Shown here piece by piece: positions 1 to 64,000 of a stretch of DNA of 64,000 nt. This DNA comes from Variovorax paradoxus (lineage in GTDB: Bacteria > Pseudomonadota > Gammaproteobacteria > Burkholderiales > Burkholderiaceae_C). The notes beneath the pieces were generated by a model. It searched no databases. It worked only from the letters and a program-made list of their open reading frames with translations, and was not told the DNA's origin. The position numbers and the translations under genes were made by a program. Within the stretch, counting starts at the first letter, position 1; every line of letters starts with the position of its first letter. Where the stretch lies: positions 3,289,001-3,353,000 of the forward strand of contig NZ_CP045644.1 in the NCBI RefSeq assembly GCF_009498455.1, read 5' to 3'.

Positions 1-77
1 CAATCGCTGCGAAGGAGACGTTCGATCAGGTTGAGGCTTTCGCCGTACTCAAATCGATCTTCATTCGGTTCGGCCAT
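1..77 (-). CDS. Possible partial gene running off the left edge
   Basis: On the minus strand an ATG at 77 opens a frame that stays open to the window edge (25 codons, beginning MAEPNEDRFEYGESLN). It lies 90 bases downstream of the Crp/Fnr gene stop and points the same way. I do not recognise the product and the fragment is too short to assign. No clear ribosome binding site precedes the ATG, so this is only a candidate start of the next gene. Bases 78-167 show nothing else I can name. Confidence 0.3.
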   Translation of the reverse strand, partial: MAEPNEDRFEYGESLNLIERLLRSD

Positions 78-167
78 GCTCAAGGGTAGGGGGCTCTCAT
101 GGCCTCCTCGCTGCATCGTTGTTACCGGTGCAAGCCTGGCGCAAGAGCTTTCGCCATTCGTGTTCTT

Positions 168-872
168 CTATTCGACGTTGCGCTTCAACATCTCGAGATC
201 GAGGATGACCATCCCGCGCGCATCGAGGCGAAGAAGGCTCTCCTTCTCCAACGTCCTGAGTGCCTTGTTGACCCGCTGACGGGATGCGCCGATCAGGCGT
301 CCCAATTCCTCCTGCGCAAGGCCCAAATCCAAGCGGACGCCTGCTTCGTGATCTGCGACGCCACGGCGTCGCGCATGACGCATCAAGAATTTGGCGAGAC
401 GGTCGCGGACCGTCATTGTCTTCAGGTCGTCGACCGTACCGGTGAGCCCCTTGATGTATTGCGACTGTAGACGCATCAAGGCGCCATACAGTTCGACATG
501 GGTGGCCAGGAGCGCACGGAAGTTGTCCTGGGGCATGAAGAGGACTGTGGTGTCCTCACACGCAAAATAATCATGGGCCCATTGCCCGCCGTCGAAGATC
601 GCGATGTTGCCGAACCAGCTGCCCGGTTCCATGTAGGCGAACGTGCTGTGCCTGCCTGCACTGGTGGTGGAGCACACGCGCACGGAGCCCTTCGCGCATC
701 CCATCCAATGGCCGTGCGGGTCGCCGCGTGCGGCAATCCGATCGCCCTCCACGAAGCGGCGTACGAAGACATTGCGAAGAATGTCGTGGCGAAGCGTTCG
801 GGAGAGTGATGAAAACCAGCGTCCGGCGTTGATGCGCTGGCGCTCGTCGGCATGGATGGGGGACGTACTCAT
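168..872 (-). CDS. Crp/Fnr-family transcriptional regulator
   Basis: A 234-residue protein with the two-domain Crp/Fnr layout: an N-terminal cyclic-nucleotide-binding-like beta-roll (about residues 20-140, including the GSWFGNIAIFDG strand-turn) and a C-terminal winged helix whose recognition region reads LGRLIGASRQRVNKALRTLE. It has no FNR-type N-terminal cysteine cluster, so it is probably not an iron-sulphur oxygen sensor; its ligand is unknown. The start at 872 (MSTSPIHADERQ) was chosen because it begins the family-like region. The same frame stays open upstream into the metallo-beta-lactamase gene, but only as a shadow of that gene's frameshifted end. The regulator lies 43 bases downstream of that gene and may be co-transcribed with it. 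Confidence 0.85.
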   Translation of the reverse strand: MSTSPIHADERQRINAGRWFSSLSRTLRHDILRNVFVRRFVEGDRIAARGDPHGHWMGCAKGSVRVCSTTSAGRHSTFAYMEPGSWFGNIAIFDGGQWAHDYFACEDTTVLFMPQDNFRALLATHVELYGALMRLQSQYIKGLTGTVDDLKTMTVRDRLAKFLMRHARRRGVADHEAGVRLDLGLAQEELGRLIGASRQRVNKALRTLEKESLLRLDARGMVILDLEMLKRNVE

Positions 873-915
873 CTGTGAAAAGCCCTGAAGTTTTGCGTCG
901 ATGCGCGTGATCGGG

Positions 916-2003
916 TCATGCCGGCGAAGAGAACCAGGCGATACCATCGGCGTCTTCCGCCAGGCGCGCTTCTCCCTGCTGTTGCAAGTGATTGAGATAG
1001 GCCATGGCCTCGCCGGTCGCCAGTGCGTCACGAAGATCTGTGATAACTGAGCACGGGCGAACAGAGTCTGGAAGCAGTCAACCGCCCGGTGTGGCGCTTT
1101 CAGGAGCGCTCGACGCAGGCGTTCCAGTGCCTGCTTACGCTTCTGCGACAGTCGATCTAGTCTTGTGTGGAGCCCGCGAAATGGATCGTCATGCGCGGGA
1201 AGGACCAGGGCATTCGTGGGCACGTGCGTTCGCAGCTTTTCCTGCGAGGACAGCCAGCTTTCCAGCGGATCGGCCTGGGGCTCCATCGGCGACACGGAGG
1301 CGTTCGAGGAAATGAGCGGCAACACTTGGTCGCCCGAAATGAAGACGCCGAGCTCGGCACAGGGAAAGCATGCGTGCTCGGGCGAATGGCCGCTGCCGAC
1401 GATCACCTGCCACGTAGTGGCACCGATACGGATCGACTCGCCGTCGCGCAGCCGGCGGTAGCTCGGCGGCAGGGGTGTCATGAGCTTCTGGGGGCGGCGC
1501 TTGAATGCACTGTACGTTTCCAGCATGGCGTCGTTCCAGCCGGCGCGCCGATAGAAGTCCAGAGCGGTGCGCAGCATCTCTTCCGTGTCCTCGTGGCCGA
1601 CCACGCGCGCCTGCAGGTATTCAGCACGGGTCATCCACAAGGGGCAACCGAACTCGCGCGACGGCCAGCCGGCCATCTCGACGTGGTCCGGGTGCAGGTG
1701 CGTGCCGAAGACGCGGGTCAACGGGCGTCCTGCCAGCGGCCCCTCTGGCGCGACCAAGGTGCGCCAGAGGGCCTGGGTCTGCTCCGTGTACATGCCCGTA
1801 TCGAACAACGCCCAGCCCCCACCATCGCGCACCGTCCAGACGTTGACGTGCGCCAGGGCCGTCGGCAGGGGAAGGCGAATCCACAGGACGCCGGGCGCGA
1901 CCCCGTGCGCCTGTCCGGGAGCTGGGGCGCTTCCACATGGAAGCTCGAGCGTCGCGATGCGCGCGCGAGACACGGGCGCCTCAGTTGAAGGCGTTCGAGC
2001 CAT
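916..2003 (-). CDS. MBL-fold metallo-hydrolase with apparent 3' frameshift
   Basis: A metallo-beta-lactamase superfamily hydrolase. Metal ligands are all visible: HLHPDH (H102, H104, D106, H107), SGHSPEH (H206), SGDQVLP (D225) and PAHDDPF (H271). The start at 2003 (MARTPSTEAP) follows an AAGGTAAG-like ribosome site. After about residue 322 (base 1038) the frame loses family character, while the neighbouring frame continues with a typical ending (DLRDALATGEAMAYLNHL, then GIAWFSSPA) and stops at 916. That implies a one-base deletion, or a sequencing error, around 1036-1050. The catalytic core is intact; only about the last 40 residues are displaced. Read without correction, this gene would fuse into the downstream Crp/Fnr gene. 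Substrate unknown; many relatives are thioesterase or glyoxalase-like. Confidence 0.75.
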
Positions 2004-2189
2004 GTGCTTACCTTGCAGCCTGCGTGCCTTCTGTTCGGCGCGGAGGGGGCATCGGAGCCTCGGCGTTCGCCAGCGGCGCAAGCTCTGGCGATAGCGAGCG
2101 CTGTGGGCAGAAGGTGGGAGACACTGTGGACTGCTTCTGACGAAGCTCCAGCAGGCATCTTCGCAGCAAGGCCATGCGAGCCTCGCTCC

Positions 2190-3122
2190 TCAAACCGCCT
2201 TCGCGAGTTCCGGCACAGCCGTGAACAGGTCGGCCACGAGGCCGTAGTCGGCCACCGAGAAGATCGGGGCTTCTTCGTCCTTGTTGATCGCGACGATGAC
2301 CTTCGAGTCCTTCATGCCGGCCAAGTGCTGGATCGCGCCCGAGATGCCGGCCGCGATGTACAGCTGCGGCGCGACGATCTTGCCGGTCTGGCCCACTTGC
2401 CAGTCGTTCGGGGCGTAGCCTGCGTCGACGGCTGCGCGGCTGGCGCCGAGGCCTGCGTTCAGCTTGTCGGCCAGCGGGGCCATCACTTCGGTGAACTTCT
2501 CGGCGCTGCCCAGGGCACGGCCGCCCGAGACGATGATCTTCGCGGCGGTCAGCTCAGGACGCTCGCTCTTCGTGACTTCGCGGCCGACGAAGCTGCTCTT
2601 GCCGCTGTCAGCCACGCCTTCAGCCGTTTCGATGGCTGCGCTGCCACCCGTGGCGGCAGCTGCGTCGAAGCCGGTCGTGCGCACGGTGATCACCTTGGTG
2701 GCGTCGGTGCTCTGCACGGTGGCAATCGCGTTGCCGGCGTAGATCGGGCGCTCGAACGTGTCCGGGCTGTCGACCTTCGTGATGTCGCTGATCTGCGCCA
2801 CGTCCAGCTTGGCGGCCACGCGGGGAGCCACGTTCTTGCCGTTGGCGGTCGAGGGGAACAGGATGTGGCTGTAGTTGCCGGCGATCGCCAGCACTTGGGC
2901 AGCGACGTTTTCGGCGAGGTTCTCAGCCAGCGATGCGCTGTCGGCAGCGATCACTTTGGACACGCCGGCGATCTGCGCGGCGGCCTTGGCAGCCTCTGCT
3001 GCGTTGGCCCCGGCCACGAGGATGTGGACGTCGCCACCGCAAGCCAGGGCGGCAGTCACGGTGTTGAGGGTGGCCGGCTTGATGCTGGCGTGGTCGTGTT
3101 CGGCAATGACGAGTGCGGTCAT
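2190..3122 (-). CDS. etfA: Electron transfer flavoprotein alpha subunit
   Basis: A 310-residue ETF alpha subunit, which binds FAD and passes electrons from acyl-CoA dehydrogenases to ETF-ubiquinone oxidoreductase. The C-terminal FAD domain is clear: [12 protein letters not shown], then [22 protein letters not shown], then the conserved [17 protein letters not shown] and the [19 protein letters not shown] segment. Length matches the family. It sits 13 bases downstream of etfB in the same direction, the usual etfBA order. It is probably the shared electron acceptor for the many acyl-CoA dehydrogenases encoded further along. Bases 2004-2189, between its stop and the next gene, hold no feature I can name. 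Confidence 0.96.
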
Positions 3123-3135
3123 GTTCGTTTCTTCC

Positions 3136-3885
3136 TCAGATCACTTTGGCTTCGTTCTTGAGCTTGTCCACCAGGGTGGCAACGTCGGGCACCTTGATGC
3201 CTGCGCCACGCTTCGGCGGCTCGCTGACCTTGAGGGTCTTCAGGCGGGGCTTCACGTCCACGCCCAGGTCTTCGGGCTTGAAGACATCGAGCTGCTTCTT
3301 CTTGGCCTTCATGATGTTGGGCAGCGTGACATAGCGCGGCTCGTTCAGGCGCAGGTCGGTCGTGATGACCCCGGGCAGCGTGAGCGTCAGCGTTTCCATG
3401 CCGCCGTCGACTTCGCGTGCGACGGTGACCTTGTCGGCTGCCAGATCGACCTTCGAGGCGAAGGTGGCTTGCGGCAGATCGGCGAGTGCAGCCAGCATCT
3501 GGCCCGTTTGATTCGCGTCGTCGTCGATGGCTTGCTTGCCCAGGATGATCAGCTGGGGCTGTTCCTTGTCGACCAGCGCCTTGAGCAGCTTGGCCACAGC
3601 CAGGGGTTGCAGCTCTTCGGTGGTCTCGACCAGGATGCCGCGATCGGCGCCGATGGCCATGGCGGTGCGCAGGGTTTCCTGGCACTTGGCATCGCCGCAC
3701 GAGACAGCGATGACTTCGGTCACGATGCCTTTTTCCTTCAGCCGCACCGCTTCTTCGACTGCGATCTCGTCGAAGGGGTTCATGCTCATCTTGACGTTGG
3801 ACAGGTCGATGCCTGAACCGTCAGCGCGGACCTGCGCTTTGACGTTCGCGTCCAAGACGCGCTTGATTGCCACCAGTGCTTTCAA
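3136..3885 (-). CDS. etfB: Electron transfer flavoprotein beta subunit (TTG start)
   Basis: A 249-residue ETF beta subunit; it binds AMP and packs against EtfA. Family hallmarks are the N-terminal [15 protein letters not shown], the [21 protein letters not shown] segment that carries the dehydrogenase-docking region, and [24 protein letters not shown]. The first codon of the family-conserved N-terminus is TTG at 3885-3883; the nearby ATG at 3890 is out of frame and hits a stop at once. A GGAG about 7 bases upstream supports the TTG start. It lies 26 bases downstream of the racemase-like gene, so racemase-etfB-etfA may be one transcript. Confidence 0.95.
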
Positions 3886-3911
3886 ATCATTTCTCCATCA
3901 GATTGTGTTGT

Positions 3912-5075
3912 TCATGCATTGGGCTGAAAGCCCAGGCCGAGCTGCTGCAGGCGCTCGATCTCCTGCGCGCCGAAGCCCCAGTCGTGCAAGGCCTTCGCGC
4001 CGTGCTCGCCGCGCGCGGGTGCCGGTGCGGGTTGGGCGGAGGGCGTGGCCGAGAAGCGCGGCGCGGGGCCGGGTTGCACGACGCCGTCCACCGCGATGAA
4101 GCTGCCGCGCGCGCGGTGCTGCGGGTGGTTGGGCGCCTCTGCGAAGCCGAGCACTGGCGCCACGCAGGCATCGCTGCCTTCGAAGACGCTGCACCACGCG
4201 TCGCGGGTGCGGCTTGCGAAGGCCTGTTCGAAGGCTTCGCGCAGCCGGGGCCAACCGGCGCGGTCGTGCTGCTTGGGCAGACCTGCATCGGCGAGGTCCA
4301 GCTTGTCGAGCAGCTCGGCATAGAAGCGGGCCTCGAGGGCGCCGACGGACATGTAGTGGCCGTCGCTGGTGCGGTAGCTGTCGTACCACGGGCAGCCGCC
4401 GTCGAGCAGGTTGGTGCCTCGCTCCTCGCGCCACTTGCCGGTGGACAGCAGGCCCCAGAACACCGAACCCAGCTGTGCCGCGCCTTCGATCATGGCGGCA
4501 TCGACGACCTGGCCGACGCCCCCGCGTTGCACATTCAGCAGCGCGGCCACCACGCCGAGTGCGAGCAGCATGCCGCCACCGCCATAGTCGCCCACCAGGT
4601 TCAGCGGCGGCACGGGCTTGCCGCCCTGGTTTCCGATGCCCGAGAGCACGCCCGACAGCGCGATGTAGTTGAGGTCGTGGCCGGCGCGGTCGGCCATCGG
4701 CCCGGTCTGGCCCCAGCCGGTCATGCGGCCGTAGACGAGCTTCGGGTTGCGTGCCAGCGCCACCTCGGGGCCCAGCCCCAGCCGCTCCATGGTGCCGGGG
4801 CGAAAGCCCTCGATGACCACGTCGGCGCGTGCGATCAGGTCCAGCGCCGCGGCCACGGCGTCGGGCTGCTTGAGGTCGAGCGTGACCGAACGCCGGCCGC
4901 GACCGGTGATGTCGATGCGCGGGCCTTCTGTTCGGGGAAGCCCCAGGTCTGCCGGCGGCACGGGACGATCGATGCGCAGCACGTCGGCCCCCATGTCCGC
5001 CAGGAGCATGGTGCCGAAGGGGCCGGGACCGATGGCCTCGAACTCCACCACGCGAATACCGGAAAGAACGCTCAT
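3912..5075 (-). CDS. CaiB/BaiF protein, alpha-methylacyl-CoA racemase-like
   Basis: A 387-residue class III CoA-transferase-fold protein. It resembles alpha-methylacyl-CoA racemases, which epimerise 2-methyl-branched acyl-CoAs so that (S)-specific dehydrogenases can act on them. N-terminal GPGPFGTMLLADMGADVLRID is typical of the racemase branch. The racemase acid/base pair appears present: His133 in AGHDLNYIALSG and Asp163 in NLVGDYGGGGML. The start at 5075 (MSVLSGIRVVEF) has GGAG 7 bases upstream; the longer open frame reaching 6077 is antisense to the IclR gene. It is divergent from that regulator, with a dyad operator at 5174-5190 between them. Its position next to etfBA suits branched-chain acyl-CoA breakdown. 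A plain CoA-transferase is the alternative. Confidence 0.87.
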   Translation of the reverse strand: MSVLSGIRVVEFEAIGPGPFGTMLLADMGADVLRIDRPVPPADLGLPRTEGPRIDITGRGRRSVTLDLKQPDAVAAALDLIARADVVIEGFRPGTMERLGLGPEVALARNPKLVYGRMTGWGQTGPMADRAGHDLNYIALSGVLSGIGNQGGKPVPPLNLVGDYGGGGMLLALGVVAALLNVQRGGVGQVVDAAMIEGAAQLGSVFWGLLSTGKWREERGTNLLDGGCPWYDSYRTSDGHYMSVGALEARFYAELLDKLDLADAGLPKQHDRAGWPRLREAFEQAFASRTRDAWCSVFEGSDACVAPVLGFAEAPNHPQHRARGSFIAVDGVVQPGPAPRFSATPSAQPAPAPARGEHGAKALHDWGFGAQEIERLQQLGLGFQPNA

Positions 5076-5173
5076 CGAGAATCTCCAAGCCAGGTTGAAC
5101 GGACCGGCGCGTCCGGCCAGAAAGGCCACGTCGGTCGATGAACAAAGTAGACCAGCGCAGGGGCGCGCAGGGG

Positions 5174-5190
5174 CCACCCGCATCGGGTAG
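5174..5190. promoter_or_regulatory. Dyad operator, CYACCC-N5-GGGTRG class
   Basis: CCACCCGCATCGGGTAG is an inverted repeat of six-base arms around five bases. It lies in the 225-base divergent region between the racemase-like gene (start 5075) and the IclR gene (start 5301). It matches seven other sites in this window that also sit in divergent promoters, so it is read as a shared operator. The bound protein is unknown. Confidence 0.55.
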
Positions 5191-5300
5191 GCGGCTTGGA
5201 AAGGGTCTGCGGGCTGCCGCACAATCGTTCCAGCGATCTTCGACATGAACCACCCCATCATTCCGTTCATCCAGCCCGCAGGCGGCAAGAGGGCAGTCCC

Positions 5301-6038
5301 ATGCAAGACGGCATGGTGAAGTCCGCGGTTCGTGTCTTCGAGCTGCTCGAACTGTTCGAGGCCGAGCGCCGGCCGCTGCGGGTCGCCGACATCGTCGACA
5401 AGCTCGGCGTGCCGCAGTCCAGCGTGTCCATGCTCCTCAAGACGCTGGTGGCGCGCGGCTACATGGAGTTCGACAGCGCCCGGCGCGAGTACTGTCCGTC
5501 CGTGCGGATCGCGTTCCTCGGCGACTGGGCAACCCGCCTGCCGGCGCGGCAGGAAGCCATCCAGGACGCGATGCGGCGGCTGGCCAGCGAGACGGGCGAA
5601 ACCGTGCTGCTGGGGCGCCAGAGCGGGGTGCTGATGCAGTACCTGTCCGTCCGCGAATCGCAGCATGCGCTGCGCTTTTCGCTGTCGCCCGGAACGATGC
5701 GGCCGATGCACCGGACCGCGATCGGCATCATGCTCCTGAGCCAGCGCGATGATGACCAGATCGGCCTGCTGCTGCGGCGCTACAACGCGGAGGCCGGCCG
5801 CACGGGCCCGCCCGCGCGGATTGCCGAAACGCTGCGTGCGGTCGCGTTTGCCCGCGAGCACGGGTACTACGAATCCGCCAACCTCGCGACGCCCGGCGCG
5901 GGCGTGATCGCTTCGTTGCTGCCGACGCCGATCCGCGGTCAACGGCTCGGCATCGGCGTCGGCGGGCCGCTCGAGCGCTTGCACAAGCGGCGCAGGCAAC
6001 TGCTCGCCAGCCTGCTCGCGGTCGCAGGGAAGGGCTGA
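5301..6038 (+). CDS. IclR-family transcriptional regulator
   Basis: A 245-residue IclR-type regulator. An N-terminal winged helix (KSAVRVFELLELFEAERRPL, then LGVPQSSVSMLLKTLVARGYM) is followed by a GAF-like effector domain (LASETGETVLLGRQSG and REHGYYESANLATPGAGVIASLL). The start at 5301 is preceded by GAGGG about 8 bases upstream. It is divergent from the racemase-like gene and convergent with the CitE-like gene, 13 bases between stops. IclR proteins usually control an adjacent catabolic operon in response to a small carboxylate or CoA-pathway intermediate, so the racemase-etf genes or the dicarboxylate operon at 7150 are the likely targets. The ligand cannot be told from sequence. Confidence 0.92.
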   Translation: MQDGMVKSAVRVFELLELFEAERRPLRVADIVDKLGVPQSSVSMLLKTLVARGYMEFDSARREYCPSVRIAFLGDWATRLPARQEAIQDAMRRLASETGETVLLGRQSGVLMQYLSVRESQHALRFSLSPGTMRPMHRTAIGIMLLSQRDDDQIGLLLRRYNAEAGRTGPPARIAETLRAVAFAREHGYYESANLATPGAGVIASLLPTPIRGQRLGIGVGGPLERLHKRRRQLLASLLAVAGKG

Positions 6039-6051
6039 GCCGCCCGTCCCG

Positions 6052-6957
6052 TCAACGCGCCGTGGTGGCCCGTGCATCGATGGCAGACCGCACGGCCAGC
6101 AGCCGTTGTGCCTGCGCCAGGTGCAGCCGCTCCACCATCTTTCCGTTCAGGTTGATGACACCCGTCCCGGCGTGTTCCTCGCGGGCAAAGGCGGCGACGA
6201 TGTCGCGGGCTTCGCTCACTGCGGATTCCGACGGCGAGAAGGCCGCGTTCGCGGGCCCGATCTGGGTGGGGTGGATCAGGGTCTTGCCATCGAAAGCCAT
6301 CTTCACCGACTGTCGGGCCTCGACCTCGAAGCCGGCCGCGTCCGAGAAGTCGTTCCAGACCCCGTCGAGCGCGCGCACACCACTGCGCTTGGCCGTCAAC
6401 ACGACGCCCATCAACCAGGGCATCAGGTAGCGCCGGCCGTCGCCGGCAAAGACGCCGGTCTCCTTCGCGATGTCGTTGGTGCCGACGACGAGGCAATCGA
6501 GCCGAGGCGTGGCCGCCAGCCCGGCCTGGACGATGTCGTCCAGCGCGCTCAGTGCGGCAGCGGTCTCGACCATGAGCCAGAGCCGCAGGTCCTGGGCGGC
6601 GCCGTGTCGTGCGGCGGCGTCGGACAGCAACTGGACGTCGCGTGCCGAGCCGATCTTCGGCACCAGGACTGCGTCGGGCCGGCAGTACGCCACTGTGGCC
6701 ATGTCCTGCTCGAACGCCGCGCTGTCGATGGCGTTGACCCGGATGACGGCCTGCTGCGGGCTCGGGCGCGCGCTGGCGAACACCTGGACGAGATGCTGGC
6801 GTGCCGTGTCCTTCATGTCCGGCGCGACCGCATCTTCCAGGTCGTAGATGACCGCATCGCAGTCGAGCGTCGTGGCCTTGGCGAGTGCGCGTGGGTTGGT
6901 GGCCGGCACATACATCGCGGAGCGAAGCGGCCTGAGGGGGAGGGCGTGGGTCGGCAT
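6052..6957 (-). CDS. HpcH/HpaI family CitE-like acyl-CoA lyase
   Basis: A 301-residue CitE/HpcH-HpaI TIM-barrel protein of the class that cleaves malyl-CoA, citramalyl-CoA or citryl-CoA. The N-terminus has LRSAMYVPATNPRALAKA and the acidic Mg-binding motif YDLEDAVAPDMKDTAR; later come LMVETAAALSAL, VGTNDIAKE and KTLIHPTQIGPANAAFSPS. The start at 6957 (MPTHALPLRPLRS) is the first Met ahead of the conserved core. It is divergent from the MmgE/PrpD gene, and two CATCAC-N4-GTGATG dyads lie between them, suggesting shared control. A second CitE paralogue is at 12021. Exact substrate uncertain. Confidence 0.9.
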   Translation of the reverse strand: MPTHALPLRPLRSAMYVPATNPRALAKATTLDCDAVIYDLEDAVAPDMKDTARQHLVQVFASARPSPQQAVIRVNAIDSAAFEQDMATVAYCRPDAVLVPKIGSARDVQLLSDAAARHGAAQDLRLWLMVETAAALSALDDIVQAGLAATPRLDCLVVGTNDIAKETGVFAGDGRRYLMPWLMGVVLTAKRSGVRALDGVWNDFSDAAGFEVEARQSVKMAFDGKTLIHPTQIGPANAAFSPSESAVSEARDIVAAFAREEHAGTGVINLNGKMVERLHLAQAQRLLAVRSAIDARATTAR

Positions 6958-7019
6958 GGGGGTCCGGATAAATGAGGGTTTGAACGGGGAAGAGTGTGGG
7001 CCGGATGGGCTCCTGCGCT

Positions 7020-7035
7020 CATCACGGATGTGATG
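7020..7035. promoter_or_regulatory. Operator dyad 1, CATCAC-N4-GTGATG
   Basis: CATCACGGATGTGATG is an inverted repeat with six-base arms around GGAT. It is 63 bases upstream of the CitE start at 6957, and an identical-arm copy lies 35 bases away. Two matching dyads inside one divergent promoter suggest cooperative binding of a dimeric repressor or activator. The family is not certain; GntR- or IclR-type proteins use sites of this size. Confidence 0.6.
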
Positions 7036-7054
7036 GCGTTCGGCACCTTTCATT

Positions 7055-7070
7055 CATCACATATGTGATG
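7055..7070. promoter_or_regulatory. Operator dyad 2, CATCAC-N4-GTGATG
   Basis: CATCACATATGTGATG is a perfect 16-base palindrome, 80 bases upstream of the MmgE/PrpD start (7150). Its arms are identical to the copy at 7020-7035. It lies in the A/T-richest stretch of the 192-base intergenic region, probably overlapping one of the two promoters. Confidence 0.65.
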
Positions 7071-7149
7071 CCTTTGCGCGAAGGACCGCTCAATACTCAT
7101 CGCAACGAACCCGCGATGCGATGCACGCCGACACAGCACAAGGACGCCC

Positions 7150-8517
7150 GTGAAGACAGCGAAAACCGAACCCGATGACCAGATCGCCGTCACGCGACTG
7201 CTTGCGGAATGGAGCAGCGATACCCGCGACGGCGCAGTCAGCGCCACGGCCTTCGAATGGGCCCGCCATGTGATGCTCGACTGGCTCGCGGTCACCATCG
7301 CCGCAGCCAACGAGCCGCTGGTCCGGATGCTCGTGCAAACCTACGGCGGCTCCTCCGATCTGTCCTGCACCTTGCTGGCGCACGGTGCGCGTGCCAGGCC
7401 GCACGATGCGGCGCTGATCAACGGCGCGGCAGGCCATGCGCTGGACTTCGACGACGTCGCCTCGCGCATGTTCGGACATCCCAGCGTGCCAGTCGTTCCG
7501 GCCGCGCTGGCGCTGGCCCAGTCCGAAGGTGCATCCGGACGCGATCTGCTGCGCGCGCTGGTGGTAGGGCACGAGATCGAAAGCCGGCTGGGCGAGATGG
7601 TCGGGCCGAGCCACTACCTGCATGGGTTCCATGCCACTGGGACCGTCGGCACCTTCGGCGCCGCCGCCGCCTGCGCCAACCTGCTTCGACTGAACGCCGG
7701 CCAGACTGCGCACGCCCTCGGCCTGGCGGCAACGCAGGCGGCCGGACTCAAGAGCATGTTCGGGACCATGGCCAAGCCGCTGCATGCCGGCAAAGCGGCG
7801 ATGAACGGGTTGATGGCGGCGCAGCTGGCCGCTCGCGGCTTCACGGCCAACGACAGTGCAATCGAATGCCTCCAGGGCTTCGCGCAGACCATGGCCCCTG
7901 AGCGCGCGCCCTTTCCGAAGCGCATCGACACCGGGGGCGGGTTTGCCATCGAGAGCACGCTGTTCAAGTACCACGCCTCCTGCTACCTCACGCACTCGGC
8001 GATCGAAGCCATCCGGCAGGCGCGGCAGCGCCACGGCATCGACCTCGATGCGATGGCGTCGATGACGATCAACGTTTCCGGCAACCACCGCGGTGTCTGC
8101 GATATCGAGGTGCCACAGACCGGGCTGAGCGTGAAGTTCTCGATCCAGCACCTCGCCGCGCTCGCGCTCGACGGCGCGAACACGGCGGCGCTCGATCTCT
8201 ACATCGACGAAACGGCACGCGATGCACGCTACGTGGCGGCGCGCGACCGCATCGCCCTGGTCATGAACGAGTCTGCCGAAGACCGCAACTTCGCGAGCGT
8301 GACCTTGCGCACGCGCAGCGGGCAGACCTTCACCGAAGAAGCGAATGTCGCCGTGCCCGCCACCGACCTGCCGGCGCAATGGCAGCGGCTGCAGGTCAAG
8401 GCGCGCGCGATCGCCGAGCCGGTGATCGGCGCCGCGCGCTTCGAGCGCCTGGTCGATGCCGTCGGGGCGCTCGACCGCTCTCCTTCTCTCAACCCACTGC
8501 TGGAAGCCATTCAATGA
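7150..8517 (+). CDS. MmgE/PrpD family protein
   Basis: A 455-residue MmgE/PrpD protein, a fold that includes 2-methylcitrate dehydratase and cis-aconitate decarboxylase. Family segments: FEWARHVMLDWLAVTIAA near residue 35, INGAAGHALDFDDVASRMFGHPSVPVVPAALALA around 95-125, and MAKPLHAGKAAMNGLMAAQLA around 215. The start is GTG at 7150 with AAGGA five bases upstream. It heads a plus-strand operon and its stop overlaps the next start by four bases (ATGA). The neighbours (hydratases, CoA-transferase, CitE lyase) suggest it forms or converts a tricarboxylate or branched dicarboxylate feeding them. Dehydratase versus decarboxylase cannot be decided by eye. Confidence 0.9.
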   Translation: MKTAKTEPDDQIAVTRLLAEWSSDTRDGAVSATAFEWARHVMLDWLAVTIAAANEPLVRMLVQTYGGSSDLSCTLLAHGARARPHDAALINGAAGHALDFDDVASRMFGHPSVPVVPAALALAQSEGASGRDLLRALVVGHEIESRLGEMVGPSHYLHGFHATGTVGTFGAAAACANLLRLNAGQTAHALGLAATQAAGLKSMFGTMAKPLHAGKAAMNGLMAAQLAARGFTANDSAIECLQGFAQTMAPERAPFPKRIDTGGGFAIESTLFKYHASCYLTHSAIEAIRQARQRHGIDLDAMASMTINVSGNHRGVCDIEVPQTGLSVKFSIQHLAALALDGANTAALDLYIDETARDARYVAARDRIALVMNESAEDRNFASVTLRTRSGQTFTEEANVAVPATDLPAQWQRLQVKARAIAEPVIGAARFERLVDAVGALDRSPSLNPLLEAIQ

Positions 8518-9014
8518 CGCCCAACGAACTCACGGTCGCGCGACTGAAGGCCGACGCGACGCGACGCGCGCGCGGCCATCGCTACGAGGACTTCGATGTC
8601 GGACGCACCTTCACCCATCACTGGGGCCGGACGGTGACCGCCGCCGACAACACCCTGTTCTCGACGCTGACCCTTCACTACAACCCGCACTACACCAGCG
8701 AGGCCTTCGCGGCGGCTCATGGGCACCCGACCACGCCGGTCAACCCGCTGCTGGTGTTCAACACGGTCTTCGGCCTGTCCGTCGAAGACCTCTCGGAAGG
8801 GGGCGGTCCGTTCCTGGGGGTCGACGAGCTGTCCTACCTGCAGCCGGTGTATCCGGGCGACACGCTCCACGCGCGTTCGGAAGTGGTCGCCGCACGGCTG
8901 GCGGGCAACCGGCCCGGCTACGGCATCGTGACGTGGCACACGCGCGGCACGAATCAACGGGGCGAGGAGGTCATTGCCTTCAAGCGTTCGAATCTGGTCA
9001 GAACGAGGAAATAA
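8514..9014 (+). CDS. MaoC-family hydratase, first of two
   Basis: A 166-residue single hot-dog-domain protein of the MaoC-like dehydratase/hydratase family. YEDFDVGRTFTHHWGRTVTAADN is the usual entry to the fold. The hydratase loop reads FSTLTLHYNPHYTSEAFA in place of the classic TGDxNPxHxD, a variant seen among mesaconyl- or itaconyl-CoA-type hydratases. VNPLLVFNTVFGLSVEDL and LQPVYPGDTLHARSEV complete the domain. Its start overlaps the MmgE/PrpD stop by four bases and the dehydrogenase starts two bases after its stop, so translational coupling is likely. Probable role: hydration of an unsaturated branched acyl-CoA. Confidence 0.85.
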   Translation: MTPNELTVARLKADATRRARGHRYEDFDVGRTFTHHWGRTVTAADNTLFSTLTLHYNPHYTSEAFAAAHGHPTTPVNPLLVFNTVFGLSVEDLSEGGGPFLGVDELSYLQPVYPGDTLHARSEVVAARLAGNRPGYGIVTWHTRGTNQRGEEVIAFKRSNLVRTRK

Positions 9015-9016
9015 AC

Positions 9017-10255
9017 ATGTCGCAAGATGGATGGGGTTACATGACGGAGGAGCGTCGCATGATCCGCGACGCCGCGCGCGAGTTCACGATGAAGGAGGTG
9101 CTGCCGGTCGCCAACAAGCTGGATGGCCCCGACGGCGAGATCCCGATGGAACTGCGCCAGAAGATGGCGGACATGGGCTACTTCGGGATCATGATTCCCG
9201 AGGAGTACGGCGGCCTCGGCCTCGGGTACTTCGAGTACTGCCTTATCTGCGAGCAGCTGGCGCGCGGGTGGATGTCGGTCGCATCGATCGTGGCGCGGGC
9301 GCAGGGCGGCTGGATCCGGTCGACGCTATCGAAGGAGAAGCGCGCGAAGTACCTGCCGCGCGCCGTGCGTGGCGAGTTCCTCAACGCCAGTGCCTTGTCC
9401 GAGCCCGACACCGGCTCCGACCTCGCCTCGATCTCCTGCCGTGCCGTGCGTGATGGCGACGAGTGGGTGCTGAGCGGCAACAAGTACTGGTGCACGTTCG
9501 CCGACGGCGCCGACTACATCACCCTGTTCGCACGCACGAGCGCGCCGCCCAGCGCGGACAAGCGCTGGCAGGGCATCTCCTGCTTCCTGATCGAGAAGGA
9601 GCGCGGCAGCTTTCCCAAGGGCATGACCGGGTCGATGATTCCGAAGATCGGCTACTTCGGATGGAAGACCTTCGAGCTCGCGTTCGACGGCCTGCGCGTG
9701 CCGGCCGATTGCCTGGTCGGCGAGGAGGGCATGGCATTCCCCTTGATGACCAAGGGCCTGGAAGGCGCGCGCGCCCACACCGCGGCACGCGCCATCGGGC
9801 TGGCGCAAGGCGCACTCGAGGACGCGATCGCGTATGCGGGCCAGCGCAGGCAGTTCGGCATGCCCATTGCCGAGTACCAGGCCATCCGCTTCAAGATCGC
9901 CACCATGGCCACCGAGGTGGAAGCCGCCCGGCAGCTCATGTACTACGTGTGCGGCGAGATCGACAGCGGCCGCCGTTGCGACAAGGAAGCGTCCATGGCC
10001 AAGTACTTCGCGTCGGAAATGGCGGAGCGCGTGACCTCGGAGGCGCTGCAGATCTTCGGCGGGGCCGGCTACACCAAGCTCTTCCCCATCGAACGCTACT
10101 GGCGCGACGCGCGGCTCACGAAGATCTTCGAAGGCACCTCGGAGATCCAGCAGCGCATCATCGCGACCCACCTGCTGGGCAAGTCCGAGGTCGAGGCCAT
10201 GATCGCGGAGCGCGCGTTCGGGCCGCAGGCCGCGCGTGGTGGAGCTGCAGCATGA
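9017..10255 (+). CDS. Acyl-CoA dehydrogenase
   Basis: A 412-residue FAD-dependent acyl-CoA dehydrogenase; it forms the 2,3-enoyl-CoA and reduces ETF. Signatures: the mid-region SEPDTGSDLASISCRAVRDG, GNKYWCTFADGADYITLFAR, and the C-terminal ALQIFGGAGYTKLFPIERYWRD then IFEGTSEIQQRI, where the Glu of FEGT is at the catalytic-base position of short/medium-chain enzymes. The start at 9017 (MSQDGWGYMTEERRM) is two bases after the MaoC stop. Lying between two MaoC hydratases and a CoA-transferase, it may act on a succinyl-like dicarboxylyl-CoA such as methylsuccinyl-CoA. That substrate is inference only. Confidence 0.93.
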   Translation: MSQDGWGYMTEERRMIRDAAREFTMKEVLPVANKLDGPDGEIPMELRQKMADMGYFGIMIPEEYGGLGLGYFEYCLICEQLARGWMSVASIVARAQGGWIRSTLSKEKRAKYLPRAVRGEFLNASALSEPDTGSDLASISCRAVRDGDEWVLSGNKYWCTFADGADYITLFARTSAPPSADKRWQGISCFLIEKERGSFPKGMTGSMIPKIGYFGWKTFELAFDGLRVPADCLVGEEGMAFPLMTKGLEGARAHTAARAIGLAQGALEDAIAYAGQRRQFGMPIAEYQAIRFKIATMATEVEAARQLMYYVCGEIDSGRRCDKEASMAKYFASEMAERVTSEALQIFGGAGYTKLFPIERYWRDARLTKIFEGTSEIQQRIIATHLLGKSEVEAMIAERAFGPQAARGGAAA

Positions 10256-10743
10256 AGACGGCAGAGCTCACCAGTGCCGACAACTACTTCGAAGACTTCG
10301 AAGTCGGGCTGCTGCTGCGACATGCGCGCGGCAAGACCGTGACGGAGATGGACAACGTGCTCATCACCAACATGGTGATGAACACGGCAGAAGGCCATTT
10401 CAACGAGCACGCGATGAAGCAGCAGGATGCGCGGGGCATCTTTGCGCAGCGTGTCGTGTTCGGCGGCATCAACCTGTCGATGGTGCTCGGCCTGGCGGCG
10501 CAGGACACGGCCGAGCAATGCCTGTGCGAGCTGACGCTGGACAAGATCCGCCTGTCGAATCCCGTGTTCCACGGCGACACGCTCTGTGCCTACAGCGAGG
10601 TGCTGGCGCGCAGCGACGCGGACCGCCCCGATGCCGGCATCGTCCGCTTCAGGCACTACGGCATGAACCAGGACGACAAGCTGTGCGTGGAGGCGGAGCG
10701 CACGGTCCTGCTCAAGCGCAAGAGCCACTGGGCGCACAAGTGA
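10252..10743 (+). CDS. MaoC-family hydratase, second of two
   Basis: A 163-residue MaoC-like hot-dog protein. DNYFEDFEVGLLLRHARGKTV opens the fold, MNTAEGHFNEHAMKQ occupies the hydratase loop, and VVFGGINLSMVLGLAAQD and LSNPVFHGDTLCAYSEVL follow. The sequence differs clearly from the MaoC at 8514, so this is not a recent tandem copy. Its ATG overlaps the dehydrogenase stop by four bases, and its own stop overlaps the GTG of the CoA-transferase. The two MaoC proteins could form one heteromeric hydratase or act on two successive unsaturated intermediates. The MNTAxxHFxxH form recalls mesaconyl-CoA/itaconyl-CoA hydratases; assignment tentative. Confidence 0.85.
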   Translation: MKTAELTSADNYFEDFEVGLLLRHARGKTVTEMDNVLITNMVMNTAEGHFNEHAMKQQDARGIFAQRVVFGGINLSMVLGLAAQDTAEQCLCELTLDKIRLSNPVFHGDTLCAYSEVLARSDADRPDAGIVRFRHYGMNQDDKLCVEAERTVLLKRKSHWAHK

Positions 10744-11981
10744 CGGACGCGAACGCTCCCGCCGGCGCGCTCGAAGGCCTGGTCGTGCTCGACCTGACGC
10801 AGATGCTCGCCGGACCCTATGCCGCCATGATGCTGGCCGACCAGGGGGCCCACGTCATCAAGATCGAACCGCCGGGGGGCGACATGACGCGGCGCAACGG
10901 CCCGCACCTGGAGGGCGCGCTCCCCATGGCGCAGCGCGGCTTCGGCGGCTACTTCGCGTCGATCAACCGCAACAAGAGTTCGATCACGCTCGACCTGAAA
11001 CAGCCGGCCGGCAAGGCCGCGCTGTTGCGGCTGGTGGAGAAGGCCGACGTGCTGGTCGAGAACTACCGCACCGGCGTGATGGAGCGCCTGGGCGTCGGCT
11101 ACGACACGCTCGCGGCCGTCAACCCCCGCCTGGTGTACGCCGCGTTGCGCGGCTTCGGCGATCCGCGCAGCGGCGAAAGCCCTTACGCGACATGGCCCGC
11201 CTACGACCCCGTGGCGCAGGCGATGGGCGGCATCATGGGCATCACCGGCCCGGTGCCGGGCGGGCCTCCCACCAAGGTGGGGCCGGGTGTCGGCGACCTC
11301 ATCCCCGCCACCTTCCTCGCCTTCGGCATCGCGGCGGCCTGCTGGCGCGCGCAGCGCAGCGGCAAGGGGCAGTTCGTCGACGTGGCCATGGTCGATGCGG
11401 TGCTGGCCATCTGCGAACGGCTGGTGTTCCAGTACAGCGCGGCAGCGACACCGCCCCGTCCCGAGGGCAACGGCCATCCGATGCTGTGCCCGTTCGGGCT
11501 GTTCCCCGCCAAGGATGGTTTCGTGAGCCTGGGGGTGCCGAACGACCGCTTCTGGGTGCCGTTGACGCGCCACATGGGGCAACCGGAACTGGCCACCGAC
11601 CCGCGCTATGCGACCAACGAATGCCGGATGCAGCACCGGGGCGAGGTCGAGGAAATCGTCGGCGCCTGGACGGCACGCCACACCAAGGCACAGCTGTCGC
11701 AGATGCTGGGCGGCGAGATTCCCTACGGCCCGGTGTTCGACGCGGCCGACATCTTCGAGGACGCGCACTTCCGCATTCGCGAGATGCTGGTCGACACCGA
11801 GCAGCCCGGCGCATCGCGCCCGCTGACCGTGGCCGGCACGCCGATACGGATGAGCGCGACGCCCGGCGGTGTCCGGCGCCGCGCCCCGATGACCGGCGAG
11901 CACACCGACCGCATCCTGAGCGAGTTCGGCTTCGCCCCCGGCGAGATCGCGGCCCTGCGCGCCGGGCACGCGATCGATTGA
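10740..11981 (+). CDS. Class III (CaiB/BaiF) CoA-transferase
   Basis: A 413-residue CoA-transferase that would activate a carboxylate with CoA from a donor such as succinyl-CoA. It starts at GTG 10740, overlapping the MaoC stop. The N-terminal LVVLDLTQMLAGPYAAMMLADQGAHVIKIE and SINRNKSSITLDLKQPAGKA are family hallmarks, and Asp186 in GPGVGDLIPATFLAFG fits the nucleophilic aspartate of formyl-CoA-transferase relatives. It lacks the racemase His motif seen at 3912, so transfer rather than epimerisation is expected. With hydratases and the CitE lyase it resembles the set used for itaconate or mesaconate (transferase, hydratase, citramalyl- or methylmalyl-CoA lyase). Confidence 0.9.
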   Translation: MTDANAPAGALEGLVVLDLTQMLAGPYAAMMLADQGAHVIKIEPPGGDMTRRNGPHLEGALPMAQRGFGGYFASINRNKSSITLDLKQPAGKAALLRLVEKADVLVENYRTGVMERLGVGYDTLAAVNPRLVYAALRGFGDPRSGESPYATWPAYDPVAQAMGGIMGITGPVPGGPPTKVGPGVGDLIPATFLAFGIAAACWRAQRSGKGQFVDVAMVDAVLAICERLVFQYSAAATPPRPEGNGHPMLCPFGLFPAKDGFVSLGVPNDRFWVPLTRHMGQPELATDPRYATNECRMQHRGEVEEIVGAWTARHTKAQLSQMLGGEIPYGPVFDAADIFEDAHFRIREMLVDTEQPGASRPLTVAGTPIRMSATPGGVRRRAPMTGEHTDRILSEFGFAPGEIAALRAGHAID

Positions 11982-12020
11982 CCCTTGCGCATGTTGCGCA
12001 TTCACCAAGGAAACACCCTC

Positions 12021-12932
12021 ATGCAAGACCGACCCCGAAGACTCCGTCGCTGCCAGCTGTCCGTGCCCGGTTCCAGCGAAAAGATGATGCGCAAGGCCAG
12101 CGAGATGGACCTGGATTTCGTTTTCCTCGACCTGGAGGACGCGGTCGCCCCGTCGGAGAAAAGACCGGCCCGCGCCAAGATCGTGCAGGCCCTGAACACG
12201 CTGGACTGGGGCCGCACCACGCGCTGCGTGCGCATCAACGACCTCACCACCGAGTACGCGTACGAGGACATCATCGAGGTGGTCGAAGGCGCACGCGAGA
12301 ACCTCGACGTGATCATGCTGCCCAAGGCCATGAGCGCGGCCGACGTGCAGTTCGTCGACAAGCTCCTCACGATGATGGAGAAGAAGCTCGGCCTCACGAA
12401 GCGCATCGGCATCGACGTGCTGATCGAGGAGGTCGAAGCCATGATGCAGGTCGAGGCCATCGCCGCGTCCACGCCCCGGCTCGAATGCCTGATCTTCGGC
12501 ATGGGCGACTACTCGGCGAGCCAGGGCATCTCGATCCGCGACATCGGCGGGCCCAGCGGCTACCCGGGCGACATCTGGAACTACCAGCGCCACAAGCTCA
12601 CGATCGCGGCACGCGCCCACCGGATCGACGCCGTCGACGGGCCGTACGCCGACTTCAAGAACCCCGACGCGTACCGCGAGGAATGCCGGCGCGCGATGAT
12701 TCTGGGCATGGTCGGCAAGTGGGCGATCCACCCGGCGCAGGTGGCGGTGGCACAGGAAGCCTTCTCGCCTTCGGAGGTCGACGTGGCGAGGGCCCGCGAC
12801 ATGATCAAGGCCTACGACGAGGCCCTGGCGCAAGGCCTCGGCGCCGTGCAGTACGGGGGAAAGATGATCGACATCGCCTCGGTGCGCGTCGTGCGCAACC
12901 TCGTGGACAGGGCCGACCGGATCGGCATGTAG
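12021..12932 (+). CDS. CitE-like (malyl/citramalyl-CoA type) lyase
   Basis: A 303-residue HpcH/HpaI-family acyl-CoA lyase. RCQLSVPGSSEKMMRKASEM and FVFLDLEDAVAPSEKRPARAK carry the Mg/CoA-binding acidic residues. A mid-protein segment (LIEEVEAMMQVEAIAAST, then LIFGMGDYSASQGI) and WAIHPAQVAVAQEAFSPSE match malyl-CoA/beta-methylmalyl-CoA lyases. The start at 12021 is preceded by AAGGA. It is 39 bases after the CoA-transferase and is likely the C-C cleaving step of this operon. A strong hairpin follows its stop. Confidence 0.9.
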   Translation: MQDRPRRLRRCQLSVPGSSEKMMRKASEMDLDFVFLDLEDAVAPSEKRPARAKIVQALNTLDWGRTTRCVRINDLTTEYAYEDIIEVVEGARENLDVIMLPKAMSAADVQFVDKLLTMMEKKLGLTKRIGIDVLIEEVEAMMQVEAIAASTPRLECLIFGMGDYSASQGISIRDIGGPSGYPGDIWNYQRHKLTIAARAHRIDAVDGPYADFKNPDAYREECRRAMILGMVGKWAIHPAQVAVAQEAFSPSEVDVARARDMIKAYDEALAQGLGAVQYGGKMIDIASVRVVRNLVDRADRIGM

Positions 12933-12963
12933 TCCACCCGGCGGCCCCGCGCGGCTGCCGCAC

Positions 12964-13012
12964 ACCCGGCCCTGCATGCCGCGACGCACGACGGCGTGCG
13001 GGGCCGGGTTTC
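12964..13012 (+). terminator. Long stem-loop between the CitE-like lyase and Bug genes
   Basis: Two 18-base arms (12964-12981 and 12992-13009) pair along their whole length with two G-T pairs around a 10-base loop, and the right arm runs into TTT. It lies in the 106-base gap between the lyase and Bug genes of one operon. It could be a partial terminator or an mRNA-stabilising hairpin that sets Bug expression apart from the enzymes. The short T tract argues against a full intrinsic terminator. Confidence 0.55.
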
Positions 13013-13038
13013 CATTCGCAAACCACAGAGACACACCC

Positions 13039-14043
13039 ATGCGCAACAGATCATCCATGCGGTCCGGCTTTCGAGCGATGGCGGCGATGCTGGCCGTGTT
13101 CGCCATCACCATCGGCACCACCAGCGCGGCACTGGCGCAGAAGCCGCCATGGCCCGCCAGGCCCATCGAGCTGATCAATCCGTTTCCCGCCGGCGGGGCG
13201 AGCGACGAGATGAGCCGCTACATCGCGCAGAAGTTGGGCGCGGAACTTGGTCAGCCCGTGCTTGTGATCAACGTCCCGGGGGCCGGCGGTTCCATCGGCA
13301 TGCAGCGCCTGGCCCGGGCCCCCAAGGACGGCTACACCATCGGCCTGGCTCATTCGGGCACCCATGTCATCACGCCCCTGGTCTACGCCAAGGTCGGCTA
13401 CGACCCCGTCAAGGACTTCACGCCTGTTGCCCAGCTCGTTGACTACGCCAACGTGCTCGTGGTGAATGCCAGCGGCCCCTACAAGACGCTGCAGGACCTG
13501 CTGGGCGCCGCGAAGCGGAACCCGGGTGCGATCAACTACGCCTCCGCGGGCAACGGCACGTCGAACCATCTGTCGGCCGAGATGCTGGCGGCGATGTCGG
13601 GCGTGAAGTTCACGCACATTCCTTACAAGGGCAGCGCGCCGGCCATGGTCGATGTGCTGTCGGGCACCGTGCCCTTCATGTTCGATGCGATGTCGACCTC
13701 GCTGCCGCAGATCCGGTCCGGCCGGCTGCGCGCACTGGCCACCACCGGCCGGACCCGCGAGCGCCAGCTCCCCGACGTTCCCACCGTCGGCGAGATCGTT
13801 CCAGGGTACCTCGTGGCGGGGTGGGCCGGGATCATGGCGCCGGCCGGCGTGCCGGTGGAGGTGGTCGCCCGGCTGAGCAAAGCGCTGGAGAAAGTGGTCA
13901 ACACGCCGGACGCCCTGGCGTACTTCGCGTCGCGCGGCAATGTGGCCGCGTACGGCCCGCCCGCGCACCTCGCTGAACTGGTGACGCGCGACCTGCAGTT
14001 CTGGGCCCCGGTCGTCAAGGCGTCCGGCGCGAAGGTCGATTGA
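13039..14043 (+). CDS. Bug/TctC-family periplasmic binding protein
   Basis: A 334-residue tripartite tricarboxylate receptor (Bug) protein. The signal peptide spans about residues 1-36 (hydrophobic AMLAVFAITIGTTSAALAQ), then the mature start WPARPIELINPFPAGGASDEM. Ligand-domain hallmarks: GQPVLVINVPGAGGSIGMQRLA, KDGYTIGLAHSG and HIPYKGSAPAMVDVLSG. Such proteins capture organic acids for TctAB-type transport or for signalling. Its place inside the dicarboxylate operon suggests it binds that substrate. No TctA/TctB membrane partner is in the window. Confidence 0.93.
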   Translation: MRNRSSMRSGFRAMAAMLAVFAITIGTTSAALAQKPPWPARPIELINPFPAGGASDEMSRYIAQKLGAELGQPVLVINVPGAGGSIGMQRLARAPKDGYTIGLAHSGTHVITPLVYAKVGYDPVKDFTPVAQLVDYANVLVVNASGPYKTLQDLLGAAKRNPGAINYASAGNGTSNHLSAEMLAAMSGVKFTHIPYKGSAPAMVDVLSGTVPFMFDAMSTSLPQIRSGRLRALATTGRTRERQLPDVPTVGEIVPGYLVAGWAGIMAPAGVPVEVVARLSKALEKVVNTPDALAYFASRGNVAAYGPPAHLAELVTRDLQFWAPVVKASGAKVD

Positions 14044-14088
14044 GCGGGCCTGCGCGCCCACCCGCATCCGTTTGAAACCCCATTCGCC

Positions 14089-16224
14089 ATGTCAGACATC
14101 ACCGCACTCCTGGAACCCCAATCCATCGTCGTCATCGGCGCCTCGGAAGATCCGACGCGCATCGGCGGACGTCCCCTGAAATACCTGCGCAGCTCGGGCT
14201 TTGCCGGTGCGGTGTACGTCGTCAATCCGAACCGCGAATCCGTCCAGGGTTTCGATTCCTACAAGAGCGTCGACAGCCTGCCCCAGGTCGTCGACCTGGC
14301 GATCATTGCGCTGCCAGCCCACCTGGCCGGCGCCGCGCTCGACGATTGCGGCCGCAAGGGCATCCGGACGGCGATCATCTTTTCTGCCGGCTTTTCCGAA
14401 ACCGACGAGGCCGGCCAGCGCATGCAGACGGACATCGCCGCCCTCTCGCAGCGCCACGGAATTCGCGTGCTGGGGCCCAACTGCCTGGGGGTGTTCAATT
14501 CCCACATCGGGTTCTACGGGACCTTCACGCAGGCGCTGTCCGGCGGCTTCCTCGAACCGGGGCCCGTGGCCATCGTCAGCCAGAGCGGTGCCTGTGGCGG
14601 CCACCTGGCCTACCTGTGCCGCCAGCGGAACATCGGCATCGGCTACTGGATCACCACGGGCAACGAGGTCGACCTGGGCATCTCGGAGTGCCTCCACTGG
14701 CTGGCTTGCTCGCCGAAGGTGCGGGTGATCGTCGCCTACGCGGAAGCCGTGCGCAACGGGCCGATGTTCGTGCAGGCGCTGGAGGCTGCGCGCGCCAGGG
14801 GCAAGCCCGTCATCATCCTGAAGGTCGGGCGCTCCGTCAGCGGCGCGCGCGCCGCGGCCTCGCACACCGGGGCCCTGGCCGGCGAAGACGCCGTGTACGA
14901 CGCGGTGCTCCAGCAGTACGGCGTGCACCGCGCGGGAAGCATCGAGGAGATGCTGGACATTGCCTACGCCTGCCTGGCGACGCCCACCTTCGCGAACAAC
15001 CAGCTGGGGGTGTTCACCGTCTCCGGGGGCATCGGCGTGCAGATCGCGGATGCGGCGGACGAGTACGGCGTCGACGTGCCGCTGCTGGCCCCGTCGGCCC
15101 AGGACGAGATCCGCGCGCTCATTCCCTTTGCGGGCACGGCCAACCCGATCGACGTGACCGCGCAACTCACGAACGAACGCAGCCTGCTGGGCAAGTGCCT
15201 GGACATCGCACTGGCGCAAGGGCAGTTCGGTGCGCTGGTGTGCTTTCTGACGAGCTCGCCCGCATCCAGGGCCTCGGCCGACTGGCTGCTCGAAACCTTC
15301 AGCGCCATGCGCGAACGCCACCCGGACGTGCTGTGCGTGCTGTCCTTCGTCGCACCCGTGGAAACGGTCCGCGAGTTCGAGCGCCTGGGGTTCCTGGTGT
15401 TCGAAGACCCCAATCGGGCGGTGAGGGCGCTCGGTGCGCTGTCGCGCTTCGAGCGCTCGTTCGCGTCGGCACGCCTGGCGCAAGAGGACGCGGCGCTGCC
15501 GCAAGGTGGGGGGTCGCCCGGCCTGCGTGTCGATGTCTCGGACGAGCAGGCGGCCAAGCGCGTCCTCGCCGCCGCCGGCATTCCGTCGCTGCCCGAAGTG
15601 CTGGCCCCCACCGCGGCCGATGTGCGCGCGGCCGTCGAACACCTGAACCGGCCGGTCGTGCTCAAGATCGTTTCACCGGACATCCCGCACAAGACCGAAG
15701 TCCAGGGGGTGGTGCTGAACATCGACTCGCCGGACCGCGCCCACGAGGCGGCCGTGGCAATGTTCGAGCGCGTCGGTGCGTCGTGCCCCGCGGCCGAGAT
15801 TCGCGGCATCCTCGTGGCGCCGATGTGCGAGCGCGGCATCGAAACCATCTGCGGCGCCTACCAGGACCCCGTGTTCGGCCCCATGGTGCTGTTCGGTCTG
15901 GGCGGCGTCCATGTCGAAGTGCTGAAGGACGTCGTGCTGCGGCGGGCACCCTTCGGTGTGCCGGAGGCCCGCGCGATGATCCGCGAGATTCGCGGCGCCG
16001 CGCTGCTCGCGGGTGTTCGCGGACAGGCCCCCTCGGACACCGAGGCGCTGGCCCGCGTGCTGGTCGCGCTGTCGGTCTTCGCTTTCGAGAACCGCGATTG
16101 GGTGGCCGAGATCGACATCAACCCCTTCGTCGTCCTGGCGGCCGGCCAAGGGGGCTTTGCGCTCGATGCATTGATCCAGACCCGAGGTCCGGACCCCTGC
16201 ACCGCACCGGTCACGCGGGCGTGA
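14089..16224 (+). CDS. NDP-forming acyl-CoA synthetase (CoA-binding plus ATP-grasp)
   Basis: A 711-residue single-chain acetate-CoA-ligase (ADP-forming)-like protein. Domains in order: CoA-binding Rossmann domain (IVVIGASEDPTRIGGRPLKYL, residues 13-33), succinyl-CoA-ligase-like domains with the phospho-histidine motif ARAAASHTGALAG (His259), then ATP-grasp from about 500 (VLKIVSPDIPHKTEVQGVVL, MVLFGLGGVHVEVLKDVVLR). It should make an acyl-CoA from an acid with ATP giving ADP and phosphate, or run in reverse to conserve energy. It is 45 bases after the Bug gene. A CCACCC-GCATC half-site at 14058-14068 just upstream resembles one arm of the window's dyad operators. It ends convergently, overlapping the DUF35 gene by 14 bases. 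Confidence 0.9.
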   Translation: MSDITALLEPQSIVVIGASEDPTRIGGRPLKYLRSSGFAGAVYVVNPNRESVQGFDSYKSVDSLPQVVDLAIIALPAHLAGAALDDCGRKGIRTAIIFSAGFSETDEAGQRMQTDIAALSQRHGIRVLGPNCLGVFNSHIGFYGTFTQALSGGFLEPGPVAIVSQSGACGGHLAYLCRQRNIGIGYWITTGNEVDLGISECLHWLACSPKVRVIVAYAEAVRNGPMFVQALEAARARGKPVIILKVGRSVSGARAAASHTGALAGEDAVYDAVLQQYGVHRAGSIEEMLDIAYACLATPTFANNQLGVFTVSGGIGVQIADAADEYGVDVPLLAPSAQDEIRALIPFAGTANPIDVTAQLTNERSLLGKCLDIALAQGQFGALVCFLTSSPASRASADWLLETFSAMRERHPDVLCVLSFVAPVETVREFERLGFLVFEDPNRAVRALGALSRFERSFASARLAQEDAALPQGGGSPGLRVDVSDEQAAKRVLAAAGIPSLPEVLAPTAADVRAAVEHLNRPVVLKIVSPDIPHKTEVQGVVLNIDSPDRAHEAAVAMFERVGASCPAAEIRGILVAPMCERGIETICGAYQDPVFGPMVLFGLGGVHVEVLKDVVLRRAPFGVPEARAMIREIRGAALLAGVRGQAPSDTEALARVLVALSVFAFENRDWVAEIDINPFVVLAAGQGGFALDALIQTRGPDPCTAPVTRA

Positions 16225-16612
16225 ACATCGGGATCGCGTGACCGCCCTCGGCGGCCTTGAAGCACACCTTCACCCGGTCGCCGATGCGCAGGGTGTCGAG
16301 GTCGCAGTCGACGATGTTGCTCAGCATCGTGACCCCTTCGTCCAGCCGGACATAGGCGATGGCATAGGGCGCAGGGTTGGCTGCGCGCGTGACGCTCACG
16401 CTGTAGATCGTGCCGAGCCCGCAGGCGGGTTGCCACTCGAGCGCATCGCTCATGCAGTAGGGGCACAGCGAGCGGGGATACCAGTGGGTCTGGCCGCAGG
16501 CAGGGCAGTGCTTGATCAGCAGGCTGCCTTCGGCGGCCGCGCGCCAGAAGGGGGCGGTGGCTGCGTCGATGATGGGCGCCGCGAGCGGGCGGTCCTGGTA
16601 GAGGGTTGTCAT
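16211..16612 (-). CDS. DUF35 zinc-ribbon/OB-fold protein (thiolase partner)
   Basis: A 133-residue protein with an N-terminal zinc ribbon (CPACGQ, then CPYCMS, about residues 36-53) and a C-terminal OB fold (LGTIYSVSVTRAANPAPYAIAYVRLDEG). DUF35 proteins form complexes with SCP2-type thiolase-fold enzymes, as in steroid side-chain retro-aldolases and the BbsA/BbsB thiolase. It starts three bases after the thiolase-like gene stop, so the two are almost certainly coupled. It probably shapes CoA-substrate binding rather than catalysing alone. Confidence 0.9.
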   Translation of the reverse strand: MTTLYQDRPLAAPIIDAATAPFWRAAAEGSLLIKHCPACGQTHWYPRSLCPYCMSDALEWQPACGLGTIYSVSVTRAANPAPYAIAYVRLDEGVTMLSNIVDCDLDTLRIGDRVKVCFKAAEGGHAIPMFTPA

Positions 16613-16615
16613 GGG

Positions 16616-17785
16616 TCAGGCCTCGCGTTCAAGAATCAATGTCGCGCTGCCGTGGCGCGACCCCAGGAGTCCACCGGTGCCCTGCGCCAGGGCCAGCGCG
16701 CAGTTCGGCACCTGCACCTTCGGGTGCGCCTCGCCGCGCAGCTGCCGCACGGCTTCGATGACCTTCGTGATGCCGCCCCGGTTGGCTGGGTGGTTGTTGC
16801 ACAGGCCGCCACCATCGGTGTTGAAGGGCAGCTTGCCGATGCCGGAGATCAGGTTGCCGTCCGCGACGAAGCGTCCGCCTTCTCCCTTCTTGCAAAAGCC
16901 CAGGTCCTCGAGCTGGATCAGCACGGTGATCGTGAAGCTGTCGTAGATCGACGCGTACTGGATGTCGGCCGGCGTCAGGCCTGCTTCCGCGAAGGCGATG
17001 GGGCCCGAGATCGCAGCACCCGAATAGCTCAGGTCGACCTGTCCGTTGAGCTGGCCCTTCACCGTCTCGCCGGCGCCCAGCAGGTTGACGACCGGGCGCT
17101 TCAGCGCACGCGCGATCTCCGGCCTGACGACCAGCAGCGCGCCGCCGCCGTCGCTGACCACGCAGCAGTCGAGCTTGTGCAGCGGGTCGGACAGCAAAGG
17201 GGAGTCGAGCACGTCGCGCACAGTGACCGGCTCGCGCAGCATCGCGTGCGGGTTGTGCTGCGCATGCGCGGCCGCCGCCACCTTGATCCAGGCGAGCTGC
17301 TCGCTGGTGGTGCCGAACTCGTGCATGTGGCGGGCCGCGGCCAGCGCATACATGTTCAGGGTGAGCGGGCGGTACGGTGCCTCGAAGGCGACGTCGGGCG
17401 TCGCCGTGCTGGCCGTGCGCGGGGTCAGCCCGCTGGAGCCTTCGCTGCGGGGGCGGCCGGCTAGCGTGATCAGCGCGACATTGCACTTGCCGGCCGCAAT
17501 GGCCTGCGCTGCGTGCGAGACGTGCACGAGGTAGGACGATCCGCCGGTCTCGCTCGAATCGATGTGGCGCACTTTCAGGCCGAGGTAGTCGACCATGCTG
17601 AGCACGCCGAGCCCGGGTGCGTCGCCTGCGCAGAAGTAGCCGTCCACGTCCTGCAGCGTCAGGCCGGCGTCTTCCAGTGCGCCCTTGGCGCATTCCGCAT
17701 GCAGTTGCGCCACCGTCTTGTCGGGGGCTTTGCGGGTGGGGTGTTCGTAGGCGCCTGCGATGCAGGCCTGTCTCTTGATGCTCAT
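16616..17785 (-). CDS. Thiolase-fold protein lacking the nucleophilic Cys
   Basis: A 389-residue SCP2/lipid-transfer-type thiolase homologue (start 17785, MSIKRQACIAGAYEHPTRKA). At the place where the paralogues at 18702 and 50634 carry NNNCATGSS or NNNCSTGST, this one reads SSETGGSSY, so the nucleophilic cysteine is replaced by Glu79. The C-terminal NHPANRGG keeps the His, and the final loop reads LALAQGTGGLLG. The missing Cys and the coupled DUF35 partner resemble Ltp2-type retro-aldolases or BbsB-like partners more than a conventional thiolase. It is the fourth gene of the module running from 21065. Assignment to C-C cleavage is sound; the exact reaction is open. Confidence 0.88.
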   Translation of the reverse strand: MSIKRQACIAGAYEHPTRKAPDKTVAQLHAECAKGALEDAGLTLQDVDGYFCAGDAPGLGVLSMVDYLGLKVRHIDSSETGGSSYLVHVSHAAQAIAAGKCNVALITLAGRPRSEGSSGLTPRTASTATPDVAFEAPYRPLTLNMYALAAARHMHEFGTTSEQLAWIKVAAAAHAQHNPHAMLREPVTVRDVLDSPLLSDPLHKLDCCVVSDGGGALLVVRPEIARALKRPVVNLLGAGETVKGQLNGQVDLSYSGAAISGPIAFAEAGLTPADIQYASIYDSFTITVLIQLEDLGFCKKGEGGRFVADGNLISGIGKLPFNTDGGGLCNNHPANRGGITKVIEAVRQLRGEAHPKVQVPNCALALAQGTGGLLGSRHGSATLILEREA

Positions 17786-17846
17786 CGGGTTCCTTCTGTG
17801 CAAAGGGTGGGCCAGGGCGTCCGCGATGGCGGGCCCTGCGCACACT

Positions 17847-18671
17847 TTATTGCAGGGAGCCGGCCACGGCGACGGTCTGGCCGGTGATGTAGTTCGAATC
17901 GGGCGAGCAGAACAGGTACACGCCGGCGGCGGCTTCCTCGGGCGTGCCGGCCCGTCCGAGCGGGTTGCGCTGCGCGTGGGCCTTCACGTGCCCCGGATTC
18001 AGTCCGACGCGGATGTCGCGGCCCTCGATGTGGATGGTGGCTCCGGCATCGACGTCGGCCGACGTCATGCGGGTGCGGATCAGGCCGAAGGCCACGCAGT
18101 TGACGTTCACGTTGAAGCGGCCCCACTCGCGGCTGAGCGCACGCGTCATGCCGATCACGCCGGCCTTGGCCGACGAATAGTTCATCTGGCCCGCGTTGCC
18201 GTTCAGTGCCGAGGTCGAAGAGATGTTCACGACCTTGCGGTACACCTCGCGCCCGGCCTCCAGGTCTGCCTGGTGCTGCGCCTTGATGTGCGGATAGGCG
18301 GCACGCAGGATGCGAAAGGGCGCCGTCATGTGGCAGTCGACGATGGCATACCACTGCTCGTCGGTCATGCGCTGCACCACGTCGTCCCAGATGTAGCCCG
18401 CGTTGTTGACGATGATGTCGATCCCCTTGTAGCTCTGCATCGCGGTGCCGATGAAGCGCTCGGCGAAGTCCGGCGCGGTCACGTTGCCGACGCAGGCCAC
18501 GGCCTCGGTGCCATTCTTCTTCAGCAGCTCGACCGTCTCGTGCGCCGGGTCCGCATCGAGGTCGTTGACGACCAGCCGCGCGCCTTCGCTGGCGAGTTTC
18601 AGTGCAATGGCCTGGCCGATGCCGCGACCCGATCCGGTGACCAGCGCCACCTTGCCGTCAAGTTTTCCCAT
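17847..18671 (-). CDS. SDR-family 3-hydroxyacyl-CoA dehydrogenase-like protein
   Basis: A 274-residue short-chain dehydrogenase. The cofactor motif VTGSGRGIGQAIALKL is at residues 10-25, with NNAG further on, and the active site has ISSTSALNGNAG then YSSAK (YxxxK). It presumably oxidises a 3-hydroxyacyl-CoA using NAD(P). A close paralogue of identical length lies at 62969-63793, sharing long runs such as MNYSSAKAGVIGMTRALSRE. It is 30 bases downstream of the Cys-containing thiolase and 61 bases before the Cys-less one. Confidence 0.92.
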   Translation of the reverse strand: MGKLDGKVALVTGSGRGIGQAIALKLASEGARLVVNDLDADPAHETVELLKKNGTEAVACVGNVTAPDFAERFIGTAMQSYKGIDIIVNNAGYIWDDVVQRMTDEQWYAIVDCHMTAPFRILRAAYPHIKAQHQADLEAGREVYRKVVNISSTSALNGNAGQMNYSSAKAGVIGMTRALSREWGRFNVNVNCVAFGLIRTRMTSADVDAGATIHIEGRDIRVGLNPGHVKAHAQRNPLGRAGTPEEAAAGVYLFCSPDSNYITGQTVAVAGSLQ

Positions 18672-18701
18672 GTCTTGCTCCTCGTGAAAAGTGGGTGCAG
18701 C

Positions 18702-19886
18702 TCAGGCTGCGGTGAACAGGGTGACGACGCATGCGCCGCCGAGGCCGACGTTGTGCGCCAGCGCCACCCGGGCGTTCTCGACCTGCCGCGCCTCGGCCGT
18801 GCCGCGCAGCTGGTGCGTGAGTTCGTAGCACTGGGCCAAGCCGGTGGCGCCCAGCGGGTGGCCCTTGGACAGCAGGCCGCCCGAGGGGTTGACCACCCAG
18901 CGGCCGCCGTAGGTGTTGTCGCCGTCGTCGACCAGCTTCTCGCCTTCGCCTTCGGGGCACAGGCCGAGTCCTTCGTAGCTCAGCAGTTCGTTTTGCGCGA
19001 AGCAGTCGTGCAGCTCGACCACGTCCACATCGGCGGGGCCGATGCCTGCCTGTTCGTAGGCCTGCGTTGCGGCCGCACGCGTCATGTCGAAGCCCACCAC
19101 GCGGATCATGTCGCGCGCGTCGTAGGTGCTCGGGGTGTCGGTGGTCAGGGCCTGGCCGGCGATCCGCACGTCGGTGCGCAGGTTGTGCCTGCGCGCGAAC
19201 GCTTCCGACACCACGACGGCCGCCGCGGCGCCGCAGGTCGGTGGACAAGCCATCGGCCGGGTCATCACGCCGTCCCACAGGGCCGGGGCGGCTAGCACGT
19301 CCTCAGGCGTCATGACGTTGCGGAACACGGCCAGCGGGTTGTGGGCCGCATGGCGGCTGGCCTTGGCACGAATCCGGGCGAAGGTCTCGAGCCGGGTGCC
19401 GTACTTCTGCATGTGCGCACGGCCCGCGCCGCTGAACTGGCGGATCGCGCCGGGTAAGTCGGGGCGATCGACCAGTTCGTTGGTCAGGTGGGCGGCGCGC
19501 TCCAGCGAGCGCGCGCGATCGGTCCAGACGGATTTCAGTGCGCCCGGCTGCATGTACTCGAAGCCCACCGCCAGCGCGCACTCCACGGCGCCGCTTTGCA
19601 CCGCCTGGCGCGCCAGGAACAGCGCCGACGAACCGGTGGCGCAGTTGTTGTTGACGTTGAGCACCGGGATACCGCTCATGCCCACGTGGTAGAGCGCCTT
19701 CTGGCCGCAGGTGGAATCGCCGTACACGTAGCCGGCGTAGGCCTGCTGCACGTCGCGGTAGTCGACGCCGGCATCGGCCAGCGCCTGGCGAACGGCGTTG
19801 GCGCCCATCACGTCGTAGGTGTCGCTGGTGCCCGGCTTCTTGAACGGGATCATGCCGACGCCGGCGACGAAAACCTTGTGTGTCAT
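18702..19886 (-). CDS. SCP2-type thiolase (acetyl-CoA acyltransferase)
   Basis: A 394-residue lipid-transfer/SCP-x type thiolase. The nucleophilic Cys82 is present in NVNNNCATGSSALFLA, and the other catalytic loops are SGGLLSKGHPLGATGLAQ and ALAHNVGLGGACVV. It should split a 3-oxoacyl-CoA into acetyl- or propionyl-CoA and a shortened acyl-CoA. AGGAAG lies about 6 bases upstream of the ATG. Its closest relative in the window is the thiolase at 50634, likewise immediately downstream of a matching dehydrogenase. It lies 39 bases downstream of the dehydrogenase. Confidence 0.94.
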   Translation of the reverse strand: MTHKVFVAGVGMIPFKKPGTSDTYDVMGANAVRQALADAGVDYRDVQQAYAGYVYGDSTCGQKALYHVGMSGIPVLNVNNNCATGSSALFLARQAVQSGAVECALAVGFEYMQPGALKSVWTDRARSLERAAHLTNELVDRPDLPGAIRQFSGAGRAHMQKYGTRLETFARIRAKASRHAAHNPLAVFRNVMTPEDVLAAPALWDGVMTRPMACPPTCGAAAAVVVSEAFARRHNLRTDVRIAGQALTTDTPSTYDARDMIRVVGFDMTRAAATQAYEQAGIGPADVDVVELHDCFAQNELLSYEGLGLCPEGEGEKLVDDGDNTYGGRWVVNPSGGLLSKGHPLGATGLAQCYELTHQLRGTAEARQVENARVALAHNVGLGGACVVTLFTAA

Positions 19887-19925
19887 GTCATCTCTTCCTG
19901 TGTGTGGGGGAGGGGGAGGTTGGAA

Positions 19926-21065
19926 TCAGAGCTTCCTGGCGATCAGGTCGCGCATCACTTCGCTGGTGCCGCCGTAGATGCGGTTCACGCGCGAATCGGC
20001 AAAGGCGCGGGCGACCGGGTACTCCAGCATGTAGCCGTAGCCGCCGTGCAGCTGCACCATCTCGTCGAGCGCCTTGCCCAGCGTCTCGGTGGCGAAGAGC
20101 TTGGCGATGGCCGCTTCTTCGAGCGTGAGGCGCCGGCGCATGTGCTCGCCCAGGTAGTGGTCGACCATCAGGCGCACGGCGATCGCCTGGGTCTTGATGT
20201 CGGCGAGCTTGAACTTGGTGTTCTGGAAGTCCCACACGGTCTGGTTGAAGGCCTTGCGATCCTTCACGTAGTCCAGCGTGTGTTCCAGACAGACCTCGAG
20301 CTTGGCGGCCGCGGTGATCGCGATGGCGAAGCGCTCCTGCGGCAGCTCGCCCATCAGATAGGCGAAGCCCTTGCCTTCCTCGCCCAGGCGGTTGGCCACC
20401 GGCACGCGCACGTTGTCGAAGAAGAGCTCGGAGGTATCCTGCGCCGGGCAGCCGACCTTTTCGAGATTGCGCCCGCGACGGAACCCTGCGCGGTCGGCCT
20501 CCACCACGACCAGGCTCACGCCCTTGGCGCCGGCGGCCGGATCGGTCTTGCACACCAGGATCACCAGATCGGCGTTCAGTCCGTTGCTGATGAAGGTCTT
20601 GCTGCCGTTGATGACGTACTCGTCGCCCTCGCGAACGGCGGTGGTGCGCACCGCCTTCAGGTCGCTGCCGGTGCCGGGCTCCGTCATGGCGATCGCCAGG
20701 ATGTATTCGCCCGCGCAGACCTTGGGCAGCCACCTTTGCTTCTGTTCCTCGTTGCCCAGTCGCTGGAGGTACGGCGCAATGATGTCGGAGTGGACCCGGA
20801 AGCCCGGGCCGCTCACGCCCACGCGGGCGAACTCCTCGGCGAACACGGCCGCGTGGCCGAAGTCGCCGCCGCCGCCGCCGTACTCGGTGGGCAGGGTGAC
20901 GCAGAGCAGGCCTTCGCGGCCGGCCTTGCGCCAGGTCTCGCGGTCGACGCGGCCGGCCTTGTCCCACTCGGCCTGTCTGGGCAGGCATTCGCGTTCCAGG
21001 AACCGGCGCACCGTGGTGCGGAATATCTCGTGATCGTCGCGGAAGATGCTGCGGGTGATTTGCAT
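19926..21065 (-). CDS. Acyl-CoA dehydrogenase (LCAD-like)
   Basis: A 379-residue acyl-CoA dehydrogenase. TEYGGGGGDFGHAAVFAEE, MTEPGTGSDLKAVRTTAVRE, NGSKTFISNG and the C-terminal LHGGYGYMLEYPVARAFAD are family marks. The C-terminal position that is Glu in short/medium-chain enzymes is Gly here (IYGGTSEVM). The base is instead likely the Glu in LPQERFAIAI, the long-chain/isovaleryl arrangement. It is the first gene of a five-gene minus operon and is divergent from an acyl-CoA ligase. It is strongly similar over its full, identical length to the dehydrogenase at 51847. Confidence 0.94.
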   Translation of the reverse strand: MQITRSIFRDDHEIFRTTVRRFLERECLPRQAEWDKAGRVDRETWRKAGREGLLCVTLPTEYGGGGGDFGHAAVFAEEFARVGVSGPGFRVHSDIIAPYLQRLGNEEQKQRWLPKVCAGEYILAIAMTEPGTGSDLKAVRTTAVREGDEYVINGSKTFISNGLNADLVILVCKTDPAAGAKGVSLVVVEADRAGFRRGRNLEKVGCPAQDTSELFFDNVRVPVANRLGEEGKGFAYLMGELPQERFAIAITAAAKLEVCLEHTLDYVKDRKAFNQTVWDFQNTKFKLADIKTQAIAVRLMVDHYLGEHMRRRLTLEEAAIAKLFATETLGKALDEMVQLHGGYGYMLEYPVARAFADSRVNRIYGGTSEVMRDLIARKL

Positions 21066-21149
21066 GGTGGGTTCCGGTGGTCAAAGTAAGACGCATGCGG
21101 CCAACGAAGGCCTCGATGGCAAAGATATCGAGGCGACGCGCCGCAAGGA

Positions 21150-21166
21150 CCCCCCGTGTGGGGTGG
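21150..21166. promoter_or_regulatory. Dyad operator (distal copy, ligase/dehydrogenase promoter)
   Basis: CCCCCCGTGTGGGGTGG has the same six-five-six layout as the other sites; the right arm GGGTGG is perfect and the left arm has one change. It is 85 bases upstream of the dehydrogenase start (21065) and lies in the 246-base divergent region. Confidence 0.45.
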
Positions 21167-21214
21167 CGCAGCGTCGAGGCCGACGCGCGGGTGGCATCGG
21201 GGCTGATACAGCCC

Positions 21215-21231
21215 CCACCCGACGCGGGGGG
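21215..21231. promoter_or_regulatory. Dyad operator (proximal copy, ligase promoter)
   Basis: CCACCCGACGCGGGGGG has a perfect left arm and one change in the right arm. It lies 81 bases upstream of the ligase start (21312) and 65 bases from the copy at 21150. Its layout matches the site at 28827. Confidence 0.45.
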
Positions 21232-21311
21232 CGAAAGCCCGGGGCCACGGTGATTAACTACGTTCCAGGCTGCGCAAGCATTCCTGCAAGCAGCCGATCA
21301 GGAGACAGACG

Positions 21312-23027
21312 ATGGACCCAGTTTTTCCGACGCACCCCGGCGTCATCGAGCGGCCCGAGAGCCCGTTGCACCTCGACCGGCAATACGCCCGCGACGGCGT
21401 GCCGGAGCAAGTGCACGTGCCGGAAACCAGTCTGTTCGCCAATCTCGAGATGTCGGCCCGGCGCTTCCCCGCGAAGCCGGCCATTCATTTCTACGGTGCC
21501 ACGCTCACCTATGGCGCCCTGCTGCAAGAGGTCGAGCACATGGCGGGCTACCTGCAGCGCGTTTGCGGCGTAGAGCGCGGAGACCGCGTGCTGCTGTTCA
21601 GCCAGAACTGCCCGCAGTTCATCAGCGCCTATTTCGCCATCCTGCGCGCCGATGCCGTCGTGGTGCCCGTGAACGCCATGCTGCTGGAAGACGAGCTGCG
21701 GCACATCGTGGCGGACAGTGGCGCCGTGGCGGGCTTCTGCGCGCAGGAGCTGGCCGGCCATCTGGCGCCGCTGGTGGGCACGACATCGCTGCGGCATGTG
21801 GTCGTGCATGCCTACGGCGACGCGCTGCCCGCCGACGACGCGGGCTTCACCGTGCCTGACTGGCTGCGCGAGCGCGCCCATGCCGAGGCCGGGTTTGCGG
21901 GCGGCGTGCGATGGCAGGACGCCGTGGCGGCGCAGGCCCGGCCCGGTCCGGCCATGGCCGGGCCCGACGACCTGTGCATGCTGCCGTACACCTCGGGCAC
22001 GACGGGCGCGCCGAAGGCATGCATGCACACCCACCGCACGGCCATGTCCTCGGTGGCTGGCGCCCGGCTGTGGCGGCACACGAACGCCGAAGCGATCTTC
22101 CTGGCCTCGGCGCCGTTCTTTCATCTGCTCGGGCTGCAGAACTGCGTCAACGGCGTGGTCTACAGCGGCGCCACCGTCGTGCTGCTGCCGCGCTGGGACC
22201 GGGAGACGGCCGCCGAGTTGATCGAGCGCTACCGGGTCACGTGCTGGGGCGCGCCGCCGCCGATGCTGGTCGACTTCTTTGCACAGCCGGGCATCGAGGC
22301 GCGCGACCTGCGCTGCCTGGTGCAGGTCGGCGGCGGCGGTGCGGCCATGCCCGAGGGCACCGCGCGGCTGATGCGCGAACGCTATGGCCTGACGTACAGC
22401 GAAGGCTACGGGCTGACCGAAACCGCCTCCTTCCTGCTGGCCAATCCGCTGCATCGCCCCAAGCCCGGCTGCCTCGGCGTGCAGACCTTCGGCGTGGACG
22501 CGCGGATCATCGACCCCGAGACCCTGAAAGCGCTGCCGCAGGGCGAGACCGGGGAGATCGTGGTTCACGGTGCGCAGGTCATGCGGGGCTACTGGAACCA
22601 GCTGGAGGCCAACGCAGAGAGCTTTCTCGTCATCGACGGCAAGCGCTTCTTCCGCACCGGCGACCTCGGCTGCATGGACGAAGACGGCTACTTCGCCATG
22701 CGCGACCGCCTGAAGCGAATGATCAATGCCTCGGGCTACAAGGTCTGGCCGGCGGAGGTGGAGGCCATGTTGCACGGCCACCCCGCCATCCAGGAATCGT
22801 GCGTGATCGCCAGTCGCGATGAGCGGCGCGGCGAAACCGTCAAGGCCGTGGTGGTGTTGCGCGCAGATGCACGCGACACCAACGAGGCGGACATCCTGGC
22901 GTGGTGCCGCGAGACCATGGCCAGCTACAAGGCCCCGCGCCTGGTGGCGATCGTCGACCGATTGCCGCGCTCGGCGACCGGGAAGGTCGCATGGCGCGAG
23001 CTGCAGGACGCCGAGATGCGGGCGTAG
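21312..23027 (+). CDS. AMP-forming fatty-acyl/aryl-CoA ligase
   Basis: A 571-residue ANL-superfamily acyl-CoA synthetase. The P-loop-like motif is LPYTSGTTGAPKACMHTH; then EGYGLTETASF, FRTGDLGCMDEDGYFAMRDR, and the C-terminal catalytic lysine in SATGKVAWREL. It would activate an incoming carboxylate to its acyl-CoA through an acyl-AMP. GGAG lies 9 bases upstream of the ATG. It is divergent from the dehydrogenase at 19926 and starts a plus-strand group with an SDR, a dehydrogenase and a MaoC protein. The ligase at 37211 is a clear paralogue sharing the N-terminal lead and long identical runs. Confidence 0.93.
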   Translation: MDPVFPTHPGVIERPESPLHLDRQYARDGVPEQVHVPETSLFANLEMSARRFPAKPAIHFYGATLTYGALLQEVEHMAGYLQRVCGVERGDRVLLFSQNCPQFISAYFAILRADAVVVPVNAMLLEDELRHIVADSGAVAGFCAQELAGHLAPLVGTTSLRHVVVHAYGDALPADDAGFTVPDWLRERAHAEAGFAGGVRWQDAVAAQARPGPAMAGPDDLCMLPYTSGTTGAPKACMHTHRTAMSSVAGARLWRHTNAEAIFLASAPFFHLLGLQNCVNGVVYSGATVVLLPRWDRETAAELIERYRVTCWGAPPPMLVDFFAQPGIEARDLRCLVQVGGGGAAMPEGTARLMRERYGLTYSEGYGLTETASFLLANPLHRPKPGCLGVQTFGVDARIIDPETLKALPQGETGEIVVHGAQVMRGYWNQLEANAESFLVIDGKRFFRTGDLGCMDEDGYFAMRDRLKRMINASGYKVWPAEVEAMLHGHPAIQESCVIASRDERRGETVKAVVVLRADARDTNEADILAWCRETMASYKAPRLVAIVDRLPRSATGKVAWRELQDAEMRA

Positions 23028-23033
23028 CACCTC

Positions 23034-23052
23034 GCCCGCCACCGGGGCGGGC
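23034..23052 (+). other. Stem-loop just after the ligase stop
   Basis: GCCCGCC and GGCGGGC arms flank a five-base loop, seven bases past the ligase stop. There is no T tract, so this is at most a weak or factor-assisted 3' end structure. Confidence 0.35.
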
Positions 23053-23089
23053 CCCGAAGAGAAACAGACAGGCACCGTGATGCGCCAGG

Positions 23090-23107
23090 CCCCTGCGTGC
23101 GCAGGGG
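23090..23107. promoter_or_regulatory. 18-base palindrome upstream of the SDR gene
   Basis: CCCCTGCGTGCGCAGGGG has perfect eight-base arms around TG. It lies in the 162-base gap between the ligase and the SDR, 83 bases before the SDR start, so it could mark an internal promoter operator. It differs from the other dyads in the window and was not found elsewhere by eye. Confidence 0.4.
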
Positions 23108-23189
23108 TGAGCGCGCCGCATGGGCGAACACGATCGTTGAAACAGGTCCGGGCCGAGGTCGGTCAGGCCAACCCAAAGGAGAAATCGAG

Positions 23190-24104
23190 ATGAACGCAAG
23201 CACGATGCAAGGGAAAGTCGTTGTGGTCACGGGAGCCGGCCGTGGCATCGGCCGCGCGATCGCGCTGATGATGGCGGCGCACGGCGCCAGGGTGGTGGTG
23301 AACGATGCCGGCGTGTCCGTGGACGGCGCGCTCGGCGCGGAAAAACCTGCGGACGAGGTCGTCGGCCTGATCCGCGAGAACGGCGGCGAGGCCGTTGCGA
23401 ACGGCGACAGCGTGGCGCAGTGGGACGGCGCGCGACGCATCGTCGAGACGGCCGTCGACACCTTCGGGCGGATCGACGCCGTCATCAACAACGCAGGGAT
23501 CCTGCGCGACAAGATCTTTCACCAGATGACCGAGGACGACTGGGAGTCCGTGCTCAAGGTGCACCTGTTCGGCAGCTTCAATGTCAGCCGGGCCGCGGCC
23601 GATCACTTCAAGGCGCAGCAAAGCGGCAGCTTCGTGCACATGACGTCGACCTCCGGGCTGGTCGGCAACTTCGGGCAGGCCAACTACGCGGCCGCGAAGA
23701 TGGGCATCCTGGGGCTGTCGAAGTCGATCGCGCTCGACATGGGCCGCTACAACGTGCGCTCGAACTGCATCTCGCCCTTTGCCTGGAGCCGCATGGTCGG
23801 CAGCATTCCGAACACGGCGGACCAGGAGAAACGGATCGCCAAGGCCAAGACGCTGACGCCGGAGACCATCGCACCCGTTGCCGTGTTCCTGGCCAGCGAT
23901 GCCGCGCGCGATGTCACGGGGCAGATCTTCGCCGTGCGCCGCAACGAAGTGTTCCTGATCAATCACCCCCGGCCCATCCGGTCCATGCACCGCAGCGAGG
24001 GCTGGACACCGCAGACCCTGGCCGAGCACATGCTTCCCGCGGTGAAGGCGTCGTTCGCACCGCTCGATCGTTCGTCCGACGTCTTTTCCTGGGACCCGGT
24101 CTGA
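23190..24104 (+). CDS. SDR-family 3-hydroxyacyl-CoA dehydrogenase (MFE-2-like)
   Basis: A 304-residue short-chain dehydrogenase of the peroxisomal multifunctional-enzyme type. VTGAGRGIGRAIALMMAAHG is the cofactor site; MTSTSGLVGNFGQANYAAAK holds the YxxxK active site. A C-terminal tail of about 60 residues (SEGWTPQTLAEHMLPAVK) follows the core, as in this subfamily. The start at 23190 is preceded by AAAGGAG. It is 34 bases upstream of the dehydrogenase at 24139. Expected role: oxidation of a (3R)-hydroxyacyl-CoA, pairing with MaoC-type (R)-hydratases. Confidence 0.9.
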   Translation: MNASTMQGKVVVVTGAGRGIGRAIALMMAAHGARVVVNDAGVSVDGALGAEKPADEVVGLIRENGGEAVANGDSVAQWDGARRIVETAVDTFGRIDAVINNAGILRDKIFHQMTEDDWESVLKVHLFGSFNVSRAAADHFKAQQSGSFVHMTSTSGLVGNFGQANYAAAKMGILGLSKSIALDMGRYNVRSNCISPFAWSRMVGSIPNTADQEKRIAKAKTLTPETIAPVAVFLASDAARDVTGQIFAVRRNEVFLINHPRPIRSMHRSEGWTPQTLAEHMLPAVKASFAPLDRSSDVFSWDPV

Positions 24105-24138
24105 GACGCAACGCCACGGCAACAAGGAGGAAGATGCC

Positions 24139-25371
24139 ATGAACAGTTCCATGCATGAAGAGGCGAGCGTCCTCGCGGATTCGCTGATCCGTTTCATCGA
24201 GCGGGAGATCGTTCCGCTCGAGCGCGAGCACCACGACCTGCTGGCCAGCGAGCGCACGATCTACGGCGCGGACGGGCGCTTTACCGAACCGATGATCGCG
24301 CTGCGCCGCCGGGTCCGGATGCGTTCCGCGGAGCTCGGCTTCTACAACCTGTTCGCCCCGGAGGAACTCGGGGGCGGCGGGCTCGGCGCGGAAGCCGCGC
24401 TGGTGATCCAGGAACGGTTGAATGCCGCGTGCGGGCCGGCGCGAGCGCTGGTCCAGGGCGTGGTCATGCCGTCCGCGTTCACCAACGGGTTGTCGCCCGT
24501 GCTGCGGCATCTCGACCCCCAGGTCCTGACGCGGTACCGCGAAGACCTGGCCAGCGGCGACAAGACCATGTGCTTCGGCCTGAGCGAGCCCGATGCCGGC
24601 TCGGACGTCTTCGCCATGAAGACGCGCGCCACGAAAGAAGGCGACGACTGGGTCCTCACGGGCACGAAGCAATGGATCACCAACGCGCCCTATGCCGACC
24701 TGGCGATGGTCTTCGCGGTCACCGACGAGGCGAAGGCACGCGAGCGCAAGGGCGGCATCACGGGCTTCCTGGTGGACACGAAGGCCGCGGGGTTCAGCGT
24801 GCCGAGCGTGATCCCGACGATGGGTCACCTCGGCGCCGAGATCGGGATCGTCACGCTGGACGCCGTGCGCGTGCCCGACAGCCACCGATTGGGCGCCGTG
24901 GGCGGCGGGCTGTCGGTGGCGCTCGGCGGCGTGAGCGTGGGCCGGCTGTCGATGGCCGGCACCTGCGTGGGGCTTGCGCGCTGGGCGCTGGAACAGGCGA
25001 TCGACTACGCCAAGGTGCGCAAGACCTTCGGCCGCCCGATTGCCGAGCATCAGGCGATCCAGTTCATGCTGGCCGAGTCCGCCATGGACATCTACGCGGC
25101 CAAGTGCATGGCCCGCAACTGCGCGCAGCGGATCGATGCCGGCGAGCCGGCGACCAAGGAGGTCTCGATGACCAAGGCCTTTGCCACCGAGATGCTGAAC
25201 CGCGTGATGGACCGCTGCATCCAGATCCACGGGGCCATGGGGTTGACCAACGAGTTGCGGCTCGAAGCGGGCTTCCGGCTGGCGCGCACCATGCGCATCC
25301 CCGACGGCACGGCGGAGATCCAGCGACGCACCATCGCCGCGCGCCTGCTCGCCGGCGACACGGTGTTCTGA
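24139..25371 (+). CDS. Acyl-CoA dehydrogenase, Asp at the usual Glu position
   Basis: A 410-residue acyl-CoA dehydrogenase. LSEPDAGSDVFAMKTRATKEG, GTKQWITNAPYADLAMVF, YAKVRKTFGRPIAEHQAIQFM and QIHGAMGLTNELRLEAGFR are family segments. The C-terminal catalytic motif reads RIPDGTAEIQ, with Asp where IFEGTSEIQ-type enzymes have Glu. A shorter side chain suggests an altered substrate (perhaps bulky or branched) or use of another base. AAGGAGG about 9 bases upstream supports the ATG at 24139. It lies between the SDR and MaoC genes. Confidence 0.92.
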   Translation: MNSSMHEEASVLADSLIRFIEREIVPLEREHHDLLASERTIYGADGRFTEPMIALRRRVRMRSAELGFYNLFAPEELGGGGLGAEAALVIQERLNAACGPARALVQGVVMPSAFTNGLSPVLRHLDPQVLTRYREDLASGDKTMCFGLSEPDAGSDVFAMKTRATKEGDDWVLTGTKQWITNAPYADLAMVFAVTDEAKARERKGGITGFLVDTKAAGFSVPSVIPTMGHLGAEIGIVTLDAVRVPDSHRLGAVGGGLSVALGGVSVGRLSMAGTCVGLARWALEQAIDYAKVRKTFGRPIAEHQAIQFMLAESAMDIYAAKCMARNCAQRIDAGEPATKEVSMTKAFATEMLNRVMDRCIQIHGAMGLTNELRLEAGFRLARTMRIPDGTAEIQRRTIAARLLAGDTVF

Positions 25372-25395
25372 CGGCAGCATTCAAAGGAACCGCAC

Positions 25396-25863
25396 ATGCG
25401 ACATTTCAGCAGCCTCGAAGCACTGCAATCTTGCGTCGGCCAGGACATCGGCGAGAGCGACTGGGTCCTGATCGACCAGAAGCGCATCGACCTTTTTGCC
25501 GAAGCCACCGGCGACCATCAGTGGATCCATGTCGACCCGGCGCGAGCGCAGAGCGGCCCGTACGGCGGCACGATTGCGCATGGCTTCCTGACGCTCTCGC
25601 TGCTGCCGATGCTGTCTGCCCAGGCGATGAAGATCGAAGGCACCAAGCTCGGCGTGAACTACGGCCTGAACAAGGTCCGCTTTCCGTCGCCGGTGCGCGT
25701 GAACAGCCGGGTTCGCGCCCGCATCCGCCTGCTGGCCATGGAGGCCTTGCCGCCGCTGGGCGCGCTGTCGGGTTTCCAGATCACGATGGAGGTCACCATC
25801 GAGTGCGAGGGGGCCGACAAGCCGGCCGCCGTGGTGGAGAGCGTGGCGCGGCGCTACGCCTGA
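25396..25863 (+). CDS. MaoC-family (R)-specific enoyl-CoA hydratase
   Basis: A 155-residue hot-dog hydratase of the NodN/MaoC type. The hydratase motif is close to canonical: FAEATGDHQWIHVDPARA (Asp and His of the dyad), then GGTIAHGFLTLSLLPML. It probably hydrates the enoyl-CoA made by the dehydrogenase 24 bases upstream, giving the hydroxyacyl-CoA for the SDR at 23190. Its stop overlaps the 3' end of the convergent LuxR gene by 10 bases. Confidence 0.92.
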   Translation: MRHFSSLEALQSCVGQDIGESDWVLIDQKRIDLFAEATGDHQWIHVDPARAQSGPYGGTIAHGFLTLSLLPMLSAQAMKIEGTKLGVNYGLNKVRFPSPVRVNSRVRARIRLLAMEALPPLGALSGFQITMEVTIECEGADKPAAVVESVARRYA

Positions 25864-28685
25864 TCCGGGCCGCCCCACTCGAGGTCGCGCAGCCGCGCGG
25901 CCGCCTCATCCCGGCTGGCCACGCCCAGCTTGCCGTAGATCTTGCGCAGGTGCCACTTCACGGTCTCGGGTGACAGGCCCAGCATGCGGGCGATCTTCTT
26001 GTTGGGCAGGGCCTGTGCCAGCAGGCGCAGCACTTCCGCTTCGCGTTCGCTCAGGTCCAGCCCCTGCAGGCCCGGTGCCGTTTGCGGCGCGCGCTGGGTG
26101 CCGGCGGGGGGCGTCGATGCGTCTCGGGCCGGCGTGCGTTGCGCGGCGGCCAGGCGGGCCACGTAGAAACTCAGCACCGGGTCCAGGGGCTCGCCCTGTT
26201 CGATCTCGCCGATCAGCTGCAGTGCGTCGGGGTCCGTGTCGAGCAGGCTGCGCACCAGGCCCAGCCGGTGCCCTTGCCGCAAGGCCACGGTCATGTGGCG
26301 ACGTGCGGCGTCCACGCGCTGGCGGCGAAAGTCGACGAAGGCGTTCTGCAGCCGCAGCAGCGCCACGCGGCGCTGCCAGCCGCGCGCGTCGCACAGGGCG
26401 ATCAGCGGCTCTAGCCGGGCCGCGGCACCGTGGAGGTCTTCGTTCGCAATGCACCAGCGCACGTGGGCGTGCGCCGTCACCGCGTGGATCTCGTCCCGTG
26501 CACTCGGGCCGGCCGGCCGGTGCCGTGCATCGACCGTGTCGAGCCGGGCCAGGCAGGCGTCGGCCGCATCGAGTTCGCCGCACTGCAGATGCCGATGCAC
26601 GCGCTCGGCGAGCGCGTGCGCCAGCAGCCGGTCCAGGCCGAGCTGCACGGCGTACTCCTCGAGGCGATCGAGGCAGGCGAAGGTGTCCAGCGGATGGCCG
26701 GCGACCCAGTGCGCAGCCGACAGGACGGTCAGCACCTTCAGGACCGAGTCCGGGATCGACACCCGCTCCAGGATGTCGAGCCGGTCTTCCAGGAGTTTGA
26801 TCGCGCCCTCGGCGTCGTTGTGCTCGTACAGGACGTCGCCGAGCAACGCCGTGGCGAAGCACGCGGGGTCGGTGTGGGCGTCGTCGCGTTGCTCGGCCTT
26901 GTGCAGCACATCACGGCAGATCCGTTCGACCTGGATCATCTGGCCTTCGAGTGCGTAGCTGAAGCCCACCATGCAGCGGCCACCGAGGCTGCCGATGGTG
27001 GTGCCCGTCAGCGGCGAGCCTTCGAACAGCAGGGGCGTCGCATCGAGCTGAACGCTGCGCGCGCGTTCGTACTCGCCCCGGTGCATGTAGAGCCACGACA
27101 GCAGCATCCGGTGCGCACCGAGCGCCATGCCGTCGGCCTCCGCGGGAGGTTGCAGCAGCTGCGGAAGGATCGCCATGGCCGCGTCGGTGTCGTCGCTCTG
27201 CAGGGCCAGCACGCCGCGCAGCAGGAACAGCGCGTTGCGCGAGACGATGTCGTCGGGCGCGATGTCGGCCTGCAGGCGCTCGATGCCGGCGGCGGCGGCC
27301 TCGAACTCGCGCGCGTAGAGCTGCATGCGCAAGGTCCAGATGCGCAACGCGGGGCGTGCCTGCACCTGTTCGGCCGGCAGCAGGCGAACCAGCCGGACCA
27401 CCTGGCGCAGGTCGCCCTGGCTGAACAGGAGCTTCGCCGATTGCTGGACCATGTCGGCCGCTGCCGCCGGTTCTCCCGCCGCCACCGCGTGGCGCACGGC
27501 GTCCTCGATGTGGCCGTGCGCGTGAAACCACTGCCAGGCGGCAGTGTGCACGCGGTGTCGTTGCATCTCGCTGAGCGCGCGGAAGCGTTCGAGCAGCGTT
27601 TCTCGCAGCAGCGGATGCAGGCGGTACCAGGGCTCGCGCTCGGCGCCCTCGAGCGGGACGATGAACAGGTTGTCGCTTTCGAGGCGCGCCAGCAGGGTGA
27701 CCACGTCGGTCTGCTGCAGCGGTGGTTCCGTCAGCACCGTGCACAGCGGTGCGCAGAAGCGGCTGCACACCGCCGCGCGCACCAGGAGTTCGATCTCGGC
27801 CGCCGACAGGTGCGACAGCACTTCGCGTTCGAAGTACTGTGCGAACGCGCCTGCGTTGTGCACATGCTCCCGCACCGGGGCTTCGGCCGGCGGGTCGCCG
27901 CGCGCCTGCTGCTTCTTTCGCTTTCGCAGGTTGGAGAACAGAAGCAGGCCGGCCACCCAGCCATCGGTCAGCTCGTGCAGATGCCGCGCGTCGCGCGCCG
28001 CGATCTCGCCGAGCTGCGCCTTCAGGAACTGCCCGGACTCGGCCAGCGTGAAGCGCAGGTCGCCCTGGTGCAACTCGAGCACGAGCTCCTGGTCTCGCAG
28101 CCGGGCCAGCGACAGCGGCACCGCGGTGCGCGACAGCAGCACCAGGTGCAGGTTGGGCGGCGCGTAGTCCAGCAGGCATTGCAGCGCCTCGTGAATGCGC
28201 TCGCAGCCGATGTGGTGCAGGTCGTCGACCACCAGGGTCAGCTCGCGCGGATGTGCGGCGATGCCGTGCAGCAGGCAGATGATCGTGCGCTCGACGGCCT
28301 CGGTGTCGGTCCCCCGGCCGCCCAGCATGGCGGCCTCGCGCGCGATGGCCGGGTCCACCTGCTTCAGGCTGGCGACCAGGCTGTCGAGCCAGCGTGTCAG
28401 TTCGTCGTCGTCCGCGCCGAGGCTGAGCCATGCCACGTCGAAGCCCAGCAGCAACAGGGCCTGGCGCCAGGCCACCAGGGTGGCGCTCTTGCCGCAGCCC
28501 GCGGGGCCTTGCAGCACGACGCAGCGCCGGTGCCGCGCCTCGGTCAGCCGGGCCAGCAGCCGTTCGCGCGCGACGACGCGCGTGGCGCCGCGGGGCGCAA
28601 GGTGGCTGTCGCCGGCGATCGTGTGGGTGTCGGGCGCCACGCCTTGCGCGGCGTGCGATGGACTGGAGGGAAGAGGGGGCTGCAT
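25854..28685 (-). CDS. MalT-like (LAL) LuxR-family ATP-dependent regulator, copy 1
   Basis: A 943-residue signal-transduction ATPase regulator of the MalT/LAL type. Walker A is GPAGCGKS at residues 60-67; Walker B is LTLVVDDLHH near 150. A winged-helix region (YRLHPLLRETLLERFRAL) and a long TPR-like helical sensor region follow. The C-terminal LuxR helix-turn-helix reads LSEREAEVLRLLAQALPNKK, then MLGLSPETVKWHLRKIYGKL. The frame is open far upstream, but family similarity to copy 2 (53083) begins near MQPPLPSSPS at 28685; the ribosome site there is weak, so the start is uncertain. It is divergent from a MaoC/Bug operon, with a dyad operator between. Such regulators switch on with ATP plus an inducer, plausibly an acyl-CoA or acid here. 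Confidence 0.9.
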   Translation of the reverse strand: MQPPLPSSPSHAAQGVAPDTHTIAGDSHLAPRGATRVVARERLLARLTEARHRRCVVLQGPAGCGKSATLVAWRQALLLLGFDVAWLSLGADDDELTRWLDSLVASLKQVDPAIAREAAMLGGRGTDTEAVERTIICLLHGIAAHPRELTLVVDDLHHIGCERIHEALQCLLDYAPPNLHLVLLSRTAVPLSLARLRDQELVLELHQGDLRFTLAESGQFLKAQLGEIAARDARHLHELTDGWVAGLLLFSNLRKRKKQQARGDPPAEAPVREHVHNAGAFAQYFEREVLSHLSAAEIELLVRAAVCSRFCAPLCTVLTEPPLQQTDVVTLLARLESDNLFIVPLEGAEREPWYRLHPLLRETLLERFRALSEMQRHRVHTAAWQWFHAHGHIEDAVRHAVAAGEPAAAADMVQQSAKLLFSQGDLRQVVRLVRLLPAEQVQARPALRIWTLRMQLYAREFEAAAAGIERLQADIAPDDIVSRNALFLLRGVLALQSDDTDAAMAILPQLLQPPAEADGMALGAHRMLLSWLYMHRGEYERARSVQLDATPLLFEGSPLTGTTIGSLGGRCMVGFSYALEGQMIQVERICRDVLHKAEQRDDAHTDPACFATALLGDVLYEHNDAEGAIKLLEDRLDILERVSIPDSVLKVLTVLSAAHWVAGHPLDTFACLDRLEEYAVQLGLDRLLAHALAERVHRHLQCGELDAADACLARLDTVDARHRPAGPSARDEIHAVTAHAHVRWCIANEDLHGAAARLEPLIALCDARGWQRRVALLRLQNAFVDFRRQRVDAARRHMTVALRQGHRLGLVRSLLDTDPDALQLIGEIEQGEPLDPVLSFYVARLAAAQRTPARDASTPPAGTQRAPQTAPGLQGLDLSEREAEVLRLLAQALPNKKIARMLGLSPETVKWHLRKIYGKLGVASRDEAAARLRDLEWGGPDQA

Positions 28686-28826
28686 CTGGAATCTCGCGTT
28701 CGCATCCGGAACCGATTCATGGGGCGACCCGCGCAGGCGTGTGGCCAGAATCGCTCTGGATGGTACCCGCCGGTGACCTCTTTCGCGTCGTGCGCAGAGG
28801 CCGCTTCGACGAGGGGATTCCCGCCC

Positions 28827-28843
28827 CCACCCGCGCCGGGGGG
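28827..28843. promoter_or_regulatory. Dyad operator in the LuxR/MaoC divergent promoter
   Basis: CCACCCGCGCCGGGGGG matches the six-five-six dyad with a perfect left arm and one change on the right, the same variant as at 21215. It is roughly midway in the 252-base region between the LuxR start (28685) and the MaoC start (28938). Confidence 0.45.
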
Positions 28844-28937
28844 TCTCGCCGAACAGCCCCGCCCGTAACCTGAATCCCATGCGAAAACTTAGCTCATCGC
28901 GAACCGGGCCGAGGGCCTGGCACCCAGGAGTGCGGAC

Positions 28938-29378
28938 ATGATCGACAAGCAATTCATCGGCAAAGTCCTTCCGGGCTTTCAGGTTGCGGCCGAAGCGGCG
29001 CAGCTGCGCTTCTTCGCCAAGGCCACGGGCGAGACCAACCCCGTCTACTTGGACGAGTCCGCTGCGCGCGATGCGGGGTACCCCGGTTTGCCGCTGCCGC
29101 CGACCTTTCTCTTTTCGCTCGAGATCCAGCAGCCCGCGAGCGGCTGGCGGCAGGAGATGGGCATCCAGCCCGCGCGCATCCTGCACGGCGAACAATCGTT
29201 CACCTACCACCGCATGGCGCATGCGGGCGACGTGCTGCGCTTCGAAAGCCGGATTGCCGACATCTACGACAAGAAGGGCGGCGCACTCGATTTCGTGGTG
29301 CGCGAAACCCGGGTGACCAACCAGCGCGGCGAGCACGTCGCCGACCTGCGCAGCGTGCTGGTGCAACGCAACGCCTGA
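28938..29378 (+). CDS. MaoC N-terminal-type (FAS1-like) dehydratase subunit
   Basis: A 146-residue hot-dog protein of the MaoC N-terminal type (IGKVLPGFQVAAEAAQLRFF, then FAKATGETNPVYLDESAARD and GYPGLPLPPTFLFSLEI). AGGAG lies 8 bases upstream. It is followed after 25 bases by a second hot-dog protein with the catalytic MaoC motif, so the two probably form a split two-domain (R)-hydratase, as in eukaryotic-type and actinobacterial pairs. It heads the operon divergent from the LuxR regulator. Confidence 0.88.
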   Translation: MIDKQFIGKVLPGFQVAAEAAQLRFFAKATGETNPVYLDESAARDAGYPGLPLPPTFLFSLEIQQPASGWRQEMGIQPARILHGEQSFTYHRMAHAGDVLRFESRIADIYDKKGGALDFVVRETRVTNQRGEHVADLRSVLVQRNA

Positions 29379-29403
29379 CTGAAATGCGAAACGGAGAGCC
29401 GCA

Positions 29404-29835
29404 ATGAGCACACTGAATCTTGCGCAGGTCCGCGTCGGCGACACGCTGCCGCCGCTGACCGTGGCACCGATCAACCGGACCACGCTGGCCTTGTTCGCGG
29501 GGGCGTCCAACGACCACAACGCGATCCACATCGACCTGGACTTCGCGCGCCGCGCCGGCATGCCCGATGTGTTCGCGCATGGCATGCTGTCGATGGCCTA
29601 CCTGGCCCGCCTGCTGACCCTGTGGGTCGACCAGCGGCAGCTTCGCCAGCTGGGTGCCCGCTTCGTCGGTATCACCCACCTGGGCCACCAGATCACCTGC
29701 GCGGGCAAGGTGGTCGAAAAGTTCGAAAGCGACGGCGAGCAGCGCCTGCGGCTCGAGATCCAGACCACCAACCAGTACGGCGACACCAAGGTCCTTGGTG
29801 ACGCAGTCGTCGCAGTCGTTGCACTTTCCCTCTGA
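29404..29835 (+). CDS. MaoC-type hydratase subunit (catalytic half)
   Basis: A 143-residue MaoC hot-dog protein. FAGASNDHNAIHIDLDFARR is the hydratase motif with Asp and His, followed by DVFAHGMLSMAYLARLL. The C-terminal half (FVGITHLGHQITCAGKVVEK) is nearly repeated by the partial gene at the right edge of the window. With the gene at 28938 it should make a heteromeric enoyl-CoA hydratase. The Bug gene begins four bases after its stop. Confidence 0.9.
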   Translation: MSTLNLAQVRVGDTLPPLTVAPINRTTLALFAGASNDHNAIHIDLDFARRAGMPDVFAHGMLSMAYLARLLTLWVDQRQLRQLGARFVGITHLGHQITCAGKVVEKFESDGEQRLRLEIQTTNQYGDTKVLGDAVVAVVALSL

Positions 29836-29839
29836 GGCC

Positions 29840-30814
29840 ATGTCCATGCGCAACCGAATCCTGCTTGCCCTCGTCGCGTTCCTGTGGGCGACGGCCTGTG
29901 CCGCCCAGACCTACCCGGCGCGGCCCCTCACGATGATCGTGCCGGCGCCACCGGGCGGTGCCACCGATTCGCTGGCCCGGGTGCTCGCGGACGAGATGGG
30001 CAAGAGCCTGGGCCAGCCGGTCATCGTGGACAACAAGCCCGGTGCGGCGGGCCTGCTCGCGGTGCAGGCCGTGACCCGCGCCGCGCCGGACGGCTACACG
30101 CTCTTGCTGACCCACGCGGCACCGCTCGTCAACACGCCGCACCTGTTGTCGAAGGTGCCCTACAACGTGCGCCGCGACCTGGCCTTCGTGTCGCTGGTGG
30201 CCAGCGGGTCGGTCGTGCTGGCCGTCAACCGGGACGTGCCGGCGAAGGACATGAAGGAGTTCCTCGCCTGGGCGGCGGGCAACAAGGGCGCGATCAGCTA
30301 CGGCTCCTACGGCATCGGCACCTTCCCGCACCTGGTGGGCGCCCACCTGAACCGTTCCCGGGGGCTCGATATGGTCCACGTGGCCTACAAGGGCGAGGCG
30401 CAGGTGGCGCAGGACGTGAGCGCGGGCAACGTCGCGTGGGGCATCTTCTCGCTCGGCACCCTGATGCCCCTGGTCGAGAGCGGGCGGCTGCGGCCGCTGG
30501 CGGTGTTCGGCGACCACCGGACCAAGGTGCTGCCGAACGTTCCCACCATGGCCGAGTCCGGCCTGGGCGATGCGGAGTTCACGCCTGCCGGCTGGGTCGG
30601 TGTGCTGACGCGCGCGGGCACGCCGCCCGACGTGCTGGCCCGGTTGGAAAAAGAAGCGCGTGCTGCCGCGCACACCCCGGCCATGAAGCTGCGTCTGCAG
30701 ACCAGTTCGACGGAAGCGATCGGCAGCACGTCCGAGCAGTTCCGGCAGGAGTTCGAGAAGACCGAACCCGTGGTCAAGCGCCTGATCGCGATCTCGGGGG
30801 CGAGGGCGGACTGA
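29840..30814 (+). CDS. Bug/TctC-family periplasmic binding protein
   Basis: A 324-residue Bug protein. The signal peptide spans about residues 1-22 (ILLALVAFLWATACAAQ), then TYPARPLTMIVPAPPGGATDSLARVL. VIVDNKPGAAGLLAVQAV, RAAPDGYTLLLTHAA and HVAYKGEAQVAQDV are the binding-protein marks. It is most like the Bug protein at 59966, which shares the PAPPGGATD and VAYKGEA/AAYKGEA features. It is translationally close to the MaoC pair and probably binds the acid degraded by this operon. Confidence 0.92.
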   Translation: MSMRNRILLALVAFLWATACAAQTYPARPLTMIVPAPPGGATDSLARVLADEMGKSLGQPVIVDNKPGAAGLLAVQAVTRAAPDGYTLLLTHAAPLVNTPHLLSKVPYNVRRDLAFVSLVASGSVVLAVNRDVPAKDMKEFLAWAAGNKGAISYGSYGIGTFPHLVGAHLNRSRGLDMVHVAYKGEAQVAQDVSAGNVAWGIFSLGTLMPLVESGRLRPLAVFGDHRTKVLPNVPTMAESGLGDAEFTPAGWVGVLTRAGTPPDVLARLEKEARAAAHTPAMKLRLQTSSTEAIGSTSEQFRQEFEKTEPVVKRLIAISGARAD

Positions 30815-30901
30815 CCGTTTGTCCGCTGCCCGCGCGAGCGTGAGGGCGGCAGCAATTTTCTTGTTGGCAGCGCGTGGCCACGCCACGGTGAAAGGGACCG
30901 C

Positions 30902-31942
30902 ATGAACACGAGGCTTGCATCGGCAGGGCCATCCATCGACGGGCAACTGCAGCGGCGTCGCCTGCTGGCGGCCGGTCTCGGCGCCATGGGCAGCGGCTTG
31001 CTGGCGCCCGCTGCGGCGCGCGCACAGTCATCGGCATGGCCGTCGAAGCCGATCCGGATCATTGCCGCCCAGGCCCCGGGATCGTCCAACGACGCGACGG
31101 CCCGCGCGCTGGCGGAGTACCTGACGGGGCGCCTCGGGTCGCCGGTCATCGTCGAGAACCGGCCCGGTGGCATCGGCATGATCGCGGCCGATGCGGTGGC
31201 ACGCGCCGCACCGGACGGCCACACGCTGCTGCTCACCCTGCACAGCCAGCTGGCGCAGGCGCCGGTGCTACTCAAGAAGGTGCCGCTCGACACCAGCAAG
31301 GATCTCGTGCCCATCGCGGCCTTCAGCACGGGCGTCGGCGTGATGGTCGTCAAGAAAGACCTGCCGGTGAAGAACCTGAAGGAGCTGATCGCGCTGGCGC
31401 GCCAGCGGCCGGTCAGCGTGGGGAACTTCGGCATCGGCTCCGGCTGGCAGCTCATGCTGAGCCAGCTCGCGAAGCAGACCAGCGGCAAGTTCGATCTCGT
31501 CAACTACAAGGGGACGGGGCCGATGGTCTTCGACCTCATGGCGGGCAACATCGACATGGGCGCGGGCTCGATGGCGGGCATGGCCAGCGGCATCCAGCGC
31601 GGGGTGCTCAAGCCGATCGTCGTGGTGTCGGGCGGGCGCTCCGACAAGCTGCTGCCGGGCGTTCCGACCTGGGCCGACGAAGGCTTCACCGGCCCGGCCT
31701 TCGAGGACATCCGCGACTGCAACATGCTGCTCGGCCCCGCGGGCCTGCCGAGCGAGGTGCTGCAGCGGCTTGCCGAACTCGCGCGCGAATCGGCCACCCG
31801 ATCGGAGAGCGTCAAGTCCGTGCTCGCGCAACTCGGCGTGGAGACGGCGCCCCTGACGGGCGCCGACCTGCAGAAGTTCATCCAGCGCACGTGGCCTACC
31901 TTCCAGGCCCTGACGCGCGAACTGGGGCTGGCGGCCCAGTAG
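30902..31942 (+). CDS. Bug/TctC-family binding protein with Tat-like signal
   Basis: A 346-residue Bug protein. The N-terminus has a twin-arginine-like motif (QRRRLLAAGLGAMGSGLL) and an AARA cleavage region near residue 41, so Tat export is plausible. Core motifs: WPSKPIRIIAAQAPGSSNDAT, VIVENRPGGIGMIAADAVAR, RAAPDGHTLLLT and NYKGTGPMVFDLMAGN. The normally conserved P-x-GG-x-D lead is changed to APGSSND, so ligand contacts may differ. It is 87 bases after the previous Bug gene and ends 13 bases before the convergent hydrolase. Confidence 0.9.
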   Translation: MNTRLASAGPSIDGQLQRRRLLAAGLGAMGSGLLAPAAARAQSSAWPSKPIRIIAAQAPGSSNDATARALAEYLTGRLGSPVIVENRPGGIGMIAADAVARAAPDGHTLLLTLHSQLAQAPVLLKKVPLDTSKDLVPIAAFSTGVGVMVVKKDLPVKNLKELIALARQRPVSVGNFGIGSGWQLMLSQLAKQTSGKFDLVNYKGTGPMVFDLMAGNIDMGAGSMAGMASGIQRGVLKPIVVVSGGRSDKLLPGVPTWADEGFTGPAFEDIRDCNMLLGPAGLPSEVLQRLAELARESATRSESVKSVLAQLGVETAPLTGADLQKFIQRTWPTFQALTRELGLAAQ

Positions 31943-31955
31943 CCGCGCACGCGCT

Positions 31956-32642
31956 CTAGGCGCTCGCCGCCTCGTCGATCAGCGCCGCCACGGCCTGCGG
32001 CTGCGAGGCCAGCGAGGCATGGCTGGCTGCCAGCGTGATGACCTTCTTCGCGCCCAGCCGCGCCGACATGCGCTCCTGGTTGACGGGCGAGATCATGCGG
32101 TCCTCGCTCGAGATCTGGTACCACGACGGCTTCTTCTTCCAGGCCGGCGCCGTGATGGTGTCGCCGAAGGTGCTGGCCAGCGGCGCCTTCTGCGTCAGGC
32201 CCATCACCAGGCCTTCTTCGGCGCTCAGGTCCTGGCAGAAGCTCTCGTGGTATTTCTCGGGGATCACCCACAGGTAGCCGTCGCTGTCGGGCGCGAGGTT
32301 GGGCACGGCCACCGGTGGGTGTTCCTGCGTGATGCCACCGGGGCTTTCGCCCGCGTCGGGTGCAAAGGCAGCGATGTAGACTAGCCCGACCACGTTGGGC
32401 ATGTCGCCGGCCTGCGTGATCACCGCGCCGCCGTACGAGTGCCCGACCAGCAGCACGGGCCCCTGCACCTGCGCCACCATCTTGCGTGTGCGCTCGGCGT
32501 CGTCGGCCAGCGAGGTCAGCGGCAGCTCGACCGCGCGGATGGCCGTGTGGCCCTTGCGCAAGAGTTCGACGATGACGTTGTGCCAGTGCGCGGCGCCGCC
32601 CCAGAACCCATGGACCAGGACAATGGTGGGTTTGTTGCTCAT
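31956..32642 (-). CDS. Alpha/beta hydrolase
   Basis: A 228-residue alpha/beta-hydrolase of the small salicylate-esterase/EstC-like type. The oxyanion lead is LVHGFWGGAAHW, the nucleophile Ser69 sits in VGHSYGG, an acidic residue is in SSEDRMISP, and the C-terminal His is in LAASHASLASQP. It is cytoplasmic by appearance (no signal peptide). It is isolated between the convergent Bug gene and the AraC gene upstream, with a 175-base gap in which I see no clear feature. Natural substrate unknown. Confidence 0.88.
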   Translation of the reverse strand: MSNKPTIVLVHGFWGGAAHWHNVIVELLRKGHTAIRAVELPLTSLADDAERTRKMVAQVQGPVLLVGHSYGGAVITQAGDMPNVVGLVYIAAFAPDAGESPGGITQEHPPVAVPNLAPDSDGYLWVIPEKYHESFCQDLSAEEGLVMGLTQKAPLASTFGDTITAPAWKKKPSWYQISSEDRMISPVNQERMSARLGAKKVITLAASHASLASQPQAVAALIDEAASA

Positions 32643-32817
32643 GATGTCGCTCCTATCCGATCAAGGTTGATACCGGCTGCGTCGATGCAACTCGGTCCGC
32701 CGGCGCGTGAGACCAAGTCGATGGGTGGCGGCCATTATTGGTGGCGCGGCCCGCGCCTGGAATGACCCAGGCTCCAAAAAGCTTTGCGTGAACGCCAGAC
32801 GATGCAACGCCTGGTCT

Positions 32818-33795
32818 TCAGTGGTTCGCGGCCTGTGCCTGCTTTCGCCACTGCGACGGCGACACGCCGAAGCGCTCGCGGAAGGCGCGGCTGAAGGCGG
32901 CGTCCGATTCGTAGCCCACGTCTTCGGCGATCCAGCGGATCGACCGGGCGCTGTTGCGCAGGCGCTCGGTGGCCTTGTCGAGCCGCCATGCGGTCAGGTA
33001 GGCCCCGGGCGGCTGTGTGAGCAGCGACTCGAAGCGTGCCGCGAATGACGACCTCGACATGCCTGCGATCTCCGCGAGGTCCGCCACCTGCCATGGGCGC
33101 GCAGGGGCGGCGTGGATCGCGGAGAGCACGTTCGCGATCCGCGGATCGAGCGATGCCGTCAGCCAGTGCGGTGCGGCGGCATCCTGCTCGGCCCAACGGC
33201 GGATGACTTTCACGAACACGATGTCGAGCAGCCGCGACACCATCACGCTGCCGCCGGGCAGGCGCCGCCGCGTCTCGTCGATCATGATCTCCCAGCACAG
33301 CTGGAACCATTCGAGCGGCCGTTCGTTCAGCTCGCGCAGCGTGATGGCGAGGGGCAAGGTGTCGAGCAGGCGCCGCGAGATCGCGCTGTCGAACCTGAAG
33401 CTGCCCCAGAACCAGACCGGCGAGGTGCCCTGGCCGAGCGCGCTGCGCGTGCGGTCGAAGCCCGACTTCAGGGCGTCCCAGATGTCGACGAGGGTGCGCG
33501 CATCGCCGGCCTCGATCACGTGCGCCGTGCCGTGCGGCAACAGAATCAGTTCACCGGGGCCGAGCCGGACCGCATCGGCCAGGCCCTCGACGCGCACGCT
33601 CACCGTGCCGTGCGTCACGGCGTGCATGCTGGATGCGCCGGCGGGAAACGACAGGGCGAAGGGCGTCGCGGGCGTGCAGGTGAGCGCCATCTCGCCGCGG
33701 ATGTGAACGAGGTCCAGCAGGTCCGAGAGCGGGTCGCGCTCCGGCTGGCCGGGAGGCACGAGTGCCGTCGCGTTCGAAGGTGTGGGCATGGACAT
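32818..33795 (-). CDS. AraC-family regulator with cupin sensor
   Basis: A regulator of about 325 residues with an N-terminal cupin-type sensor (TPATPFALSFPAGASSMHAV, LGPGELILLPHGTAHVIE) and a C-terminal AraC double helix-turn-helix (PWQVADLAEIAGMSRSSFAA, then IAEDVGYESDAAFSRAFRER and FGVSPSQWRKQ). Starts at 33843, 33795 and 33789 are all possible; 33795 (MSMPTPSN) is chosen as the first ahead of the conserved part, without a strong ribosome site. It lies between an alpha/beta hydrolase and a secreted NTF2-like protein. AraC/cupin_6 proteins typically control a nearby oxidoreductase, such as the quinone reductase at 34415. Confidence 0.87.
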   Translation of the reverse strand: MSMPTPSNATALVPPGQPERDPLSDLLDLVHIRGEMALTCTPATPFALSFPAGASSMHAVTHGTVSVRVEGLADAVRLGPGELILLPHGTAHVIEAGDARTLVDIWDALKSGFDRTRSALGQGTSPVWFWGSFRFDSAISRRLLDTLPLAITLRELNERPLEWFQLCWEIMIDETRRRLPGGSVMVSRLLDIVFVKVIRRWAEQDAAAPHWLTASLDPRIANVLSAIHAAPARPWQVADLAEIAGMSRSSFAARFESLLTQPPGAYLTAWRLDKATERLRNSARSIRWIAEDVGYESDAAFSRAFRERFGVSPSQWRKQAQAANH

Positions 33796-33873
33796 GGCGG
33801 GGCTCGTAAAAAGGGCGAGACGACGATCTGCAGCGGCGCACATCTTCTCGCAAAGGGATGTCCGTGCAGTTCT

Positions 33874-34377
33874 TCAGCGACCGGCCGGCGGGTTGGTGGT
33901 CGCGAAGATGTACCGCGCGAAACGCCATTGGCCATCGGCTTCGCGATGAAACACAAACAGCTCCTGGTTCGCCTCGGCCCCGGGCGGCTGGTCGCTCGAG
34001 AGCAGCTTCACCGTGCCGTTCGAGCGGGTGCGTGCATAGGCCCAGTCCTTCGAGAGCTGGCGGACCTCATCGATTTGGAAGCGCACGTCGAGCTTGATCG
34101 CAGAGAACACCTGCCGGTAGGCGGTGCGGACCGCATCGCGTCCCACGGCCGGTGGGCTGTTCTGCGGCATGAACACGGCGTCGTCGGCGTACAGCGCCAT
34201 GACGCTGTCGACGTCGGACGTGTTGAGTGCCTGCTCGTAGCGGCGCAGCTGCTGATGGATGGCGGTCGTGGCCGCCGTGGCCGTTTGGGCGGTGGCGGGC
34301 GATGCCGCGAGTGAGGTCACCGGGACGGCGGCGACCAGCGCGGTGGTCGCCAGGACGGCGCGAAGAAATGTGCGCAT
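33874..34377 (-). CDS. Exported SnoaL/NTF2-like protein
   Basis: A 167-residue protein with a signal peptide (residues 1 to about 30, LRAVLATTALVAAVPVTSLA, then ASPATA) and an NTF2-like cone fold (RRYEQALNTSDVDSVMALYA, DDAVFMPQNSPPAVGRDAVR, LFVFHREADGQWRFARYIF). SgcJ/EcaC-type relatives are ligand-binding or small-molecule-modifying proteins with no settled reaction. It follows the quinone-reductase gene by 37 bases and is probably co-transcribed with it. Confidence 0.83.
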   Translation of the reverse strand: MRTFLRAVLATTALVAAVPVTSLAASPATAQTATAATTAIHQQLRRYEQALNTSDVDSVMALYADDAVFMPQNSPPAVGRDAVRTAYRQVFSAIKLDVRFQIDEVRQLSKDWAYARTRSNGTVKLLSSDQPPGAEANQELFVFHREADGQWRFARYIFATTNPPAGR

Positions 34378-34414
34378 GGGAAGCTCCTTGAAGATGCCGG
34401 GAAGGGGATGGATC

Positions 34415-35401
34415 TCAGAGGCGCACGACGAGCTTGCCGAGCGCGCGGTCGCTTTCCATCAGGCTGTGGGCGTGGCGCACGTCGTCGAAGTCGAAGGTCC
34501 GCGAACGCAGCGAGGGAATGCGGCCCGCGGCGGCCTGTTCGGCGATCCAGCGCAGCGGCGCATTCGCCAACGGCAGGGCCGGCGTGCCGAGCAAACCGCT
34601 CTGGAAGAAGCTCAGTTGCTTTGCATCGGGGAGGTCCTGCATCAGGTGGAACTGCGACAGCACCGGGGGCCCGCCTAGCAGCCCCACGACCGACACCGCG
34701 CCGAAGGGCTTCAAGGCCTGGATGGTGTCGCGCAGCGTCGCGGCGCCCACGACTTCGAGCGCAACGTCCACGCCGGCGGGGACCCGCTGGCGAACCGTTG
34801 ATGCGATCTCGCCGGTGTCGACGATGACGTCGTCCGCGCCCACCGCGCGCAGCCGCGCCGTGTTCTGTTCCGAGCGCGTGGTCGCGATCACCTTCAGGTC
34901 GCGTGCCTTGGCGTAGGCGACAGCGGCCAGGCCCAGCGAGGCGGTGGCACCGCGCACCAGCAGGGTCTGGCCCGGCTGGACGGCCAGCGTTTGGTCGAGA
35001 GCGCCCCAGACGGTGAGGTACGACTGCGGCAGCGCGGCCAGTTCTTCCCACGACAGGGGGATGTCGTCCAGCGCGATCACGTTGTCGCGCAGCACGGTCA
35101 CCTGCTCGGCGTAGCTGCCGTTGCGGCTGAACTGCATGCCGCCCATCGCGGTGGCCACGCGCTGGCCGGTGCGGAAGATGCCGGCGGGGTCGAGGATGAC
35201 TTCGCCGACCGCTTCGATGCCGGGCACGCGTGGGGCGGTGATGGCGCCCATCTTGCCGGCGCGCAAATAGGTTTCCGCGCGGTTCAGGCCGAAGGCGCGC
35301 ACGCGGATCTGTACTTCGTGGGCCCCGGGTTCGGGGGAGGCAATGTCGCGCAGCTGGAGCATTTCCGGGCCGCCGGCTTGTTCGATCACATAGGCTTTCA
35401 T
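34415..35401 (-). CDS. Zinc-independent MDR alcohol dehydrogenase/quinone reductase
   Basis: A 328-residue medium-chain dehydrogenase/reductase of the quinone oxidoreductase branch. The N-terminal GroES-like part reads VRAFGLNRAETYLRAGKMG and the catalytic zinc ligands are absent. The NADPH site is LVRGATASLGLAAVAYAKA, followed by AVGADDVIVD. It probably reduces a quinone or an alpha,beta-unsaturated carbonyl. It is divergent from the LysR gene; the 129-base region between holds a palindrome at 35507-35526, so the LysR protein is its likely regulator. Confidence 0.9.
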   Translation of the reverse strand: MKAYVIEQAGGPEMLQLRDIASPEPGAHEVQIRVRAFGLNRAETYLRAGKMGAITAPRVPGIEAVGEVILDPAGIFRTGQRVATAMGGMQFSRNGSYAEQVTVLRDNVIALDDIPLSWEELAALPQSYLTVWGALDQTLAVQPGQTLLVRGATASLGLAAVAYAKARDLKVIATTRSEQNTARLRAVGADDVIVDTGEIASTVRQRVPAGVDVALEVVGAATLRDTIQALKPFGAVSVVGLLGGPPVLSQFHLMQDLPDAKQLSFFQSGLLGTPALPLANAPLRWIAEQAAAGRIPSLRSRTFDFDDVRHAHSLMESDRALGKLVVRL

Positions 35402-35491
35402 GGCGAGGTTCTTTCAGGGTGAGAGGGGGTGCAGCCGGCTTTCCGGCTGCTGGAACTCACTGTAGGTCGCTCATGATTGGCAAGGAAGATG

Positions 35492-35526
35492 CATATCTGG
35501 TAGCTTTCCTTCCATATCTGGAAGGA
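35492..35526. promoter_or_regulatory. LysR-type operator with palindrome and direct repeat
   Basis: TCCTTCCATATCTGGAAGGA (35507-35526) is a perfect palindrome with eight-base arms around TATC. CATATCTGG in it is repeated at 35492-35500, exactly 21 bases upstream, two helical turns. The right arm GAAGGA is also the ribosome binding site of the LysR gene (ATG at 35531), so binding there would occlude its own translation start region. It is probably the autoregulatory and activating site for the LysR/quinone-reductase pair. Confidence 0.65.
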
Positions 35527-35530
35527 TCGA

Positions 35531-36412
35531 ATGGACCTCAACGCAGCGCAGATGTTCGTGGCCGTGGTGCAGGCCGGCAGCCTGTCGGCGGCGGCACAGC
35601 GCATGGAGATTCCGCTGCCCACCCTGAGCCGGCGCATCCGCGAGCTCGAGCGCGAGCTGAAGGTGCAATTGCTGGAGCGCTCGGCGCGCGGCACCAGCCT
35701 GACCGAGGCCGGCATGCGGCTGTACGAACACGCGAGCCGCGGCATCGAGGCGCTGGCCGAGGGCGAGCAGGCCGTGATGAGCGACCAGGCCCGGCTCAAG
35801 GGTCGCCTGCGGCTGTCGCTGCCGCCGGGCTTCGAACCCTGGTGGGCCTTGCTGCGCGCCTTCCAGCAGCAGTACCCCGACATCGAGCTGTCGGTCTACA
35901 CCACCGAGCGCCGGGTTGACCTGGTGCAGGACGGCATCGACGTCGCCTTGCGGGTCGGCACCATCGTCCACGAGTCGATGGTCGCGCGGCACATGACCAC
36001 CTACCGCCACGTGCTGGTCGCCAGCCCCCAGCTCGTGCAGAAGTTGGACAAGCCCACGTCGCCCGACGACCTGCATCGCTTTCCGTGCGCGGTCTGGTGC
36101 CGGGACGTGAGCGCACGCGGCACCTGGCAGTTGGGCGACCAGACGCTGGAGCCGCGGCCGGTGCTGTCGACCAACAGCTACCTGCATCTGCGCAGCCTGG
36201 CGTTGGCCGGTGAGGCCGTCACGGAGCTGCCGCCGTTCCTGGCGGCGGCAGGCCTGCAGGCCGGCCAGTTGTGCGCGTTGTTGCCGGGGCATCTGTTGCC
36301 CGAGCAGCAGGTGCATCTGCTCTATCCGTCGCACCGGCATCCGTCGAGCATCGTGCGCGCCTACCTGGACTACTGCCAGAGCCATCTGGCGCATCACCTC
36401 GGTGTGTCCTGA
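35531..36412 (+). CDS. LysR-family transcriptional regulator
   Basis: A 293-residue LysR regulator. The N-terminal winged helix is classic (MDLNAAQMFVAVVQAGSLSA, then RMEIPLPTLSRRIRELEREL), followed by a linker helix and a periplasmic-binding-like effector domain (LRLSLPPGFEPWWALLRAF, DGIDVALRVGTI). The start is fixed by GAAGGA five bases upstream. It is divergent from the quinone reductase and is likely its regulator. It ends convergently, 15 bases from the DUF2889 stop. Confidence 0.93.
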   Translation: MDLNAAQMFVAVVQAGSLSAAAQRMEIPLPTLSRRIRELERELKVQLLERSARGTSLTEAGMRLYEHASRGIEALAEGEQAVMSDQARLKGRLRLSLPPGFEPWWALLRAFQQQYPDIELSVYTTERRVDLVQDGIDVALRVGTIVHESMVARHMTTYRHVLVASPQLVQKLDKPTSPDDLHRFPCAVWCRDVSARGTWQLGDQTLEPRPVLSTNSYLHLRSLALAGEAVTELPPFLAAAGLQAGQLCALLPGHLLPEQQVHLLYPSHRHPSSIVRAYLDYCQSHLAHHLGVS

Positions 36413-36427
36413 GGCCGGTAAGAACGA

Positions 36428-37039
36428 CTAAGCCTGCGGCGCACGCCGCGCCAGCGGCCAGATGGCTTCGAGCGCGGGGCTGCCGTCGCGGTACGCCTGG
36501 CAGGTGTTGACGAGCCCAGGCCGGGGCAGGGCGCCGGGCCGGGCATGGGCGGCGCGCATGCCGCCTCTCTCGCGGCCCAGCGCGAACAGCGCCTGCATGG
36601 CGGTGGTGGCCGCGGGGCCCATCAGTTCCGTGAGGTGGGTGCAGCCCTTGGCACCGCCCACGAGTGCGCGCACCTTCTTCGTGAAGCCGGGGCCGATCTG
36701 CAGGCCGACCAGCGCGTCGTACACGGCGTTGCTCTCGCTGCACCAGGGCGTCGGGGCGGCTTCGGAGTGCACCTGCAGTGCGCGGATCACCAATTCGGCA
36801 TCGACCGTCAGGACGACGCGCATGCGATGCAGGTCTTCGCCCGCGCCCAGCCGCTTGAAGAACAGGTCGGAGCCTTGGGGTGAGATGTCACGCATCGTGC
36901 TTTCCACGTCGACCAGGCCGTCGTCGCGCAGGTAGCCGTGGCAGACGATCTCGCGGGTGTGGAGTGGGCGGCGCGTGGGCGCGGGGGCGGGGAGCAATCC
37001 GTCATGGTGCGTGGGGTCCTGTGCAATGGGCAGCTCCAT
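36428..37039 (-). CDS. DUF2889 family protein
   Basis: A 203-residue protein matching DUF2889: HTREIVCHGYLRDDGLVDVE near residue 27, then LHRMRVVLTVDAELVIRALQ and GPGFTKKVRALVGGAKGCTH with a conserved Cys-Thr-His. Homologues are often found beside acyl-CoA ligases and aromatic or acyl degradation genes; the biochemical role is not established. The start is placed at 37039 (MELPIAQDPTHH). A start at 37114 would read through the two dyad operators at 37066-37127, so the shorter one is favoured. It is divergent from the ligase at 37211. Confidence 0.85.
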   Translation of the reverse strand: MELPIAQDPTHHDGLLPAPAPTRRPLHTREIVCHGYLRDDGLVDVESTMRDISPQGSDLFFKRLGAGEDLHRMRVVLTVDAELVIRALQVHSEAAPTPWCSESNAVYDALVGLQIGPGFTKKVRALVGGAKGCTHLTELMGPAATTAMQALFALGRERGGMRAAHARPGALPRPGLVNTCQAYRDGSPALEAIWPLARRAPQA

Positions 37040-37065
37040 GGTCCGCAAGCAGTGCCGTGCCGGCA

Positions 37066-37082
37066 CTACCCCCGGTGGGTGG
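37066..37082. promoter_or_regulatory. Dyad operator (DUF2889-proximal copy)
   Basis: CTACCCCCGGTGGGTGG fits the CYACCC-N5-GGGTRG dyad in both arms. It lies 27 bases upstream of the DUF2889 start and 45 bases from the next copy, in the 171-base divergent region. Confidence 0.6.
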
Positions 37083-37110
37083 TCGGGGCACCGAGGCTGG
37101 CCCTGCACTG

Positions 37111-37127
37111 CCACCCGATCGGGGTGG
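37111..37127. promoter_or_regulatory. Dyad operator (ligase-proximal copy), best match
   Basis: CCACCCGATCGGGGTGG has fully complementary six-base arms around GATCG; flanking G and C extend it to GCCACCC-N5-GGGTGGC. It is 84 bases upstream of the ligase start (37211). Confidence 0.65.
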
Positions 37128-37210
37128 CCGCGTCGGTGCAGGCGCGCGTTCTACTCACCTTCATCCCAAAGACCCCAAGACCCAGACACGAGGCCGACCC
37201 GGACCCCACC

Positions 37211-38995
37211 ATGCAGGCAGAACCCCGCGCCACACACCCTTGCCCCACGCCCGCGGGCGTGGCCGAGCGCCCCGTCGGCGCCTTGTGCATCGACCCCGTG
37301 CACGCCCGCGGCGGCTTGCCGCGCGAGGCTCACATTCCCGAGATCAGCCTGTTCTGCAACCTCGAGACCTCGGCTCGCCGCTACCCGGCCAAGACTGCGG
37401 TGCAGTTCTTCGGCAAGGCCGTGCGTTACGACGAGCTGCTGGCCGAGGCCGAAGCCATGGCCGGTTACCTGCAGCACGCGTGCGATGTGGCGCCGGGCGA
37501 CCGCGTGCTCGTGTTCAGCCAGAACTGCCCGCAGTTCATCGCGGCCTACTTCGCCATCCTGCGGGCCGACGCGGTGTTCGTGCCGGTCAACGCCATGTTG
37601 CTGCGCGACGAACTCGAACACATCGTGCAGGACAGCGGCGCGGTGGCGGCCTTCGTGGCCAGTGAACTGCTCGAACGCATCGCGCCGCTCGTGGGCACCG
37701 GCGCGCTGCGCCAGCTCGTGGTGCATGCCTACGGCGACGCGCTCGGCAATGCAGACGATGATGCCGGCCTCGTGCCGCCCGACTGGGTGCGCGCGCGCAT
37801 CGCCGACGTGGTGCTGCCGCCTGCTGCCGTGTCCTGGCAGGCCGCGCTGGCGCAGCAGCAGGTGCCGCGGCTCCACCGCGCCGGCCCAGACGACCTGTGC
37901 ATGCTGCCCTACACCTCGGGCACCACCGGCAAGCCCAAGGCCTGCGTGCACACGCACCGCACGGTGATGACCTCCTGCGTCGGCTCTTCGCTGTGGCGCC
38001 GCACGCATCCGTCGTCGGTGTACCTTGCCGTGGCACCGCTGTTCCACCTGCTGGGCCTGCAGAACAACGTCAACTCGGCGATCTTCTGGGGCGGCACCAT
38101 CGTGCTGATGCCGCGCTGGGACCGCGAGGCCGCAGCGCTGCTCATCGAGCGCCACCGCGTGAGCTTCTGGGCCGCGCTGCCGGCCATGCTGGTCGACTTC
38201 TTCGCGCAGCCCGGCATCGAGCAGCGCGACCTGTCGAGCCTGGCCGTGGTCACCGGCGGCGGGGCCGCCACGCCGCAGCATGTGAACGACATCCTCAAGA
38301 ATCGCTACGGCCTGGACTACATCGAGGGCTACGGGCTGACCGAAAGCGCCAACTTCCTGTGCGCCAACCCGATGCACCAGCCGAAGAAAGGCTGCCTTGG
38401 CGTGCCCACCTTCGGTGTCGACCTGCGCATCGTCGATCCGGAGACGCTGGTGCCGCTGCCGCGAGGCAAGGCCGGTGAGATCGTGGTGCACGCCGCGCAG
38501 ATCATGCTGGGCTACTGGAATCATGCGCAGGCCAATGCCGAGAGCTTCTTCGTGCGTGACGGCAAGCGCTTCTTCCGTACCGGCGACCTCGCCAGCATGG
38601 ACGAAGAGGGCTACGTCTTCATGCGCGACCGCCTGAAGCGAATGATCAATGCCTCGGGCTTCAAGGTCTGGCCGGCCGAGGTCGAGGCCTCCCTGCACAC
38701 GCACCCGTCGATCCTCGAAGCCTGCGTGATCGCCGCGCCCGATGCGCGGCGCGGTGAAACGGTCAAGGCCGTGGTCACGCTGCGTGACGGCTGCAGCGAC
38801 GACAGCGCCAGCCTGCTGGCCTGGTGCCGGGAACACATGGCGGCCTACAAGGCGCCGCGGATCGTGCAGATCGTCGACGCGCTGCCCAAGTCGGCCACCG
38901 GGAAGATCGCCTGGCGTGAACTGCAGGAGCGGGAAGCGCGCGCTGTGCAGGCTGCAGAAAACAAAGAAGCCGAAGCAGAAGCACCGACCCACTGA
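37211..38995 (+). CDS. AMP-forming acyl-CoA ligase, paralogue of the 21312 gene
   Basis: A 594-residue ANL acyl-CoA synthetase: LPYTSGTTGKPKACVHTH, EGYGLTESANF, FRTGDLASMDEEGYVFMRDR and the catalytic lysine in SATGKIAWREL. It closely follows the 21312 protein, including FSQNCPQFI and MLVDFFAQPGIE, with an extra acidic tail (ENKEAEAEAPTH). The start at 37211 (MQAEPRATHP) is chosen because similarity starts soon after; the open frame upstream crosses the operator sites. It is the first of four plus-strand genes with 3-17 base gaps. Confidence 0.92.
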   Translation: MQAEPRATHPCPTPAGVAERPVGALCIDPVHARGGLPREAHIPEISLFCNLETSARRYPAKTAVQFFGKAVRYDELLAEAEAMAGYLQHACDVAPGDRVLVFSQNCPQFIAAYFAILRADAVFVPVNAMLLRDELEHIVQDSGAVAAFVASELLERIAPLVGTGALRQLVVHAYGDALGNADDDAGLVPPDWVRARIADVVLPPAAVSWQAALAQQQVPRLHRAGPDDLCMLPYTSGTTGKPKACVHTHRTVMTSCVGSSLWRRTHPSSVYLAVAPLFHLLGLQNNVNSAIFWGGTIVLMPRWDREAAALLIERHRVSFWAALPAMLVDFFAQPGIEQRDLSSLAVVTGGGAATPQHVNDILKNRYGLDYIEGYGLTESANFLCANPMHQPKKGCLGVPTFGVDLRIVDPETLVPLPRGKAGEIVVHAAQIMLGYWNHAQANAESFFVRDGKRFFRTGDLASMDEEGYVFMRDRLKRMINASGFKVWPAEVEASLHTHPSILEACVIAAPDARRGETVKAVVTLRDGCSDDSASLLAWCREHMAAYKAPRIVQIVDALPKSATGKIAWRELQEREARAVQAAENKEAEAEAPTH

Positions 38996-39012
38996 TCGAA
39001 AGCACCGCCACC

Positions 39013-40566
39013 ATGTCCATGACCCTCGCACTGCGGCGCTCGATCCAGGCCACGCCCGAGCGCATCGCCACCGTCTTCTACCAGCGGCGCCAGAGCTTTC
39101 GCACGTTCGGCGACCGCGTGGCGCGCCTGGCTGGCGTCCTGCAATCCCTCGGCATGGGCCGGGGCGACCGGGTCGGCATGCTGGGCGTGAACTCCGATCG
39201 CTGGCTCGAAGTGCTGATGGGCGTTTGGTGGGGCGGCGGCGTGCTCAACCCCGTCAACACGCGCTGGAGCGTGCCCGAGATCGTCTACTCGCTGGACGAC
39301 TGCGACACCGGCATCCTCGTGGTCGACGACCACTTTCTCGACCGCGTCGAGGGCATCCGCGCCAGCGCCAAACGGCCACCGGTCTTCATCTATGCAGGAG
39401 AAGGCCGTGCGCCCGAGGGCATGCCGTCGCTGGCTGCACTCATCGACGCTGCGACGCCGGTCGAGGACGCTGACCGCGCCGGCGAAGATTTGGCCTGCAT
39501 CCTCTACACCGGCGGCACCACCGGCTTTCCCAAGGGCGTGATGCACAGCCACTGGACGCTGTGGGCCATCGGCATCCAGCGCTTCGCGCAGACACCCATG
39601 CCCGAGGGCAGCATTGCGCTGCACGTGGCGCCGCTGTTCCACATGGGCGGCATCGGCCGCGCGCTGGTGCAGTTCATCGCCGGCGAAACGCATGTGTTGG
39701 CCACCGCATTCGACGCGCGCGAGGTGCTGCAGACCATCGAGCGCGAGCGGGTGACCGACGTGCTGCTGGTGCCCACGATGTTGCAGGCGCTCATCACGCA
39801 CCCGGAGTTCGACTGCTTCGACCTGGGCAGCCTGCAGCGCATGGTCTACGGCGCCTCACCGATCGCCGAGCCGGTACTCGAACGCGCGATGGCCCTGCTG
39901 CCAGGCGTGGCTTTCACCCATTCCTACGGCATGACCGAACTCGGCAGCGCCACGTCGAACCCACCGACGAATCACGGCGCCGAAGGCCGCGCATCGGGCC
40001 TGTCGCGCTCGGCTGGCCGCGCCAACGTCGGCGTCATCGTGAAGGTGGTCGATGCCAACGGCACCGAGCTGCCGCGCGGCGAGGTCGGCGAGCTCATCGT
40101 GCGCGGGCCCAACCTCATGCGCGGCTACTGGAACAAGCCCGAGGAAACGGCGCGCGTGCTGCGCGACGGCTGGCTCTACACCGGCGACGGCGCCCGCATG
40201 GACGAGGGCGGCCACATCTTCATCGTCGACCGCCTCAAGGACATGATCGTCAGCGGCGGCGAGAACGTGTACTCGGCCGAGGTCGAGAACGTGATCGCGC
40301 GGCATCCGGCCGTGCAGGCCTGCGCGGTCATCGCCGTGCCGCATGCCCAGTGGGGCGAGGCGGTGCATGCGGTGGTGGTGCGCAAGCCCGGCGCACAGCT
40401 CGACGATGCGGCGCTGCACGCTCACTGCCGCGGCGCCATCGCGGGCTACAAGTGCCCCAAGAGCATCGAGTTCCGCGAATCGCTGCCGTTGTCCGCCGCA
40501 GGCAAGGTGCTCAAGCGCGAGTTGCGTGAGCGTCATTGGGCGGGGCAGTCTCGCCAAGTGAGCTGA
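39013..40566 (+). CDS. AMP-forming acyl-CoA ligase
   Basis: A 517-residue ANL-superfamily ligase of a different subfamily from its upstream neighbour. LYTGGTTGFPKGVMHSH is the nucleotide motif, then SYGMTELGSATS, LYTGDGARMDEGGHIFIVDR, IVSGGENVYSAEVENVI and the C-terminal lysine in SAAGKVLKREL. It should activate a medium-chain or aryl/alicyclic acid. It lies 17 bases after the previous ligase and 3 bases before the dehydrogenase. Two unlike ligases in one operon suggest that two acids, or an acid and its shortened product, are activated. Confidence 0.92.
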   Translation: MSMTLALRRSIQATPERIATVFYQRRQSFRTFGDRVARLAGVLQSLGMGRGDRVGMLGVNSDRWLEVLMGVWWGGGVLNPVNTRWSVPEIVYSLDDCDTGILVVDDHFLDRVEGIRASAKRPPVFIYAGEGRAPEGMPSLAALIDAATPVEDADRAGEDLACILYTGGTTGFPKGVMHSHWTLWAIGIQRFAQTPMPEGSIALHVAPLFHMGGIGRALVQFIAGETHVLATAFDAREVLQTIERERVTDVLLVPTMLQALITHPEFDCFDLGSLQRMVYGASPIAEPVLERAMALLPGVAFTHSYGMTELGSATSNPPTNHGAEGRASGLSRSAGRANVGVIVKVVDANGTELPRGEVGELIVRGPNLMRGYWNKPEETARVLRDGWLYTGDGARMDEGGHIFIVDRLKDMIVSGGENVYSAEVENVIARHPAVQACAVIAVPHAQWGEAVHAVVVRKPGAQLDDAALHAHCRGAIAGYKCPKSIEFRESLPLSAAGKVLKRELRERHWAGQSRQVS

Positions 40567-40569
40567 GAC

Positions 40570-42360
40570 ATGAGCTACACCGCCCCCCTCAAGGACATGC
40601 TGTTCGACATCGAGCACCTGGCCAACATCGGCGAGATCGCCAAGCTGCCCGGCTTTGAAGACGCCGGCCTCGAAACCGCACAGGCCGTGCTCGAAGAGTG
40701 CGCGCGCTTCAACCAGGACGTGGTCGCGCCGCTGAATGTCGAAGGCGACCGCAACCCCTCGTCGTTCAAGGACGGCGAAGTCACCACCAGCAAGGGCTTC
40801 AAGGACGCCTTCGCGCAGTACGTGTCGGGCGGTTGGCAGGGCTTGCAGCATCCGGCGGATTTCGGCGGCCAGGGCCTCCCGAAGACCATCGGCGCGGCCT
40901 GTGGCGAGATGCTCAACTCGGCCAACATGAGCTTCGCGCTGTGCCCGCTCTTGAGCGACGGCGCCATCGAAGCGTTGCTGACGGCCGGCTCCGACGAGCT
41001 CAAGGCCGTGTACCTCGAGAAGCTCGTGAGCGGCCAGTGGACCGGCACGATGAACCTCACCGAGCCGCAGGCCGGCAGCGACCTGGCCATGGTGCGCAGC
41101 CGCGCCGAGCCGCAGCCCGACGGCACCTACAAGGTGTTCGGCACCAAGATCTTCATCACCTACGGTGAGCACGACATGGCCGAGAACATCGTGCACCTCG
41201 TGCTGGCCCGCGTGACCGGCGCGCCTGAAGGCGTGAAGGGCATCAGCCTGTTCGTGGTGCCGAAGTTCATGGTCGACGCCGACGGTTCGCTCGGAGCACG
41301 CAACGACGTGCACTGCGTGAGCATCGAGCACAAGATGGGCATCAAGGCTTCGCCGACCGCCGTGCTGCAGTACGGCGACCACGGCGGCGCCGTCGGCTAT
41401 CTCGTGGGCCAGGAGAACCGCGGCCTCGAGTACATGTTCATCATGATGAACTCGGCCCGCTACGCCGTCGGCATGCAGGGCATCGCGATTGCCGAGCGTG
41501 CCTACCAGCACGCCGTGGCCTACGCCAAGGACCGCGTGCAGAGCCGCCCGGTCGATGGTTCGATCAACGCCAGCGCACCCATCATTCATCACCCGGATGT
41601 GAAGCGCATGCTGATGACGATGCGCGCCTACACCGAAGGCTGCCGCGCGATGGCCTCGGTGGCCGCCGCCGCCTACGACGCCGCGCACCACCATCCCGAT
41701 GCCGATGCGCGCAAGCAGAACCAGGCCTTCTACGAATTCATGGTGCCGCTCGTGAAGGGCTACAGCACCGAGATGAGCCTCGAAGTGACCTCGCTGGGCG
41801 TGCAGGTGCATGGCGGCATGGGCTTCATCGAAGAGACGGGCGCGGCGCAGTACTACCGCGACGCGAAGATCCTCACGATCTACGAAGGCACCACCGCGAT
41901 CCAGGCCAACGACCTCGTGGGCCGCAAGACCGCGCGCGACGGCGGCCAGACGGCCAAGGCGATTGCCGCGCAGATCGAGAAGACCGAAGCCGAGCTCGCC
42001 AAGAGCGACAGCGCTGCAGCTGCTGCCGTCCTCAAGCGCCTGACCGCCGCGCGCCTGGCCTTCATCTACGTGGTCGATTTCGTTGCCGGCCAGACCAAGG
42101 CTTCGCCGAATGCCGTGTTCTCGGGCAGCGTGCCGTACCTGATGCTCGCGGGCAATCTCGTGGCCGGCTGGCAGCTCGCGCGTTCGCTCATCGTGGCGCA
42201 GGACCAGGCCTCGCACAACGCCGATGTCGCCTTCATGCAGGCCAAGATCGTCACTGCGCGCTTCTACGCCGAGCACATCCTGAACAAGGTGCCGGGCGTT
42301 CGCGACAGCATCGTCGAAGGCGCCGACAGCGTCACGGCGCTGGCGCTCGAAGCGTTCTGA
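40570..42360 (+). CDS. Large acyl-CoA dehydrogenase (DmdC/FadE-like)
   Basis: A 596-residue acyl-CoA dehydrogenase with an extra C-terminal domain, the size and layout of 3-methylmercaptopropionyl-CoA dehydrogenase-like enzymes. MNLTEPQAGSDLAMVRSRAE, GTKIFITYGEHD, the QVHGGMGFIEETGAAQYYRD helix and ILTIYEGTTAIQANDLVGRK (catalytic Glu in YEGT) are visible. The last 170 residues form the helical acyl-dehydrogenase C extension. It probably acts on medium-chain or aryl-propionyl substrates. It lies 3 bases after a ligase and 4 before the nitronate monooxygenase-like gene. Confidence 0.93.
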   Translation: MSYTAPLKDMLFDIEHLANIGEIAKLPGFEDAGLETAQAVLEECARFNQDVVAPLNVEGDRNPSSFKDGEVTTSKGFKDAFAQYVSGGWQGLQHPADFGGQGLPKTIGAACGEMLNSANMSFALCPLLSDGAIEALLTAGSDELKAVYLEKLVSGQWTGTMNLTEPQAGSDLAMVRSRAEPQPDGTYKVFGTKIFITYGEHDMAENIVHLVLARVTGAPEGVKGISLFVVPKFMVDADGSLGARNDVHCVSIEHKMGIKASPTAVLQYGDHGGAVGYLVGQENRGLEYMFIMMNSARYAVGMQGIAIAERAYQHAVAYAKDRVQSRPVDGSINASAPIIHHPDVKRMLMTMRAYTEGCRAMASVAAAAYDAAHHHPDADARKQNQAFYEFMVPLVKGYSTEMSLEVTSLGVQVHGGMGFIEETGAAQYYRDAKILTIYEGTTAIQANDLVGRKTARDGGQTAKAIAAQIEKTEAELAKSDSAAAAAVLKRLTAARLAFIYVVDFVAGQTKASPNAVFSGSVPYLMLAGNLVAGWQLARSLIVAQDQASHNADVAFMQAKIVTARFYAEHILNKVPGVRDSIVEGADSVTALALEAF

Positions 42361-42364
42361 CGCC

Positions 42365-43378
42365 ATGGGGATCTTTCGCACCCGAATCACCGAATTGTTC
42401 GGTATCCATCATCCGATCCTGCTCGGCGGCATGCACCACCTGGGCCAGTCGGACATCGTCGCGGCGGTGGTCAACGCCGGCGCGATGGGCTTCATCACCG
42501 CCCGTTCCTTCGACACGCTCGATGACTTCCGCGCCGACCTGCGCCGGTGCCGCATGCTCACGGGCGGCCGGGCCTTCGGCGTCAACTTGACGCTGTCGCG
42601 CCGTGCGGGCGCGAACGCGCAGGTGCCGGGCTGGATCGAGGTGGCGCTGGCAGAAGGTGTGCGGCATTTCGAGAGCGCCGGCGATTCGCCCGAAGCGCTC
42701 GTCGAGCCCATCCATCGTGGCGGCGGCTTGCTGATGCACAAGTGCCCCAGCGTGCGCCACGCCCAGAGCGCGGCGCGCCTGGGCGTCGATGCCGTCGCGC
42801 TGGTCGGCTGCGAGGAGGGCGGGCATCCCGGCGCCAATCCGCTGTCCGCTTTCGTCAACGGCGCTTTCGCGCTGGAACAGATCCGCCTGCCGCTCGTGCT
42901 TGGCGGCGGCATCGGCAGCGGGCGGCAGATTGCAGCGGCCCTGGCGCTGGGCGCCGACGGCGTGGTGATGGGGAGCCGCTTCCTGGTGGCGCGCGAAGTT
43001 CGTTCCCACGAGGCGCTGAAGCGGCGCATCGTCGAAGTTGGCCCCGAAGGTTCGACGGCCATCCTCGGCTCGATCGGCGACACCTGGCGCGTGCTGCACA
43101 ACGACGCTGCGCGCGAAGTGCAACGCCTGGAATCACAAGGCGCGCGCAGCCATGCCGAGTTCGGCGACCTGATCCTGTCCTCGCGCACGCGCCAGCGCGT
43201 GTATGCCGACGGCGACGTGGACGGCGGCATCGTCTCCTTCGGGCCGGGCGGTGCATTCGCCGACGAGATCGTGCCGGCGGCGCAGATCGTGGCGCGGCTG
43301 ATGCACGACGCCGCGCGGGCCGCAGAGGCCTTCGCGCGACAACAGATCACGGCACCGGAATCCGAGGTCGCGCCGTAG
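42365..43378 (+). CDS. Nitronate monooxygenase-like FMN protein
   Basis: A 337-residue TIM-barrel flavoprotein of the NMO/2-nitropropane dioxygenase family. LLGGMHHLGQSDIVAAVVNA opens the barrel; VGCEEGGHPG carries the His seen as the catalytic base of class I enzymes; VLGGGIGSGRQIAAALALG and DGVVMGSRFL form the phosphate site for FMN. In acyl-CoA operons such proteins can act as enoyl-CoA-type reductases or dehydrogenases (IpdC of steroid catabolism is an example) rather than on nitronates. The coupling four bases after a dehydrogenase favours a CoA-ester substrate. It is convergent with the crotonase gene. Confidence 0.88.
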   Translation: MGIFRTRITELFGIHHPILLGGMHHLGQSDIVAAVVNAGAMGFITARSFDTLDDFRADLRRCRMLTGGRAFGVNLTLSRRAGANAQVPGWIEVALAEGVRHFESAGDSPEALVEPIHRGGGLLMHKCPSVRHAQSAARLGVDAVALVGCEEGGHPGANPLSAFVNGAFALEQIRLPLVLGGGIGSGRQIAAALALGADGVVMGSRFLVAREVRSHEALKRRIVEVGPEGSTAILGSIGDTWRVLHNDAAREVQRLESQGARSHAEFGDLILSSRTRQRVYADGDVDGGIVSFGPGGAFADEIVPAAQIVARLMHDAARAAEAFARQQITAPESEVAP

Positions 43379-43391
43379 ACCGGCGCAGTCC

Positions 43392-44180
43392 TCAGCCCTT
43401 GAACACCGGCGCTCGCTTCTCGATGAAGGCCGCCACGGCCTCGTGATGGTCCGCGGTCTGGTGCGACATCACCTGGAAGGCCGCCGACATTTCCAGCAGC
43501 GTGTCCAGGCGCGAATGCAGTGCCTCGCGCAGCAGGCGCTTGGCCAGGCGCACGGCGTGCGGCGGGTTGGCAGCAATCTGTTCGGCGATAGCGCGGGCCG
43601 TCGGCATCAGCTGCTCGCGCGGCACGACGCGCGACACCAGGTTCCACTCCGCAGCCTGGCGCGCGTCGATGGTCTGGCCGGTCAGGGTCAGCTCGGTCGC
43701 GCGCGACAGGCCGATGATGCGCGGCAGCAGCCACGCGCCGCCGTCGCCGGGAATGATGCCCAGCTTGACGAAGCTCTCTGCGAACTTGGCCTCTTCGGCC
43801 GCCACGCGGATGTCGCACATGCAGGCCAGGTCGAGGCCCGCGCCGATGGCGTGGCCGTTCACCGCGGCGATCACCGGCACCTCGAGGTTGAACAGCGCCA
43901 GCGGCAGCTTCTGGATGCCCAGGCGGTATTCGCGGCGCAGTTCCATCGCCGGCAGTTCGCTGTAGCGGCCCATGTCGCGCACGTTGCCTCCCGACGAGAA
44001 GGCCGAGCCCGCGCCCGTGAGGATCACCGCGCGCACCGAATGGTCGACGTGGATGCGGTCGATGGCGGCCAGGAACTCGGGCACGGCCGTGTTGCCGGTG
44101 AGCGGGTTGCGGCGCTCGGGGTCGTTCATCGTCAGGGTGACGATGTGGCCGTCTTGTTCGTAGTTCAGAAAGTCGGTCAT
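43392..44180 (-). CDS. Enoyl-CoA hydratase/isomerase (crotonase) family protein
   Basis: A 262-residue crotonase-fold protein. The oxyanion-hole segments are present (AGSAFSSGGNVRDMG and NGHAIGAGLDLACMCDIRVA). Aligned with classical enoyl-CoA hydratase, the first catalytic Glu is Asp (GAGLDLA) and the second is replaced (ESFVKLGIIPGDGG has no Glu there), with a new Asp in PGDGG. A reaction other than simple hydration, such as isomerisation or ring/C-C hydrolysis, should be considered. The start at 44180 shares one base with the stop of the upstream dehydrogenase. It is the last gene of the nine-gene minus module. Confidence 0.88.
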   Translation of the reverse strand: MTDFLNYEQDGHIVTLTMNDPERRNPLTGNTAVPEFLAAIDRIHVDHSVRAVILTGAGSAFSSGGNVRDMGRYSELPAMELRREYRLGIQKLPLALFNLEVPVIAAVNGHAIGAGLDLACMCDIRVAAEEAKFAESFVKLGIIPGDGGAWLLPRIIGLSRATELTLTGQTIDARQAAEWNLVSRVVPREQLMPTARAIAEQIAANPPHAVRLAKRLLREALHSRLDTLLEMSAAFQVMSHQTADHHEAVAAFIEKRAPVFKG

Positions 44181-45169
44181 CAGAGAATTTCCTCCATCGT
44201 GAATTGCAGGACCGACGGCGTTGCGCTGCCGAGCAGTGCTTCGCCGACGATACGGTTCCAGTACGTTTCCGAGCCGTCGGCCATGCGCCATTCATGCAGG
44301 CGCCGGCTGTAGAGCTGGAGGTCGAACTCTTCAGTCACGCCGATGGCGCCGTGCAGCGCATGCGCTGTCGATGCCACCAGCGGCACCGACGCGCTGGTGC
44401 GCGCCTTGGCGGTGGCGGTGGCGAGCAGGGGCGGGATCTTTTCGCCGGCCTTGAAGGCCAGCTCCGCCGCCACGCCCGCGCACGCGACGTGCTCGGCCAT
44501 CACGCTCAGCTGGTGCTGGATCGACTGGAACTTGCCAATCGCCTTGCCGAACTGCACGCGGTCGTTGCAGTAGCCCAGCGTCATCGCGAACAGGCGCTCC
44601 ATCGCGCCTGCGAGGGCGGCGGCGTGCAGTGCCGCACTGAACACGGCGACCTGCGCGCCGTTGTCGCCGACCGGCGCGCCGACAGCGTCGGCAGTCCAGC
44701 GCAGCGACGCGCCGAGGCTGCCGCGAATGCCGGTCGTCGTGCGCTGCGCGCGTGCTGCGTCGAGCAGCACGAGCTGTCCGTCGAGGTTGGCGAGCACGTG
44801 GTCGGCGATGGCGCCGAACGCGACGTGGGCCGCGCCGATCGACCCGTCGGCCGCGCGCTGCGCATGGCCTGCGAGCGTGAGCAGGCCTTGCGGTGGTGCC
44901 ACGTCGCCCAGCAGCGCCCGCGCCGCGATGCGCTGTGCCGCTGGCACCGGCACCGCGTGCCGGCCCATGGCCACGAAGATCGGAAAGACCGCGTCCAGGT
45001 CGAGCCCGGCGCCGCCGGCCTCTTCGCTCGCCATCAGTTCGAGGAATCCGCTTTCGGCCAGCGCGCCCCACAGTGCTGCAGCCGATCCGCCGTTCTCGAT
45101 CGCGCGAATGGCGGCCGGCGTGCAGTGGTCGACGAGGATCGCCTCAATGGCTTCGGTGAACATGTTCAT
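44180..45169 (-). CDS. Acyl-CoA dehydrogenase family protein, short partner subunit
   Basis: A 329-residue divergent acyl-CoA dehydrogenase, shorter than usual (380-400). The N-terminal and middle domains are reduced, but the C-terminal helical domain is clear (YCNDRVQFGKAIGKFQSIQH, ALHGAIGVTEEFDLQLYSRR). No canonical YEGT catalytic Glu: the region reads WRMADGSETYW. It lies 19 bases after the full-length dehydrogenase at 45189. This long-plus-short pairing is the pattern of alpha2beta2 heteromeric dehydrogenases in steroid side-chain catabolism, where one subunit is non-catalytic. Confidence 0.88.
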   Translation of the reverse strand: MNMFTEAIEAILVDHCTPAAIRAIENGGSAAALWGALAESGFLELMASEEAGGAGLDLDAVFPIFVAMGRHAVPVPAAQRIAARALLGDVAPPQGLLTLAGHAQRAADGSIGAAHVAFGAIADHVLANLDGQLVLLDAARAQRTTTGIRGSLGASLRWTADAVGAPVGDNGAQVAVFSAALHAAALAGAMERLFAMTLGYCNDRVQFGKAIGKFQSIQHQLSVMAEHVACAGVAAELAFKAGEKIPPLLATATAKARTSASVPLVASTAHALHGAIGVTEEFDLQLYSRRLHEWRMADGSETYWNRIVGEALLGSATPSVLQFTMEEIL

Positions 45170-45188
45170 GTCTCCTTGGGTGACTTGC

Positions 45189-46352
45189 TCAGCGCAGGCC
45201 CAGGCCGCGCGCGATCATGCCGCGCAGGATCTCGCGCGTGCCGCCGCGCAGCGAGAAAGTCGGCGAGATCTGGCTCAGGTAGGCGATCGTGCGGTGCAGG
45301 TCGGCATCGACCTCGACGCCGCGCGCCGGGTCGGCTGCCACGGCCGCTTCGATGGCAGCGGGAATCGCCTGTTCGAATTCGGTGCCGATGTCCTTGACCA
45401 GCGCCGCCTCGACCACGGGGCTCTCGCCGCGCGCCAGCTTGGTGGTCACGGCGATCGACAGGCTGCGCAAGGTGGCAAGCTGCGTCGTGAAGCCGCCGAG
45501 CAGCACGGCATCGGCCGGCGTGAAGCCGGACTTGCGCAGGCTCTGCAGCCAGGTGTCGAGCAGCACCACGCTCGAATACAGCCGCTCGGGGCCGCTGCGC
45601 TCGAAGGCCAGTTCGGCGTTCACCTGCATCCAGCCGCTGCCTTCGTCGCCGATCAATGCGTCGTCCTGGAGGAAGACATCGTCGAAAGTGACTTCCGAGA
45701 AATGCGCGTCGCCCGTCAGGTCGACGATGGGCCGCACCTGGATGCCGGGCAGCGAGAGATCGACGATCAGCTGCGACAACCCGCCGTGCCGGTCTTCCGG
45801 CGCGCCCGAGGTGCGCACCAGCGCGATCATGTAGTGCGAGCGCTGTGCGTTGGTCGTCCAGATCTTGCGACCTGTCAGACGCCATCCGCCGTCCACACGG
45901 GCAGCGCGCGTGCGCACGCTGGCCAAGTCGGAGCCCGCGTTGGGCTCGCTCATGCCGATGCAGAAGAAGGCTTCGCCGCGGCAGATGCGTGGCAGGTAGA
46001 AGTCCTTCTGTACCTCGGTACCGAACTTGTTGATCAACGGGCCGCTTTGCCGGTCGGCGATCCAGTGGGCCGCGACGGGGGCGCCGGCCGCAAGCATTTC
46101 CTCGACCAGCACGAAGCGGCGAAAGGCGTCGAGCCCGGCGCCGCCGTAAGCGGCGGGCAGGGTGATACCGACCCAGCCGCGCTGCGCGAGCCGCCGGCTG
46201 AAGGCCGCGTCGAAACCCATCCAGGTGCGCGCGCGCACGGCGGGCGCGGCGGGCGCCAGGTTCGTCGCCAGGAAGTCGCGCACTTCCGCGCGAAAGGCCT
46301 CGGCCGCGTCGGGAAGCTGGGCGAGGCGGAAGGCCTCGAGCAATTGGCTCAT
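45189..46352 (-). CDS. Acyl-CoA dehydrogenase, probable catalytic partner
   Basis: A 387-residue acyl-CoA dehydrogenase. ITLPAAYGGAGLDAFRRFVL, GMSEPNAGSDLASVRTRAAR, GRKIWTTNAQRSHYMIALVR and the C-terminal LRGGTREILRGMIARGLG are visible. The C-terminal Glu position is Gly; a candidate base is the Glu in AFERSGPERLYSS. The adjacent short homologue (44180) suggests a heterotetramer. It starts one base after the SDR stop, so the SDR, both dehydrogenases and the crotonase are tightly coupled. Confidence 0.92.
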   Translation of the reverse strand: MSQLLEAFRLAQLPDAAEAFRAEVRDFLATNLAPAAPAVRARTWMGFDAAFSRRLAQRGWVGITLPAAYGGAGLDAFRRFVLVEEMLAAGAPVAAHWIADRQSGPLINKFGTEVQKDFYLPRICRGEAFFCIGMSEPNAGSDLASVRTRAARVDGGWRLTGRKIWTTNAQRSHYMIALVRTSGAPEDRHGGLSQLIVDLSLPGIQVRPIVDLTGDAHFSEVTFDDVFLQDDALIGDEGSGWMQVNAELAFERSGPERLYSSVVLLDTWLQSLRKSGFTPADAVLLGGFTTQLATLRSLSIAVTTKLARGESPVVEAALVKDIGTEFEQAIPAAIEAAVAADPARGVEVDADLHRTIAYLSQISPTFSLRGGTREILRGMIARGLGLR

Positions 46353-46353
46353 G

Positions 46354-47292
46354 CTAGTGCTCCGTGGGAATCTCGCCGGTGGTGAGCGCGTTGGGCGCCG
46401 CCTGCTTCACCAGCCCGGGGATCAGGTCACCCAATTCCTCGACCGTCCAGCGTCCTTGCTTCTCGATGCGCGGGCCGGCGTGCCAGCCCTCGGCCACCGT
46501 GATGCGCCCACCGCGCGCGCCGAACACGCGCCCCGTGATGCCGCGCGATGCGCTGCTGCCCAGCCATGCCACAAGCGGCGCGACGTTCGACGGGTCCAGC
46601 GGATCGAAGTCGGGCGTTTCGTTGCGGATCGCCTGCCACTTGGGACTCGCGAAGATGTCTTCGGTGAGCCGGCTCATGGCCGTGGGGTAGATGGCGTTCA
46701 CCGTCACGCCGTAGCGGTCGAGCTCGCGCGAGGCGATCACCGACAGGGCGGCGATGCCGGCCTTGGCCGCACCGTAGTTCGACTGGCCGGCGTTGCAGTA
46801 CAGGCCCGACGACGAGCTGGTGTTGATGATGCGCGCGTCGCGCTGGCGGCCCGCCTTCGACTCGTTGCGCCAGTAGGCGGCGGCGTGGCGCGAGGGCGCG
46901 AAGGTGCCGCGCATGTGCACGCGGATCACCGCGTCCCAGTCTTCCTCGTCCATGTTGACCAGCGTGCGGTCGCGCAGGATGCCGGCGTTGTTGACCAGCA
47001 CGTCGAGGCCGCCGAAGGTGTTCACGGCCACATCGATCATGCGCTGGGCGCCGGCCCAGTCGGCCACGTCGTCGCCGTTGGCAATCGCCTGTCCGCCCAT
47101 CGCTTCGATCTCGGCCACGACCTCCAGCGCCGGGCCACTGGCCGCGCCGGGGCTGCCGTCCCCGCGCCCGCCCAGGTCGTTCACCACGACCTTGGCGCCC
47201 TGGCGTGCGAATTCGAGGGCGTACTCGCGGCCGATGCCGCGGCCCGCGCCGGTGATCACGACCACGCGGTCCTTGCAGAGTTGTTGCTTCAT
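46354..47292 (-). CDS. SDR-family 3-hydroxyacyl-CoA dehydrogenase (MFE-2-like)
   Basis: A 312-residue SDR of the 17-beta-HSD type 4 / multifunctional enzyme type. VVITGAGRGIGREYALEFAR is the cofactor motif, NNAGILRDRTLVNM follows, and SSSSGLYCNAGQSNYGAAK contains the YxxxK site. The C-terminal tail (GRWTVEELGDLIPGLVKQ) matches the subfamily. It should oxidise a 3-hydroxyacyl-CoA made by a MaoC or crotonase hydratase. It is 13 bases after the Bug gene and one base before the next dehydrogenase. Confidence 0.92.
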   Translation of the reverse strand: MKQQLCKDRVVVITGAGRGIGREYALEFARQGAKVVVNDLGGRGDGSPGAASGPALEVVAEIEAMGGQAIANGDDVADWAGAQRMIDVAVNTFGGLDVLVNNAGILRDRTLVNMDEEDWDAVIRVHMRGTFAPSRHAAAYWRNESKAGRQRDARIINTSSSSGLYCNAGQSNYGAAKAGIAALSVIASRELDRYGVTVNAIYPTAMSRLTEDIFASPKWQAIRNETPDFDPLDPSNVAPLVAWLGSSASRGITGRVFGARGGRITVAEGWHAGPRIEKQGRWTVEELGDLIPGLVKQAAPNALTTGEIPTEH

Positions 47293-47305
47293 GTCGATGG
47301 GCTCC

Positions 47306-48292
47306 TTATTTCTGCGTGAGGTCGACCTGCTTCGACAGCGCGCGGTAGCGTGCTCGTTCCGAAGCGAGCATCTCGCCCATCTCCTTGCTGCCGACGGTGA
47401 ACACTTCCGCGCCCGCCGTCTCCGTCACGTAAGTGGTGAACTCCGGCTGCTTCATGGCCTTGAGCAGCGCCGCCTCCAGCGTCTTCACGGCAGGCTCGGG
47501 GGTCTTGGCGGCCACGCCCAGGCCGATCCACACGTACAGGTCGTAGTTCGGCTGGCCGCTCTCGCGCACCGTGGGCACGGTGGCGAGCTTGGGGTGGCGT
47601 TCCTTGCCGGTCACGGCCAGCGGCCGCACCTTGCCCGAGGCGATCAGCGGCAGTGCACCACCGACGTCGAGCAGCGCCAGGTCGACCTGGCCGCCCATCA
47701 GGTCGGTCTGCACCTGTCCGGGCGACTTGTAGGGGATGTAGTTGAACTCGACCCCCGCGCCCTGCTGCAGCATCAGCGCGCCAATGCGGTAGTGGTTGCT
47801 GTAGCTGGCCATGCTCACAGTCTTCGGGCTCCTCTTCGCGGCGGCCATCGCTTCGGCGTAGGTCTTGTAGGGCGACGCGGCGCCGGTCACCAGCACCGCC
47901 GCGCTGCGCAGCATGGTGGCGAGCGGACGCAGGTCCTTCTGCGCGTCGTAGGGCAGGTTGTCGTTGATCAACGGGTTGATCACCATCGACGACGGCGAGA
48001 GCATGAGCACGCTGTAGCCGTCCGCCGGCGAGGCCAGCACGCTCTGCACTGCCAGCACGGCGTCGCCGCCCGGCTTGTTCTCGATGAAGGTCGACTGGCC
48101 GCCCAGCTCCGGCGTGACGAGCCGGGCCACCAGCCGCGTGATCGTGTCCGAGCCGCTGCCCGGGCCCAGCGGCACGATGAAGCGCACGGGGCGCGACGGG
48201 AAGGCGTCGGCGGCTTGCGCGGGCGGCATGGCGACGGTGCATAGCGAGGTCAGTGCAGCGCCCAGCAGGCGAAGGGTGTGGCGGCGTTTCAT
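47306..48292 (-). CDS. Bug/TctC-family periplasmic binding protein
   Basis: A 328-residue Bug protein. The signal peptide covers about residues 1-28 (TLRLLGAALTSLCTVAMPPAQA), then FPSRPVRFIVPLGPGSGSDT. TFIENKPGGDAVLAVQSVLAS, DGYSVLMLSPSS and YIPYKSPGQVQTDLMGGQVD are the family marks. It sits in the middle of the nine-gene module, between a dehydrogenase and the SDR, so it probably binds the carboxylate that the module degrades. It is not especially close to the other four Bug proteins. Confidence 0.92.
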   Translation of the reverse strand: MKRRHTLRLLGAALTSLCTVAMPPAQAADAFPSRPVRFIVPLGPGSGSDTITRLVARLVTPELGGQSTFIENKPGGDAVLAVQSVLASPADGYSVLMLSPSSMVINPLINDNLPYDAQKDLRPLATMLRSAAVLVTGAASPYKTYAEAMAAAKRSPKTVSMASYSNHYRIGALMLQQGAGVEFNYIPYKSPGQVQTDLMGGQVDLALLDVGGALPLIASGKVRPLAVTGKERHPKLATVPTVRESGQPNYDLYVWIGLGVAAKTPEPAVKTLEAALLKAMKQPEFTTYVTETAGAEVFTVGSKEMGEMLASERARYRALSKQVDLTQK

Positions 48293-48318
48293 GTCGTGTC
48301 TCCGTTGGGTTTCTTGAG

Positions 48319-49452
48319 TCAAAGGCGTGTCAGGTGCACCAGGCGCGCGGCCTGCGCGTCCACGTCGCCGAACAGCTGGTCGAGCACGTGGATGCGGCGC
48401 AGGCAGTGGCCCACGGCGTATTCCTCGGTCATGCCGATGCCGCCGTGCGACTGGATGGCCTGCTGGCACAGCGCCCGCGCGTGGCGGCCGATGGCCAGCT
48501 TGGCGCGCGGCAGGTCAGTGGCGGCGCTGTCAGAGGTCGGGGCGTCGACCGCCACTGCGGCGGCCATCGCCATGCTGCGCGCCATCTCGAGCGCGACGGC
48601 CATCTCGGCCACGCGATGGCGCAGCGCCTGGTACTCGCCGATGAGGCGGCCGAACTGCTTGCGCGTGTTGACGTAGGCGGTGGTGAGCGCAAAGGCCGCC
48701 TCCATGGTGCCGACCATGTCGGCGCAGACGGCGGCGGTGCCGGCGGCCACCGTGGCGCGGATGGCTGCCGCGGCGCGTGCGTGGTGGGACGCGTCGCCCA
48801 GCGGCTCGGCGACCGTGCCGTCGAGCAGCAGTTCGCCAGAGGGTGTGTCGTCGATCAGTCGGAAGGGGCGCAGCTTCGCATCGGAGGCATCGACGAGGAA
48901 GAGTGCGAGGCCGTCTTCGTCTGCGGGCTGGCCGCTCACGCGTGCGCTCACCACGAAGCTGTTGGCCGCGCCTGCATGCAGCACGAGCGACTTGGCGCCG
49001 TCGAGGCGCCATCGATCGCCGTCGCGTCGCGCGCGGGTCTCGACCCACAGCGGCGCATGACGCGCTTGCGCTTCATCGTGCGCCCAGGCCATGCGCAAGC
49101 TGCCATCGGCCAGCGCCGGCAACAGGCGGTCCTTCTGCGCTTCGCTGCCCGCCGACAGCACGGCCGTCGCGGCAAGCACGCTGGAGGCCAGGTACGGTTC
49201 GAGCAGTAGTGCGCGGCCGAAAGCCTGCATCACCGGCAGCCGGTCGCCCGCGCTGCCGCCCAGGCCGCCGAAGGCTTCGGGGATGCCCAGGGCCGTGACG
49301 CCCAGCGCGGCCAGCTGGCCCCAGGCCGCTTCGCTCCAGCCGGCCGGCGAGTGGGCGATGGCGCGGCGCTGCTCGAAGCCGTAGTGGTCGTCCAGCAGCC
49401 GTGACAGGCTTTGCGCCAGCGCCTGCTGGTCTTCGTTCAGATCGAATTGCAT
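48319..49452 (-). CDS. Acyl-CoA dehydrogenase family protein, partner subunit
   Basis: A 377-residue acyl-CoA dehydrogenase-like protein. N-terminal MQFDLNEDQQALAQSLSRLL and the C-terminal YVNTRKQFGRLIGEYQALRH, then QSHGGIGMTEEYAVGHCLRR, place it in the family. The end of the catalytic helix reads VLDQLFGDVDAQ, without the YEGT glutamate. It starts four bases after the dehydrogenase at 49457, giving the second adjacent pair in this module. It is likely the non-catalytic or FAD-sharing subunit of a heteromer. Confidence 0.9.
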   Translation of the reverse strand: MQFDLNEDQQALAQSLSRLLDDHYGFEQRRAIAHSPAGWSEAAWGQLAALGVTALGIPEAFGGLGGSAGDRLPVMQAFGRALLLEPYLASSVLAATAVLSAGSEAQKDRLLPALADGSLRMAWAHDEAQARHAPLWVETRARRDGDRWRLDGAKSLVLHAGAANSFVVSARVSGQPADEDGLALFLVDASDAKLRPFRLIDDTPSGELLLDGTVAEPLGDASHHARAAAAIRATVAAGTAAVCADMVGTMEAAFALTTAYVNTRKQFGRLIGEYQALRHRVAEMAVALEMARSMAMAAAVAVDAPTSDSAATDLPRAKLAIGRHARALCQQAIQSHGGIGMTEEYAVGHCLRRIHVLDQLFGDVDAQAARLVHLTRL

Positions 49453-49456
49453 GGCT

Positions 49457-50632
49457 TTATCCCAGGAGCGTCTTGGCCAGGATGTCCTTCTGGACCTCGC
49501 TGGAACCGCCGTAGATGGTGGTTGCGCGGTAGAAGAAATAGCGCGGGGCGGTGGCCGCCAGCGGATGCTGCTGCGCGGCATCGCCTTCGGCGTCGTGGCG
49601 CTCCAGGCCGGCCGGGCCGGCGAGGCGCGCGATCAGCGTGGTCAGCGCCTGCATCAGCTCCGAGCCCTTGAGCTTGAGCACCGAGGCGAAGCCGGGGTTC
49701 TTGCGGCCGATTTCGGGGTCGAGCAGGAAGCGCCAGTTGGTCAGTTCCAGCGCGCGGATCTCCGCGCCCAGCTCGGCCAGTTCGGCGCCCAACTTCGGGT
49801 CGTCGAGCAGCCGCGTGTCGCCCTGGCGGATGTCCGCGGCGAGTTCGCGGGCCGCGTCCAGGCGCTCCCAGCACAGGCCCACGTTGGCGATGTTGGTGCG
49901 CTCGCTGGCCAGCAGGTATTTGGCGCAGTCCCAGCCGCGGCCCTCTTCGCCGACGAGGTTGGCGACCGGCACGCGCGCGCTGTCGAAGAAGACCTCGTTG
50001 AGGTGGTGCTGCCCGTCGATGGAGACGATGGGGCGCACCGACACGCCCGGCGTCTTCATGTCGATCAGCAGGAAGGAGATGCCGTCCTGCTTGCGCGCCG
50101 TTTGCTCGGTGCGCACCAGCGCGAAGATCCAGTCGGCGTGGTGGGCCGAGGTGGTCCAGATCTTCTGGCCGTCGACGACATAGTGGTCGCCGTCGCGCAC
50201 CGCGCGCGTGCGCAGCGAGGCCAGGTCGGAACCCGCATCCGGCTCCGAGAATCCCTGGCAGAACCACAGGTCGAGCCGCGCGAGCTGGGGCAGGAAGAAG
50301 CGCTTCTGTGCTTCGGTGCCGAAGCGCAGCAGCACCGGGCCGAGCATCGCGATGTTGAAGGGCAGGGGCAGCGGTGCACCGGCGCGCTGCAGCTCTTCGA
50401 ACAGCACCAGCCGCTCGGTCGTGCCCAGCCCAGCGCCGCCGTATTCGGCAGGCCAGTGCGGCGCAGCCCAGCCGCGCTCGTGAAGGATGCGCTGCCAGGC
50501 CACGGTGTCCTGCTTGCGCGCCGCATGGCCGCGGCGCAGGCGCGCGCGGATGTCGGCGGGCAGGCGCTCGGCGATGAACGCGCGCACCTCATCGCGGAAG
50601 GCGAGCGCGTCGGGGCTGAGCTGCAGGTCCAT
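49457..50632 (-). CDS. Acyl-CoA dehydrogenase, probable catalytic partner
   Basis: A 391-residue acyl-CoA dehydrogenase. PAEYGGAGLGTTERLVLFEE, GFSEPDAGSDLASLRTRAVR, GQKIWTTSAHHADWIFALVR and the C-terminal TTIYGGSSEVQKDILAKTLL are visible. The C-terminal position is Gly, so the base is probably the Glu in LLASERTNIANVG. It starts one base after the thiolase stop and is paired with the gene at 48319. Bile-acid and cholesterol side-chain pathways use such pairs for branched or ring-bearing CoA esters. Confidence 0.93.
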   Translation of the reverse strand: MDLQLSPDALAFRDEVRAFIAERLPADIRARLRRGHAARKQDTVAWQRILHERGWAAPHWPAEYGGAGLGTTERLVLFEELQRAGAPLPLPFNIAMLGPVLLRFGTEAQKRFFLPQLARLDLWFCQGFSEPDAGSDLASLRTRAVRDGDHYVVDGQKIWTTSAHHADWIFALVRTEQTARKQDGISFLLIDMKTPGVSVRPIVSIDGQHHLNEVFFDSARVPVANLVGEEGRGWDCAKYLLASERTNIANVGLCWERLDAARELAADIRQGDTRLLDDPKLGAELAELGAEIRALELTNWRFLLDPEIGRKNPGFASVLKLKGSELMQALTTLIARLAGPAGLERHDAEGDAAQQHPLAATAPRYFFYRATTIYGGSSEVQKDILAKTLLG

Positions 50633-50633
50633 G

Positions 50634-51821
50634 TCAGTTCCTGCCGTAGAGCGTCACGACGCAGGCGCCGCCCAGGCCCACGTTGTGCTGCAGGCCCAGG
50701 CGCGCGCCTTCGACCTGTCGCTTGTCGGCGCTGCCGCGCAGCTGGTGCGTGAGCTCGTAGCACTGCGCCAGGCCGGTGGCCCCCAGCGGATGGCCCTTGG
50801 ACAGCAGGCCGCCCGAGGGGTTGATGACGACCTTGCCGCCGTAGGTGTTGTCACCGTCGTTGACGAACTTCTCGGCGCCGCCTTCAGGGCAGAAGCCCAG
50901 GCTCTCGTAGCTGATGACTTCGTTCTGCGCGAAGCAGTCGTGCAGCTCGCACACGTCGATGTCCTCGGGGCCGACGCCGGCCGCCTCGTACACGCGGGTG
51001 ACCGCAGCCTGCGTCATGTGCGTGCCGACCCAGCTGAGCATCGACGGCGGCTCGAAGGACTGCACCGGGTCGGTGGCCATGGCCTGCGCCAGGATCTGCA
51101 CGTCGGTGCGCAGCCCGTGCTTCTTCGCGAAGCGCTCCGACACCAGCAGCGCCGCCGCGCCGCCGCAGGTGGGCGGGCAGGCCATTAAGCGGGTCATCAC
51201 GCCGGGCAGCAGCACGGTGTCGTTCATGACTTCTTCGGTCGTCACGATCTTGCGGAACAGCGCCAGCGGGTTGTTAGCCGCATGGCGGCTGGCCTTGGCG
51301 CGCACCGCGGCGAAGGTTTCCATGCGGCAGCCGTAGCGCTCCATGTATTCGCGGCCGGCGCCGCCGAAGGTGCGCAGCGCCTGCGGCATGCCGTCCATGT
51401 CGGCCGTGAGGCCGCGCAGCACCGGCAGGAAGCGCTCGCGTGTCGGCGGGCGGTCGTCCCAGTGCGACTTGAGGGCGCCGGCCTGCATCTGCTCGAAGCC
51501 CAGGGCCAGCACGCAATCGGCGTCGCCCGAGGCGATGGCCTTGCGCGCCAGGTACAGCGCTGTGGAGCCGGTCGAGCAGTTGTTGTTGACGTTGACGACC
51601 GGGATACCCGTCATGCCGACCTCGTACAGCGCTGTCTGGCCGCAGGTGGAGTCGCCATAAACGTAGCCCACGTAGGCCTCCTGCACCACGTCGTAGCCGA
51701 TGCCCGCATCGGTCAGCGCGCGGCGCACGGCCTCGGCGCCCATCTCGGTGTAGCTCAGGCTCTGGCCCGGCTTGGCGAAGGGGATCATGCCGACGCCGGC
51801 GACGATTACTTTTTCGGTCAT
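50634..51821 (-). CDS. SCP2-type thiolase, paralogue of the 18702 gene
   Basis: A 395-residue lipid-transfer-type thiolase with Cys82 in NVNNNCSTGSTALYLA, SGGLLSKGHPLGATGLAQ and LQHNVGLGGACVV. It is strongly similar along its length to the thiolase at 18702 and occupies the same place, immediately downstream of a matching dehydrogenase. The start at 51821 (MTEKVIVAGVGMIPF) is set by that alignment. It should release acetyl- or propionyl-CoA from a 3-oxoacyl-CoA. Confidence 0.94.
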   Translation of the reverse strand: MTEKVIVAGVGMIPFAKPGQSLSYTEMGAEAVRRALTDAGIGYDVVQEAYVGYVYGDSTCGQTALYEVGMTGIPVVNVNNNCSTGSTALYLARKAIASGDADCVLALGFEQMQAGALKSHWDDRPPTRERFLPVLRGLTADMDGMPQALRTFGGAGREYMERYGCRMETFAAVRAKASRHAANNPLALFRKIVTTEEVMNDTVLLPGVMTRLMACPPTCGGAAALLVSERFAKKHGLRTDVQILAQAMATDPVQSFEPPSMLSWVGTHMTQAAVTRVYEAAGVGPEDIDVCELHDCFAQNEVISYESLGFCPEGGAEKFVNDGDNTYGGKVVINPSGGLLSKGHPLGATGLAQCYELTHQLRGSADKRQVEGARLGLQHNVGLGGACVVTLYGRN

Positions 51822-51846
51822 GTGCTTGTCCTGAGAGGGAAGTGGT

Positions 51847-52986
51847 TCAGAGTTTTCTGGAGATGAGGTCGCGCTGCGTTTCGTTGCTTCCGCCGAACAC
51901 GCGCGTGATGCGGTAGTCGGTGAAGGCGCGGGCAATCGGGTACTCCAGCATGTAGCCGTAGCCACCATGCAGCTGCACCATGTCGTCGATGCACTTCCAC
52001 AGCGTTTCGGTCGCGAAGAGCTTGGCGATGGCCGCCTCCTGCACGCTGATGCGCCGGCGCATGTGCTCGCCGATGTAGTAGTCGACCAGCGTGCGGGCTG
52101 CCACCGCCTGTGCCTTGATGTCGGCCAGCTTGAACTTGGTGTTCTGGAAGTCCCACACCGTGCCGTCGAAGGCCTTGCGCTCCTTCACGTACTCCAGCGT
52201 CTGCTCCAGCAGGCGCTCGAGCTTGGCGGCGCTGTACACGGCGATGATCAGGCGCTCCTGCGCCAGCTCCTGCATCAGGCAGACGAAGCCCTTGTTCTCT
52301 TCGCCCAGCAGGTTGTCGACCGGCACGCGCACGTTGTCGAAGAACAGCTCGGTGGTGTCGGCGGCCGGCTGGCCCACCTTGTCGAGCTTGCGCCCGCGCC
52401 GAAACCCCGCGCGGTCGGCTTCGACCATGATCAGGCTCACGCCCTTGCTGCCGGCGCTCGGGTCGGTCTTGCAGGCCACCAGCACCATGTCGCAGTTCAG
52501 GCCGTTGCTGATGAAGGTCTTGCTGCCGTTGATGACGTACTCGTCGCCGTCGCGCACCGCGCTCGTGCGGATCGACTTCAGGTCGGAGCCCGTGCCCGGC
52601 TCGGTCATGGCGATGGCCATGATGGTCTCGCCGCGGCAGATCTTGGGCAGCCAGCGCTGCTTCTGTTCCTCGGTGCCGAAGCGCACGATGTACGGCGCGG
52701 TGATGTCCGAATGCACCGACAGGCTGAAGCCCGAGACACCCGAGCGGTGCAGCTCTTCGGCCAGCACGCAGGAGTGGCCGAAATCGCCGCCGCCGCCGCC
52801 GTATTCGGTCGGCACGGTGACGCACAGCAGCCCTTCGCGGCCGGCCTTGAGCCAGGTCTCGCGGTCGGTGCGGCCGGCGGCGTCCCACGCGGCCTGGCGC
52901 GGCAGGCATTCGCGCTCGAAAAATCGCCGTGCGGTGTCGCGCAGCATCTCGTGGTCTTCGCGGTACACGGTGCGGTGGATGTTCAC
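51847..52986 (-). CDS. Acyl-CoA dehydrogenase, paralogue of the 19926 gene (GTG start)
   Basis: A 379-residue acyl-CoA dehydrogenase of exactly the same length as its paralogue at 19926 and alike throughout (RETWLKAGREGLLCVTVPTE, MTEPGTGSDLKSIRTSAVRD, LHGGYGYMLEYPIARAFTD). It starts with GTG at 52986, with AAGGAG six bases upstream. The C-terminal position is Gly (VFGGSNETQ), so the base is likely the Glu in LAQERLIIAV. It is the first gene of the nine-gene minus module and is divergent from the second LuxR regulator, with a dyad operator between. Confidence 0.94.
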   Translation of the reverse strand: MNIHRTVYREDHEMLRDTARRFFERECLPRQAAWDAAGRTDRETWLKAGREGLLCVTVPTEYGGGGGDFGHSCVLAEELHRSGVSGFSLSVHSDITAPYIVRFGTEEQKQRWLPKICRGETIMAIAMTEPGTGSDLKSIRTSAVRDGDEYVINGSKTFISNGLNCDMVLVACKTDPSAGSKGVSLIMVEADRAGFRRGRKLDKVGQPAADTTELFFDNVRVPVDNLLGEENKGFVCLMQELAQERLIIAVYSAAKLERLLEQTLEYVKERKAFDGTVWDFQNTKFKLADIKAQAVAARTLVDYYIGEHMRRRISVQEAAIAKLFATETLWKCIDDMVQLHGGYGYMLEYPIARAFTDYRITRVFGGSNETQRDLISRKL

Positions 52987-53037
52987 GGGGTCTCCTTGTC
53001 TTGCAGCGATTCTGGGCGCCGCACCCCCTTAACCCCA

Positions 53038-53054
53038 CTACCCAGATCGGGTGG
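53038..53054. promoter_or_regulatory. Dyad operator in the dehydrogenase/LuxR divergent promoter
   Basis: CTACCCAGATCGGGTGG fits CYACCC-N5-GGGTRG in both arms. It lies 52 bases upstream of the dehydrogenase GTG (52986) and 29 bases upstream of the LuxR start (53083) in a gap of only 96 bases, so one bound dimer could affect both genes. Confidence 0.6.
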
Positions 53055-53082
53055 CGGGCGGGCCACAATGCCGGCCAGAGAC

Positions 53083-55887
53083 ATGCAGAACAAGCCACTT
53101 TCCCCCTCGCGTTCGCCCGACGCCTCCGGGCTCAAGGCCCTGGTCGCCACCAAGATGGTCCCCCCCCGCAGCGCCGGGCGCGCCGTGGCCCGCGAGGCGT
53201 TGCTGGCCCGGCTGATGGAGGGGCGCCGCCGCCGTTGCGTCGTGCTGCAGGGCCCGGCCGGTTGCGGCAAGACCACCACCCTGGTCGCGTGGCGACAGGC
53301 GCTGCTGCCGCTGGGCTTCGACGTCGCCTGGCTCAGCCTCACGCCCGAGGACAACGAGCCCACCCGCCTGCTGGACTACCTGCTGGCCAGCGTGGCGCAG
53401 GTGGCACCGGTCGCCACCCAGGAAGCCGCCGACTACGCCGGCCGCGGCGTCGACAGCGAGGCCGTCGAGCGCGCGCTGATCGCGCTGGTGCGCGGCATTG
53501 CCGCCCATCCGCGCGAGCTGGTGCTGGTGCTCGACGACCTGCAGCACCTCATGGACGCGCGCCTGCACGAGGCGCTGCAATGGCTGCTGGACTACGCGCC
53601 GGGCAACCTGCACCTGGCCATGGCTTCGCGCGGCGCGCTGCCGCTGTCGCTCGACCGCCTGCGCGCCGAAGGCCAGGTGCTCGAGATCGACGTGCGCGAG
53701 CTGCGCTTTTCGCCGGCCGAGTCCGAGCGCTTCCTGCAGTCGCAACTGGGGAGCATCGCGCCGCGCGATGCGCTGGCGCTGCACGAGCTGTGCGACGGCT
53801 GGGCCGCCGGCCTGCAGCTGCTGGCCATCAACTGGAAGAAGCGTCGCCAGGAACTGGGTGTGGGCCAGGGCCAGGTGCCAGGCGACTTCGTGCGCGCCCA
53901 CGTGCAAGACCCGCAGGCCTTCGCCGCCTATTTCGAGAAGGAAGTGCTGTCGCACCTGGCGCCGGCCGATCTCGATCTGCTGATCAGCGTGTCGGCCTGC
54001 AGCCGCTTCTGCGCGCCGCTGTGCGCGGCCTTGCTCGGCCGGCCCGTGGACGACCCCGCCACGGCGCCGCTGCTGGCGCGGCTGGAGGGCGAGAACCTGT
54101 TCATCGTGCCGATCGAGACCAGCGCCGAGCGCGAGACCTGGTACCGCCTGCACCCGCTGCTGCGCGAAACCCTGCGCGGGCGCCTGCGCCAGCGCAGCGA
54201 GGCCGGGCAACGCGCGGTGCACCGCATCGCGTGGCAGTGGTTTCGCGACCACGGCCTCATCGACGAGGCCGTGCGCCAGGCCGTGGCCGCGGGCGAGGGC
54301 GCGGCGGCCGCGGCGCTGGTCGAGAAGTCGGCCCATGGCCTGGCCGTGCGCGGCGAGCTGCGCAAGCTGATCGGCCTTGTGCGCCAGCTGCCGCCGGCCG
54401 AAGTGCAGGCGCGCATCGGGCTGCGGCTGTGGATGATCCGCATAGAACTGTTCGCGCGGGAGCTGGATGCTTTCTCTGCTCACATCGCGCGCCTGCGGCC
54501 CGACATTCCGCCGGACGACGCCATCAGCCACTACTGGCTCACGCTGCTCGAAGCCTCGCTGGCCTTGCAGCGCGACGACACCGACGCCGCCATGGCGCTG
54601 CTGCCGCGCCTGCAGGCTGCGCCCGAAGGCGCGGACGCGCTGGCCACGGGGGCGCGCGACAACATCCTGTCCTGGCTGTACATGCACCGCGGCGACTACG
54701 AGCGCGCGCGGCGCGTGCAGCAGGACAACCCGATCCGCCTGATCGACGGCGAGCCCTTGCGCGGCAGCTCGTCGGGCACGCTGCAAGGCCGCAGCCTGGC
54801 CGGCCTGAGCTACGCCATGGAGGGCCGCATGACCCAGGCCGAGCGTGTCTACCGCGACGTGCTGCGCGAAGCCAACGAGGGCGGCAGTGCCTGCGTCGAT
54901 GCCACCTACCTGTCGACCGCGCTGCTGGGCGAGGTGCTCTACGAGCACGGCGAGACCGAGGCCGCGGTGGCGCTGCTCGAAGACCGTGTGGACGCGCTGG
55001 AGCGCGTGTCCATTCCCGACTCGGTGCTGCGCGTGCACCGCTCGCTCGCTGCCGCGCACTGGGCGGCCGGGCGACGGATGGAAGCCATGGCCTGGCTGGA
55101 GCGGCTGGAAGACTACAGCGCCGCGTTGGGCCTGGACCGGCTGCTGGTGCACAGCCTCACGATGCAGGTGCACTACCGCCTGCAGATGGGCGACCCGGCC
55201 GCCGCCGAAGTGGCGCTGTCGCGCGCCAACGAGATCGACGCGCGCCATGCCGATGCCGCGCACAGCGCACTCGGCGAGATTGCCGTGGTGGCCGAGCGCG
55301 CGCGCATCCGCTGGGCGCTTGCCCGCGGCGACACGGACGATGCGGCGCGCAGGATCGAAGCGCTGATAGCGAACATCGCGCTGCGCGGACGGCAACGGTT
55401 GATCGCGCAGATGAAGCTGCTGCAGGCCCTGATCGAGCAACGCAGGGGCAGGGCGCAGGCCTCGCGGGAATGCACGCTGGCGGCCTTGCGCAGCGGCCAC
55501 CGGCTGGGTCTGGTGCGCAGCCTGCTCGACGCGGACCCGGCGGTGATGACGCTGGTGGCGGAAGTGGCGAAGGACGCATCGCTGGACCCGGTGCTCGGTT
55601 TCTATGCAGAGCGCCTGGGACGCGCGGGACTCGTGCCTGTCGCTGCCGATGCGACGGTCTCGGTGGGTGTGGCCCCCGAGGCGGGCAGGCGCCCGGTCGA
55701 GCCGTTGAGCGACCGCGAGCGCGACGTGCTGGGCTTGCTCGCGCAGGCGATGCCCAACAAGAAGATCGCGCTGGCACTGGGGCTGTCCATCGACACCGTG
55801 AAATGGCATCTGAAGAACATCTACGGGAAGCTTGGGGTGGCGGGGCGGGACGAGGCAGTGGCGTGGATGCTGGGGAGGCAGGGGTAG
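53083..55887 (+). CDS. MalT-like (LAL) LuxR-family ATP-dependent regulator, copy 2
   Basis: A 934-residue MalT-type regulator, clearly paralogous to the 25854-28685 gene. Walker A is GPAGCGKT at residues 57-64, Walker B is LVLVLDDLQHL, then YRLHPLLRETLRGRLRQR, a long TPR-like region, and the C-terminal LuxR domain (LSDRERDVLGLLAQAMPNKK, LGLSIDTVKWHLKNIYGKLG). Possible starts are 53083 (MQNKPLSP) and 53068 (MPARDMQN); both have weak ribosome sites. The much longer open frame upstream is antisense to the dehydrogenase and is ignored. It is divergent from the nine-gene module and is its probable activator; a dyad operator lies 29 bases upstream. Confidence 0.92.
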   Translation: MQNKPLSPSRSPDASGLKALVATKMVPPRSAGRAVAREALLARLMEGRRRRCVVLQGPAGCGKTTTLVAWRQALLPLGFDVAWLSLTPEDNEPTRLLDYLLASVAQVAPVATQEAADYAGRGVDSEAVERALIALVRGIAAHPRELVLVLDDLQHLMDARLHEALQWLLDYAPGNLHLAMASRGALPLSLDRLRAEGQVLEIDVRELRFSPAESERFLQSQLGSIAPRDALALHELCDGWAAGLQLLAINWKKRRQELGVGQGQVPGDFVRAHVQDPQAFAAYFEKEVLSHLAPADLDLLISVSACSRFCAPLCAALLGRPVDDPATAPLLARLEGENLFIVPIETSAERETWYRLHPLLRETLRGRLRQRSEAGQRAVHRIAWQWFRDHGLIDEAVRQAVAAGEGAAAAALVEKSAHGLAVRGELRKLIGLVRQLPPAEVQARIGLRLWMIRIELFARELDAFSAHIARLRPDIPPDDAISHYWLTLLEASLALQRDDTDAAMALLPRLQAAPEGADALATGARDNILSWLYMHRGDYERARRVQQDNPIRLIDGEPLRGSSSGTLQGRSLAGLSYAMEGRMTQAERVYRDVLREANEGGSACVDATYLSTALLGEVLYEHGETEAAVALLEDRVDALERVSIPDSVLRVHRSLAAAHWAAGRRMEAMAWLERLEDYSAALGLDRLLVHSLTMQVHYRLQMGDPAAAEVALSRANEIDARHADAAHSALGEIAVVAERARIRWALARGDTDDAARRIEALIANIALRGRQRLIAQMKLLQALIEQRRGRAQASRECTLAALRSGHRLGLVRSLLDADPAVMTLVAEVAKDASLDPVLGFYAERLGRAGLVPVAADATVSVGVAPEAGRRPVEPLSDRERDVLGLLAQAMPNKKIALALGLSIDTVKWHLKNIYGKLGVAGRDEAVAWMLGRQG

Positions 55888-55912
55888 GGCGCTTCTCGTT
55901 TCGGCACTGGAA

Positions 55913-55927
55913 CGTCTGGACCAGACG
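55913..55927. other. 15-base palindrome after the LuxR gene
   Basis: CGTCTGGACCAGACG has perfect seven-base arms around one base, 26 bases past the LuxR stop and 170 bases before the AraC start. It has no T tract. It may be an AraC-region operator or chance; the rest of 55888-56097 shows nothing I can name. Confidence 0.3.
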
Positions 55928-56097
55928 GGTTGCCGGTCAAGAATTCCAGCAGCCGTGCTGCGCGGGCAGCGTTGGAGGCTCTCCGGCAGTCACGGATTCT
56001 TGTGCAAAGGCGCTCATCGATCGCACAATTCGGGCGCGGGCGCGTCCTTTCAAGGCGGGGCGTGCGACCTGCTCCAAAACGCCTGTGCCAGCAACGC

Positions 56098-57021
56098 ATG
56101 AAAACCGCAGCATCTTCGAGCGTGCGTGAGACGCTCACCGCGGACATCACCCACGGTATCGCTCAACGCTCAGAGATCACGCTCCTGGACGACAGCATTC
56201 CGTTGCGCTGGCGGTCGCTCTACGCTTGGCTGGTCCGTGAGACGCCGTGGAGTGCGGAGCTTCCGACCGCGTCGGCGCCTGGCATTGCCTTCTGCCTGGG
56301 ACACTCCTGCCGTGTGACACGCACCATCGAAGCACGGCGTCAACAGGAGACCCTGCGACCGCGCCAGTTCAGTGTGTTGCCTGCTCACCTCCATTCGCAA
56401 TGGACGATTGCCGGCAGCCCGGAAATCCTTCACCTCTATGTGCATTCGGCCGCGTTCGATGCCGTAGCCAATGACTTGTTCGATCGGGCCGGTGGGGACG
56501 TAGAACTCTTGCCGCGCCTGTGCGAGCATGACCCTGTCATCGAGCACATCGCCAGCACGGTCTTGATCCTTCTGCGGGAGAAGGATCCGCAAAGCCGGCT
56601 GCAGGCCGACCACTTGGCGTACCTGCTGGCAGGCCGCCTTGTCAGTCGTCACTCGAACCTCAGCACCCGAGCGGCATCGGCGCCGCTCACCATTGCTGCG
56701 CATCAATGGAGGCGAATGCTCGACTTCGTTGAGGCCCATCTTGCCGAGGATCTTTCACTCGAAGCGCTCGCGAGTTGCGCGGGCATCCATCCTTCGCATG
56801 TCTGGCGCGCATTCCGTGCCAATCTGGGCACCAGTCCGCACCGCTATGTGGTGTCGCAACGCCTCGAGCGCGCGCGCCACCTGCTCGAGCACACGGCAGA
56901 CCCCCTGGCCGAGGTGGCATTGCGCGTGGGCTTCTCGAGCCAGAGCCACCTCGCCGCCGCCTTCAAGAAGGACTGTGGCATGACCCCTGTGCAGTACAGA
57001 AGAGAGTTTTTCAGGGCCTGA
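56098..57021 (+). CDS. AraC-family transcriptional regulator
   Basis: A 307-residue AraC-type regulator. An N-terminal cupin-like sensor (APGIAFCLGHSCRVTRTIEA, RPRQFSVLPAHLHSQWTI) precedes a C-terminal double helix-turn-helix (DLSLEALASCAGIHPSHVWR, then ALRVGFSSQSHLAAAFKKDC and MTPVQYRREF). The start at 56098 (MKTAASSSVRE) begins the conserved part; no strong ribosome site is seen. It converges with the nitrilase gene 49 bases away. AraC-type proteins are known regulators of nitrilase genes (NitR of Rhodococcus), so it may sense a nitrile or the product acid. Confidence 0.88.
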   Translation: MKTAASSSVRETLTADITHGIAQRSEITLLDDSIPLRWRSLYAWLVRETPWSAELPTASAPGIAFCLGHSCRVTRTIEARRQQETLRPRQFSVLPAHLHSQWTIAGSPEILHLYVHSAAFDAVANDLFDRAGGDVELLPRLCEHDPVIEHIASTVLILLREKDPQSRLQADHLAYLLAGRLVSRHSNLSTRAASAPLTIAAHQWRRMLDFVEAHLAEDLSLEALASCAGIHPSHVWRAFRANLGTSPHRYVVSQRLERARHLLEHTADPLAEVALRVGFSSQSHLAAAFKKDCGMTPVQYRREFFRA

Positions 57022-57070
57022 CCCGGTGACCCAGGGCAGCGCTTCCGATGCCCATTGAACCCTTGCGCCT

Positions 57071-58072
57071 CTAGAGTTCACCGGGGTGCGCTGTGGCGGG
57101 GACCACGGCGTCTGCCACCGTTTGGGCGGGCAATGTCGTTTGCGGCGTCCTGATGATGTCGAACATGAAGACATCAGGCCGTCCATAGTGACCTGCGCCA
57201 TCCGCGAAGAACTTGGCAAAGGGGATGAGGGAGAGGTCAAGGTCCGCGTAGAGCACCTTCTCCGTGTCGCGATGCGGCTCGGCCAGCCACTTTCCATTGG
57301 GTCCCATGAAGCCCGTGAAGCCACCGCCAAGTGTGGGCGCGTCGGGGCCGGGCTTGACACCAAGACGCTCGATGATCTCCTCGGAGATGCGCCCTTGGAC
57401 CAGGATCACATAGGTTTGCGCACAGATGGCATGGGCTGCTGCGAGGGTCGTCGCGTAGTGGTCGAAGTCGCCCGCGTTGGGGTCGCCATGCGTTGCATTG
57501 ATGGCAGGCCAGGAAGCCACATGGATCTGCTCTCCCATGGCCGCGAGCGCGTGCCTGTTGAGATCCATGCTGTGCTCGAAGCAGATCAATCCGCCGACCT
57601 TGGCGAAACCCGTGTCGATCACGAAGACGTCACGCCTGTCGCCGCGGCCCCAGACCGTGCGCTCGGCGTTGGTCGGGTGCAGTTTGCGGTGCTTTGCGGC
57701 GAGGCGTCCCTCCGGGGAGAACCAGGCCATGGTGTTGTAGAGCGTTCCGCCCTCGCGTTCGTTGACGCCCAGGCAGACCCAGACGCCCGCCTCTTGTGCG
57801 GCGGCAGCGATGGCATTCGCCTGGGGGCTAGGGAATTCGATCGCATGGCGGTAAAGCTCCGCGAAGAGCGGGGCCGCGTATTTGGACGTGTGAGACCAGA
57901 TCCAGTGCGGGTACCCGGGCAGGAAGGTCTCGGGGAATGCGACAAGCCTCGCGCCGCCAGCCCCCGCTTGATGAATGAACTCGACAGTTCGGCGGACGCC
58001 GGCCTCGAGGTCGAGGAAGGGGGCGGCAGCGTGAACGGCTGCGACGCGAATGGTTTCGAAGGAAGTCGTCAT
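57071..58072 (-). CDS. Nitrilase-family C-N hydrolase
   Basis: A 333-residue nitrilase-superfamily enzyme with the Glu-Lys-Cys triad: Glu48 in VAFPETFLPGYPHWIW, Lys130 in KHRKLHPTNAERTVWGRGD and Cys164 in GGLICFEHSMDLNR. The HPTNAERTVWGRGD stretch is typical of true nitrilases, which convert a nitrile to its acid and ammonia. The usual CWEH is CFEH here. The start is 58072 (MTTSFETIRVAAVHAA). It is divergent from an acyl-CoA ligase with a dyad operator between, which suggests that the acid it releases is then activated to its CoA ester. Confidence 0.92.
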   Translation of the reverse strand: MTTSFETIRVAAVHAAAPFLDLEAGVRRTVEFIHQAGAGGARLVAFPETFLPGYPHWIWSHTSKYAAPLFAELYRHAIEFPSPQANAIAAAAQEAGVWVCLGVNEREGGTLYNTMAWFSPEGRLAAKHRKLHPTNAERTVWGRGDRRDVFVIDTGFAKVGGLICFEHSMDLNRHALAAMGEQIHVASWPAINATHGDPNAGDFDHYATTLAAAHAICAQTYVILVQGRISEEIIERLGVKPGPDAPTLGGGFTGFMGPNGKWLAEPHRDTEKVLYADLDLSLIPFAKFFADGAGHYGRPDVFMFDIIRTPQTTLPAQTVADAVVPATAHPGEL

Positions 58073-58226
58073 GGCATGAAGGAAGTGAATGGCGAGCGAA
58101 GGTGCGGGCGCATATTCCGCCTGCGAGCGCACTGCGGGCTATCAGAATCCGCTCGCCGCCATCGAAATCTTCTCTTCCTGTTAATGCGGCACTGAATGTC
58201 GGCGTTCGCCACCGAACAGGCACGCC

Positions 58227-58243
58227 CCCCCCGATGCGGGTGG
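58227..58243. promoter_or_regulatory. Dyad operator in the nitrilase/ligase divergent promoter
   Basis: CCCCCCGATGCGGGTGG has a perfect right arm and one change on the left; its last 14 bases (CGATGCGGGTGG and the CC before them) equal the site at 5174 read on the other strand. It is 85 bases upstream of the ligase start (58328) and 155 from the nitrilase start (58072). Confidence 0.5.
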
Positions 58244-58327
58244 CCGCCTTCAGCATGTTCCGGTTGCCTACTCAAGCCCACGGGTCGAAATCCGCCCGCA
58301 GCCCTGAGAAACGAAAGCCCGGCCGCC

Positions 58328-59908
58328 ATGCACCCACCTCCCAGTCCGACCTTGCACCAAGGCTCCACCTTCGCCGAGCTCTACCGCTCTGCCTTCAAAG
58401 CCTTCTCCACCCGCGAGGCACTCGTGGGCGATGGCGTGCGCATGAGTTATCGTGAACTCGAACAAGGCTGCCATCGCATGGTGCGTTGTTTTCAAGGGAT
58501 GGGCCTTCGGCGACAAGACGGCATCGCCGTCCTGGCCGCCAACCGGCCCGAGTCGGTGATGGTCATCATCGCGGCGCACCTGATGGGGCTGGTCTACACG
58601 CCGCTGCATCCGCTGGGATCGGAAGAGGACCAGGCCTTCATCCTGAGCGACGTGAAGGCCAAGGCGCTGGTGGTCGACGTGTCGCACCATGCCGGGCGCG
58701 GGGCGGCACTGGCGCAGCGCCACCTGGTGCCGCATGTGCTGACGTTGGGGCCGGCTGCCTACGGCATCGACCTGCTCGCTGAATCGAGCGGCCTGGACGG
58801 CAGCGACATCGCGCTCGACGCGCAGCCGGACGACATCCTCAAGATCGCCTACAGCGGCGGCACCACGGGCCGCTCGAAGGGCATCGTGCATCACCAGCGC
58901 ACGGTGGTGACGTCGGCGCTGCAGCAGCTCGCGTGTTGGGAATGGCCGTCGGAGGTGCGCTTTCTGGCCGCCACGCCGGTGTCGCATGCAGCGGGCGCGA
59001 TGCTCCTCACGACCTTCCTGCAGGGCGGCACGGTGCATCTTCTCGAGCGCTTCAGCGTCGATGGTTTTCTGCAGACGGTCGCGGCCGAGCGCATCACCAC
59101 GACCTTCCTCGTGCCCACGCAGATCTACGGCTTGCTCGATGCCTCCGAGGCGCTGGCTACGCACGACGTGTCGAGCCTGCAACTCGTGCTGTACGGCGCC
59201 GCGCCGATGGCGCCGGCGCGCTTGCGACAGGCGCTGGGCCGGTTCGGTCCGGTGTTCGCGCAGGTCTACGGCCAGGCCGAGGCGCCGATGACCATCAGCT
59301 ACCTGCGTCGCGACGCGCACGATCTCGATCGCCCCGAGCGGCTGAGCAGTTGCGGCCGCAGCCTGCCGGGCAACCAGGTGCGCCTGCTCGACGCCCACCA
59401 TGCCGAGGTGCCGGTGGGCGAGATCGGCGAGCTGTGCGTGCGCGGCCCGCTGGTGATGTCCGGTTATCTGGATCGGCCCGAGGAAACGGCCAAGGCTTTC
59501 GCCGGCGACTGGCTGCACACCGGCGACATGGCGCGCCGCGATGCCGACGGCTACCTCTACCTGGTCGACCGCGCGAAGGACATGATCATCAGCGGCGGCT
59601 TCAACGTGTACTCCAGCGAGGTCGAGAGTTGCCTGGCGCAGCACCCGGGCGTGGCGCTGTCAGCGGTCATCGGCGTGCCGCACGAGAAGTGGGGCGAGGC
59701 GGTGATGGCGGTGGTGGTGCGCAAGAAAGAGGGCGCTCCGGTGGACGCCGCCGAGCTGATCGCCTTCGTCACCGAGCGCAAGGGCGTGGTGCAGGCGCCC
59801 AAGCTGGTGACCTTCGTCGACACGCTGCCGCTGACCGCGCTCGACAAGGTGGACAAGAAGGCGCTGCGTGCCAGGTACTGGACCGGGCAGGACAGGCAGG
59901 TCGGATAG
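58328..59908 (+). CDS. AMP-forming acyl-CoA ligase
   Basis: A 526-residue ANL-superfamily ligase. The nucleotide motif is AYSGGTTGRSKGIVHHQ, then AQVYGQAEAPMTISYL, HTGDMARRDADGYLYLVDR, MIISGGFNVYSSEVESCL, and a C-terminal lysine in TALDKVDKKALRARYW, where most relatives have TGK. The start at 58328 (MHPPPSPTLHQG) precedes the conserved N-terminus. It probably activates an acid, perhaps that released by the divergent nitrilase. It ends convergently with the Bug gene, with a terminator between. Confidence 0.91.
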   Translation: MHPPPSPTLHQGSTFAELYRSAFKAFSTREALVGDGVRMSYRELEQGCHRMVRCFQGMGLRRQDGIAVLAANRPESVMVIIAAHLMGLVYTPLHPLGSEEDQAFILSDVKAKALVVDVSHHAGRGAALAQRHLVPHVLTLGPAAYGIDLLAESSGLDGSDIALDAQPDDILKIAYSGGTTGRSKGIVHHQRTVVTSALQQLACWEWPSEVRFLAATPVSHAAGAMLLTTFLQGGTVHLLERFSVDGFLQTVAAERITTTFLVPTQIYGLLDASEALATHDVSSLQLVLYGAAPMAPARLRQALGRFGPVFAQVYGQAEAPMTISYLRRDAHDLDRPERLSSCGRSLPGNQVRLLDAHHAEVPVGEIGELCVRGPLVMSGYLDRPEETAKAFAGDWLHTGDMARRDADGYLYLVDRAKDMIISGGFNVYSSEVESCLAQHPGVALSAVIGVPHEKWGEAVMAVVVRKKEGAPVDAAELIAFVTERKGVVQAPKLVTFVDTLPLTALDKVDKKALRARYWTGQDRQVG

Positions 59909-59915
59909 AAGACAG

Positions 59916-59941
59916 AAAAACGGCCGCACGCGGCGGCCGTT
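59916..59941 (-). terminator. Intrinsic terminator of the Bug transcript
   Basis: AACGGCCGC and GCGGCCGTT (59919-59927, 59933-59941) form a nine-base GC-rich stem with a five-base loop. Read on the minus strand the stem runs into TTTTT (59920-59916), a good rho-independent terminator 25 bases past the Bug stop. On the plus strand only TT follows, so it may also serve the convergent ligase weakly. Confidence 0.75.
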
Positions 59942-59965
59942 CGCATGTGTGTCGGCGCTTGCTCG

Positions 59966-60949
59966 TCAATCCACCTTCGCGCCCGACACCTGCACCAGCT
60001 TCTGGATCACCGGCCCACTGGCCTCGAAGTTCTTCCTGAACTCGGCCGAGCTGTTGCCCATGCCCACCAGGCCGAAGGCCTGGAAGCGCGCCTTCATGGC
60101 GGCGGTCTGCACGACGGCGCGGGCTTCCTTCTCCAGCCGGGCGAGGATGGGTGCGGGGGTCTTGGCGGGGGCGGTCAGCATCACGCCGCCGAGGGGCTTG
60201 AACTCGTCGTCGGGGAAGCCGGCCTCGACCATGGTGGGCACGTTGGCCAGCTCGGGCAGGCGCTTGTCGCCGACGATGGCCAGGGCCTTCAGGCGGCCGC
60301 TGGCGAGGTGCGGGGCCATGGTGCCCAGGGTGCCGATGCCCATCGGGATCTGGCCGCCGAGGATGTCCTGGATCATCGGTGCCTCGCCCTTGTAGGCGGC
60401 ATGCGCCATGTCGAGGTGACGTGATTCGCTCAGGTGCGCCATCAGCAGGTGGCTCGAAGAACCGACGCCGAACGAGCCGTAGTTGACCTTGCCCTTGTTG
60501 GCGGTGGCCCAGCTCACCAGCTCCTTCATGTTCTGCACGGGCACGTCCTTGCCGACCGCGAACACGAGGCTGGCCGAGCAGATCTCGGTGATGAAGGCGA
60601 AGTCGCGCCGCACGTCGTAGGGCACCTTCGAGAACATGTAGGGCGCGTAGTAGATCGGCGTGGCATGCGAGAAGAACAGCGTGTAGCCGTCGGGCGCCGC
60701 ACGTGCCACCGCCGAGGCGCCGAGCAGGCCGGAGGCGCCGGGCTTGTTGTCCACGATGACGGTCTGGCCCAGGCGCTTGCCGAGTTCGTCGGCCATCACG
60801 CGCGCGAGCACGTCGGTGGCGCCGCCGGGTGGTGCCGGCAGCACGAGCGTGATGGTCCGCGTCGGGTAGTCCTGCGCGAAGGCGAGGGTGCTGCAGGCGA
60901 GGGCGGCGATGCCGATCAGCCGTCTGGCGAAATGAGATGTGCTGTGCAT
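59966..60949 (-). CDS. Bug/TctC-family periplasmic binding protein
   Basis: A 327-residue Bug protein. The signal peptide covers about residues 1-25 (RRLIGIAALACSTLAFAQ), then DYPTRTITLVLPAPPGGATD. VIVDNKPGASGLLGASAVAR, RAAPDGYTLFFSHATPIY and HAAYKGEAPMIQDILGGQ follow. It most resembles the Bug protein at 29840, another sign of copied modules. It is 41 bases after the feruloyl-CoA-synthetase-like gene and is followed by a terminator, so it closes the operon entering from the right. Confidence 0.93.
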   Translation of the reverse strand: MHSTSHFARRLIGIAALACSTLAFAQDYPTRTITLVLPAPPGGATDVLARVMADELGKRLGQTVIVDNKPGASGLLGASAVARAAPDGYTLFFSHATPIYYAPYMFSKVPYDVRRDFAFITEICSASLVFAVGKDVPVQNMKELVSWATANKGKVNYGSFGVGSSSHLLMAHLSESRHLDMAHAAYKGEAPMIQDILGGQIPMGIGTLGTMAPHLASGRLKALAIVGDKRLPELANVPTMVEAGFPDDEFKPLGGVMLTAPAKTPAPILARLEKEARAVVQTAAMKARFQAFGLVGMGNSSAEFRKNFEASGPVIQKLVQVSGAKVD

Positions 60950-60990
60950 GGTGTCTCCGTTTTTTCTGTGAAGGCGAGGCGGACGCGCGT

Positions 60991-62877
60991 TCAGGCGCGC
61001 GCCACCTGCGGGCCGGGCTGCGGCTCGAACAGTTGCGCCACCCGGTCGGCCCGGCGCGCGCGCGTGGCCGACTGGTTGACGTAGCCCTTGTCGGCGATTT
61101 CGTTGGCGTCCATCGAGGGCGGCTCGGCCATCAGCAGCAGACGCTCGACGCGCAGGCTGGCGCTGCCGGTGTCCTTGCGCAGGCGCTCGCCGAGGGCCGC
61201 GACCAGGGCCGGATGCACGACGAGTTCGGCGGCGTCCAGGCCCGCGAGTTCGGGCAGCAGGCGCTGGCAGGCTGCCACGTTGGGCCAGGCCAGCGCGGCG
61301 ACGTAGGTCTGGTCGTGGCCGCAGATGACCGCATCAGTGATCAGCGGCGCGCAGCGCTCGACCAGCCCGAGGCGGATGGCGCCGGTGCGCACCCAGGTGC
61401 CGTTGACCAGCTTGAAGTCTTCCGCCACGCGGCCGTCGAAGCGCATGCCCCGGGTGGGGTCGTTCGCATCGACCAGCCGCACCGCGTCGCCGAGCTTGAA
61501 AAAACCTTCCTCGTCGAATGCCGCGGCCGTGAGCTCGGGCTGCGCGACATAGCCGCTGAAGTTGTGGGCGCCGCGCACCCGGATCTCGTAGCGCTCGCCC
61601 TCCAGTGGCACCAGCTTGATCTCGGTGCCGGGCGCGGGCGCGCCGATGTTGGCCAGGTCGTCGCAGGCCCAGTTGCGGTAGGTGCCCACGCCGGTGGTTT
61701 CCGTCGAAGCCAGCCCGGTGCCGAACACGATGCGTTCGCCCACGGTGCGTTCGGCCACGCGCTGGATGCGCTCGTTGACGTCCTGGGGCAGGCTGGCGCC
61801 GCCGTAGCCGAAGTTGACGACGCGGGCGAACAGGCTGCGCGCCAGCTGCGGGTCGCGCTCGAGTTCGGTCGCGAGCATGGTCCACGCCGAGGGCACGCTG
61901 GTCAGCAGCGTGGGCGACACCTCGCGCAGGTTGCGCACCGTGCGTTCGAACAGGCCCGGCAGCGGCTTGCCGTCGTCGATGTAGTGCGTAGCGCCGAGCA
62001 GCACCGCGCGCCCGAGGTTGAGCACGCCGCCCAGGGCGTGGTGCCAAGGCAGCCAGTCGAGGAACACGGGGGGCTCGTCCTGCTCGGCGAAGCTGGCGAA
62101 CATGTCCGACTGGCTCGCCGCCGTCGCCTGCAGGTTGCGGTAGCTGAGGGGCACGCCCTTGGGCACGCCGGTGGAGCCGGAGGTGAAGAGAATCCGGGCG
62201 ATGTCGTCCGGGCGGATGGCCGCGTGCGCGGCGGCCACGCGGTCGCGGCGTGCGGCCGTGAGCTCGAGCGCCGAGAGCGCGTGCCACGACAGGGCGCCCG
62301 GTGCGGCACCGTGCACCGCGATCACCGGCACGTCGGGGCCGCCGACGGCAGCCACAGCGCGTTCGAAGGTGGCGCCGTCCTGCACGAACAGCGCCGCCGG
62401 CGGCACGAGTTCGCACACGCCCTTCAGGCGCGCGAAGTCGCGGCTCAGCAGCGAATAGGCGGGCGACACCGGCGCGACCGGCACGCCGACGTATTCGGCC
62501 GCCAGCAGCAGCACCAGCTGCTCCAGCGAGTTGGGCGAGAGCACGACCAGCGGGCGGCCCTGGCCCAGGCCGAGTTCGAGCAAAGCTGCGCCCACGGCCT
62601 GCACCTGCTGCCACAGGGCGCGCCAGGTGATGCGGTTCCATTCGCCGCTGTGCGCGTCGCGTTCGCAGAAGGCCGGCAGGTCGCCGCGGCGTTCGGCCCA
62701 GTGGGGGATGTAGCCCGCGAAGCCTGTGCGGCCCGTGGCCTTGGGCGTGAGCGGGGAGCGCAGGATCAGCGTGCCGTCGGCGCGCCGTTCGCACAGGGTC
62801 TGGCGAATCGCGTACGGCACGGCCCGGTAGCGCACCGCAGTGGGTGCCCGGGTGGGTTCGTCGGCGAGGGTTGTCAT
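60991..62877 (-). CDS. Feruloyl-CoA synthetase-like acyl-CoA ligase
   Basis: A 628-residue ANL ligase of the long feruloyl-CoA synthetase (Fcs) type. The N-terminus has a Fcs-like lead (DGTLILRSPLTPKATGRTGF). The adenylation motif is LFTSGSTGVPKGVPLSYRN, then DWLPWHHALGGVLNLG, FGTGLASTETTGVGTY and MRFDGRVAEDFKLVNGTWV. The C-terminus ends with PSMDANEIADKGYVNQSA. It would activate a hydroxycinnamate-like or other aryl/alicyclic acid. The start at 62877 (MTTLADEPTRAP) is preferred over an upstream Met at 62910. It lies 91 bases after the SDR stop. Confidence 0.91.
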   Translation of the reverse strand: MTTLADEPTRAPTAVRYRAVPYAIRQTLCERRADGTLILRSPLTPKATGRTGFAGYIPHWAERRGDLPAFCERDAHSGEWNRITWRALWQQVQAVGAALLELGLGQGRPLVVLSPNSLEQLVLLLAAEYVGVPVAPVSPAYSLLSRDFARLKGVCELVPPAALFVQDGATFERAVAAVGGPDVPVIAVHGAAPGALSWHALSALELTAARRDRVAAAHAAIRPDDIARILFTSGSTGVPKGVPLSYRNLQATAASQSDMFASFAEQDEPPVFLDWLPWHHALGGVLNLGRAVLLGATHYIDDGKPLPGLFERTVRNLREVSPTLLTSVPSAWTMLATELERDPQLARSLFARVVNFGYGGASLPQDVNERIQRVAERTVGERIVFGTGLASTETTGVGTYRNWACDDLANIGAPAPGTEIKLVPLEGERYEIRVRGAHNFSGYVAQPELTAAAFDEEGFFKLGDAVRLVDANDPTRGMRFDGRVAEDFKLVNGTWVRTGAIRLGLVERCAPLITDAVICGHDQTYVAALAWPNVAACQRLLPELAGLDAAELVVHPALVAALGERLRKDTGSASLRVERLLLMAEPPSMDANEIADKGYVNQSATRARRADRVAQLFEPQPGPQVARA

Positions 62878-62968
62878 GTGTGTCGTGTCTCCGGAATTTT
62901 TCTGGCCCAACGCGAGGCCGCGGGCGTGTCAGGCCACCCGCGGCCGTCCCCACTTTGCGCGTGTTTAC

Positions 62969-63793
62969 TTACTGCGGCGAGCCGGCCACCGCCACGATCT
63001 GGCCGGTGATGTAATTCGACTCGGGCAGGCAGAACAGGTACACCGCGCCGGCCGCTTCTTCCGGCGTGCCGCCGCGGCCCAGCGGGTTGCGCTGCGCATG
63101 CGACTTCAGCAACTCGGGGTTCAGCCCCACGCGGATGTCGCGGCCTTCGATGTTCACGGTGGCGCCGGCCTTGGCATCGGCATTGGTCATGCGGGTGTGG
63201 ATCAGGCCGAAGGCCACCGCGTTGACGTTGACCTTGAAGCGGCCCCACTCGCGGCTGAGCGCGCGCGTCATGCCGATCACGCCGGCCTTGGCCGACGAGT
63301 AGTTCATCTGTCCGGCATTGCCGTTCAGCGCCGAGGTCGACGAGACGTTGACCACTTTGCGGTACACCTCGATGCCCTTTTCCTGGTCGGCCTGCGCCTG
63401 CGCCTTGATGACCGGGTAGGCCGCGCGCAGGATGCGGAAGGGCGCCGTCATGTGGCAGTCGACGATGGCGTGCCACTGCTCGTCGGTCATGCGCTGGATC
63501 ACGTCGTCCCAGGTGAAGCCGGCGTTGTTGACGATGATGTCGATGCCCTTGAAGTGGTCCATCGCCGTCTTGATGTAGCGCTCGGCGAAGTCGGGCGCGC
63601 TGACGTTGCCCGCGCAGGCCACCGCCTCGGCGCCGCTCTTCTTCAGCAGCTCGACCGTCTCCTGCGCCGGGTCGGCGTCCAGGTCGTTGACCACGATGCG
63701 TGCGCCCTGGCTGGCCAGCTTCATGGCGATGGCCTGGCCGATGCCGCGACCCGAACCGGTGACCAGTGCCACCTTGCCGTCAAGAGTTCCCAT
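62969..63793 (-). CDS. SDR-family 3-hydroxyacyl-CoA dehydrogenase-like, paralogue of 17847
   Basis: A 274-residue SDR of the same length as the 17847 gene and nearly colinear with it: VALVTGSGRGIGQAIAMKLA, NNAGFTWDDVIQRMTDEQWH, then ISSTSALNGNAG-type active-site residues and YSSAK. The start at 63793 (MGTLDGKV) matches the paralogue MGKLDGKV. The two differ at scattered positions, so they are diverged copies rather than an assembly duplicate. It follows a MaoC gene by 40 bases and should oxidise the hydroxyacyl-CoA that MaoC produces. Confidence 0.94.
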   Translation of the reverse strand: MGTLDGKVALVTGSGRGIGQAIAMKLASQGARIVVNDLDADPAQETVELLKKSGAEAVACAGNVSAPDFAERYIKTAMDHFKGIDIIVNNAGFTWDDVIQRMTDEQWHAIVDCHMTAPFRILRAAYPVIKAQAQADQEKGIEVYRKVVNVSSTSALNGNAGQMNYSSAKAGVIGMTRALSREWGRFKVNVNAVAFGLIHTRMTNADAKAGATVNIEGRDIRVGLNPELLKSHAQRNPLGRGGTPEEAAGAVYLFCLPESNYITGQIVAVAGSPQ

Positions 63794-63833
63794 GTGTCTA
63801 TCTCCAGAAATGAATGAGTGAATGGATGGGGGT

Positions 63834-64000
63834 TCAGAGCGCGACCACGGCATCGCCCACGATGCGGGTCTCGCCGTACTGGTTGCGCGTTTCGATTGCG
63901 AGCTTCACGCGCTGCTCGCCGTTCACCTCGAACTTCTCGACCACCCGGCCCGTGCAGGTGATCTGGTGGCCCAGGTGCGTGATGCCGGTGAAGCGCACGC
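63834..64000 (-). CDS. MaoC-type hydratase, partial (C-terminal part)
   Basis: On the minus strand a frame runs from the right edge to a stop at 63834, giving about 54 residues: RFTGITHLGHQITCTGRVVE, then NQYGETRIVGDAVVAL. This closely matches the C-terminal third of the MaoC subunit at 29404 (FVGITHLGHQITCAGKVVEK and NQYGDTKVLGDAVVAV). The catalytic N-terminal part lies outside the window. It is probably the hydratase preceding the SDR in another copy of the beta-oxidation module. Confidence 0.88.
   Translation of the reverse strand, partial: VRFTGITHLGHQITCTGRVVEKFEVNGEQRVKLAIETRNQYGETRIVGDAVVAL

Follow-up and report, generated by a model that had tools for sequence, protein, structure and literature searches.

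A candidate activator site for MalT-like LuxR regulators at catabolic promoters of a Variovorax paradoxus gene island

AlkS of Pseudomonas putida GPo1 is a LuxR/MalT-type activator of the alkane genes (PMC8784404). It resembles the MalT-like LuxR regulators (LAL) considered here in being the same kind of protein, in activating the degradation of aliphatic compounds and in having an inverted-repeat operator upstream of a catabolic promoter. The AlkS repeat, however, is 20 bp long, compared with 17 bp here; the comparison covers protein type, function and operator layout. AlkS also exerts positive feedback on its own promoter, PalkS2 (PMC8784404), whereas the −10 boxes described below rarely face a LAL gene (4/40). 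A second comparable system is CrbR, a LuxR-family response regulator of acetate use in Pseudomonas associated with the ACTU motif. Activation by CrbR requires an imperfect inverted repeat that spans 17 positions, from −52 to −36, and immediately precedes a sigma-70 promoter (PMC5715377). Its operator letters differ from those here; moreover, CrbR is a two-component response regulator, which the LAL proteins are not. RdmA was dropped as a comparison because it is a TetR protein (PMC9973270).

The nearest known system is thus AlkS by protein, CrbR by geometry and E. coli NarL by DNA-binding domain. NarL provides the closest PDB structures to the LAL helix-turn-helix (1je8, a complex with DNA, and others). 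It recognizes the half-site TACYYMT, which resembles YACCC, in heptamers 2 bp apart, one base wider than the spacing here; NarL differs further in carrying a receiver domain. E. coli MalT shares the overall GerE plus TPR_MalT architecture, but the window LALs score 238–259 against a MalT-family cut-off of 537, and the MalT box is a different, non-palindromic sequence, unlike the dyad. A literature search, covering mostly freely accessible papers, found no earlier description of this operator or regulatory system.

The dyad in the window and in the genome

The window is a stretch of 64,000 nt of the soil bacterium Variovorax paradoxus (GCF_009498455.1, NZ_CP045644.1:3,289,001–3,353,000, forward strand). 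A preliminary description of it listed eight copies of CYACCC-N5-GGGTRG, a 17-bp mirror-symmetric dyad with six-base arms and a five-base spacer. A pattern search reproduced all eight at their positions, with the same split into four exact copies (5174..5190, 37066..37082, 37111..37127 and 53038..53054) and four with one change (21150..21166, where half-site position 3 is C, 21215..21231, 28827..28843 and 58227..58243). All are intergenic, in six regions between divergent genes. Two further one-mismatch matches, absent from the earlier list, lie inside genes, at 12728 in g12 (HpcH-type aldolase) and at 53276 in the regulator gene g48. The four exact dyads compare with 0.02 expected from 100 dinucleotide shuffles, and the ten with at most one mismatch with 0.46 expected from the same number; eight of these ten are intergenic, in a window where the intergenic share of the sequence is 8.4% (p ~1e-7). 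A scoring matrix built from 144 sites, excluding the own genome and a near-identical relative (G047), ranks the same ten places highest (11.0–21.7; next score 6.0), and nine score at least 14 compared with a mean of 0.03 in 30 shuffles. Since its training sites were chosen with the same pattern, the matrix checks the places and not the pattern.

The 7.29-Mb genome holds six exact dyads, compared with two for the backward control. Five lie in an extended island of acid-degradation genes at 3294174–3359031, four of them in the window and one 6 kb past it, while the sixth (62414) lies at the 3' end of a called gene. At the one-mismatch level the genome-wide counts of dyad and backward control are 66 and 62, which leaves the relaxed pattern without genome-wide enrichment; 12 of the 66 nevertheless fall in the 68-kb island (0.65 expected for 72 kb). 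A genome-wide regulon was therefore rejected on the placement of the exact dyads: the regulon is local to the island. Of the earlier proposal of one regulator acting through a shared operator, the common operator is supported, while a single regulator is less likely than a small family. The gene content of the island points to CoA-dependent beta-oxidation with steroid side-chain-like parts, and to nothing more specific.

Association with LAL genes and conservation of the dyad

The island encodes four LALs, two in the window (g24, 25854..28640, − strand; g48, 53083..55887, + strand) and two 3–9 kb beyond its end. The architecture of the subfamily comprises an N-terminal ATPase, a TPR region and a C-terminal GerE-type helix-turn-helix. 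In g24 and g48, which are 56% identical, the GerE (LuxR) domain scores 60.4 and 57.1 bits (cut-off 23.5; residues 874–928 in g48) and the TPR_MalT region 53.4 and 49.2 bits (cut-off 45). AAA_16 reaches 43.1 bits in g48, above its cut-off of 32.6, and 26.3 bits in g24, below that cut-off and in the expected N-terminal region. The MalT equivalog NF003420 gave the sub-threshold scores of 258.8 and 238.4 (cut-off 537), and a Pfam domain search found no receiver domain in either protein. Across 81 LALs the TVKWHL core of the helix-turn-helix is nearly invariant.

The dyad is linked to LAL genes well beyond this genome. In 79 LAL loci, selected by LAL homology, the exact arms occur 74 times with a spacer of 5, and every other spacer length between 0 and 15 yields 0–7 occurrences. 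Of 81 non-redundant LAL genes, 63 are flanked within 350 bp by a dyad of no more than one mismatch (exact in 36) and 18 are not, compared with 0–4 of 81 for five permuted-arm controls. An unbiased count of inverted dyads with 6-base arms ranked CCACCC-N5-GGGTGG first on both sides of LAL genes, with 7/81 upstream (3 in the best of 10 shuffle sets) and 8/81 downstream (4 in the best set); with 5-base arms the downstream lead over shuffles was slight (11 versus 10). In the sampled LAL loci the dyad is also absent from coding sequence, as the preliminary description would have it: none of 80 non-redundant exact dyads lies within a called gene, in locus sequence that is about 88% coding.

Searches of whole genomes for exact dyads were not selected on LAL. 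The 22 LAL-positive genomes of the genus, among them the own genome, have a LAL match at E 1e-100 or better. They carry a mean of 3.0 exact dyads and 1.45 backward-control matches, compared with 0.63 and 1.43 in the 51 same-genus genomes without LAL. The two groups differ for the dyad (p 9e-8) and not for the control (0.90), p-values that are too optimistic because genomes and flanks are related. Across the 73 genomes, dyad count tracks LAL copy number (Spearman 0.62; control −0.03). The dyad is less frequent than the control in LAL-free congeners (32 versus 73), which makes the backward control an imperfect yardstick. Of the 66 exact dyads in LAL-positive genomes, 24, spread over 18 of the 22 genomes, are no further than 300 bp from a LAL gene (0.07 expected), and 23 lie more than 60 kb from one or on another contig. 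Exceptions occur in both directions: genome G085 has no LAL match at 1e-30, yet six exact dyads (control 0), while G019 has three LALs yet no exact dyad, a one-mismatch site following one of them. An altered recognition helix as the reason for missing dyads was rejected, as a one-mismatch dyad lies 18 bp past the gene for the G019 protein that carries TVKF.

Conservation upstream of orthologues, as expected for an operator in the preliminary description, holds for part of the promoters. The dyad is kept at g4 (20/23 relatives with at least 70% identity; 0/6 below 70%), at g34/g35 (4/6 and 4/5 relatives) and at g47 (17/20), and at these promoters the arms are kept while spacer and flanks vary. 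It is partly kept at g50 (3/7) and g19 (11/40), found upstream of 14/33 g24 relatives, and absent upstream of the relatives of g20 (0/2) and g25 (0/41), which makes 28827 the weakest dyad for conservation. No relative of g49 was found for this comparison.

The dyad might instead be bound by another regulator, its link to LAL genes reflecting passive co-location. The IclR protein g5, one of the regulators named in the preliminary description, adjoins the dyad at 5174, and IclR proteins bind palindromes. However, among the sampled loci a g5 relative (at least 50% identity) occurs in one, L052, whose 350 bp upstream of that gene contain no dyad at up to one mismatch. G047, with a near-identical island, retains the g4 dyad, but on its other side has a g29 relative instead of an IclR gene. 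In the window, no −10 box is present on the g5 side of the 5174 dyad. Together with the correlation of dyad number with LAL copy number, this makes a different binder improbable, and IclR was rejected for want of co-occurrence with the dyad in relatives; the two MalT-like proteins, named alongside it, are the best-supported candidates.

Phased −10-like boxes and predicted promoter direction

A −10-like hexamer, spotted in a promoter alignment before being tested across the whole set of sites, starts 23 bp past the dyad (23–24 bp in the window promoters). Counted by sequence from the −10 box, this places the dyad at about −51 to −35. TANNNT occurs exactly 23 bp past the dyad in 32 of 114 gene-facing flanks; over offsets 1–90, no other position has more than four. 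Checks were made on control sides and on sites unlinked to LAL. The phased −10 faces non-LAL genes in 121/169 cases, LAL genes in 4/40 and control sides in 10/86; single-gene promoters carry it on 28/38 gene sides and 1/38 opposite sides, and divergent promoters with exact dyads carry it on no side, one side or both in 6, 22 and 8 cases. Among 17 hand-picked exact dyads away from LAL, 11 lie in called genes and two are accompanied by a scoring −10 at offset 23, which in one case is on the wrong side. Oriented base frequencies of dyad promoters contain no strong −35 hexamer. An inverted repeat of ~17 bp near −52 to −36 with a −10 box downstream is also the geometry of CrbR.

In the window, the −10 boxes assign each dyad a predicted target; gene starts come from our own codon-model script and are approximate for that reason. 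The dyad at 5174 is predicted to drive g4 leftwards (CoA-transferase family III, PF02515, 3912..5051, −) from TCTACT (5146..5151, −; offset 23, on the left side only); g4 is followed by genes that, as named from sequence, are presumably EtfB and then EtfA. The dyad at 21150 would drive g19 leftwards (acyl-CoA dehydrogenase, 19926..21065, −) from TATCTT (21122..21127, −; offset 23), g19 being the first gene of the run g19–g15, which also holds a thiolase, an SDR, an Ltp-like thiolase and a ChsH2-type OB protein. Its neighbour at 21215 would drive g20 rightwards (acyl-CoA ligase, 21312..23027, +) from TTAACT (21254..21259, +; offset 23). The dyad at 28827 is predicted to drive g25 rightwards (MaoC/FAS1-type hydratase, 28938..29378, +) and not g24, with TAACCT at 28866..28871 (+; offset 23) on the right and no such box on the left.

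Because the dyad is symmetric and the side of the −10 box sets direction, double promoters carry one dyad per direction, each predicted to fire outward. The left member at 37066 points towards g34 (DUF2889 protein, 36428..37039, −), whose weak GACCAT (37038..37043, −) overlaps the called start, the true start possibly lying downstream; this box is kept in L116 and L123, one base off in L121 and GAGCAT in L127. The right member at 37111 is predicted to drive g35 (acyl-CoA ligase, 37259..38995, +; first gene of g35–g38) from TCTACT (37150..37155, +); four orthologous promoters have either this hexamer or TTTACT at an unchanged offset. The dyad at 53038, 28 bp before the LAL gene g48, is predicted to drive g47 leftwards (acyl-CoA dehydrogenase, 51847..52986, −; first gene of the run g47–g39) from CAGAAT (53009..53014, −; offset 24). 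The dyad at 58227 would drive g50 (acyl-CoA ligase, 58328..59908, +, its start moved from 58499 to 58328) from a weak CCTACT (58267..58272, +; offset 24).

Dyads next to LAL genes thus appear, from the side of the −10 box, to drive the neighbouring catabolic operon. Positive autoregulation was first suggested by the many dyads a short distance upstream of LAL genes, and was rejected as a general rule because the phased −10 faces the other gene: AlkS-type feedback finds no counterpart in the sequence of the LAL-facing sides, which resemble control sides (4/40 and 10/86). At the dyad between two LAL genes (genome position 3359015), neither side shows a scoring −10 at offset 23.

The dyad could also be an operator at which LAL represses. 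A protein bound to it, next to the −35 region, could obstruct polymerase, and the copy at 53038, so close to the start of g48, might repress the LAL gene itself. Against this, activator-dependent promoters are built in just this way, with a fixed −10 and no strong −35 hexamer; AlkS acts as an activator (PMC8784404), and so does CrbR, from its inverted repeat at −52 to −36 (PMC5715377). We regard repression as a poor prospect. Chance in a GC-rich window, to which the near-equal genomic one-mismatch counts (66 and 62) lend some colour, is a negligible explanation for the eight matches, since clustering, intergenic bias, conservation and −10 phasing reject it for the set; a single one-mismatch dyad, above all 28827 or 58227, could be due to chance.

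A proposed model for LAL-dependent activation

These data have led us to propose that the dyad is probably an activator site of this LAL subfamily on catabolic promoters without a normal −35 box. Each CYACCC/GGGTRG half-site would hold one monomer of a LAL helix-turn-helix dimer, which would occupy roughly −51 to −35 in sigma-70-type promoters with a −10 but no clear −35 box. We infer that LAL proteins bind the dyad and that binding activates: the bound LAL would recruit RNA polymerase and turn on the adjoining acyl-CoA ligase, acyl-CoA dehydrogenase, CoA-transferase, MaoC and DUF2889 operons, with the side bearing the −10 box setting the direction. The signal would be ATP together with a pathway intermediate, perhaps an acyl-CoA or a free acid. 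With four LAL paralogues in the island, a small family sharing one operator is likelier than one regulator. More speculatively, the four paralogues may read one operator while each perhaps senses a different intermediate, so that their inputs converge on one promoter set; the sensors would stand outside the feedback loop, or be kept in check through the dyads next to their genes, and in either case the adjoining catabolic operons would be switched on.

For a group of catabolic regulators that is large and little studied, present in Burkholderiales and some Pseudomonas, the dyad offers a candidate operator and a promoter rule, a −10 that starts 23 bp after the dyad. This rule may allow target genes and the direction of transcription to be predicted from sequence, and a simple reporter could serve to search for the ligand of the LAL sensors. 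Many unnamed acyl-CoA gene clusters would fall under one control system.

Dyad sites in the window and across genes

The preliminary description had placed a 17-bp dyad, CYACCC-N5-GGGTRG, in eight sites as a candidate operator; a pattern search located all eight, from 5174 to 58227, and every one lies, as described, in one of six divergent intergenic regions. The 64-kb window holds four exact dyads versus 0.02 expected from shuffles, and ten places with at most one mismatch versus 0.46. All four imperfect sites carry C at half-site position 3. The remaining two of the ten matches are intragenic, at 12728 (g12) and 53276 (g48). The latter (53276–53292) overlaps the codons for the Walker A motif of g48 (GPAGCGKTTTLVAW), which provides a coding explanation for it. 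The whole genome (7,288,087 bp) contains six exact dyads: the four in the window, one at 3359015, 6 kb past the window end and between two genes for LALs (MalT-like LuxR regulators), and one at 62414 at the 3' end of a called gene. One-mismatch dyads number 66 genome-wide, about equal to the 62 matches of the reversed control pattern, and 12 of the 66 are concentrated in the 68-kb acid-degradation island.

Coding and intergenic placement were compared in 100 partly overlapping loci: the window itself, 79 loci with a LAL and another 20 stretches. They contained 104 exact sites, or 80 once redundant contexts were removed. These comprised 41 divergent intergenic sites, 38 tandem intergenic sites and one at a locus edge; none lay inside a called gene (0/80), in keeping with the earlier remark of no full match within genes. 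Intergenic sequence makes up about 11.5% of this sample. Thirteen of 88 non-redundant one-mismatch sites were intragenic, and the changes in the other 75 were patterned, with C at half-site position 3 in 30, T at position 5 in 25 and T at position 6 in 10.

A phased −10 element and promoter direction

The 80 exact sites have 114 flanks that face a gene, and aligning these revealed a −10-like hexamer with its first base 23 bp past the dyad: TANNNT occurs there in 32 flanks, and no other offset between 1 and 90 exceeds four. At tandem promoters this phased −10 is found on the gene side in 28/38 versus 1/38 on the other side, against an intergenic background of 5.6%. Counted back from the −10, the dyad spans approximately −51 to −35, and oriented base frequencies show no strong −35 hexamer between the two (bases 1 and 2 and positions 19–20 are weakly biased); this arrangement would correspond to an activator-dependent promoter layout.

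In the window, the phased −10 points leftwards from 5174 to g4 (CoA-transferase), from 21150 to g19 and from 53038 to g47 (both acyl-CoA dehydrogenases) and, weakly, from 37066 to g34 (DUF2889). It points rightwards from 21215 to g20 and from 37111 to g35 (both acyl-CoA ligases), from 28827 to g25 (MaoC-type) and, weakly, from 58227 to the ligase g50, whose start is most likely 58328 and not 58499. In seven double promoters, five of which are the g34/g35 promoter and its relatives, an offset-23 −10 scores outward at 13/14 dyads and inward at 0/14; each dyad would serve one direction, which explains two copies per promoter.

When exact and one-mismatch sites were pooled and offsets of 22–24 accepted, a phased −10 faced acyl-CoA dehydrogenases in 28/30 cases, acyl-CoA ligases in 26/33, enoyl-CoA hydratases in 8/8, TctC receptors in 6/6 and CoA-transferases in 11/20 (jointly 79/97, a tested subset picked after the table was seen). 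Genes lacking a class assignment were faced in 36/57 cases, DUF2889 genes in 3/9 and six single genes in 3/6. The total for all non-LAL genes was 121/169; it was 4/40 for LAL genes and 10/86 for control sides.

Association with LAL genes and conservation

The window encodes two LALs, g24 and g48. The genome has four paralogues, g48 and three at 49–56% identity to it, all within 3314893–3361804; the next best g48 match is at 30%. Just beyond the window, 3356229–3361804 holds a divergent LAL pair with the exact dyad at 3359015 in between. A genome scan with g48 confirmed 201 stretches with a relative; the 80 best yielded 79 distinct loci, spanning Pseudorhodoferax, Variovorax, Paraburkholderia, Caballeronia, Cupriavidus, Pseudomonas, Hydrogenophaga and others. 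Across these loci, exact arms with a spacer of 5 occur 74 times, and with each other spacer from 0 to 15 only 0–7 times. In the 350 bp flanking each of 81 non-redundant LAL genes, a dyad with no more than one mismatch was present in 63 cases (exact in 36) and absent in 18; five permuted-arm controls gave 0–4 of 81.

Independently of LAL content, 121 genomes were searched with the dyad pattern and with g48. The 22 LAL-positive genomes (g48 match at 1e-100), all of the same genus and including this one, contain 66 exact dyads versus 32 control matches; 51 same-genus genomes without LAL contain 32 versus 73. For 24 of the 66 a LAL gene is found within 300 bp, where 0.07 would be expected, and for 43 within 60 kb, against an expectation of 1.75. 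One genome, G019, has three LALs and zero exact dyads. G085, from another family, has six exact dyads, zero control matches and no LAL match in the g48 search; three of its six dyads (L134–L139) are intragenic, and one (L136) has a gene-facing phased −10.

Eighteen exact sites were hand-picked as a contrast, 17 not near LAL genes plus L149. Eleven of the 17 lie in called genes and six outside, among them L144, where no gene was called; two have a phased −10 that scores above 0, in one case on the wrong side. L149 is LAL-linked and intergenic, with AAGAAT at the phased position, pointing away from the LAL gene. The 17-mer CCACCCGGGGCGGGTGG (L148 1564, genome G009) is shared by at least 11 other same-genus genomes, with and without LAL; its recurrences are background, and the one copy read is intragenic.

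The dyad had been proposed to unite most of the window in one regulon. Conservation upstream of orthologues was found for g4, g47, g35 and g34, in part for g50, g19 and the LAL genes g24 and g48, and not for g25 and g20. When distinct upstream contexts outside the window are read over 350 bp and a single mismatch is tolerated, the site is present for 20/23 g4 relatives at ≥70% identity (0/6 below 70%), 17/20 of g47, 4/5 of g35 and 4/6 of g34 (42–45 bp separating two copies), 3/7 of g50 and 11/40 of g19; for the LAL genes g24 and g48 it is 14/33 and 12/20. By the same measure, none was found for 41 g25 relatives, two g20 relatives or the sole relative of g5 (IclR), and g49 yielded no relative. 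With 0/41 for g25, the 28827 site rests on its sequence, place and −10, without ortholog support. In promoter alignments spacers and flanks vary and the arms are constant. In G047, a near-identical relative, L116 11847–15546 carries g4 and the dyad, then relatives of g29, g31 and g32 in place of the IclR gene; judging from this gene order, its island is rearranged or missing a segment beside g4.

The candidate regulator and its predicted target genes

The closest PDB match of the LAL helix-turn-helix is NarL (1je8 and others), and this domain is the candidate dyad binder. The recognition-helix core TVKWHL is nearly invariant in the 81 LALs and TVKW is kept in all four island LALs; the sequence is TVRTHLRN in the 30% paralogue, and TVKFHLKN and TVKWNIRN in the two LALs of G019 that were read. 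The helix comparison supports this assignment weakly, because a one-mismatch dyad still adjoins the gene for the TVKF protein of G019. AlkS (PMC8784404) is the best-known catabolic regulator of the LAL kind that we found, and the CrbR operator (PMC5715377) equals the dyad in length and position. Neither the LAL protein family nor the proposed mode of action is of a new kind. What seems to lack an earlier description, in the literature covered, which took in few subscription journals, is the operator itself, together with its target set and the rarity of promoters that face the regulator.

The genes predicted to be governed constitute a CoA-dependent degradation island that encodes several acyl-CoA ligases, several acyl-CoA dehydrogenases, MaoC hydratases, SDRs, TctC receptors and thiolases that have a ChsH2-type OB partner; EtfA, EtfB, the SDRs, enoyl-CoA hydratase and some of the TctC proteins are presumed identities, assigned from sequence.
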